Position numbers and translations under genes: made by a program. From a virus, in the IMG/VR virus record IMGVR_UViG_3300029448_000323, positions 1 through 27,723 of that record: a stretch of 27,723 bases of DNA. The stretch is one strand, 5' to 3'. This document shows, piece by piece, positions 1 to 27,723 of this stretch (positions within the stretch are counted from its first letter, which is position 1; each line of letters opens with the position of its first letter). Below the pieces are notes generated by a model. That model searched no databases. It was not told the origin of the DNA and was given only the letters and a program-made list of their open reading frames with translations.

Positions 1-212
1 AACTAGCTATCAATGGACTCAAAGCTCAATACGATAACGTACAAGGATACGAAGGAAGAATGCTAAGTGGCAAAGCACCTAGGACTTCAGGTGATGTATA
101 TAGAAGTCAAGCAGAAGTAGTCAAAGCTATGAGTGATCCTCAATATGATGATGATCCAGCTTATAGACAAGACGTAATGAACAAACTAGCTAGATCAGAC
201 GTTCAATTCTAA
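1..212 (+). CDS. Capsid assembly scaffolding protein, C-terminal end (T7 gp9-like), 5' truncated by the window
   Basis: The frame is open from base 3 to the TAA at 210-212 and encodes about 69 residues, ending in RQDVMNKLARSDVQF. Scaffold proteins of T7-like phages organise major capsid subunits inside the procapsid and leave before DNA packaging; their functional capsid-binding part is the C-terminus, which is what is visible here. The assignment rests on the charged, helical C-terminal style (AEVVKAMSDPQYDDDPAYRQDV) and on the position just upstream of the capsid gene, as in T7. The N-terminal part is outside the window, so length and start cannot be judged. The next gene starts 2 bases after the stop. 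Confidence 0.75.
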   Translation, partial: LAINGLKAQYDNVQGYEGRMLSGKAPRTSGDVYRSQAEVVKAMSDPQYDDDPAYRQDVMNKLARSDVQF

Positions 213-214
213 TT

Positions 215-352
215 ATGAGTATTCAATCTGAATTTAAAAGCAACTGGAAATCTATTAAACATGCAGTTAACGAAGTAAAGAAAGCTGCATCTACTAGAAG
301 CTCATCCTATAAAAAAGAGATGGGACCATACCTTAAGAAAAAGAAAAGGTAA
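215..352 (+). CDS. Small basic hypothetical protein (45 aa)
   Basis: A short ORF begins 2 bases after the scaffold stop and ends with a TAA that overlaps the ATG of the hli gene (TAATG), so translation is probably coupled to both neighbours. It encodes 45 residues, MSIQSEFKSNWKSIKHAVNE to a C-terminus of GPYLKKKKR, and is strongly basic at its end. No membrane segment or known motif is visible. Its tight packing between two recognisable genes supports it being real. Function unknown; a small nucleic-acid or capsid-associated peptide is possible but unsupported. Confidence 0.6.
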   Translation: MSIQSEFKSNWKSIKHAVNEVKKAASTRSSSYKKEMGPYLKKKKR

Positions 353-525
353 TGCCTGACAATTTACACGCAAACGAAACACCACCCCAACTAATGAACG
401 AAAAAGAATCCGAAGTACTACTACATGATGCTGAAGAGCTAAATGGTCGACTAGCAATGGTTGGCTTCATAGCAGCTCTTGGCTCATACGCTTGCACTGG
501 CATGATTATTCCAGGCATATTCTAA
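352..525 (+). CDS. hli: High-light-inducible protein (Hli/HLIP), one-helix chlorophyll-binding family
   Basis: Encodes 57 residues. Residues 28-40 carry the hallmark chlorophyll-binding motif of the family, AEELNGRLAMVGF (consensus ExxNGRxAMxGF), followed by a hydrophobic helix, IAALGSYACTGMIIPGIF. Known Hlips insert in the thylakoid membrane, bind chlorophyll and carotenoid and protect photosystems under stress. Cyanophages carry hli as an auxiliary metabolic gene, presumably to keep host photosynthesis running during infection. The gene starts inside the previous stop codon (TAATG) and lies between scaffold and capsid genes, so it is transcribed with late structural genes. No psbA accompanies it in this window. 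It contains one of only three CCWGG sites seen here (511-515). Identification is confident; the host benefit is inferred from the family. Confidence 0.93.
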   Translation: MPDNLHANETPPQLMNEKESEVLLHDAEELNGRLAMVGFIAALGSYACTGMIIPGIF

Positions 526-543
526 AACCCACACGTCCGTTCA

Positions 544-556
544 TCCATTTTATGGA
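544..556 (+). promoter_or_regulatory. Short inverted repeat in the hli-micropeptide gap
   Basis: Downstream of hli the sequence TCCAT-TTT-ATGGA forms a 5-bp stem (544-548 with 552-556). An alternative pairing, CGTCC at 534-538 with GGACG at 554-558, is also possible. No T-run follows, so it is not an obvious terminator. It may be a weak RNA structure in the leader of the following small genes. Confidence 0.2.
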
Positions 557-605
557 CGCATGAAACCAAGGCATGGAACGGGGTCTTGGTAGTTGAGGAT
601 TACTC

Positions 606-650
606 ATGAAAGTAACACTTACCTATCGCGGCGTAACTTACACAAAATAA
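606..650 (+). CDS. DUF4278-like micropeptide (14 aa), possibly a truncated gene
   Basis: ATG at 606 opens MKVTLTYRGVTYTK followed by TAA. This closely resembles the N-terminal signature (MxLTYRGxxY) of the DUF4278 proteins of marine cyanobacteria and their phages, as I remember the family. Only the signature remains; a typical member continues further. It could be a translated micropeptide, a decayed gene, or a leader. The stretch before it (560-605), with CAAGGCATGGAACGGGG, has no convincing longer ORF. The next gene begins 15 bases after the stop, beyond an AT-rich palindrome TTTTAATTAAAA (652-663). Confidence 0.4.
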   Translation: MKVTLTYRGVTYTK

Positions 651-665
651 CTTTTAATTAAAAAC

Positions 666-1022
666 ATGAAAAAAATTGCACTAGCCCTAGCGGCAACTCT
701 CGCTTCGACTCCTGCAATGGCTGGCGTCTATGTGAATGCCGAGTCAAAAGCAAAGTATACAGGTAGTGATTATAAGTCTACAACGACTGATCTACACATT
801 GGTTGGGAAGATAAAGCAGGTCAACTTAAATATTATATTCAAGGTGGTCCCTCATTCTCTGCTGCTGATGGAGCAAATGGTGACACCGATTTCTCAGGTA
901 AAGGCGGAGTAAAATTTGCAGCTACTGAGAAGTTAGGTCTATATGGAGAAGTATCTTTTGCAACTGATGATACTGCTGACACTGCATACGGTACTAAAAT
1001 AGGTGCCAAATATAAATTCTAA
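666..1022 (+). CDS. Exported small outer-membrane beta-barrel (porin-like) protein
   Basis: Encodes 118 residues. Residues 1-19 (MKKIALALAATLASTPAMA) are a textbook Sec signal peptide with a cleavage site after AMA; the mature part is about 99 residues. It has alternating-polarity strands (VYVNAESKAKY, TDLHIGWEDKAGQLKYYIQGG, KGGVKFAATEKLGLYGEVSFA, GTKIGAKYKF) with Gly/Asp turns and ends in an aromatic Phe. A terminal aromatic strand is the signature recognised by the outer-membrane assembly machinery. The size suggests only about six strands, so it is a mini-barrel or an oligomer-forming part rather than a full porin. Sitting between hli and the capsid gene, it is expected to be expressed late. 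The role is unknown; altering envelope permeability or superinfection exclusion would be guesses. Confidence 0.65.
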   Translation: MKKIALALAATLASTPAMAGVYVNAESKAKYTGSDYKSTTTDLHIGWEDKAGQLKYYIQGGPSFSAADGANGDTDFSGKGGVKFAATEKLGLYGEVSFATDDTADTAYGTKIGAKYKF

Positions 1023-1024
1023 TT

Positions 1025-1183
1025 ATGGCACACCAATCCACTGATGGAAGGGCGCACTTGACGTCCTTCTCACCGGACCCTGTTGATACTAGCCCTAGTG
1101 ATCAACAACCTCCCGGTGTAGATAAGAAGAAAGAAGAGGTTGACTACAACTCTCTCGAGGAAGCACTTACAGGTGATTCGTAA
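1025..1183 (+). CDS. Small hypothetical protein with an MAHQ start resembling the capsid N-terminus
   Basis: ATG at 1025 follows the porin-like stop by 2 bases. It encodes 52 residues: a polar, Pro-rich first half (MAHQSTDGRAH, SPDPVDTSPSDQQPPG) and a charged second half (DKKKEEVDYNSLEEALTGDS). There is no signal peptide or membrane helix. The first residues (MAHQSTDG) resemble the start of the major capsid protein (MAHQTTSG) encoded 235 bases downstream, and the nucleotide sequence is also similar there. It is likely a small soluble, largely disordered protein of unknown role, possibly virion-associated given its position. Confidence 0.55.
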   Translation: MAHQSTDGRAHLTSFSPDPVDTSPSDQQPPGVDKKKEEVDYNSLEEALTGDS

Positions 1184-1301
1184 AATTAATGAACTATGGG
1201 TAGTAGTATTCTTACTGCTACCCGTCTTCCTCTATATAGAATGGTCGCATGTCCTTTATCATGCAAGGGAAGAAACACCTCAGTGTAGGACTTCTTCCTA
1301 A
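1173..1301 (+). CDS. Possible one-helix membrane peptide (GTG start)
   Basis: A frame starting with GTG at 1173, overlapping the previous gene by 11 bases, encodes 42 residues with one clear membrane helix (ELWVVVFLLLPVFLYIEW, residues 7-24) followed by a polar tail. A TTG at 1140 in the same frame is an alternative start. The hydrophobic segment and its overlap with the preceding stop favour a real gene, but it is short and the start codon is weak. No function can be assigned; holin-like activity is one possibility for such peptides. Confidence 0.4.
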   Translation: MIRKINELWVVVFLLLPVFLYIEWSHVLYHAREETPQCRTSS

Positions 1302-1328
1302 TTGGCATCAGCCCTCCAAGGAGGATAC

Positions 1329-1351
1329 CTTTTGCCGTCTAGACGGTGGGA
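1329..1351 (+). promoter_or_regulatory. Hairpin in the major capsid leader
   Basis: The 12-bp perfect palindrome CCGTCTAGACGG (1335-1346) extends as RNA through a G-U, three U-G pairs and a U-A pair. Just upstream (1313-1324) CCTC/GAGG can form a small stem that includes an AAGGAGG Shine-Dalgarno-like sequence at 1318-1324 with no convincing gene after it. Together they fill the 117-base gap before the capsid gene. Candidate roles are an RNA-processing site or an mRNA-stability element. Confidence 0.3.
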
Positions 1352-1418
1352 AAGACCACAAAATTGATCAAACAATTACGCGTAAGAAAGATAAACATAC
1401 ATTTTTTATTCCATATTA

Positions 1419-2588
1419 ATGGCACATCAAACTACCAGTGGCTCTAACACAGCCCTGTTAACGGGACCGGGTGCTGATAATGGTGTTATCACCGCAGCAG
1501 GTGGGAATACCGCAACAGCAAACCGAAGAGCCCTTTACCTGAAATTGTTTTCAGGAGAAATGTTCAAGGGATTCCAGCGTAATACAATCGCTAGAGATCT
1601 TGTAACTAAGCGTACCCTAAAGAACGGTAAATCTTTACAGTTCATCTACACGGGTCGCACCACAGCTGAGTACCATACTCCGGGAAATTCCATACTAGGT
1701 AATAGTGATGGAGCACCTCCAGTAGCAGAGAAGACCATCACTTGTGATGACCTCTTAATCTCTAGTGCTTTCGTTTATGAATTAGATGAAACACTTGCGC
1801 ATTATGATCTACGTGGGGAAATTTCCAAGAAGATTGGTTATGCTCTAGCTGAAAATTATGATAGAAAGATCTTCCGCGCAATCTCTAAGGCTGCACGTAA
1901 AGCATCTCCTATCACTAAGGCTAACTACCTAGAACCGGGCGGAACACAAATCCGTGTTGGTACTGCTGCTCAACTTTCTGATGCTTATAATTCAGCAAAC
2001 TTGATCAATGCATTCTATGATGCAGCGGCAGCTCTAGATGAGAAAGGAGTTAGTTCTGAAGGACGCGTGGGCGTCTTAAACCCAAGACAATATTATGAAC
2101 TTATCCAAGCGGTAGGTACTAATGGTCTTGTTAATAGAGACGTACAGGGCGGAGCATTGCAGTCAGGTAACGGCATCATTGAAATTGCAGGTATCAAAAT
2201 CTTCAAGTCAATGAACATTCCTTTCTTCGGAAAGCATGGTACTATTTATGGTACAACTGCTGGTACTACAGACGCTAACGTAGCTTCTCCGGGTAATGTA
2301 GGTTCATTCGTTGGCGATGCCATGGTAGATGAGCACAACACTACTGAGAATGACTATGGTCAGGCTGCTAAGTTTGCTAATACTTGTGGACTTATCTTCC
2401 AGAAGGAAGCTGCAGGTGTTGTAGAAGCTATCGGACCACAGGTTCAGGTAACTTCTGGGGACGTTTCAGTCATCTACCAAGGAGATGTAATATTAGGAAG
2501 GCTCGCAATGGGGGCTGACTATCTTAACCCAGCTGCTGCAGTAGAATTGTTCGCAGGAACAGCTACAGCTCCAGCCGCATTCGGGTAA
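1419..2588 (+). CDS. Major capsid protein (T7 gp10-like)
   Basis: Encodes 389 residues, somewhat longer than T7 gp10A (345). It forms the icosahedral head shell with the HK97-type fold used by T7-like phages. Supporting features are the position after the scaffold gene and before tail tube A, the N-terminal stretch RRALYLKLFSGEMFKGFQRNTIARDLVTKRTLKNGKS followed by FIYTGRTTAEYHTPG, and the middle segment EGRVGVLNPRQYYELIQAVGTNGLVNRDVQGG, all in the style of T7-type capsid proteins. The start at 1419 has no good Shine-Dalgarno and is preceded by an AT-rich stretch (ATTTTTTATTCCATATTA). A strong terminator follows at 2612-2638. No capsid frameshift product such as T7 gp10B is evident. Confidence 0.93.
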   Translation: MAHQTTSGSNTALLTGPGADNGVITAAGGNTATANRRALYLKLFSGEMFKGFQRNTIARDLVTKRTLKNGKSLQFIYTGRTTAEYHTPGNSILGNSDGAPPVAEKTITCDDLLISSAFVYELDETLAHYDLRGEISKKIGYALAENYDRKIFRAISKAARKASPITKANYLEPGGTQIRVGTAAQLSDAYNSANLINAFYDAAAALDEKGVSSEGRVGVLNPRQYYELIQAVGTNGLVNRDVQGGALQSGNGIIEIAGIKIFKSMNIPFFGKHGTIYGTTAGTTDANVASPGNVGSFVGDAMVDEHNTTENDYGQAAKFANTCGLIFQKEAAGVVEAIGPQVQVTSGDVSVIYQGDVILGRLAMGADYLNPAAAVELFAGTATAPAAFG

Positions 2589-2611
2589 TATATTTTTTAA
2601 CCAACATACAT

Positions 2612-2638
2612 GGGAGTCTTCGGGCTCCCTTTTTTTTT
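2612..2638 (+). terminator. Intrinsic terminator downstream of the capsid gene (T-phi-like position)
   Basis: Stem GGGAGTC (2612-2618) and GGCTCCC (2623-2629) close a TTCG tetraloop (2619-2622), with one G-U pair; a run of nine T follows. C(UUCG)G is an exceptionally stable loop. The position directly after the major capsid gene matches T-phi in T7, which partly terminates the phage polymerase and makes capsid mRNA the most abundant late message. Confidence 0.92.
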
Positions 2639-2642
2639 ATTT

Positions 2643-3284
2643 ATGGCTTCCACAACTATTGATACCGATACAGAACTATCCGCAGTTAACTCAATACTGG
2701 GAGCTATCGGTCAGTCACCCATATCAGTTCTTAAAGATCCTACTACAGGGGTAGTAACAAACGAAAACCCTGAGATATCATTCATCTATAATTTACTTAG
2801 AGATTCTAATGTTGACGTACAATCGGAAGGTTGGCACTTTAATACAGAGAAACATAAAGAGTATAACCCAGACGCTAACGATCAGATAGTGATAGGCAGT
2901 GACGTTATTAAAATGGACGTTGCTGATGGATGGTCACACAGACAATATGATGTAGTAAAAAGAGATGGATTCTTATACGACAAGTATGACCATACAAATC
3001 TATGGCCAGATGTAGCTAAGTTGTATTTAGATATAACTATGCTTATTCCATTTGAATCTATACCACTAGTATTCCAGAGATACATAACATACAGAGCATC
3101 TCGTATGGCTGCAACACAACTAGTAGCTAACCCTCAACTAGTTCAATTACTTCAGCAGCAAGAGACATTAGCACGAGCTGCTGTAATGGAATATGAATGT
3201 AACCAAGGTAATCACTCTATGATGGGGTTCCCTGAGGATACAGTTTATAGTACATATCAACCTTGGAGAGGATTAGTACGTTAA
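2643..3284 (+). CDS. Tail tubular protein A (T7 gp11-like)
   Basis: Encodes 213 residues from ATG 2643 (T7 gp11: 196). An upstream in-frame ATG at 2610 would run through the terminator hairpin and add an unlikely hydrophobic leader (MGVFGLPFFLF), so the internal start is preferred. Family-like segments include TELSAVNSILGAIGQSPIS near residue 11, SEGWHFNTEKH in the middle, and FQRYITYRASRMAATQL later. Gatekeeper proteins of this family join the portal to the tail nozzle and help retain DNA. The gene ends in TAATG, overlapping the start of tail tubular protein B. Confidence 0.9.
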   Translation: MASTTIDTDTELSAVNSILGAIGQSPISVLKDPTTGVVTNENPEISFIYNLLRDSNVDVQSEGWHFNTEKHKEYNPDANDQIVIGSDVIKMDVADGWSHRQYDVVKRDGFLYDKYDHTNLWPDVAKLYLDITMLIPFESIPLVFQRYITYRASRMAATQLVANPQLVQLLQQQETLARAAVMEYECNQGNHSMMGFPEDTVYSTYQPWRGLVR

Positions 3285-6148
3285 TGGCAAGTATCACACA
3301 GACCATACCTAATTATCAGGGTGGCATATCACAACAGCCTGACCAGATGAAATTTCCGGGACAGGTAAAGAATATTATAAATGGTATACCTGATGTTACT
3401 TACGGTTTATATAAGAGACCCGGTGGTGAAAGAGCAGGTGTAACTAAATTAGCTAATAGACAAGCAGGTGGAGCATGGTTCCACTACTACAGAGATGAGG
3501 CAGAGGGATCTTATATAGGACAAGTAGCAGCTAATGGTCAAGTAAGAGTTTGGAAAGCTTCTGGAGACAATCCCGGTGCTGAACAGACTGTAACTTATGG
3601 TACTGGTGGACAGACTGCTATAACAAACTACCTAACTTCTACTAGTGGTGAGAATATACAGACTCTAACTATTAATGATACTACTTTTATTAATAACAGA
3701 ATTAAAACTATTAGTACTACAGGTGCTACAGACAGCTATCAAGATGCTTACTTTGCATTTATAGAATTACTAAGAACTGAGAATGGTAGGCAGTATGCTT
3801 TAAATGTTTATAATGGAGAAACTACTACTACTATACCTAGAGCTACTAGAGTTAAAATTGCAAGTGATACATTAGATGAAGGAGCAGGTACTGCAACTTG
3901 TCCGGGTATTGTAACTCAAGTATTCAGTGTCAATGAAGGTAATGGTACTGGAGTAGGTAATGATAATGGTAAGAACTTAATCTTTAAAATCACTACACTA
4001 GGTCAGCAAGGCAGGCGTAATACTACAGATGATACTCCAAATGGTTCTGATTATGCATGTTCATATAATAGACAGCTGACATTATTACATGGTGGAGAAG
4101 GATATGATACTGGAGATCAGGTAACAGTTACTGCAGACCAAGCACAGACTGATTATAACTATACCATAGAAGTTACAGATCATGAGTCTGTACCTATTAA
4201 AGCTGATATCAAAGCTGTTAGACCTGCACCAACACCATTCGATGCTGATACAGCTGTAACAGTTGACACTATACTAGGAAGTCTAGTAGATGAACTCAGC
4301 GGTACTTCTGTATCTACTACTATTGTAGGTAATGGTATCTATTTATCTAGTAGCAGTGCTTTCCAAGTTGAGGTTGTAGATCAAGACTTAATGAGAGTCA
4401 TGCAGAAAGAAGTTAACGATGTTACTAAGCTACCTGCACAGTGTAAGGATGGCTACATTGTTAAGATATCTAACACCAGAATGTCAGATGAGGATGACTA
4501 CTATGTAAAGTTTGAGGGTACTAATGGTAAAGATGGACCCGGTTCATGGGTAGAGTGTCCAGCACCCGGTATAGTAAAAGGCTTTGATGCTAGTACTATG
4601 CCTGTTGTAGTACAAAGGACATCGCTAGCCAATGGTGGTACATCAACTGAGATAGCTACATTCACTGTTAAACAGTTTGAGTATGCTGAACGTGAGGTAG
4701 GAGATGATGTAACAAATCAAGCTCCTTCATTCTGTGGAACAAAGAACACTGCTGATCCTCCTGTATACTCACAAGATAGGACTATAAACAAAGTACTATT
4801 CTTTAGGAACAGACTAGCATTCTTATCAGGTAGTAGCGTTATATTATGTCAACCTAATACCGTAGCTAAGCCTAATTTCTGGGGTGCTACAGCTCTAACA
4901 GTTAGTGCTATAGACCCTATAGATATAGAGTGTAGTTCTACATTCCCTTCAGATTTATTTGATGGGATAGAAGTGACTACAGGCTTACTCTGTTTCAGTA
5001 CTAACCAGCAATTCTTACTATCTTCTGATGATACTGTATTGAATCCTGATACTGCTAAGTTAAGATCAGTATCTATGTTTAACTATAATGAAGTTATACC
5101 TCCTATCTCATTAGGTCAGACTATAGGATGGGTAGATAATTCAGGTAAGTATAGTAGATTTATGGAGAGTGCTAATATATTGAGAGAAGGAGAACCTACT
5201 GTATCAGATACAAGTAAAATTGTACCTAGTTTATTACCTAAAAGTATAGATTTATTCACCAATTCTAGGGAGAATAATCTTATATTCTTTGGTAAAACTG
5301 CTAGTAATGAAGTGATAGGATATAGATACTGGAATACACCTGACGGTAGACAGCAATCTGCATGGTTTAGATGGCATTTCAGAAACCCATTACTATACCA
5401 TTTCTGTATAGATGATACATATTACTTCTTAGATGATGATGGTTTTCTTCAGAGCATCAACCTAATACAAGCTGATGCTGACCCTTCTATAGATCAAGAT
5501 AGTATTAACTACCTTCTTCATTTGGATAACCATACTACTATATCTGGTGGTGTATATAATGCTACAACACAGCTCACTACCTTTACACATGGTACTGGTG
5601 GGTGTGTGTTCAACTGGCAATCAGATGTAGATACAGGTACTGGTACTAAGTTAGTACTTATTGATTCCGACTCAGGAGCTACTAGAGTAGGTAGGTATAC
5701 CGAATGCACTGTTACAAGTGCTGGAGCTACGTTCACTGTACCCGGTGAATGGACCGATACTTACCATATAGGGTATTTATATGATTACCAAGTAGAGTTC
5801 CCTAGAGTCTATAATACTAGGCAACAGGGTCAAGCTATTATATCTGAGATAAATGCATCCTTAATCCTACATAGATTGAAGCTAAACTTTGGTAAGATAG
5901 GTCTATATGAAACTACTATAACCAGAAAAGGGAAGCCTAATTATATTGAAGTATATGAGTCATCTGAACTAGATGAGTATGATGCTTCAGATGCTCCATA
6001 TTTGGAGGAAAAAATTCAGGCAGTTCCTATATATGAAAGAAATAAAAACGTAGGTATAATTTTAAAATCATCACACCCTGCACCAGCTACATTACATTCA
6101 ATGAGTTGGGAAGGTGATTTCTCACCGTTAACATATCAACGTGTCTAA
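3284..6148 (+). CDS. Tail tubular protein B (T7 gp12-like nozzle)
   Basis: Encodes 954 residues from ATG 3284 (T7 gp12: 794). The N-terminus MASITQTIPNYQGGISQQPD is the strongly conserved start of this family, followed by VNGx/KRPGGE-type sequence (NIINGIPDVTYGLYKRPGG). An in-frame ATG at 3263 lies inside the previous gene and gives an unlikely extension. The protein forms the hexameric nozzle beneath the gatekeeper and binds the tail fibres. The extra ~160 residues relative to T7 probably sit in beta-rich insertions such as the 200-350 region. The stop overlaps the GTG start of the next gene by 8 bases. Confidence 0.93.
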   Translation: MASITQTIPNYQGGISQQPDQMKFPGQVKNIINGIPDVTYGLYKRPGGERAGVTKLANRQAGGAWFHYYRDEAEGSYIGQVAANGQVRVWKASGDNPGAEQTVTYGTGGQTAITNYLTSTSGENIQTLTINDTTFINNRIKTISTTGATDSYQDAYFAFIELLRTENGRQYALNVYNGETTTTIPRATRVKIASDTLDEGAGTATCPGIVTQVFSVNEGNGTGVGNDNGKNLIFKITTLGQQGRRNTTDDTPNGSDYACSYNRQLTLLHGGEGYDTGDQVTVTADQAQTDYNYTIEVTDHESVPIKADIKAVRPAPTPFDADTAVTVDTILGSLVDELSGTSVSTTIVGNGIYLSSSSAFQVEVVDQDLMRVMQKEVNDVTKLPAQCKDGYIVKISNTRMSDEDDYYVKFEGTNGKDGPGSWVECPAPGIVKGFDASTMPVVVQRTSLANGGTSTEIATFTVKQFEYAEREVGDDVTNQAPSFCGTKNTADPPVYSQDRTINKVLFFRNRLAFLSGSSVILCQPNTVAKPNFWGATALTVSAIDPIDIECSSTFPSDLFDGIEVTTGLLCFSTNQQFLLSSDDTVLNPDTAKLRSVSMFNYNEVIPPISLGQTIGWVDNSGKYSRFMESANILREGEPTVSDTSKIVPSLLPKSIDLFTNSRENNLIFFGKTASNEVIGYRYWNTPDGRQQSAWFRWHFRNPLLYHFCIDDTYYFLDDDGFLQSINLIQADADPSIDQDSINYLLHLDNHTTISGGVYNATTQLTTFTHGTGGCVFNWQSDVDTGTGTKLVLIDSDSGATRVGRYTECTVTSAGATFTVPGEWTDTYHIGYLYDYQVEFPRVYNTRQQGQAIISEINASLILHRLKLNFGKIGLYETTITRKGKPNYIEVYESSELDEYDASDAPYLEEKIQAVPIYERNKNVGIILKSSHPAPATLHSMSWEGDFSPLTYQRV

Positions 6149-6578
6149 ATTTATTCACCCAATAACGATTGAGGCTGCCGTAGAGGTAGCCTATAATCTA
6201 CGTCCAGATGACCGTAGAGAGGTCGAAGAAGGTCATGGACTAGATCCCCTAGTAGAGTTAATCAAAGCAGCGCAGGAAGGCTCCTCTGTGTCTTTCACAG
6301 TGCCTAACGGCAAGACTGCTGGTATGGCTGGAGTCAATAATGAAGGTGCTATTTGGATGCTTACCACACCCGCTATAATAGAATATCCTCATACATTTGC
6401 TAGAGAAGCGAGACGCTTTGTATTAAGAAGAAAAGAACCTTTACTATGGAACATAGTTGATGAGCGTAATCGAGTTCATTTAAAACTACTAAGATTCTTG
6501 GGCTTTAAATTTCTAAGAAAAATTTCTCATGGTCCAAACAATTTGTCCTTTATAGAATTTTGCCGTGTGCGCACCTGA
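6141..6578 (+). CDS. Internal virion protein A (T7 gp13-like, DUF2833 type)
   Basis: Encodes 145 residues from a GTG start (6141) inside the end of the nozzle gene. The pattern of an N-terminal variable part, a central VNNEGAIWMLTTPAI, then REARRFVLRRKEPLLWNIVDERNRVHLKLLRFLGFKF matches T7 gp13, where WxVxS...W, then LWNYVWVGNTSHIRFLKTIGAVF occurs. The fold resembles a GNAT acetyltransferase, but catalytic activity is not implied. In T7, gp13 is needed for assembly of the internal core. Gene order supports the call. Confidence 0.8.
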   Translation: MSKFIHPITIEAAVEVAYNLRPDDRREVEEGHGLDPLVELIKAAQEGSSVSFTVPNGKTAGMAGVNNEGAIWMLTTPAIIEYPHTFAREARRFVLRRKEPLLWNIVDERNRVHLKLLRFLGFKFLRKISHGPNNLSFIEFCRVRT

Positions 6579-7176
6579 TCCAAATGCTCATAGAAGAGCA
6601 CAAGCTGAGATAAGACATAAGCAAAAGTTATTTGCTTGGAAAGGTAAGAACTTAGCTTATAAAAATAAATCTGCTTTAATAGCAGCTAAACAAAAAGATG
6701 TTGCTGGCTTAATTAGATCTAGAAATTTATCTGATTTAAAAGTTGGCATCTCTCAAATGCAAGGTCAACATTATAAGAGAGTAGAAGTAGCGTCGAAAAA
6801 TATGTGGAAGGAAATGGCTACTGGCGTAGGAGCTAAAGGTGGTTCTATGTCAAGACGGTCTATGTTAAGAGGAGGTACAAAAGCGGCTGCTTATTTAGAT
6901 AAGATAGGTAAATCCGAAGCAGCTTTAGAACTCGCTAAAGGTAGAGGACAGCATATACTATTAGAGAAACAGCGTAGAATACAGAAATCACAAGATGCTG
7001 ATTTACGTCAGAAACAAGGTCTACCACCTAACTTTGGTGCAAGTACATACTTTGCCCCTGTAGCTGATAATCGAGGCATGTCTTACTTATCCACTGCTTT
7101 ATCTATAGGTGCTATGTTTGCTACTGGTGGTACAAGTAAATTGCTCTCTGGAGCAGGTATGGCATTAGGAGGTTAA
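6565..7176 (+). CDS. Internal virion protein B (T7 gp14-like)
   Basis: Encodes 203 residues (T7 gp14: 196) from a GTG at 6565, overlapping the previous gene by 14 bases. The first residues are MCAPDPNAHRRAQAEIRHKQ, then a long charged helical region, and a hydrophobic Gly-rich C-terminus (STALSIGAMFATGGTSKLLSGAGMALGG). In T7, gp14 is ejected and forms the outer-membrane pore of the DNA-translocation channel; the hydrophobic end suits membrane insertion. The final Gly-Gly codons GGA GGT form the AGGAGGT ribosome-binding site (7167-7173) of the next gene. Confidence 0.8.
   Translation: MCAPDPNAHRRAQAEIRHKQKLFAWKGKNLAYKNKSALIAAKQKDVAGLIRSRNLSDLKVGISQMQGQHYKRVEVASKNMWKEMATGVGAKGGSMSRRSMLRGGTKAAAYLDKIGKSEAALELAKGRGQHILLEKQRRIQKSQDADLRQKQGLPPNFGASTYFAPVADNRGMSYLSTALSIGAMFATGGTSKLLSGAGMALGG
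7167..7173 (+). promoter_or_regulatory. Ribosome-binding site AGGAGGT inside the gp14-like C-terminus
   Basis: AGGAGGT lies 5 bases before ATG 7179 and also encodes the last two Gly residues of the upstream gene. It supports the start of the gp15-like gene. Confidence 0.8.
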
Positions 7177-7178
7177 TT

Positions 7179-10136
7179 ATGACTACATCATTAAAAGATT
7201 TAATAGAAGCTACCACCTCATATAAGCTACCAGATATATCAGATACTAATAAATTAACATCCAATGATGGTAATCTGGTAGATGAAACTAACAAACAAAT
7301 AGAGGCAACAGCTAAGGCTGAGAAAGAAGAAGCTTCCTTATTTGCTAATTCTTTGAAAGACGTCTATGAATCCAAGAAGCAGAGGTATAATAAATTTGTT
7401 AATCTTATACCTCAAGCATATGGTTTGAAGAAGTGGATTGATGATGAAAATACAGCTAATTCTATCTTTGAAGAACATGAGAAACTCAGAGAAGAGATAG
7501 AAACTAACAGTAAATTATTTCCAAAAGGTAAGGAGTGGGAGTTTAAACTACAAGAGCATGACTATGATTGGGACATCAGTGACCCAACAAGTCCTCTTTT
7601 AAATTTTGAATATCCTGAAGACATTGAGTACAACGACGCTTTTAAATTAAACCAAGAAGTTAGAGCAGAACTAAATACAGAGTTAGATCTTTGGGGTAAA
7701 GGAGAATCTACTTTAAGTCCTCAAGAACTATATCTATTAACATCTGAAACACCTACAGGAAAAGAGATAGATAATAAAGCTGTATTCTTCTCTGGAACAA
7801 ATAGACAACTTGCTGGTAACTATCAACAGGTAATGGATTATGTCTTTGATAAGAATGATGTTTATTATTTAAACGCTCAAGGCGAACAGGTATTCATGCC
7901 TAGAGATATGAGTTATGCAGAAGCATTAAACTCAACCGATCAGTCAGATAATTTCTGGGTTCCATATCTTGAGAAAGCTATGTGGTCTCAATATTATGCA
8001 CACCTCAATAAAGATAATAATTTAGGTAGTTTAAGTAATCGTGAAATAAAGAATAAAATATTCAAACCTTGGCTTGCAGAGGTAGATAAAAATCGTGAAA
8101 CAATAGTAAATAGTTTACTTGATGATCGTTTAAAAAATGTTCAGAAAAGAAAAGCTCTTGATTTACTAGACGGATTAAGAAGTGAAGACCCTGTACTTGG
8201 TGGAGTAAATGCTGCATTAAACTGGGTATCAACTAATGAACTATTAGCTGATGGCACTAGGGATAATCAAAGAGGTTGGAACTCCTTACTTGAACAGCTG
8301 GAATACCTAGCTGATGAGGAAGAGGTAACAAGTGGAGAGCTATTCAGTTTACTTAGCACACCTTTTAGCCAAAGAGGTACTAATAAACAAACTACTATAG
8401 GACCAAGCTCCTTCAGTGATACAGGATTGAAACCTGAAATAGCAGCTAAAATATCGAAATTAGCTACAGACTTAAAGCTTAAAGAAAATCAACAAAGAGA
8501 AGCTTTAGAGAGCATGGCTATTGATGATAGGTATGCAGAGGTAACTAAAAGTATACTTGAGAGTATGTCCAGTGATGAACCTATGGATGATACTGCTATC
8601 GAAACACTGATAGGTAACGAAGTTAATGCTTTAAGTAAAGAATATGGTTTAGATCCATCAAGTCAAAAGTTTAATAAATTCAAAGCTTTACTTAATCGTA
8701 CAGGTTTAGCTGACGCTTATGATGCACATGATGATTTGACTAAATTATTAGCCGCTAATGTGCCTCTTGATTACAAACTGATAAATAGAATACCGAAAGA
8801 AGTAAGTCTGTTTGGTGGTAATGAAACCACTAGAGCTTATTGGGAAAGGATCGCTTTAAAACAAGGGGCTATAGGATTAAGTCCGGCCGAAGTAAAAGAT
8901 GTAGAACAACAAATCTTCAACGCTTCTAAAGATGTACCTATATTTAAGTATGATGCTAGTAAGAATCCAGATGGATCAATACAGCAACAGAATGCCGTAG
9001 CGAATGCAACAACAGTATTCTATAATAAATTTAATGAGTTATCATTTCAATATAGAGATCAGTTACGAACAGGTAATGCACAGGAAGTTTCAGATCTAGA
9101 GGCTACTATACGTCATGCTTCATTTCTTGCTGCCATAGAATCTTTCAATGTACCAGAATTACAAAGAGCTAATGTAAAACCATTACCTAAAGTAACTGCA
9201 ATTGGTACTAGTTTGAAAGATGTAGAAATAGAGCAGAATACAATAGCTGAAACATTTGATCAGCTTAACGGGTCTTATGAAGAAATAGTAGGATTACCAG
9301 AATACTGGAGTCCGGGTGAAGAACTTGCAATACAATCCTATTTACAATATAAGGCTAATCCTAAACAAGGAAGACGATGGGCATCTTACTATTATTATAC
9401 TACAAAGAATGGTAGGAAATTCCCTAACAAACCAATTAATGAGGTAATAGAAGCTAGAATAGCGGCTACTGCACACTTAAGAAAAGACGACGCACCACCA
9501 GTAGAAGATCCTACTTTAAAGAATCTAACTCAAAGTGAGATAGTAGATCTATGTACATTCCCTAGTGCAGCTAAGACCGCACAGAAGTTATGTTCTGCAC
9601 CTCAACACGCAGCTTGGATGCTAGAAGCTCTAGTAGACCCTGATGCTGATGATGGTATTAATACAGTAAGGATTCCAGGAAAAGGTAATGCTAGTGATGG
9701 TTATGAGAAGCTACCTAATGGTAAAACTCTACAAACAAATACACTAGCTGAAGTTTTACAGTATGCTGTACTGAATCCGAGTGCAATGTTTGGTAAATAT
9801 GGTTTAACATTAGATGCTATAACAGATCAGATTACAGCACAAGGAGCTACAATAAATGGTGATATGTTATTCGATGAAGCTCTTCAACAGCAACTAATGT
9901 TAGGGAGGATATTACAGAGAGCTAATAAGGATAGTCAGTATGGAAGCTTCAACCAACAATTCAGGAGAGTAAATTATTTAAGACCAGAATTACAACAACA
10001 GTTTTATCAGATTGTTAATACTGAAGGCAGATCTGAAGCTGCTGCTAAGTTTTTCAATTCCCCCTATAATCAAATACACACACTATCAAGCGAAGCTGCT
10101 AAGGTACTTGCTGATATGTCACTAGAACTAAACTAA
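7179..10136 (+). CDS. Internal virion protein C (T7 gp15-like)
   Basis: Encodes 985 residues, larger than T7 gp15 (747). The protein is polar and mostly helical, Asn/Lys/Glu-rich, with no signal peptide and no obvious enzyme motif. The call rests on size and position between gp14-like and gp16-like genes. In T7, gp15 and gp16 form the inner core that is ejected and spans the periplasm as the DNA translocation tube. A strong Shine-Dalgarno 5 bases upstream supports ATG 7179. A gap of 16 bases separates it from the next gene. Confidence 0.82.
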   Translation: MTTSLKDLIEATTSYKLPDISDTNKLTSNDGNLVDETNKQIEATAKAEKEEASLFANSLKDVYESKKQRYNKFVNLIPQAYGLKKWIDDENTANSIFEEHEKLREEIETNSKLFPKGKEWEFKLQEHDYDWDISDPTSPLLNFEYPEDIEYNDAFKLNQEVRAELNTELDLWGKGESTLSPQELYLLTSETPTGKEIDNKAVFFSGTNRQLAGNYQQVMDYVFDKNDVYYLNAQGEQVFMPRDMSYAEALNSTDQSDNFWVPYLEKAMWSQYYAHLNKDNNLGSLSNREIKNKIFKPWLAEVDKNRETIVNSLLDDRLKNVQKRKALDLLDGLRSEDPVLGGVNAALNWVSTNELLADGTRDNQRGWNSLLEQLEYLADEEEVTSGELFSLLSTPFSQRGTNKQTTIGPSSFSDTGLKPEIAAKISKLATDLKLKENQQREALESMAIDDRYAEVTKSILESMSSDEPMDDTAIETLIGNEVNALSKEYGLDPSSQKFNKFKALLNRTGLADAYDAHDDLTKLLAANVPLDYKLINRIPKEVSLFGGNETTRAYWERIALKQGAIGLSPAEVKDVEQQIFNASKDVPIFKYDASKNPDGSIQQQNAVANATTVFYNKFNELSFQYRDQLRTGNAQEVSDLEATIRHASFLAAIESFNVPELQRANVKPLPKVTAIGTSLKDVEIEQNTIAETFDQLNGSYEEIVGLPEYWSPGEELAIQSYLQYKANPKQGRRWASYYYYTTKNGRKFPNKPINEVIEARIAATAHLRKDDAPPVEDPTLKNLTQSEIVDLCTFPSAAKTAQKLCSAPQHAAWMLEALVDPDADDGINTVRIPGKGNASDGYEKLPNGKTLQTNTLAEVLQYAVLNPSAMFGKYGLTLDAITDQITAQGATINGDMLFDEALQQQLMLGRILQRANKDSQYGSFNQQFRRVNYLRPELQQQFYQIVNTEGRSEAAAKFFNSPYNQIHTLSSEAAKVLADMSLELN

Positions 10137-10152
10137 TTACTAAGGTAATAAT

Positions 10153-13100
10153 ATGGATGAGACAGAATCCCAAATAGGAGGATTAGATCTAGAAGGCTTA
10201 ACGCAGGACATTGATCCTGCAGCCTTACTAGAACAAGATCAGAAAGGTTGGCTACAAACTAGAGAACAAGAGAACCAAATTGTAGAGCAAAACCAAGACC
10301 CACGTAATCAAGAAGGTGGTGGAGGTGTTGCAGGTGTAGCCAAAGAGATACAATCTGCTGTTGTAGGAGGTTTACAAGATACCCTACATTCTGTACAAAC
10401 TTTACCTGAACGTGCCGTTGATATGGTGTCAGGGGAGATGCAGCAGGAGAGAAAAGAGAAAGGTTATTATGAACCTGAGTGGTCACCATTCCGTGACGAA
10501 GATAATCCAATTATAACAAATACATGGTGGGGTAATCTACTAAGAGGTACTGTACACTTTGGTTCTATGGCTGCAGGTATTACCGCAGCAGGAGCAGCAG
10601 CAGGTATAACAGCACCAGCATCCTTAACTGGATTAGCTGGTTGGAGTCTCATAAGAGCTGCTGGTATAGGTGCTATAGCTGATACTATATCACATACTTC
10701 CGATGGTGAGAACGTGTTAGGAATGATGCGAGATCGCTATGGTTGGATGGATACACCGTTAAGTACAAAAGATACAGATCATCCTATCTGGATGAAATTT
10801 AAGAATATTGTAGAAGGTATGGGTATTGGTCTTGTCTTTGATAGTGCTAGTATGGCATTAGGAAAAGGTAATAGATATGTCCGTAATCAGATAAAGAATA
10901 GAGCAGAGGGTGTTGAAATAGAAACAGTTAGGAAAGGTATCGCAGAGATAAGAAACTTTGAAGATAAATTCCGTGCTTCTAAAAATGCACCTCAAGCAGG
11001 TTCTCACCAAGGTAACCACTTATCCCAAGATGATCCATACGTTGTATGGGAAAGACAAAAGAAAATTAATGGTGGTGAATGGGGAGCTGAAGATGGAACT
11101 GCTGGTACAGTAACTACACCTGTAATGAAAGAGAGGATTGCTAGACAATCTGGTTTATCTGAAGAATTAGTAGAAGATGTATTGCGTAAACTCTATAGTT
11201 CAGAGAAATTTAAGAAGGTTCTTGAAGCAGTTAATGGCAGTAAAGAGAGATTAATGGAAGTATTTGGTGATGCTATAGCTGCTCATCAAAGAATTACAGC
11301 TGGTCGTAATGCTGCTGATATGTCAGCTTCTGAGTATCTTAAAGAAATCTTTGAAACATCACAAAGGTTTGATGTAACAGACATAACAGGTGCTAAAATA
11401 GATGAACTTACTACCATTACAGCTAAGAATGTTGTAGTTAGTGACCTTGTTGTAGCTACTTTATTACAAGAATTAAGAGATAGAGGTATTGCAGGTAGAG
11501 AAATATTCAACTTTGCCAACGTTGCTGATATAGATGGACCTGCAGAACAGATAGTAGATACTATGTTAACTGCTATTTCAGAATCTAAAAGAGCTAAATA
11601 TACATTATCTAGACAGTTTGCTGCTTTAGGTGCTAAAGATGTTCAAGTAATGAATACTACAATAGCTCAAGAAGTGGCAGATGCTAGAGAACAGATCCAA
11701 ACTATCCTGAAAATAGCTAATGAAGATAAGGATGGTGATTTAATGTTAGCTATGTTTGAAGCTTTCTCCTCAATGAAGACAGTTAATAATGTAGATGATT
11801 TTGTTCACTGGGCTCGTAAGATGATTACTGGTGGTGACATTGAAGGTAAATATAATACTGGAGCTATGGTTAGAGAGCTTCAAGGTATGATGATACACAG
11901 CGTTCTAAGCAGCCCTAAGACTCCTATAAGAGCTTTAATGGGTACAAGTATAGCAACCTTTACTAGACCTTTTAACACAGTTTTAGGGGCTACGATGATG
12001 GGTGATATGACTACTGCTAGGGCTGGGTTAGCTTCAATGAATGCTATGATGGAATCAATACCAGAAGCTTGGACTCTATTCAGAGCTAAATTAGATGGAT
12101 ATTGGAGTGGAGATATATCTACAATTAAATCACGTTTCCAAGAATACACTAAAGGAGATGATAACTGGGAAATACTAAGACGATTCTCTGAAAGTCCAGA
12201 AGCCAGTGTAGGAGATAAGGCAGCATTTGCCGTAGCTAATATGGCTAGGAGTGCTAATAACTCTAACTTCCTAACTTACTCTACTAAGCTCATGGCAGCT
12301 ACAGATGATAGTTTTAGATATATCCTAGGTAGAGCTAAGATGAGAGAGAAAGCTTTCCTTTCAGCTTACGATGCTAAGACAGCAGGACAGCTAACAGCTT
12401 ATTCTGATCTATCTCCTGAACTAATAAAAGTATATGAAGAAGATTTCTATAGTCAAATATTTGATGCTAATGGTAACTTACTAGATGCTGCGACTAAATT
12501 TGCTGCTCAAGAAGTAACCCTTACTCAACCTTTAACTGGGTTTGCTAAGAATCTAAACGCTGTATTCCAACAGAATCCATGGGCTAAACCTTTCTTTCTA
12601 TTCGCAAGAACAGGTGTAAATGGTTTAAACTTAACAGCTAAACACACTCCTCTCTTCAATTTCTTTGTTCAAGAATGGAATGAAATAGCTTTTGCTAGAC
12701 CTGATAATGCACGGTCTATGGAGAAAGTAGCTAAATATGGTATAACATCAGTACAGGAATTAAAGAACGCTAAGGCATTACAAGTAGGTAGACTAGCCAT
12801 GGGTTCGTCTGTCATTGCTATGACATCTTGGGCTTGGATGAATGGTAGAATAACAGGTAATGGTCCTGCAGATAGACAGACTAAACAAGCTTGGATAGAT
12901 GCTGGATGGAAACCCAGAATGTATGAACCTTTACCCGGAGTTAGTTTTAACTATGACACTATAGAACCATTCAATCAGATAATGTCTATTGTTTGTGATA
13001 TAGGTGATGCTAGCCAATTGATGGGTGACGAATGGACCGAAAGAGAATTACAAAAGATATCACTAGTAGTAGCTCAAGGTCTAACTTCTAAATCTTACCT

Positions 13101-13854
13101 AGCTGGTATGTCTCAATTCGTAGATTTATTTGGTGGAAAACCCGGAGCAATGGCTAATATAGTTAGTGGTCTTATGAATAACCAGATACCACTTGCTAGT
13201 CTTAGGAAGGATTTAGGTAAAGTATTCACACCATATACTAGAGAACTTAATTCCGGTATAGTCCAATCATTAAGGAACAGGAACTTATTATTTGAGAATC
13301 TTCCCGGAGAAGATTTAGCAATTAAATATTCTATAATGGATGGTCAACCACTTAAAAACTGGAGACCCGTAGAAAGATTCTTTGGAGAACTGTTCCCATT
13401 TGGTATATCTTTTAATCATAGTCCCGGCCAAGAATTTCTATTCAACTCTGGTTTTGATATGAGAGCATCAGTGCTATCCTCACCCGGTCCTAATAGTATA
13501 GATTTAAGTAGATCACCTGCTATTAGATCTAAATTCCAGAGAGCTATTGGTTTACAAAACTTTGGTGCTAAGTTAGAAGTACTTTCTAAGCAACCAAGAA
13601 TTATAGAATCTATGGCATTAAGACAGAATGATATTAATTCTGGTAATAGAGGAGAGTATGAGAATAGAGATTATTACCATAATATAATGATAAGAGAATT
13701 GATAGATAGATTAAGAAACATAGCTTGGGAATCCATTAAAGATGATCCTGTAGTTATGGCTGAAGCTACTAAACAATTCAAACAAAAAGAATTAAGATTA
13801 AAGAAGAAACGTCAATCTTTAGGAGTCCAACCCCTCCTCTCAATGTATAAGTAA
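10153..13854 (+). CDS. Internal virion protein D (T7 gp16-like), without a recognisable transglycosylase domain
   Basis: Encodes 1233 residues (T7 gp16: 1318), the largest gene here. The N-terminus (residues 1-60) is acidic and Gln-rich. Residues 128-178 form an Ala/Gly-rich hydrophobic stretch (LLRGTVHFGSMAAGITAAGA and onward) likely to insert in membrane. The rest is helical with a basic end (KQKELRLKKKRQSLGVQPLL). T7 gp16 starts with a lytic transglycosylase domain that opens peptidoglycan during DNA entry; I see no such catalytic segment (Glu within an SLT-type motif) here. The assignment therefore depends on size and order: after gp15-like, before the fibre. The start has AAGG 5' of ATG 10153. 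Confidence 0.82.
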   Translation: MDETESQIGGLDLEGLTQDIDPAALLEQDQKGWLQTREQENQIVEQNQDPRNQEGGGGVAGVAKEIQSAVVGGLQDTLHSVQTLPERAVDMVSGEMQQERKEKGYYEPEWSPFRDEDNPIITNTWWGNLLRGTVHFGSMAAGITAAGAAAGITAPASLTGLAGWSLIRAAGIGAIADTISHTSDGENVLGMMRDRYGWMDTPLSTKDTDHPIWMKFKNIVEGMGIGLVFDSASMALGKGNRYVRNQIKNRAEGVEIETVRKGIAEIRNFEDKFRASKNAPQAGSHQGNHLSQDDPYVVWERQKKINGGEWGAEDGTAGTVTTPVMKERIARQSGLSEELVEDVLRKLYSSEKFKKVLEAVNGSKERLMEVFGDAIAAHQRITAGRNAADMSASEYLKEIFETSQRFDVTDITGAKIDELTTITAKNVVVSDLVVATLLQELRDRGIAGREIFNFANVADIDGPAEQIVDTMLTAISESKRAKYTLSRQFAALGAKDVQVMNTTIAQEVADAREQIQTILKIANEDKDGDLMLAMFEAFSSMKTVNNVDDFVHWARKMITGGDIEGKYNTGAMVRELQGMMIHSVLSSPKTPIRALMGTSIATFTRPFNTVLGATMMGDMTTARAGLASMNAMMESIPEAWTLFRAKLDGYWSGDISTIKSRFQEYTKGDDNWEILRRFSESPEASVGDKAAFAVANMARSANNSNFLTYSTKLMAATDDSFRYILGRAKMREKAFLSAYDAKTAGQLTAYSDLSPELIKVYEEDFYSQIFDANGNLLDAATKFAAQEVTLTQPLTGFAKNLNAVFQQNPWAKPFFLFARTGVNGLNLTAKHTPLFNFFVQEWNEIAFARPDNARSMEKVAKYGITSVQELKNAKALQVGRLAMGSSVIAMTSWAWMNGRITGNGPADRQTKQAWIDAGWKPRMYEPLPGVSFNYDTIEPFNQIMSIVCDIGDASQLMGDEWTERELQKISLVVAQGLTSKSYLAGMSQFVDLFGGKPGAMANIVSGLMNNQIPLASLRKDLGKVFTPYTRELNSGIVQSLRNRNLLFENLPGEDLAIKYSIMDGQPLKNWRPVERFFGELFPFGISFNHSPGQEFLFNSGFDMRASVLSSPGPNSIDLSRSPAIRSKFQRAIGLQNFGAKLEVLSKQPRIIESMALRQNDINSGNRGEYENRDYYHNIMIRELIDRLRNIAWESIKDDPVVMAEATKQFKQKELRLKKKRQSLGVQPLLSMYK

Positions 13855-13856
13855 CT

Positions 13857-16730
13857 ATGGCAACAACAACCTTTCATGAATACAATGGGGATGGGTCAGA
13901 CAAGACTTTTGATTATTCATTCCCGACATACACAGCGGCTGACGTAGTAGTAGAAATAGACGGTATAGTAGTAGATAACTACACGATACCTAGTTATGCT
14001 ACATCAGGCACTAAAACAGTTACATTTGATAACTCCACAGGTACTTTAAATGGAACCTTATGTGAGTCAGATGGTTCACCAAAGACAGGAACTCTTGTTA
14101 GAGTTAAGAGAGATACCAATGTAGATACTGCTAAGGCAACATTTGCAGCTGGATCGTCTGTTAAAGCAGGAGACTTAAATAATAACCAAGAGCAAATATT
14201 AAGAGCTCTACAAGAAGAACAGAATCAAAAGATTGATGTAGGTAAGATACAAGATAAAGCTATAACTAGTGCTAAGATACTAGATGGTTCTATTGTTAAC
14301 GTTGATATCAATTCCGCAGCAGAAATTGCAGTTAGTAAGCTAGCTCAAAGTGGTACTGATAGACAAATACTACAAACTAATGGTGCTAATGTAGAATGGA
14401 CAAGTAACATAGATGTTCCCGGAACATTAGATGTAACAGGAGTTGTAGACTTTGATTCAACATTAAATGTAGACGGAGCTGCAACATTCGCAACAGTAGA
14501 TATTAACGGTGGAGCTATAGATGGTACTACTATTGGGGCTAACTCAGCCGCAGCAGGTACATTTACAGCAGGTACGATAGCTACAGCAGATATCAATGGA
14601 GGTGCTATAGATGGTACAACTATAGGTGCATCTTCAGCAGCTGCAGGAACCTTTACTACAGGTACAATTGCAACGGCTGATATCAACGGTGGAAATATAG
14701 ACGGAACGACCATCGGAGCAAGTTCTCCAGCAGCTGGTACCTTTACTAATGGTACTATAACCACAGCTGACATTAACGGTGGAGCTATAGATGGTACAAT
14801 AATTGGAGCTAATACAGCAGCAGCAGGAACCTTTACAAATGGAACTATAGCGACTGCTGATATTAACGGAGGTGCTATAGATGGCACAGTTATTGGTGCA
14901 ACCTCAACAGCGGCTGGTTCATTCACAACCATTAATGCCTCAGGTAATATAACAGGTAATTTAATTGGTAATGTAACAGGTTCAGTTACAGGTGGTATAA
15001 CAGGTAATGCGGCTACAGCTACTGATTTAGCAGATGCAGCTAAGATTACAGCTGCAGAACAAGCAGCTCATACCGTAAACGACACAACATATTTCACAAC
15101 ATCCGCAGCTGAAGCTAGGTATTTCAATGCTTCAACTAGTGAGACTATTAAAGATGGTGATACATTCCCTGATAATGACACTACAATTGCTACCACAGCA
15201 GCTATCAATGATAGGATTATTGACTTAGTTGATGATGTAGGTGGTTTTGTACCTATTGCAAATGAGACTAGCTTCCCTAATGCTAATCCTGATGTTAATA
15301 ATGGTACAGGTACTATTGTTAGTGTATCTACTTTAGCATCTAACCAGACTTCTAATGGAAGTGGAGTCATCTCTATTTCAAACGGTACTGTAGGTAATTC
15401 TACTGTTACTATTAATGGAGCAGCAAATAGTACAACATATAATGCAGGTTATGGATTACTTCTAGAAACAACTTCTACTCTTAATACTTATACCTTCCAT
15501 AGATTAGTTCCTAAAGCTACTGAAGTAACTACGGTTGCTGGTAAATCTACAGAGATAGGACGTCTTGGTACAGCAGCAGCTGTAGAGGATATAGGCATCT
15601 TAGGTACTACAGACTGTGTAGCTGACATGGCTATACTTGGTACAACTGATGTTGTTGCTGATCTTAACACCTTAGGAACAGCAGATGTAGTATCTGATTT
15701 AAATACTCTAGCTTCTTCAGCTGTAGTATCTGACTTAGATACTTGTGCAACAAACGTAGCCAATATCAATACAGTTGGTGGTGCTATAACTAATGTTAAT
15801 ACAGTAGCAACTAATATAACTGGAGTACACCACTACGCTGATGTGTATCAGGTAGCAACTTCTGCGCCTAGCAATAGAGCAGATGGGGATGCTTTAGAAG
15901 CTGGTGATATGTGGTTTGATAGTTCTTCTAATAAAGAACTTAAAGTTCATAATGGTACCTCTTATCAGTTAGTTACACCTTCTCAGGGTGTATTAGACGA
16001 TATAGCTATCGTATCTGGTAATATTACATTTACAGAAGATTTAGGACTTATTACTGATGCTACCTCTACAGGTACAGGTAATAGTATAGAAACGTGTGCA
16101 GACAATATAACAAATATAAATGCTGTTGCAGCTGACGGAACCGATATAGGAGCTGTAGCTGGTAAGGCAACAGAAATTGGTAGATTAGGTACAGTAGCAG
16201 CTGTAGCTGATTTAGCTATTCTTGGAACTACAGATGTTGTAGCTGACCTAAATACACTAGCTACTTCTGCAATCGTATCTGATCTAGATACACTTGCTGA
16301 CATAGCAGCTAACATAACAACTGTAGCAGGTGTAGCAGCTAACGTAACAACTGTAGCAGGAATCTCAGCTAATACAACAACTGTAGCTGGTATTTCAGCC
16401 AATGTAACTACAGTTGCAGGTGTAGCAGCCAATGTAACTACAGTTGCAGGTTCTATTGCTGACGTAAATCGTTATGCTAATGAGTACAAAATAGCTAATA
16501 GTAACCCCGGAAGCCCTTCAGCAGGTGATTTATGGTATGATTCAGGTAATAATGTACTAAAATATTATACTGGTTCTGCATGGGCTAGTATATCAGCAGG
16601 TATATCAGATGTAGCATCCGATACTTCCCCAGAATTAGGCGGTCATCTAGATTGCAATGATAAAAACCTCACTGAAGTAGCAACTGTCAGTGGTAATAAC
16701 TTACAAATTGACTTCGGAACTCTCACATAA
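13857..16730 (+). CDS. Tail fibre with T7 gp17-type N-terminal attachment domain
   Basis: Encodes 957 residues (T7 gp17: 553). Residues 1-125 resemble the T7 fibre N-terminal domain that docks onto the tail nozzle: YNGDGSDKTFDYSFPTY, then VRVKRDTNVDTAKATFAAGS and AGDLNNNQEQILRALQEEQNQ. Five 30-residue repeats follow (about residues 212-361), then a linker with a strand-rich region, and duplicated modules of the form EIGRLGT...ILGTTDVVADLNTL plus a GDxWxD/G-x-x-Y/W unit (SPSAGDLWYDSGNNVLKYYTGSAW). A decapeptide array TTVAG (nt 16305-16454) lies near the end. The C-terminus (ELGGHLDCNDKNL...QIDFGTLT) ends bluntly, with no chaperone domain, so this is probably the trimeric shaft that carries the following fibre proteins. 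Confidence 0.88.
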   Translation: MATTTFHEYNGDGSDKTFDYSFPTYTAADVVVEIDGIVVDNYTIPSYATSGTKTVTFDNSTGTLNGTLCESDGSPKTGTLVRVKRDTNVDTAKATFAAGSSVKAGDLNNNQEQILRALQEEQNQKIDVGKIQDKAITSAKILDGSIVNVDINSAAEIAVSKLAQSGTDRQILQTNGANVEWTSNIDVPGTLDVTGVVDFDSTLNVDGAATFATVDINGGAIDGTTIGANSAAAGTFTAGTIATADINGGAIDGTTIGASSAAAGTFTTGTIATADINGGNIDGTTIGASSPAAGTFTNGTITTADINGGAIDGTIIGANTAAAGTFTNGTIATADINGGAIDGTVIGATSTAAGSFTTINASGNITGNLIGNVTGSVTGGITGNAATATDLADAAKITAAEQAAHTVNDTTYFTTSAAEARYFNASTSETIKDGDTFPDNDTTIATTAAINDRIIDLVDDVGGFVPIANETSFPNANPDVNNGTGTIVSVSTLASNQTSNGSGVISISNGTVGNSTVTINGAANSTTYNAGYGLLLETTSTLNTYTFHRLVPKATEVTTVAGKSTEIGRLGTAAAVEDIGILGTTDCVADMAILGTTDVVADLNTLGTADVVSDLNTLASSAVVSDLDTCATNVANINTVGGAITNVNTVATNITGVHHYADVYQVATSAPSNRADGDALEAGDMWFDSSSNKELKVHNGTSYQLVTPSQGVLDDIAIVSGNITFTEDLGLITDATSTGTGNSIETCADNITNINAVAADGTDIGAVAGKATEIGRLGTVAAVADLAILGTTDVVADLNTLATSAIVSDLDTLADIAANITTVAGVAANVTTVAGISANTTTVAGISANVTTVAGVAANVTTVAGSIADVNRYANEYKIANSNPGSPSAGDLWYDSGNNVLKYYTGSAWASISAGISDVASDTSPELGGHLDCNDKNLTEVATVSGNNLQIDFGTLT
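14490..14939 (+). repeat. Five 90-bp repeats encoding a 30-residue fibre unit
   Basis: Units begin at 14490, 14580, 14670, 14760 and 14850. The protein unit is close to ATADINGGAIDGTTIGASSA followed by AAGTFTTGTI and is strongly conserved, while the third codon positions differ between almost all copies. Such units are typical of trimeric beta-structured fibre shafts. Confidence 0.9.
16305..16454 (+). repeat. Five 30-bp repeats (AANVTTVAGx) near the fibre C-terminus
   Basis: Five consecutive ten-residue units, (A/S)AN(V/I/T)TTVAG(V/I/S), at exact 30-base spacing. They form part of the shaft of the first tail fibre. Confidence 0.88.
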
Positions 16731-18136
16731 TGGCAAAATTATTAAAACTAAGACGGGGTACAACCTCGCAACATAGTAGCTTTACTGGAGCCGAAGGCGA
16801 AGTTACTGTCGATACAGATAAGGAATCCCTTGTCGTACATGACGGCTCAACAGCTGGAGGACATCCTGTAGCTGCAGAAGATATGGCTAATGTGTCTAGT
16901 GCTAATATTATAGGTAGATTAGCTTCTGGCTCTATAGCACATGTTAAATTAGCAGGAGATGCAGTAGATGGAGATAATATAGCTGATGATTCTATTAACT
17001 CAGAACACTATGTAAATGGGAGTATCGATCATGCTCACTTATCTAATGATTGTATAGATGCAGATAACATTCAAGATGACGTACTCAATTCAGAACATTA
17101 TGCAGCTGGTTCAATTGATCATGAGCATTTAGCAAATGATATTATTGACGGAGATAACATTCAAGATGATGTTATAAACTCAGAGCATATAGGAGCTGGT
17201 GCAATAGATCTAGAACACATGTCAGCTAATTCAGTTGACAGTGATCAGTATGTAGACGCTAGTATCGATAACGCACATCTATCAACTAACTCAGTAGACA
17301 GTAATCAGTATGTAACTGGATCAATAGATCACGTTCACTTATCTAATGACTGTATAGACGGTGATAACATACAAGATGACGTCATAAACTCTGAACATAT
17401 AGGAGCTGGTGCAATAGATGCTGAGCACTTTGCAGCTGGGTCTGTAGATGCTACAGCTTTAGGAACTAATGCAGTTACTACAGTTAAAATATTAGACGAT
17501 AATGTTACTTATGCAAAAATACAGGATGTTTCAGCTACTAATAGAATATTAGGTAGAGACTCATCTGGTGCTGGTATTATAGAAGAGATAGCTCCAAGTG
17601 CAGTACGTACTATGATTAACGTAGAAGATGGAGCTACCGCTGATCAAACAGGTGCTGAAGTACTAGCTCTAATTAACAGTAGCGACATATACACATCATC
17701 TAAAATTGGTAGAGATGCTGGTGACTATCTAGCCTTTACTACAGATACCCGAATGGATATCTATGTAAATGGTAATAACGAATTTAGATTTGAAGCTGAC
17801 GGTGACTTCCATGCAGATGGAGACATTATAGCTTACTCAACAACTACTGCATCTGATAGAAGACTAAAGGAAAATATTGAAGTAGTACCTAAAGCACTAG
17901 ACAAAGTACAGCTACTAAATGGTGTAACCTTTGATTGGAAAAGAAATGGAGAAAAAAGTGCTGGTGTTATAGCTCAGGAAGTACTAGGAGTATTACCAGA
18001 AGCTGTGAAAGAAGTAACTCCATTAGGAGGTGGTGCTAATTATTTAACAGTTAACTATCATGCTTTGACTTCAATTCTTATTGAGTCTATTAAAGAACTT
18101 AAAACTGAACTAGAAGAGTTAAAAGGAGGTAACTAA
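16730..18136 (+). CDS. Second tail fibre, decapeptide-repeat shaft with S74 intramolecular chaperone
   Basis: Encodes 468 residues, starting in the previous stop (TAATG). Residues 1-40 (KLRRGTTSQHSSFTGAEGEVTVDTDKESLVVHDG) are a common phage fibre N-terminal module. Residues 61-260 are a strict ten-residue repeat with Asp at each tenth position and usually His at the third; HxH occurs at 101-103, 131-133 and 201-203. Residues 375-468 (SDRRLKENIEVV, FDWK, AGVIAQEV, VNYHALTSILIESIKEL) are a Peptidase_S74 chaperone domain, which trimerises the fibre and then cuts itself off just before the Ser, here Ser375, with the nearby Lys as the partner residue. The mature fibre would thus be about 374 residues. 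A Shine-Dalgarno for the next gene overlaps its C-terminal Gly-Gly. Confidence 0.9.
   Translation: MAKLLKLRRGTTSQHSSFTGAEGEVTVDTDKESLVVHDGSTAGGHPVAAEDMANVSSANIIGRLASGSIAHVKLAGDAVDGDNIADDSINSEHYVNGSIDHAHLSNDCIDADNIQDDVLNSEHYAAGSIDHEHLANDIIDGDNIQDDVINSEHIGAGAIDLEHMSANSVDSDQYVDASIDNAHLSTNSVDSNQYVTGSIDHVHLSNDCIDGDNIQDDVINSEHIGAGAIDAEHFAAGSVDATALGTNAVTTVKILDDNVTYAKIQDVSATNRILGRDSSGAGIIEEIAPSAVRTMINVEDGATADQTGAEVLALINSSDIYTSSKIGRDAGDYLAFTTDTRMDIYVNGNNEFRFEADGDFHADGDIIAYSTTTASDRRLKENIEVVPKALDKVQLLNGVTFDWKRNGEKSAGVIAQEVLGVLPEAVKEVTPLGGGANYLTVNYHALTSILIESIKELKTELEELKGGN
16910..17449 (+). repeat. Decapeptide (30-bp) array of the second fibre
   Basis: About eighteen ten-residue units in register, for example SEHYVNGSID, HAHLSNDCID and ADNIQDDVLN. 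A longer-order block (SIDHxHL to GAGAID) recurs twice, at about 17111-17209 and 17321-17419. Confidence 0.9.
18124..18130 (+). promoter_or_regulatory. Ribosome-binding site AGGAGGT of the Gly-rich adhesin gene
   Basis: AGGAGGT ends 5 bases before ATG 18136 and encodes the Gly-Gly of the upstream fibre's C-terminus (LKGGN). It decides the start of the next gene. Confidence 0.8.
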
Positions 18137-19479
18137 TGGCTATCACTTCAAGCGGTCAAATAAAAATTCAAGACATAGTAGATGAGTTTGGGGGATCAGC
18201 CCCTCACTCATTAAGTGAATACTATCGAGATGGTGGTGAAGTACCTAGCAATAATACTAACGTACCTACATCAGGTGCTATATCATTAAGTAATTTCTAT
18301 GATGCTGTTAACGAGATTATTGTAACTGTATCTAGTGGAACTACAAATTATTCCTGTTCAACTGCTTTTGGAAGTCACTGGACTTCTGCTGTACCTAAGA
18401 GACTTATTATTAACTCTGGTGTAACAATAGGTGGTACTGGATCTAACCCAGCACTTACCATTGAAGGTTCAATGGCTGGAACATTTATTGTTCAAAATGG
18501 CGGAACTATTACAGGTTATGGCGGAGCTGCTCAAGGTGGCACAGGGGGTAGTGCAGTTAAAGTATTAACTGATAATTCTAGTGGAATAACATTTAATAAC
18601 ACTGGTTCTCTACAAGCCGGAGGCGGTGGAGGAGGAACTGGTGGTGACTCAGGATCTGGCGGAACTGGAGGAAACGGTGGAGCTGGCGGAGCTGGAGGTG
18701 AAGGTGGTAATGGTAACTACACACAAAACCTTGGTGGATTCAATGTTTCAAATATCTCTTGTAATTCATTAGGTTATAACCACTGCCATATAATAACATG
18801 CGGTACGGCTAGATGCGCACAAATCTATGGATCTGGTGCATACTGTACTTCTGGACAATCTCATCAAAATAATACTTACTGTAATAGAGATGAAATATGG
18901 TGCCATAACTGTGCTAGACATTCTTCACAGTCTGGTGCTTCAGGTGGTTCTGGCGGTGGCGGTGGATCAGGTAGTGGCGGTGGAGCTGCTACAGAAGGAG
19001 CTGCAGGTGGTGTAGGAGCAGGTTATCAAGTATCTGCTACTAACGGTCAAGCTGGACAAGCTGGAGGTGAAGGTGTATCTGGATCTGGTGGATCTAGTGG
19101 CAGTGCTGGTGGTAATAATGGTAATGGATCAGGTGCTGGTGGAACTGGTGGAACTGGCGGAGAAGGTGGCGACGGAGGCGATGCTGGAACATCTGGAGAA
19201 GGTGGTAACGGAGGAGGCTTAGGTCAAGCTGGACAAGCTGGGGATAATGGTCAAAATGGACAAGCTGGGGAAAATGGAGCTACTGGGTCTTCTGGGTCTT
19301 CCGGAGCCAATGGTAATGCATCTAATGGAGATGGTGGTTCATCTGGTCAAGCTGGTCAATCTGGTGGATCTGGAGGTTCAGGTCAAGCTGGATCTGCTGG
19401 CGGTCAAGCTGGATACTATATCGAAAACCTTGCTTATCTAACATTAAGTAACAGTGGTACTGTTCAAGGAAGATCTTAA
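18136..19479 (+). CDS. Glycine-rich tail adhesin with an internal Cys/His cluster
   Basis: Encodes 447 residues. The first 57 residues contain two SGxIxxxxFY-like units (ITSSGQIKIQDIVDEFGG; TSGAISLSNFYDA), seen at the start of many marine phage tail proteins. A beta region follows to residue 160. Residues 161-195 and 264-425 are Gly-rich (GGTGGNGGAGGAGGEGG; SGQAGQSGGSGGSGQAG), suited to polyglycine-II packing as in the gp38 adhesin of phage S16. Between them, residues 196-262 carry Cys209, 217, 222, 227, 237, 249, 256 and 259 and several His (NHCHIITC; EIWCHNCARH). The short end (YYIENLAYLTLSNSGTVQGRS) closes the fold. Placed after two fibres, it is a good candidate for the receptor-binding tip. 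Function is inferred from structure style and order. Confidence 0.78.
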   Translation: MAITSSGQIKIQDIVDEFGGSAPHSLSEYYRDGGEVPSNNTNVPTSGAISLSNFYDAVNEIIVTVSSGTTNYSCSTAFGSHWTSAVPKRLIINSGVTIGGTGSNPALTIEGSMAGTFIVQNGGTITGYGGAAQGGTGGSAVKVLTDNSSGITFNNTGSLQAGGGGGGTGGDSGSGGTGGNGGAGGAGGEGGNGNYTQNLGGFNVSNISCNSLGYNHCHIITCGTARCAQIYGSGAYCTSGQSHQNNTYCNRDEIWCHNCARHSSQSGASGGSGGGGGSGSGGGAATEGAAGGVGAGYQVSATNGQAGQAGGEGVSGSGGSSGSAGGNNGNGSGAGGTGGTGGEGGDGGDAGTSGEGGNGGGLGQAGQAGDNGQNGQAGENGATGSSGSSGANGNASNGDGGSSGQAGQSGGSGGSGQAGSAGGQAGYYIENLAYLTLSNSGTVQGRS

Positions 19480-19487
19480 CTAAAACT

Positions 19488-19922
19488 ATGAAATACGAAA
19501 TTAAAGAAGTCGCAACCTCTAGCGTAAAGGTTGAATATGAAGATGGATCTTGGGCTAATGTACCTATCCATGGTAATATGACTAAAAATGATGTAGTCGC
19601 TGCTATCGATTCTTACGCAACAAAACTAGGATTTAAAAGTACTAGCGATGTCCCATTAAGTGTCGGTGATACTGGTGAATCAACAGATAGAGATACCGAA
19701 GCAGAACCAAGAGATATTACTTATGCTGTAGCTAGATCAAGGATTTATCCTGAAAGAGGAGATCAATGGGATGCTCTATACTGGCAAAGGACCAAAGGTG
19801 ATGATTCACATATGGTTAAAATTGACGAAGCCATTGCTGATACAAAAGCTAAATGGCCAAAAGATTTGGCGGTTATGACTGAAACTGAGTACAATGCTAA
19901 AGTAAAGGAACTATATGGATAA
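19488..19922 (+). CDS. Tail-fibre-associated hypothetical protein (possible fibre assembly factor)
   Basis: Encodes 144 residues, starting 9 bases after the adhesin stop. The N-terminal half (YEIKEVATSSVKVEYEDGSWANVPI) is beta-like and resembles short domains at the ends of phage tail genes. The C-terminal half contains ARSRIYPERGDQWDALYWQR followed by DEAIADTKAKWPKD; the YPxxGDQxDALxxA pattern is frequent in tail-fibre assembly and fibre-adjacent proteins. No signal peptide is present. The role as a fibre chaperone or minor tail protein is inferred from neighbours. Confidence 0.55.
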   Translation: MKYEIKEVATSSVKVEYEDGSWANVPIHGNMTKNDVVAAIDSYATKLGFKSTSDVPLSVGDTGESTDRDTEAEPRDITYAVARSRIYPERGDQWDALYWQRTKGDDSHMVKIDEAIADTKAKWPKDLAVMTETEYNAKVKELYG

Positions 19923-20070
19923 AGAATCTATAAGTGCATCTGAAAGAAAAGAGATTTGTCAAGACTGCCAATGGTACAGAACCACAATGAGACAATGCAA
20001 ACTTTGTAGATGTTTTATAGATTTAAAAGTCTTGATTCCTAACGCACACTGCCCTATAGATAAATGGTAA
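19915..20070 (+). CDS. Small Cys-rich (zinc-ribbon-like) protein
   Basis: ATG 19915 overlaps the previous stop by 8 bases; the product has 51 residues. Cysteines occur as CQDC (15-18), CKLCRC (28-33) and HCP (45-47), followed by IDKW at the end: C-x2-C-x9-C-x2-C-x-C-x12-C. This spacing is that of a small family I remember from marine T4-like and T7-like cyanophages, probably binding zinc. Lies between tail and lysis-type genes. Function unknown. Confidence 0.75.
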   Translation: MDKESISASERKEICQDCQWYRTTMRQCKLCRCFIDLKVLIPNAHCPIDKW

Positions 20071-20414
20071 AACCACCTACATGTTGGAAATGGACACATA
20101 TACAAGATCTAAATCCAACTCGATTAAACATTATCCCTTTAGATAAAATTTATTGGGATAATAAATATCGAATCGAATATAGACGAGATAAAATTTGCAG
20201 ATGTTGCGGTGGTGAAAGGTATTTAAACGCAGATATTCGTTATCCCGGAATACTTTTCATAATGAAACCTAACAGCTATGGGGAGATATACCATGTTTTA
20301 GATGGATGTCATCGTATACAAAAGATGTTAGATCAAGGGTTTACTGAAGCTCTATTTTTCATAACAACCAAAGGAGAAATGAAGCAAAGTGATTCCAAAA
20401 ATCCATATCCCTAA
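20064..20414 (+). CDS. ParB/sulfiredoxin-fold-like protein with a Cys cluster
   Basis: Encodes 116 residues, starting within the end of the previous gene. The opening LNIIPLDKIYW and the later YHVLDGCHRIQKMLDQGFTEALFFI (residues 77-100) match the layout of ParB-like nuclease domains, where an I-P-L-x-x-I start is paired with a DGxHR box and a final beta strand. A cysteine group C45-R-C47-C48 and C82 sits around it, which could bind metal. ParB-fold proteins bind nucleotides or DNA; the partition-specific parts are absent. Here the protein is probably a stand-alone enzyme-like or DNA-modifying factor of unknown role. Confidence 0.6.
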   Translation: MVKPPTCWKWTHIQDLNPTRLNIIPLDKIYWDNKYRIEYRRDKICRCCGGERYLNADIRYPGILFIMKPNSYGEIYHVLDGCHRIQKMLDQGFTEALFFITTKGEMKQSDSKNPYP

Positions 20415-20784
20415 ATCTCTAGACATCCCTCAGATCTACTTCAGACCGCCTACAGCAGAGGTACCTTCATATAAACCTATGATCGTACCCCCAGCTGATT
20501 TAGAACGTCCTGAAGAAACTAAAGCGGAAGAGACTACAGAAGAACCTGTAGCACCTACTCTAAAGATTCCTGTATTGGATATTAAAATGCCAATACCGGA
20601 AACTGCGGTAGTAGTTACGGCTGTAACAACAGCTGTCATAGCAGTAACAACAACCACTGTTACTCAATCTTTATTTGAACCAATCAAAAAGAAAGTTCAA
20701 AAGCAACTACAAGCTAAAGTTAATAAATGGAAGGAAAACCAGAAGAAAAAAAAGGACTCATCAAAAAGCTCAAAGACGGAATAG
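20389..20784 (+). CDS. Pro-rich single-pass membrane protein
   Basis: Starts at GTG 20389, overlapping the previous gene by 26 bases; 131 residues. Residues 1-71 are Pro/Glu-rich (PPTAEVPSYKP, VPPADLERPEETKAEETTEE), residues 72-94 are a membrane-like stretch of Val/Thr/Ala (VVVTAVTTAVIAVTTTTVTQ), and residues 98-131 are strongly basic (KKKVQKQLQAKVNKWKENQK). I recall similar Pro-rich proteins in cyanomyoviruses. Location before a holin candidate suggests a lysis or envelope role, but no spanin lipobox is present. Overlaps the next gene by 58 bases. Confidence 0.65.
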   Translation: MIPKIHIPKSLDIPQIYFRPPTAEVPSYKPMIVPPADLERPEETKAEETTEEPVAPTLKIPVLDIKMPIPETAVVVTAVTTAVIAVTTTTVTQSLFEPIKKKVQKQLQAKVNKWKENQKKKKDSSKSSKTE

Positions 20785-21032
20785 AAGATCAAGAACAACA
20801 GATTCAGATCCTCGGTACGTTCGTTAGATTGGGTGTTGTGGTGTGGTCCGGGTTTATAATTACTTTAAACTATGTAGAACTACCTATGGTTAAGAAATCT
20901 GGTAACTCAGATATCACGTTCGTGGCATCAGTGTTTACAGGAGCTCTGGCTACTTTTGGCTTGTCTACTGGTAACTCTAAAGACAAAGGTAAACCAATGA
21001 ACTGTCCTATGGCAAAGAAAAAGGAAGAATGA
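20727..21032 (+). CDS. Putative holin (two membrane segments)
   Basis: Encodes 101 residues. A charged N-terminus (EGKPEEKKGLIKKLKDGIEDQEQQ) precedes membrane segment 1 (about residues 29-50, ILGTFVRLGVVVWSGFIITL) and segment 2 (62-80, DITFVASVFTGALATFGLS), then a basic tail with MNCPMAKKKEE. Small size, two helices and charged ends are the class II holin pattern; T7 places its holin (gp17.5) after the fibre genes, as here. The start overlaps the previous gene by 58 bases; no better internal Met exists. Endolysin is not in this window. Confidence 0.6.
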   Translation: MEGKPEEKKGLIKKLKDGIEDQEQQIQILGTFVRLGVVVWSGFIITLNYVELPMVKKSGNSDITFVASVFTGALATFGLSTGNSKDKGKPMNCPMAKKKEE

Positions 21033-21400
21033 AAAAATGGCTTTTACTCTTAGCACTGTTCTCCCCCTCGGTAGCAAGAGCAGAGTTAGTCACGCCCCAA
21101 TTCACCCAAGGGTCGATGAACTCAACAACGACTACAACTCAAGAGATTGTGGAGGAAATAACCATCACAACTTATGGGTCAGCCTTAAACAAGTGGAGTG
21201 GGGACAATATAACCCATACCTCCACCTCATCAGGCGGAATAGCGGATTCAGATTCGGTATTCAACATGACAACAGCTGGTTCAGACTTCTCTTTAGAAGT
21301 AATAACAAGAGCAGCAAGTCAGGTACTAGAAGTAACAGAAATAGATCGAGAAATCGACACTACCTCTACTACGGTATCATTATCAGTATTCTCACAATAG
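21029..21400 (+). CDS. Exported hypothetical protein with signal peptide, overlapped by a second frame
   Basis: ATG overlaps the holin-candidate stop (ATGA). It encodes 123 residues: signal peptide MKKWLLLLALFSPSVARA with cleavage before ELVTPQF, then a Thr/Ser-rich beta-like mature part (QGSMNSTTTTTQEIVEEITI; TSTSSGGIADSDSVFNMTTA; SLSVFSQ at the end). There is no Cys, so no lipobox. I recall similar small exported proteins in cyanomyoviruses, beside a partner like the next gene. The whole gene lies within a second open frame (21037-21957). Confidence 0.65.
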   Translation: MKKWLLLLALFSPSVARAELVTPQFTQGSMNSTTTTTQEIVEEITITTYGSALNKWSGDNITHTSTSSGGIADSDSVFNMTTAGSDFSLEVITRAASQVLEVTEIDREIDTTSTTVSLSVFSQ

Positions 21401-21957
21401 GAGCACCAATTTATGCTGAAGAGGGAGAAACCAACAATACTTCAAACCCTGTGGCAGCGGCTACAGGAAACGTTACAAATCAAGCCGTCCAGTTCCAGAA
21501 TAACGGAGCCCCTTCGCGTCAGGTATACGGACCCAACATAAGTTGTAACGGATCAACTATGACCTTCTCACCATTCTATATGGGGAATCATACCTCTCCT
21601 TATGATGATACTATGGCTCAACAGAGCTATACTGTAGCTGAAAACTGGGGATTCCAAGTGAATTTTATGGTTCCTTTAGATAGAGAAGGTTTAAATAGAT
21701 GTAGAGCTATAGCTGCTCAACAACATGAAAAGATGAAGTTGAATTATGAACTAGTTAGAATTGATAACTGTGCTAAACTTCAACAGAAAGGATTCATGTT
21801 AATGCCCGGGTCACGGGTATGGCATCTTTGTAGTGATGTAATTCCTATAGTTGCATTTAAAAAAGCAGAACAAAAGGTACTTGCATGTAAAGAGCCACCA
21901 AAGCCTTGGTATAAACCTTGGCAGAAAACTAATAAATGCCCATTAAAAAATGATTGA
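21037..21957 (+). CDS. Exported hypothetical protein in the -1 frame; start uncertain
   Basis: The frame is open for 306 codons from ATG 21037 to 21957. Convincing protein sequence appears only from about 21349: an Arg-rich, then hydrophobic, segment (RNRHYLYYGIIISILTIGAPIYA) reads like a signal peptide, then GNVTNQAVQFQNNGAPSRQVY, ISCNGSTMTFSPFYMGNHTSPY, and a Cys-containing C-terminal half (RCRAIAAQQHEKMKLNYELV; NCAKLQQKGFML; HLCSDVIPIVAF). No ATG, GTG or TTG lies in this frame between GTG 21193 and that segment. The start may be 21037, 21193, a rare codon, or the result of a -1 frameshift from the preceding gene. The residues encoded before 21349 look like out-of-frame translation. Function unknown. 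Confidence 0.5.
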   Translation: MAFTLSTVLPLGSKSRVSHAPIHPRVDELNNDYNSRDCGGNNHHNLWVSLKQVEWGQYNPYLHLIRRNSGFRFGIQHDNSWFRLLFRSNNKSSKSGTRSNRNRSRNRHYLYYGIIISILTIGAPIYAEEGETNNTSNPVAAATGNVTNQAVQFQNNGAPSRQVYGPNISCNGSTMTFSPFYMGNHTSPYDDTMAQQSYTVAENWGFQVNFMVPLDREGLNRCRAIAAQQHEKMKLNYELVRIDNCAKLQQKGFMLMPGSRVWHLCSDVIPIVAFKKAEQKVLACKEPPKPWYKPWQKTNKCPLKND

Positions 21958-22711
21958 ACCACCATCCATAAATGAAGAAATCGAATTAGATGCTAGAAAA
22001 GTTGGAGTATTCGATTTTATATCCCCCGCACATGTAGAAGAACTAGTTACAGAAATCAATTGGCACAGAGGTAATGGTAGCCTTGCAGATGGGGTGGAAA
22101 GTGTCAAATCCAATAACAGAGAAGCAGTAGCAGTATTAAAAGTTAGCAAACAAGCTTCCTTACTTCACGGTATGGGTACTTTTTGGGATAGAGTAGAATC
22201 TCCAGAGTGGATTCACTTTGTATGTCAAAAAGGTAATACACATCCAATGTTTAGTATAACTCAAGAAGGAGGTTATTATAGAGCACATTTTGATGCACCC
22301 CAGAATGGTCACTTTAGTAATACATTAATTCTTAGTGATCCTGATGAATATGAAGGCGGTGAATTAGAAATATTAATTGATGGAGAAATTAACCAATTTA
22401 AAGTTAATTCTGGTCAAGTAGTTAGCTATGAAACTGGATTAGCTCATCAAGTTCGACCTGTAACTAAAGGAGAACGTAAAGCTCTAATATGGTGGACTCA
22501 TAGTCTGATTCCTAATATGACTGATCTTTATGCTTGGAGGACTTTAAGAAGCCTTGGACTAGAAGGTGAAGGTCCATATCCAAGAAACATTGAAGATGTC
22601 ACAGATGATTTATATGAATTTGTTAGAAAACCACATTGTATATACACTCAAGCAGCTAATAATATAATTAGAAAACACCTATACACTATGTCAAACGCTC
22701 CCTTAATTTAA
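21950..22711 (+). CDS. 2OG-Fe(II) oxygenase, PKHD/PiuC-like
   Basis: Encodes 253 residues, overlapping the previous stop by 8 bases. The double-stranded beta-helix core is visible: YYRAHFDAPQ gives the iron ligands H113 and D115; FSNTLILSDPDEYEGGELEI is the typical middle strand pair; LAHQVRPVTKGERKALIWW gives the distal His166 and the 2-oxoglutarate-binding Arg176. This order and spacing match PiuC/PKHD hydroxylases. Substrate unknown; host proteins, phage virion proteins or small molecules are all possible. A second oxygenase lies at 23742. Confidence 0.85.
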   Translation: MIEPPSINEEIELDARKVGVFDFISPAHVEELVTEINWHRGNGSLADGVESVKSNNREAVAVLKVSKQASLLHGMGTFWDRVESPEWIHFVCQKGNTHPMFSITQEGGYYRAHFDAPQNGHFSNTLILSDPDEYEGGELEILIDGEINQFKVNSGQVVSYETGLAHQVRPVTKGERKALIWWTHSLIPNMTDLYAWRTLRSLGLEGEGPYPRNIEDVTDDLYEFVRKPHCIYTQAANNIIRKHLYTMSNAPLI

Positions 22712-22712
22712 C

Positions 22713-22859
22713 ATGAGTACTCTCACAGTAAAAAATAAAGATACTACTCCTAGTTTAGATGGTTCTAACGATCTAAGACCAGAAGTAAAGACTTCTTTTA
22801 TTCTAAAACTAGAAGCTGATGCAGCTGCAGCTAAAAAGAAAGCTGAAAAATCTGAATAA
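22713..22859 (+). CDS. Small hypothetical protein with an Ala/Lys C-terminus (48 aa)
   Basis: ATG 22713 immediately follows the oxygenase stop. The product is 48 residues: MSTLTVKNKDTTPSLDG, then FILKLEADAAAAKKKAEKSE, a short amphipathic, charged helix at the end. No motif or membrane segment is visible. The tight spacing supports a real gene. Function unknown. Confidence 0.5.
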   Translation: MSTLTVKNKDTTPSLDGSNDLRPEVKTSFILKLEADAAAAKKKAEKSE

Positions 22860-22876
22860 ACTTACCCCCTAAAACA

Positions 22877-23032
22877 ATGATCCTATTAATCAAGCCCATC
22901 CTATTCGCCTTCTTGAAGTCGGATTCCGTTAAAAAATTAGTTATTGATCTACTAGAAGCTTATGTCGCTAGAACAGATAATAAGCTAGACGACCAAGCAC
23001 TAGAAATTGTAAAGAAAAAACTACTAAACTAA
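22877..23032 (+). CDS. Small amphipathic hypothetical protein (51 aa)
   Basis: ATG 22877; 51 residues beginning MILLIKPILFAFLKSDSVKK and continuing LVIDLLEAYVARTDNKLDDQ ALEIVKKKLLN. The hydrophobic start plus amphipathic helices resembles a small family I remember in cyanophages near tail/lysis genes. It overlaps the next start (TAATG). Function unknown; membrane association is likely. Confidence 0.6.
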   Translation: MILLIKPILFAFLKSDSVKKLVIDLLEAYVARTDNKLDDQALEIVKKKLLN

Positions 23033-23226
23033 TGGCAAAATCAGGAGCCTCTAAAGGGGCTAAAACAATTAAACCCTTTGATGATCAAGATACAAAACTA
23101 GCACAGGGCAAGATGCCTGACCATGTTTTTGAATCTATCCAGAGACAGTATGGTAACAAAAAATATGGTAAATATACCATTGAGGATAAGAAAAACGTTA
23201 TCAACTGGCATAAAAAGAAAGTATAA
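23032..23226 (+). CDS. Small basic hypothetical protein (64 aa)
   Basis: Overlaps both neighbours by TAATG. Encodes 64 residues, with MAKSGASKGAKTIKPFDDQD at the start and VFESIQRQYGNKKYGKYTIED KKNVINWHKKKV at the end; Lys-rich, soluble. Directly precedes the small terminase gene and is presumably expressed with it. Function unknown. Confidence 0.6.
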   Translation: MAKSGASKGAKTIKPFDDQDTKLAQGKMPDHVFESIQRQYGNKKYGKYTIEDKKNVINWHKKKV

Positions 23227-23495
23227 TGGAACAGGTCAGAATACTTCCAAAGAAGGCTACTGAAGATAAGTTTAATGAGTTACATAACCTCGTCACTGAA
23301 GACTTTCTAAGGAGAGTCAGAAGTGGTGAGGCTAGTACACAAGACTTGAAAGCTGCATGTGATTGGCTTAAAACCAATGATATCACAGGTGTAGCTTATG
23401 ATGGTAGTCCTTTAGATAAATTAAGTAAAATTCTACCTAAAGTCGATCCTGAATTAGTAAAGAGGAGAATGTATGGCTCCAAAACGAGCGTCTAA
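23226..23495 (+). CDS. Small terminase subunit (T7 gp18-like)
   Basis: Encodes 89 residues, the same length as T7 gp18. The segment KFNELHNLVTEDFLRRVRSGEASTQDLKAACDWLKTNDI has the helix-turn-helix-like composition common in phage small terminases, followed by VAYDGSPLDKLSKILPKVDP. Position between lysis-type and packaging genes supports it. It would recognise phage DNA and load the large terminase (27227). Overlaps the next gene by 23 bases. Confidence 0.75.
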   Translation: MEQVRILPKKATEDKFNELHNLVTEDFLRRVRSGEASTQDLKAACDWLKTNDITGVAYDGSPLDKLSKILPKVDPELVKRRMYGSKTSV

Positions 23496-23745
23496 ACCCG
23501 GTAAGACTTCTAGGTATTACCAATCTGCTAAAGGTCGGAAGTCCTACAATAAGCAGAAAAAGAAACAAAAGAAAATTAACAGCACCGCTACTAAACGAAA
23601 GTATCGTAAGCTATTGGCACGTAAGCGTCGTCAACTAGGTATTATGGGTAAAGGCGGTAAAGATGTCAGTCATACGAGTAAAAATCGTACTAAACTAGAG
23701 ATTCCTAAGAAAAATAGAGCTCGAGGAGGAGCTAAACGTAAATGA
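23473..23745 (+). CDS. Highly basic protein with HNH-like remnant
   Basis: Encodes 90 residues, about 40% Lys/Arg. Near the end, MGKGGKDVSHTSKNRTKLEIPKKNRARGGAKRK follows the spacing of short HNH-like phage proteins (DVSH...N...NRARGG) but the full nuclease motif is not present. Strong positive charge points to DNA or RNA binding. It starts inside the small terminase gene and ends in ATGA at the next gene. A packaging or virion-DNA role is possible from context only. Confidence 0.6.
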   Translation: MAPKRASKPGKTSRYYQSAKGRKSYNKQKKKQKKINSTATKRKYRKLLARKRRQLGIMGKGGKDVSHTSKNRTKLEIPKKNRARGGAKRK

Positions 23746-24314
23746 CCGATCACATCCTACATTCACCCGGAGTCTTATCACAAGAAACCTGTAGTAGTGT
23801 AATTAACACCTTTGAGCATAATAAAGAGTTACAACAAGAAGGTAGATTTGGTGCAGGTATATTAGACCATGAATTAAAGAAATGTACTGAAATGTTTGTA
23901 GACTATAAACGTGATACAGATTTCTATCTTTATGTTGTAAAATATCTAAAAGCTAGTATAGAGGAATATAAACAAATATATCCTTATATAGATAAACTAG
24001 CACATTGGGAAATACTTGAAACATTTAAAATACAAAAATATTTACCTAATGAAGGTTACTTTAGAACTCACTGTGAAAACGAAGGTCAACTAGATGGGAG
24101 CCATAGAAGAGTACTAGCATGGATGATTTATCTAAACGAAGTACTAGATGGCGGACATACACAATTCCCTTCTCAAAACAAAGCATTCCAACCTAGAACA
24201 GGTGATATATTAATATGGCCAGCTGGCTTCACACATCCACACCATGGAGTTACAAGCGAAACACAAACAAAATACATTGCCACTGGTTGGTATTCACATA
24301 CTGAAACAAAATGA
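23742..24314 (+). CDS. 2OG-Fe(II) oxygenase, prolyl-4-hydroxylase type
   Basis: Encodes 190 residues; ATGA overlaps at both ends. The core reads LPNEGYFRTHCENEG (metal-binding H110-x-E112, where a Glu replaces the usual Asp), RRVLAWMIYLNEVLDGGHTQFPSQ (middle strands), PRTGDILIWPAGFTHPHHG (distal His among 165/167/168) and TKYIATGWY (2OG-binding Lys177). The HxE is compatible with iron binding in this phage-type subfamily. Substrate unknown. Second oxygenase in this window and not a close relative of the one at 21950. Confidence 0.85.
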   Translation: MTDHILHSPGVLSQETCSSVINTFEHNKELQQEGRFGAGILDHELKKCTEMFVDYKRDTDFYLYVVKYLKASIEEYKQIYPYIDKLAHWEILETFKIQKYLPNEGYFRTHCENEGQLDGSHRRVLAWMIYLNEVLDGGHTQFPSQNKAFQPRTGDILIWPAGFTHPHHGVTSETQTKYIATGWYSHTETK

Positions 24315-24892
24315 GCAACAAAAATAGAAGAACAGCTACTCAGAACTCATTAGAAAAATATGGCTTTAATTCTTCTAAACAAAAGTTAGTACCTCATCCA
24401 ACAGAAAAAGGTAGTTATACTATTAAAGAAGGTATAGACCCATCTCTTGTAACGGGTGATGATGGACTACCTTATACTGGATGGAAATGGGTTCCAGTTA
24501 AAAATAGAAACACTGGAGTATATAGATATATAAATAACGGTATTATAGAACAACCGGGATTCACTTCAGCTACAGATGGTACGCCATTCAGTAGAGGAGG
24601 TGCTGGTGTATATGAGAACCTATTTAAAGGTGGTAAAGCAATAGTTGATTTTGTAGTAGATTCAGAAGCAGATAGACGATTTAGACAGCAAGAAGTTATG
24701 GCTGATGCTATAGACTATACTGGACAAGTATGGAATAATAGAGTATCTCCTTTTCTATCTGCTATAAATCAAAGATTCACACCTTCTGCAGAAGACCCAA
24801 ATAAGTCTGTATCTCAAGTCAAGAAAGAAAATGAAAGAACTAGTGTTGATGCAGCTAATGACATCCTTCTGAAATGGAAAGGAGGTCAGTAA
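24311..24892 (+). CDS. Hypothetical protein (193 aa)
   Basis: Overlaps the oxygenase stop by ATGA. The sequence is polar, with KLVPHPTEKGSYTIKEGIDPSLVTGDDG, a Trp/Tyr-rich part (LPYTGWKWVPVKNRNTGVYRYI), FSRGGAGVYENLFKGGKAIVDF, and a helical end. Residues 43-49 (DPSLVTG) resemble the repeated DPSLIKG of the next protein. Its final GGA GGT codons are the Shine-Dalgarno of that gene. Function unknown; a virion component is possible from location. Confidence 0.6.
   Translation: MSNKNRRTATQNSLEKYGFNSSKQKLVPHPTEKGSYTIKEGIDPSLVTGDDGLPYTGWKWVPVKNRNTGVYRYINNGIIEQPGFTSATDGTPFSRGGAGVYENLFKGGKAIVDFVVDSEADRRFRQQEVMADAIDYTGQVWNNRVSPFLSAINQRFTPSAEDPNKSVSQVKKENERTSVDAANDILLKWKGGQ
24880..24886 (+). promoter_or_regulatory. 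Ribosome-binding site AGGAGGT of the 544-residue gene
   Basis: AGGAGGT ends 5 bases before ATG 24892 and encodes Gly-Gly in the upstream gene (WKGGQ). It favours ATG 24892 over the in-frame ATG at 24874. Confidence 0.8.
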
Positions 24893-26526
24893 TGACTACC
24901 TATTCAATTGTAAATCCTGAAATAGAATTAGATCCAAGTTTAATAAAAGGTGGACCAGAAGAAGAAGAATTAGATCCAAGTTTAATAAAAGGTGGACCAG
25001 AAGTTATAAATCAATTAAAAACTGAACTAGATCCTCCAGTTTGGCAATGGTGGGCTGATAAAGCTGAATCCAGACCCGGTATAGAAGATGATATTTATCG
25101 TGGCATAGGTACTGCTGCTAAAGGTGTATGGGGCGGTCTAAAAGCGTATGGTGAAGCTACTGATGCTTTGGATAAAGCTGTAGGATTACCGGGAACTGAC
25201 TATGACTTATATGCTGCTAGACATTCCCTTATAGACCCATTAGCTGAGAAACATTTCTTATTAGGACTTGCTGGTGAAGTGATACTACCTGATAGTGTAG
25301 ATGTAGCCACATGGGGTCTTACTTATATCCCTAATAGAATATTAAAAGCTGGGAAGTCTATAAAGACTTGGGCTAGGATGAGAACAGCATTAGACGGTGT
25401 TGATCCTATAGTAGATGCTTTGAAAAAGTATTCACCAGAAGAAGTATCCAGAATGGCAGCTGCTGGTGAAATAGAAGGTATACCAAAAGGTTCTAATATA
25501 TTTTGGAGCGTGGGTGATAACTCTGATGAATATATTGACATACTAGGGAAAGCAGAAACACCTACTAGACCTGTACCTTTATGGGATACTAAGGGTGAAG
25601 TGGCATCATCTGCATTTGAAACAGTTATAAATAGTACATACTATGCAAATAAATATGGACAATCTAATATTCGTAAAGTAGCTGATTTTATGCAAGATGC
25701 CTATATTACAGTTGGTAATACAGGTGGTTTGAAGGGAGCAGGTAGAATAGAAATTGATGGTATCCTTTATAAAGCAAGAGCAAATAATGGAATGGCTAAT
25801 GTTAATGTAAGATTAGGAACAGGATTAAAACTTGCTCCTATGGTTAACAATAGACAATTAGATGCTATAAGAAGATTAGGTTGGGAATGGAATAAAAATA
25901 CAGAAAACCTAGTAAGGCAATGGTTTGCTAATGCTGGAGCAGCTCCACATATTGCTGAAAACTATATTGCTATCCAAAAAGCAGATGCAAGTAATATAAA
26001 AAATCTTGTAACTGCAACTAATAAAGAACTAAAAAGACTTAATCCTAATATAAAACGAGCTGATCTTTTAAGTGTAGGTCATGGTAAATCTCTTTCAAAA
26101 GGTGGACCAGATGTTTCTAGAAATAGATTCTTAGAAAATCTAGGTAAAAACGCTCAAAGAGGAGATAAGAATGATTTACCTGATATTATTCTGAAAATGC
26201 TAGGGAATCCTTTAACTATAGAAGAAGATATGGCAAGGTTCTTAATGGGACCAAGTTGGTATAAAGACTTCTTCCAAGAACTAGGTCCAGAGATTAAAGC
26301 TAAATGGGCTACTATGATAGGTAAAGGAATAGATCCTGATGATGCTTTACAGATTATCTGGGAAGAAGGAGGTGAAGCTGTAAGAAAGAATCCATTCTTT
26401 AAAAATTGGCATGAAAATGTAAAAATGTCCGACTCTTGGTCACGTAATCAAAGATGGCTTGGTGGAGAATGGGGACCGCCACAATTTAGAGATGATAAAC
26501 ATGGCGGATGGCTCTATAAACGATAA
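24892..26526 (+). CDS. Hypothetical protein (544 aa) with N-terminal tandem repeat and HNH-like segment
   Basis: Start chosen at 24892 by the strong Shine-Dalgarno. Residues 12-37 hold two copies of ELDPSLIKGGPE. The next part is helical with WQWWADKAESRPGIEDDIYRG and GLPGTDYDLYAARHSLIDPL. The middle (265-320) looks beta-rich (YITVGNTGGLKGAGRIEIDGILYKARANNG). Residues 394-426 (SVGHGKSLSKGGPDVSRNRF to GDK) have the H...GG...N...N order of divergent HNH domains in phages. No signal or membrane segment. The protein could be a nuclease-like packaging factor or a virion protein; the family is not recognised. Confidence 0.6.
   Translation: MTTYSIVNPEIELDPSLIKGGPEEEELDPSLIKGGPEVINQLKTELDPPVWQWWADKAESRPGIEDDIYRGIGTAAKGVWGGLKAYGEATDALDKAVGLPGTDYDLYAARHSLIDPLAEKHFLLGLAGEVILPDSVDVATWGLTYIPNRILKAGKSIKTWARMRTALDGVDPIVDALKKYSPEEVSRMAAAGEIEGIPKGSNIFWSVGDNSDEYIDILGKAETPTRPVPLWDTKGEVASSAFETVINSTYYANKYGQSNIRKVADFMQDAYITVGNTGGLKGAGRIEIDGILYKARANNGMANVNVRLGTGLKLAPMVNNRQLDAIRRLGWEWNKNTENLVRQWFANAGAAPHIAENYIAIQKADASNIKNLVTATNKELKRLNPNIKRADLLSVGHGKSLSKGGPDVSRNRFLENLGKNAQRGDKNDLPDIILKMLGNPLTIEEDMARFLMGPSWYKDFFQELGPEIKAKWATMIGKGIDPDDALQIIWEEGGEAVRKNPFFKNWHENVKMSDSWSRNQRWLGGEWGPPQFRDDKHGGWLYKR
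24925..25002 (+). repeat. Two direct 36-bp copies (ELDPSLIKGGPE)
   Basis: Copies at 24925-24960 and 24967-25002 are identical and separated by 6 bases (period 42 bases, 14 residues). A third, partial match of 15 bases (AAAAGGTGGACCAGA) begins at about 26097 within the same gene (SKGGPD). Confidence 0.9.
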
Positions 26527-26538
26527 CACACAACTATT

Positions 26539-26904
26539 ATGACAGTATCCTCAGACAGACGTAAAGCAGCCAATGAAAGACGAAGAAAGAATCGGAAATC
26601 ATTGTCTGTAAAAAATAAACCTAGTATGCCTCATCTTGAAGGTAGAAACTTTACTGGGTCAAAGAGTACTAAACCTAAGAAAGAAAAAGAAGAGTGGAAA
26701 GAATCTGAAGCTTCTAAAAAGCGTAGAAAATTTCTTAGAATAGGTGCAGCTATAGCTGAAGCTGCTGGCGGCACAGATTATGCAAAAGAAGCAGCAAGTG
26801 GTGAGACAATTAACCTAGGTAAAAAAGATAAGAAGAAGAAGAAAAAGAATAAAGGTTACATAAAAACTCACGTTAAAAATGACGGCTCTACTAAAATGTA
26901 TTAA
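26539..26904 (+). CDS. Lys/Arg-rich hypothetical protein (121 aa)
   Basis: Encodes 121 residues, dominated by charged runs (KAANERRRKNRKSLSVKNKP; KPKKEKEEWKESEASKKRRK; KKDKKKKKKNKGYIKTHVK) around a short, more hydrophobic centre (FLRIGAAIAEAAGGTDYA). Starts 13 bases after the previous stop. Likely nucleic-acid binding or DNA-packaging related, by charge only. Confidence 0.6.
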   Translation: MTVSSDRRKAANERRRKNRKSLSVKNKPSMPHLEGRNFTGSKSTKPKKEKEEWKESEASKKRRKFLRIGAAIAEAAGGTDYAKEAASGETINLGKKDKKKKKKNKGYIKTHVKNDGSTKMY

Positions 26905-26906
26905 CT

Positions 26907-27230
26907 ATGGCTAAACAAGGAGAACTCTTTCCAGATGATAAGCCTAAGAAAAAAAGACCACGTAGAAAATCTAACAGTCAATCACTAGAAGAAAGAGCTA
27001 AAAAAAGAAGACAACGTAAGCAGCAAGCAGATGTATTAAATGATGCTGCAGAAAGACAAAGAGCAGAACAAGAGTATTGGAAGAAAACTAATAAAGAACG
27101 TGAGGAGAAATCTAAGAAAAGATTGAATATAGATTATCTGAAAATACTACAAGCTGTACCCGCTAAAGCTGGTGCTTTTGGCAGAGCACTTTTAACTATA
27201 GCAGGAGCTGGTGGTGGAATGTACAGATGA
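26907..27230 (+). CDS. Basic coiled-coil-like protein with hydrophobic C-terminus (107 aa)
   Basis: Starts 3 bases after the previous stop. Residues 10-75 are Lys/Arg/Glu-rich and probably one long helix (LEERAKKRRQRKQQADVLND; ERQRAEQEYWKKTNKEREEK), and residues 87-107 are hydrophobic and Gly-rich (KAGAFGRALLTIAGAGGGMYR). The stop overlaps the large terminase start (ATGA). Function unknown; coupling to terminase suggests a packaging or lysis link. Confidence 0.6.
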   Translation: MAKQGELFPDDKPKKKRPRRKSNSQSLEERAKKRRQRKQQADVLNDAAERQRAEQEYWKKTNKEREEKSKKRLNIDYLKILQAVPAKAGAFGRALLTIAGAGGGMYR

Positions 27231-27723
27231 ACAATACTTTATCCTCCCTACAGCAAGACTTCAAGCTCTTCCTACAAGCCCTGTGGGATCAGCTTGATCT
27301 ACCTTCCCCAACACGAGCTCAGTATTCTATAGCCGATTACTTACAGTATGGACCAAAGAGATTACAGATCCAAGCCTTTCGAGGTGTTGGTAAATCTTGG
27401 ATTACTGGTGCTTTTGTGTTATGGACACTCTTTAATGACGCAGAAAGAAAGATAATGATCATATCAGCCTCCAAAGAGAGAGCTGATAACATGTCAATTT
27501 TCCTACAAAAACTAATCATTGAAACACCATGGCTCAATCATCTCAGACCGAAAGCAGACGATTCACGTTGGAGTCGCATCAGCTTCGACGTTCTTTGTTC
27601 TCCACACCAAGCCCCAAGCGTAAAGTCGGTGGGAATAACTGGGCAGCTAACAGGAAGTCGCGCAGATTTAATGATCTTGGACGACATAGAGGTTCCTGGA
27701 AATTCCATGACGGAGTTAATGCG
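27227..27723 (+). CDS. Large terminase subunit (T7 gp19-like), 3' truncated by the window
   Basis: ATG at 27227 overlaps the preceding TGA; 165 residues are visible before the window ends. The ATPase motifs are clear: Walker A-type QAFRGVGKSWITGAF at about residues 49-63 and Walker B LMILDDIE near residues 148-155. The region KIMIISASKERADNMSIFLQK between them is typical of T7-type terminases. The enzyme is the packaging motor and, through its missing C-terminal nuclease domain, cuts the concatemer. Contains the third of only three CCWGG sites in the window (27695-27699). Confidence 0.92.
   Translation, partial: MNNTLSSLQQDFKLFLQALWDQLDLPSPTRAQYSIADYLQYGPKRLQIQAFRGVGKSWITGAFVLWTLFNDAERKIMIISASKERADNMSIFLQKLIIETPWLNHLRPKADDSRWSRISFDVLCSPHQAPSVKSVGITGQLTGSRADLMILDDIEVPGNSMTELM

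Follow-up and report, generated by a model that had tools for sequence, protein, structure and literature searches.

In coliphage T7, CCWGG occurs twice against 83 expected, six of the seven Pro-Gly dipeptides are written with CCS, and outside Pro-Gly there is one CCWGG against 47.5 expected and one CCSGG against 19.7. Having only two sites, too few and too widely spaced, T7 is resistant to EcoRII, and the principle of site avoidance has been known since this phage. The two motif classes CCWGG and CCSGG are covered by a single enzyme family, MvaI (CCWGG)/BcnI (CCSGG), PF15515. Prochlorococcus is commonly said to have few restriction systems. In prokaryotic viruses, the loss of short recognition sites is described as an anti-restriction strategy (Rusinov et al. 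2018, PMC6286503), and BcnI is reported to recognise CC^SGG (PMC4081073).

The stretch of DNA analysed here (the window, 27,723 bp) is a whole IMG/VR virus record. Judged from its gene content, the window, which comes from a marine virus of picocyanobacteria, represents the half of a T7-like cyanopodovirus genome that encodes virion and packaging functions; its genes for capsid, tail, internal virion and terminase proteins are of T7 type and have their kin in P-SSP7 and P-GSP1 (Table 1). Its capsid protein is 70-78% identical to those of P-SSP7, P-GSP1, NATL2A-133 and S-SBP1. A 985-aa protein of the window gave no matches in the phage records by tblastn.

Table 1 Features and recognition sites of the window
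Feature	Position	Strand	Remarks
Residual CCWGG (CCAGG)	511..515		between annotated ORFs; CCTGG at the aligned position of relative L003
Major capsid protein (T7 gp10-like)	1419..2588	+	four in-frame CCGGG: 1467, 1680, 1935, 2289
Tail protein gene	3263..6148	+	seven CCSGG, every one Pro-Gly: 3356, 3419, 3572, 3902, 4538, 4565, 5741
Residual CCWGG (CCAGG)	9675..9679	+	Pro-Gly codons CCA GGA
Internal virion protein	10153..13854	+	five CCCGG at Pro-Gly: 12934, 13141, 13303, 13423, 13483
CCCGGG	21805..21810	+	overlapping CCCGG/CCGGG at a Pro-Gly
2OG-Fe(II) oxygenase gene	21950-22711		close to the terminase genes
Terminase small subunit (DNA_Packaging_2)	23226..23495	+
2OG-Fe(II) oxygenase gene	23742-24314		close to the terminase genes
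Terminase large subunit, gene start	27227..27721	+	continues past the window end
Residual CCWGG (CCTGG)	27695..27699	+	Pro-Gly in the terminase large subunit

Depletion of CCWGG in the window and its W-avoiding relatives

The window has nearly lost CCWGG, probably as an escape from CCWGG-directed restriction. Only three sites are present, at 511, 9675 and 27695, exactly where the earlier note had placed them, against 37.5 expected from trinucleotide composition over the whole window (1..27723), a depletion of about 12-fold. CCSGG is enriched about 3.4-fold (29 sites against 8.5 expected), comprising 18 CCCGG and 11 CCGGG, two of which overlap at 21805/21806; the note's count of about 28 stands, but several of its coordinates are 1-2 bases off. 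The suspected depletion also survives a codon-preserving shuffle, in which the proteins and codon usage are kept: the coding regions hold 2 CCWGG against 32.1±3.3 in the shuffles, the lowest count among 2,000 of them being 21, and 28 CCSGG against 7.0±2.5.

CCC or CCG is used in 26 of the 28 Pro-GGN dipeptides of the window compared with 27 of the 299 Pro codons before other codons, so the bias noticed earlier is real and CCT and CCA do dominate elsewhere, while the figure of about 27 in 30 given for Pro-Gly has to be corrected. No comparable shift before GGN was found for the Ala, Thr, Val, Leu and Ser codons. As the note had also stated, there is no avoidance of GATC (97 sites against 110 expected). 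Outside Pro-Gly, in the other two frames, CCWGG is absent from the window against 8.5 expected, and its observed/expected ratio is 0.06, compared with 0.70-1.37 for the twelve motifs that differ from it by one substitution.

The same pattern is found in related phages that avoid CCWGG (W-avoiding). In eight complete or near-complete W-avoiding genomes pooled, CCWGG occurs 3 times against 297 expected (ratio 0.01), once in each frame against 176, 44 and 77 expected. CCC or CCG is preferred before GGN only, as the earlier reading would have it, in P-GSP1 (21/21 before GGN, 62/411 elsewhere) and in P-SSP2 (26/26 and 73/452). Neither of the two outcomes that the note had named as refuting was seen. 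Depletion in all three frames indicates an effect on the DNA site rather than a codon-pair bias. A translational bias, with the ribosome or tRNA pool disfavouring CCT or CCA before GGN, would be in keeping with the finding that, by number, most of the effect lies at Pro-Gly codon pairs; however, the motif is missing to the same degree from the other frames, the conserved dipeptides are written with the opposite codons in close relatives, and hosts show no such depletion. The 1,161 CCWGG counted in Prochlorococcus loci totalling 1.1 Mb stand against 1,226 expected, which excludes host codon bias. Given the out-of-frame depletion and the opposite preference in relatives, such a bias was rejected, and we give it next to no probability. 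CCSGG is about 2-fold enriched outside Pro-Gly in the W-avoiding genomes (79 against 35); overlapping sites explain only part of this enrichment, which is a weak point of explanation by restriction.

Forced choice at Pro-Gly and its reversal among relatives

Pro-Gly is encoded by CCN-GGN and is therefore each time either CCWGG or CCSGG, with CCGG lying inside each CCSGG, so that a phage is unable to avoid both motifs without changing its proteins. Where CCSGG or CCGG is the avoided motif, phages retain CCWGG at Pro-Gly (P-SSP7, 22 against 20.1 expected; 9515-10a, 35 against 29.7) and have it reduced outside Pro-Gly (7 against 17.2 and 5 against 16.5, respectively). With avoidance outside Pro-Gly and a forced choice within it, the Pro-Gly bias is what a wider avoidance of the site necessarily leaves behind. 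At conserved Pro-Gly sites, CCS is found at 254 of 256 positions in W-avoiding and CCW at 177 of 182 in S-avoiding relatives, a comparison that is partly circular, as the same counts defined the classes.

Related loci were drawn from IMG/VR by capsid, RNA-polymerase and terminase anchors. Among the 168 loci that are 5 kb or longer and contain five or more CCNGG sites, 71 are without CCWGG, 55 are without CCSGG and 42 lack neither, with median G+C of 0.402, 0.392 and 0.437, respectively; as low G+C also reduces CCSGG, the class without CCSGG is, for short loci, less certain than that without CCWGG. In a separate test, which included isolates and again required 5 kb or more, CCWGG was significantly depleted in 96 of 209 loci. 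The class without CCSGG is mixed, containing CCGG-free Tangaroavirus and CCSGG-poor P-SSP7-like phages. The Tangaroavirus isolates (L082, L085, L086 and L087) have no CCGG against 34-42 expected, and in three P-SSP7-like genomes pooled CCSGG occurs 2 times against 23.6, with CCGG only mildly low. CCGG in place of CCSGG as the target of this class thus holds in Tangaroavirus and fails in P-SSP7-like phages.

Other palindromes are lost as well. GGCC is absent from P-GSP1 (L089; 33 expected), as is CCWGG, and both are absent from its relatives L093-L118 and L173-L193; GCGC is also absent from a few loci (L193, L163) and from near-complete G009. NATL1A-7 has 3 GCGC against 23 expected, and segments of the T4-like cyanophages P-SSM2 and P-SSM4 (L383, L384) have neither CCGG nor GCGC. 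Within each lineage several palindromes are avoided at once, and that the lost palindromes differ from lineage to lineage is as expected under a changing set of host restriction systems.

The CCWGG-free isolates P-SSP2, P-SSP3 and P-GSP1 belong to the Prochlorococcus-infecting group, and five Synechococcus podoviruses (S-SBP1, S-RIP2, S-TIP37, Syn5 and S-CBP1) have near-normal CCWGG. P-GSP1 and P-SSP2 have 0-1 CCWGG sites, compared with 35 in P-SSP7. According to the records, the host of P-SSP2 is Synechococcus and that of its near-twin P-SSP3 is Prochlorococcus MIT9312. P-GSP1 is a MED4 phage, as is P-SSP7, and the two avoid different motifs; the laboratory host therefore does not predict the class, which is another weak point of explanation by restriction.

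On the capsid tree, the state of lacking CCWGG changes at least 14 times, an approximate number, as capsid genes may recombine. The window clusters with L001, L002 and L003 (support 99), all of which keep CCWGG. Each of the four Pro-Gly sites in the capsid gene is written CCG in the window and CCA (CCAGG) in its two nearest relatives, L001 and L002; CCC is the codon of most W-avoiding relatives at three of them. This distribution of codons points to an independent and fairly recent purge of CCWGG in the window, made by A-to-G changes, of which the three sites still present may be remnants; at the position aligned with the CCTGG at 27695, CCC or CCG is present in 42 of 42 W-avoiding relatives.

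If the hosts methylate CCWGG, sites could also decay through deamination of 5-methylcytosine, for which the presence of Dcm-like enzymes and Vsr in hosts speaks. Its products CTWGG and CCWAG, however, are barely raised in the pool (1.12 and 1.08), and the changes hit the central W base and are synonymous, as with CCA and CCG at the four capsid sites of L001/L002 and the window. Mutational decay is thus disfavoured by the nearly unchanged CTWGG and CCWAG, and we consider it very improbable.

Candidate systems in hosts and phages

C5 methyltransferases are present in 59 of 400 picocyanobacterial-family genomes, and some of them adjoin HaeII-, TdeIII-, EcoO109I- or BsaWI-like nucleases. A Dcm-like methyltransferase was found in 11 of 266 genomes of the Prochlorococcus genus group (about 4%; one genome per species, many incomplete), a prevalence that seems little for so complete an avoidance and counts against explanation by restriction. 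Ten of the 11 matches are 72-100% identical to the Dcm-like query, and the eleventh is 54% identical and has an internal stop. One of these host proteins (L366:8693-9811) is 56% identical to E. coli Dcm and has the Dcm catalytic core and target-recognition region, sharing the block GNGFG...RTLSARY.KDGAEILI. The Dcm-like enzymes of Prochlorococcus are candidate CCWGG methyltransferases. A Vsr gene is also present in all 11 genomes, and an AIPR gene of a Mza-type cluster in 5 of the 11. In the two islands read over their whole length (L366 and L367), the gene order is Vsr, Dcm-like, MzaB, MzaC, MzaD, MzaE, integrase and tRNA-Thr. On the L366 island, which encodes HATPase_c_3, Z1, DUF4420 and AIPR domains, PADLOC matched MzaB-E and MTase_II in a row of genes (MzaD weakly, 5e-11).

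The islands span L366:8234-18503 and L367:8515-18977, with a tyrosine integrase and a tRNA-Thr/tRNA-Tyr site; L366 has a further tRNA-Thr at the opposite end (1371-1443). A protein of about 690 aa with a C5-methyltransferase domain, distinct from the Dcm-like enzymes, is encoded in L359, L361, L362 and L363 (Prochlorococcus G239, G277, G288 and G136) at about 360-400 kb, a contig position near that of the Dcm-like islands, with Vsr several kb off. This region may be a hot spot that houses alternative defence systems.

A search of 400 picocyanobacteria for the EcoRII C-terminal domain gave one weak match (E about 1e-6), a 313-aa ORF of Prochlorococcus AG-347-K18 (L364:38-979), whose product could be a CCWGG nuclease of a natural host. 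PF15515 (MvaI/BcnI) was not found in the phages and seven cyanobacterial genomes searched, a weak negative, as the control genomes were silent too.

The avoided motif might instead reflect the phages' own weapons, that is, a phage nuclease specific for CCWGG (for CCSGG or CCGG elsewhere) that degrades host or rival DNA, the phage's own sites being purged for immunity. Mirror-image classes in close relatives and near-zero counts fit such a self/non-self rule, under which the classes would be mutual-exclusion types. In several podovirus isolates a small HNH nuclease gene adjoins the small terminase gene; the HNH proteins, however, occur across the classes and none was found among the packaging genes of the window, and with P-SSP7 and P-GSP1 copies 78% identical and the avoided motifs different, this nuclease was rejected as the cause. 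Moreover, no gene family tracks the CCWGG trait over the loci or over 22 complete or near-complete genomes, where, short 44-aa frames aside, none is present in 8-9 of the 9 W-avoiding and in none of the 13 other genomes. Each lineage avoids multiple palindromes together, and 19 of the 20 phages searched are without a C5 methyltransferase. Phage-encoded nucleases are therefore an unlikely cause. The single phage C5 cytosine methyltransferase (L333:1237-2076; contig G006, locus L153) lies beside the DNA polymerase of a T7-like phage that avoids CCSGG. In P-SSP7, L081:1845-2423 is annotated as a DNA methyltransferase, yet no Pfam family matches it at thresholds up to E 0.1.

Host Dcm-like methyltransferases are also compatible with recognition of CCWGG that is unrelated to restriction or depends on methylation, for instance where phage DNA methylated by Dcm is acted on by a regulatory protein or a type IV nuclease, and the depletion by itself looks alike whether unmodified or modified sites are cut. 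On the other side, the avoidance of CCSGG, CCGG, GGCC and GCGC in kin fits ordinary picocyanobacterial type II systems (HaeII-, TdeIII- and BsaWI-like). We regard recognition of this kind as improbable.

Probable escape from host restriction and comparison with known systems

The reading of the earlier note, restriction-site avoidance, is supported by the motif-exact, frame-independent depletion and by plausible cognate Dcm-like enzymes in candidate hosts. We infer that restriction drives the purge, with the Dcm-like systems acting on CCWGG and one such system present in the host population of the window. In part of a Prochlorococcus-like host population, unmodified CCWGG in injected phage DNA would be the target of a defence made up of a Dcm-type C5 methyltransferase with a partner nuclease, or of an EcoRII-like enzyme. 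The lineage of the window would have purged CCWGG by synonymous substitution, removing sites outside Pro-Gly through ordinary changes of this kind. Within Pro-Gly, a change of CCW into CCS would be the sole way out, hence the accumulation of CCC and CCG there. Relatives facing CCGG- or CCSGG-directed host systems would make the reverse change, and lineages would alternate between the states as the host systems that they encounter change, Pro-Gly allowing just these two sites.

About two fifths of the sampled relatives have lost CCWGG, a loss that is close to complete, exact to the motif and reversed time and again, which suggests that CCWGG-directed defence acts on the phages of Prochlorococcus as an ecologically strong force. 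As Pro-Gly can only be CCWGG or CCSGG, the genetic code leaves a phage open to one of two restriction-enzyme families. The avoided motif may therefore serve as a readout, from sequence alone, of the host defences recently faced by a wild phage lineage. No earlier report of such CCWGG/CCSGG avoidance in cyanophages was found among open-access papers, and within these the Pro-Gly-forced choice between two states and the frequent flipping of lineages seem to be new. The principle of site loss is shared with PMC6286503, in which a search by term turned up neither cyanophages nor Prochlorococcus nor CCWGG.

Like the window, T7 belongs to the T7 family, is nearly free of CCWGG and writes Pro-Gly mostly with CCS. 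Unlike the window, in which GATC is normal and CCSGG enriched, T7 avoids GATC as well as CCSGG outside Pro-Gly; a further feature of the present case is that the sister lineages of the window hold the opposite state. The motif pair of the MvaI/BcnI family equals the phage classes seen here. On the host side, the Prochlorococcus islands resemble the Dcm-Vsr system of E. coli in encoding Vsr and a Dcm-like methyltransferase with a conserved target-recognition region; whereas dcm adjoins only vsr in E. coli K-12, in Prochlorococcus the pair is joined by a GHKL ATPase, Z1, DUF4420 and AIPR genes near tRNA-Thr and an integrase, and these islands are predicted to encode homologues of MzaB-E of Mza-type defence.

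Follow-up and report, generated by a model that had tools for sequence, protein, structure and literature searches.

Two overprinted exported proteins of a T7-like marine cyanophage, probably started from AUG codons eight bases apart

INTRODUCTION

In phage T7, genes 17.5 to 19 encode a holin, the terminase small subunit, Rz/Rz1 and the terminase large subunit. Spanins such as Rz/Rz1 are among the closest described counterparts of the gene pair analyzed here, and the −1 frame that we find was also found for 116 spanin pairs (PMC6139136). Kongari et al. 2018 placed a number of Prochlorococcus and Synechococcus phages, P-SSP7 among them, on a list of phages without spanins, and suggested that disruption of the outer membrane may be unneeded in those phages (PMC6139136). 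From cyanomyoviruses, Sullivan et al. 2010 described a cluster of hypothetical genes, T4-GC 218/219/234/235/237, which the passages of that paper dealing with the cluster judge to be probably functionally linked and possibly mobile, and to which they assign no function (PMC3037559). Our literature search on overlapping genes in cyanophages returned nothing relevant.

The window, i.e. the whole stretch of 27,723 nucleotides (IMG/VR virus record IMGVR_UViG_3300029448_000323) that was analyzed, is from a T7-like marine cyanophage. One phage of the T7-like cyanophage group, S-TIP37, has been genetically engineered (PMC8776855). Its A, B and DUF6450 genes have their nearest relatives in Prochlorococcus podoviruses, e.g. 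NATL1A-7, P-SSP10 and 9515-10a. A preliminary description of the sequence had pointed to an open reading frame (gene A) lying almost wholly inside a second frame (gene B) without a normal start, and had proposed a rare start codon, a −1 frameshift joining both proteins, or true overprinting as explanations.

RESULTS

Gene A (21029-21400; all features described here are on the plus strand) encodes a protein of 123 amino acids that matches phrog_650 (E=1.7e-31). As described previously, it has a signal peptide, MKKWLLLLALFSPSVARA, followed by E, and a Thr/Ser-rich body; the Sec cleavage site, predicted by eye, falls after ARA, at about 21082. Gene B, in its best-supported reading a protein of 306 amino acids with an ATG start (21037-21957), lies in the −1 frame relative to A, overlaps it by 364 nt and matches phrog_848 (E=1.4e-57) and phrog_1755. 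The matches span most of each protein, and phrog_650, phrog_848 and phrog_1755 are all families of unknown function. Relatives of B were found in 456 phage records, and those of A in 50 records by direct search and in 406 with a cyanomyovirus A as the query. Neither A nor B matched anything in the PDB sequence search, Pfam or NCBIfam. The AlphaFold model of A (mean pLDDT 79, pTM 0.40) is beta-rich, with long strands at 27-49 and 99-122; it had no significant match in the PDB (best E 0.14), and only three uncharacterised or unnamed viral proteins in BFVD at E<=0.001. A resemblance of A to beta-barrel pore stems was weak and was rejected as evidence. The predicted structure of B (pLDDT 66, pTM 0.38) had no significant match in the PDB either (best E 0.50).

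The downstream part of frame B, previously called clearly coding, is indeed so. It contains the predicted mature exported domain, which starts from EEGETNN at about 21418, extends to 21954 outside A and holds four cysteines (C118, C170, C193 and C213 of the 254-residue form numbered from 21193) that are invariant in 69 sequences. Directly before this domain, and across the A stop codon, we found the segment already noted as signal-peptide-like, RNRHYLYYGIIISILTIGAPIYA (21349-21417), the most hydrophobic segment of B. The hydrophobicity of its part within A is 1.72, compared with 0.88 predicted from the coding of A alone, and every clade has a site of the AxA type in front of the mature domain (by eye), both of which indicate that the B signal peptide is under selection. 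The 104 residues at the N-terminus (21037-21348) form an overprinted leader that is kept stop-free and shows no detectable protein conservation: amino acid differences in frame B are no lower there than in the unused frame. We therefore rejected the idea that the leader is conserved as a protein beyond what A imposes, and likewise its positive charge as a feature of its own, which is close to the prediction from the coding of A. Matches in genome collections to cellular relatives resemble cyanophage contigs that were included in bins from marine single cells or metagenomes. Two B homologues are in bacterial records, one on a 188 kb contig of Nonlabens xiamenensis 1Q3 (L571) and the other on a 189 kb contig of a Prochlorococcus single cell (L572); both contigs are cyanomyovirus-sized and possibly represent phage genomes inside the assemblies.

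The −1 frame is open from 21037 to 21957, as had been reported, and from 21193 onward the overlap is open more than expected by chance, since synonymous recoding of A left it stop-free in 0 of 5,000 trials with the codon usage of the window and in 1.4% with gene A's own usage. Chance recoding predicts several stops in this part, and none of 128 relatives has one. The overlap was likewise free of stops in all 218 loci of the larger set, and at sites where T gives a frame-B stop none of 239 changes was to T. Synonymous (four-fold) differences in A are 0.55 in its 5′ part, and 0.47 and 0.35 in the overlap; in B alone they are 0.58-0.62. The two frames are conserved and kept stop-free under selection and synonymous divergence in the overlap is reduced, as is characteristic of overprinted pairs. 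Judged from these sequence comparisons, A and B both appear to be genuine genes, which supports the earlier suggestion of true overprinting.

Between the A start and the B signal peptide, frame B has only two possible starts (ATG, GTG or TTG), ATG 21037 and GTG 21193; the preliminary description had correctly seen none between 21193 and the signal segment. ATG 21037 is located 8 bases after the A ATG (offset 8). A Shine-Dalgarno (SD)-like motif, AAGGA (21021-21025), precedes ATG 21029 by 3 nt and ATG 21037 by 11 nt, and may serve both starts. The GTG at 21193-21195 (offset 164 of A) corresponds to an internal start of the sister clade and is homologous to the B start of the S-RIP1 clade; in the window it has no ribosome-binding motif. 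The offset-8 ATG is kept in 217 of 218 relatives, and the sole locus without it (L448) belongs to the clade with the internal ribosome-binding motif. This conservation could partly be a consequence of the conserved Lys-Trp in A, since A of the P-SSP7 clade, in which the offset-8 ATG is usually absent, likewise has AAA as lysine codon 3.

Initially, we concluded that GTG 21193 was the main start of B, but the distribution of the ribosome-binding motif and of stops across more relatives weakened this conclusion. The equivalent codon is ATG in 184, GTG in 32 and CTG in 2 of the 218 relatives. The 27 loci with frame-B stops upstream all have ATG at this site, 24 of them with an SD-like motif. In the 191 open-frame loci, which include the window, the motif is present at this site in 18, and the codon is ATG in 157, GTG in 32 and CTG in 2 (L496, of which L019 is a longer cut, and L497); in the latter two the offset-8 ATG is the only start left. 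In the window clade, 65.6% of loci have an SD-like motif of at least 4 bases in front of A, and the SD-like motif before A was found in 136 of 191 open-frame versus 10 of 27 upstream-stop loci, counts that are uncorrected for relatedness.

In the sister clade of 31 loci, a ribosome-binding motif precedes the 21193-equivalent start in 30, and frame-B stops lie upstream in 22. The internal motif is essentially limited to this clade, which implies one or a few switches of mode rather than many; the two modes are essentially a single split between clades, with few independent changes. Substitutions are separate events, and their counts are therefore a stronger test than counts of loci. Loci outside the 31-locus clade changed synonymously 244 times at stop-sensitive upstream sites, and just 4 of these changes were to T, versus 343 of 1,253 (27%) elsewhere, whereas inside it 23 of 49 were to T, versus 41% elsewhere. 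Stops were gained 24 times in a tree length of 2.67 inside the clade and 5 times in 18.05 outside, an approximately 30-fold difference in rate. Upstream of the B start, frame-B stops per 100 codons number 0.15 in the window clade (its first 132 loci) versus 9.4, 5.4 and 5.0 in three others. The avoidance of upstream stops in window-type phages means that something reads frame B upstream of 21193, and the start that remains for such reading is the offset-8 ATG. The comparative evidence points to the ordinary ATG 21037 as the probable start of B, in place of the rare start codon or missing normal start of the preliminary description, which had named both coordinates and taken neither. As the pattern that would speak for a simple overlap and against its own proposal, the preliminary description had named upstream stops and a conserved start near 21350 in related phages. 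The outcome is divided: the sister clade has such stops and such a start, but at the 21193 site, and in most relatives of the window the frame is open to 21037.

The strongest competing explanation, which we consider unlikely but deserving of attention, is that B of the window starts at GTG 21193 (254 amino acids), or at both 21037 and 21193, with the upstream open frame being secondary. In the S-RIP1 clade, B starts solely at the site homologous to 21193, with an SD-like motif before it in 97% of loci, and in some window-clade loci this site is the only possible start. It is ATG or GTG in 216 of 218 relatives, even where the A residue is Ser, Gln, Thr or Ala, but at Lys codons the A:G ratio, 78:29, differs little from what lysine codon usage alone would give. 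A leader of approximately 104 residues ahead of a signal peptide is unusual, which counts against a start at ATG 21037. Moreover, three loci with upstream stops (L057, L115 and L479) have no SD-like motif at the internal site, indicating that an internal start can work without one. However, 173 of 191 open-frame loci, the window among them, lack the motif before the 21193 site, this site is GTG or CTG only in loci of the open-frame type, and a start there leaves the avoidance of upstream stops unexplained. With B starting at ATG 21037, the GTG 21193 of the window would be a relic or a minor second start.

In the other clades, B has dedicated starts with stops upstream, located relative to the A stop at −190 in the S-RIP1 clade, all of whose listed loci have ATG there, at −109 or −64 in the P-SSP7 clade, and at −163 or about −290 in cyanomyoviruses. 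An SD-like motif precedes B in all loci with the −163 start and rarely in the P-SSP7 clade. Frame B is open throughout A in only 2 of 74 P-SSP7-clade loci (L235 and L249); both have the offset-8 ATG, and in L235 the starts at −109 and −64 are lacking. Either these two loci converged on the state of the window's clade, or they recombined with it. In only 1 of 380 loci (L017, from P-SCSP1d of the MPP-C clade) was B scored as +1 rather than −1, with a short overlap.

It is improbable that the upstream open frame is an untranslated by-product of the protein sequence and codon usage of A. This gene is poor in T-ending codons, and by chance roughly one in three recodings with its own codon usage leaves the 5′ part in the window open, but for the same protein family other clades have stops at a density of 5 to 9 per 100 codons, and the sister clade gains them freely. 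The programmed −1 frameshift joining A to B, for which the −1 frame and the joint openness of the two frames might speak, can be set aside almost entirely, since the best slippery heptamer occurs in 29 of 132 loci and none is conserved, most relatives have a broken A6 run at codons 2-3 (54 of 132 loci keep it whole), B has dedicated starts with upstream stops in other clades, and its own signal peptide would fall mid-protein in an A-B fusion.

The A/B pair is placed between a holin-like DUF6450 gene and the packaging genes. The small DUF6450 protein (20727-21032; PF20048, E=9.6e-33) has two hydrophobic segments in a holin-like topology (by eye) and homologues in podo-, myo- and MED4-117 phages; its stop, at 21032, overlaps the A start as ATGA. 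Another conserved neighbour is a Pro-rich protein (20389-20784; phrog_9426) with a single hydrophobic segment close to a basic C-terminus; phrog_9426 also had a weak match in a cyanomyovirus. The topology of this protein recalls the C-terminal anchor of a unimolecular spanin, but without a lipoprotein signal. On the packaging side is the terminase small subunit (23226-23495; phrog_891, E=7.9e-23). Two 2OG-Fe(II) oxygenase-like genes are found near each other (21950-22711 and 23742-24314), the first of which begins within the end of B, and a cyanophage outer-membrane-protein-like beta barrel (PF24653) is encoded at 666-1022, just 5′ of the major capsid protein gene.

The module, comprising the protein with two transmembrane segments, A, B and the Pro-rich membrane protein, is common to podo-, myo- and MED4-117-type cyanophages. 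In Syn9 its families occur together as gp161, 164, 165, 166 and 167, and B and A overlap by 166 nt. In MED4-117, a third phage type that is neither T4-like nor T7-like, DUF6450-type, phrog_564, phrog_650, phrog_848 and phrog_570 genes are adjacent (L557:3971-6509), and the phrog_564 protein has a weak match to phrog_650 too (E=5e-4). The annotated A of MED4-117 also overlaps the end of the gene before it.

DISCUSSION

We estimate at roughly 0.7 the probability that A and B are truly overprinted genes for exported proteins, started at two AUGs eight bases apart, and that this arrangement arose via movement of the B start. The basis is the conservation of both frames, the avoidance of stops, the presence of two modes in the clade and the different B starts between clades. 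According to this model, a single initiation region, ATGAAAAAATGG, would serve both AUGs in the window and most of its clade, so that initiation at 21029 would give A and initiation at 21037, which ribosomes presumably use, would give B in the −1 frame. Because the DUF6450 stop at 21032 is inside the ATGA overlap, a ribosome terminating there could restart at either AUG. The B product would begin with the leader of some 104 residues, followed by a Sec signal peptide of ordinary type across the end of A and a working domain wholly downstream, and the leader would probably be removed together with the signal peptide. As only the leader and the signal peptide are overprinted, the overlap would be cheap for B while it stays stop-free, and as the mature domain begins at about 21418, after A, the overprinted part would matter least once B is exported. 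The start of B would have moved during evolution to give the present arrangement, and we infer the order of its shifts.

As for function, our best guess, a tentative one, is a role of A/B in the cell envelope, most likely in outer-membrane disruption at lysis. The DUF6450 gene, holin-like by topology only, is adjacent; no endolysin was identified in the window. It is more doubtful still that the module provides the so far missing step at the outer membrane in cyanophage lysis, acting as a lipobox-free secreted pair, with four conserved cysteines in B and a ratio set by the two AUGs. An alternative about as probable as the lysis role is that the module belongs to the virion or the infection envelope instead. 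Virion proteins that are assembled in the cytoplasm seldom carry signal peptides, which speaks against a virion location of A/B, whereas the prediction that A is all-beta and exported speaks for this alternative. So does the earlier notice of the myovirus form of the cluster, given without a function in the passages concerned (PMC3037559).

The locus illustrates how a gene start may creep into another gene. In a single clade, some loci use the site as an internal start and have stops upstream, and in others it is abandoned and the frame is kept open as far as an earlier start. This bears on the annotation of many cyanophage records, as 456 match B and several start it differently. In addition, an exported module spans unrelated types of cyanophages that are on a published list without known spanins.

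Among described genes, S-SM2 GC 235 matches phrog_848 (B), and GC 237 matches phrog_564, an A paralogue. The work on the T4-GC cluster concerned T4-like phages, and its passages on the cluster mention neither the A/B overlap nor the start (PMC3037559), whereas here the overlap was analyzed in T7-like phages. The gp165 proteins of NATL1A-7, 9515-10a and Syn9 are direct homologues of B to which no function is given. The annotated gp165 start in NATL1A-7 and 9515-10a is the same offset-8 ATG as in the window, while the annotation of P-SSP10 places the B start at the internal site, and that of NATL2A-133 still further in; annotators thus disagree.

The likeness to embedded Rz/Rz1 genes that the preliminary description had remarked on extends to gene arrangement and neighbourhood, but not to the lipobox, the absence of which it had itself noted, or to gene order. 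A scan for the lipobox that marks an o-spanin picked out a similar motif in 3 of the 363 A proteins and 6 of the 344 B proteins, and for this reason A/B are not classified as spanins. In spanin pairs the i-spanin comes first and the overlapping lipoprotein second, whereas the first protein here is a plain secreted one without an anchor, so that the order is reversed; the hydrophobic segment of B, unlike that of spanins, ends in a cleavage-type AxA site, and no sequence relation was detected. However, like overlapped or embedded spanins (Rz/Rz1; T7 18.5/18.7), A and B are overlapping genes for exported proteins in different frames, located near a holin-like gene and terminase genes, and they might be doing the same job.
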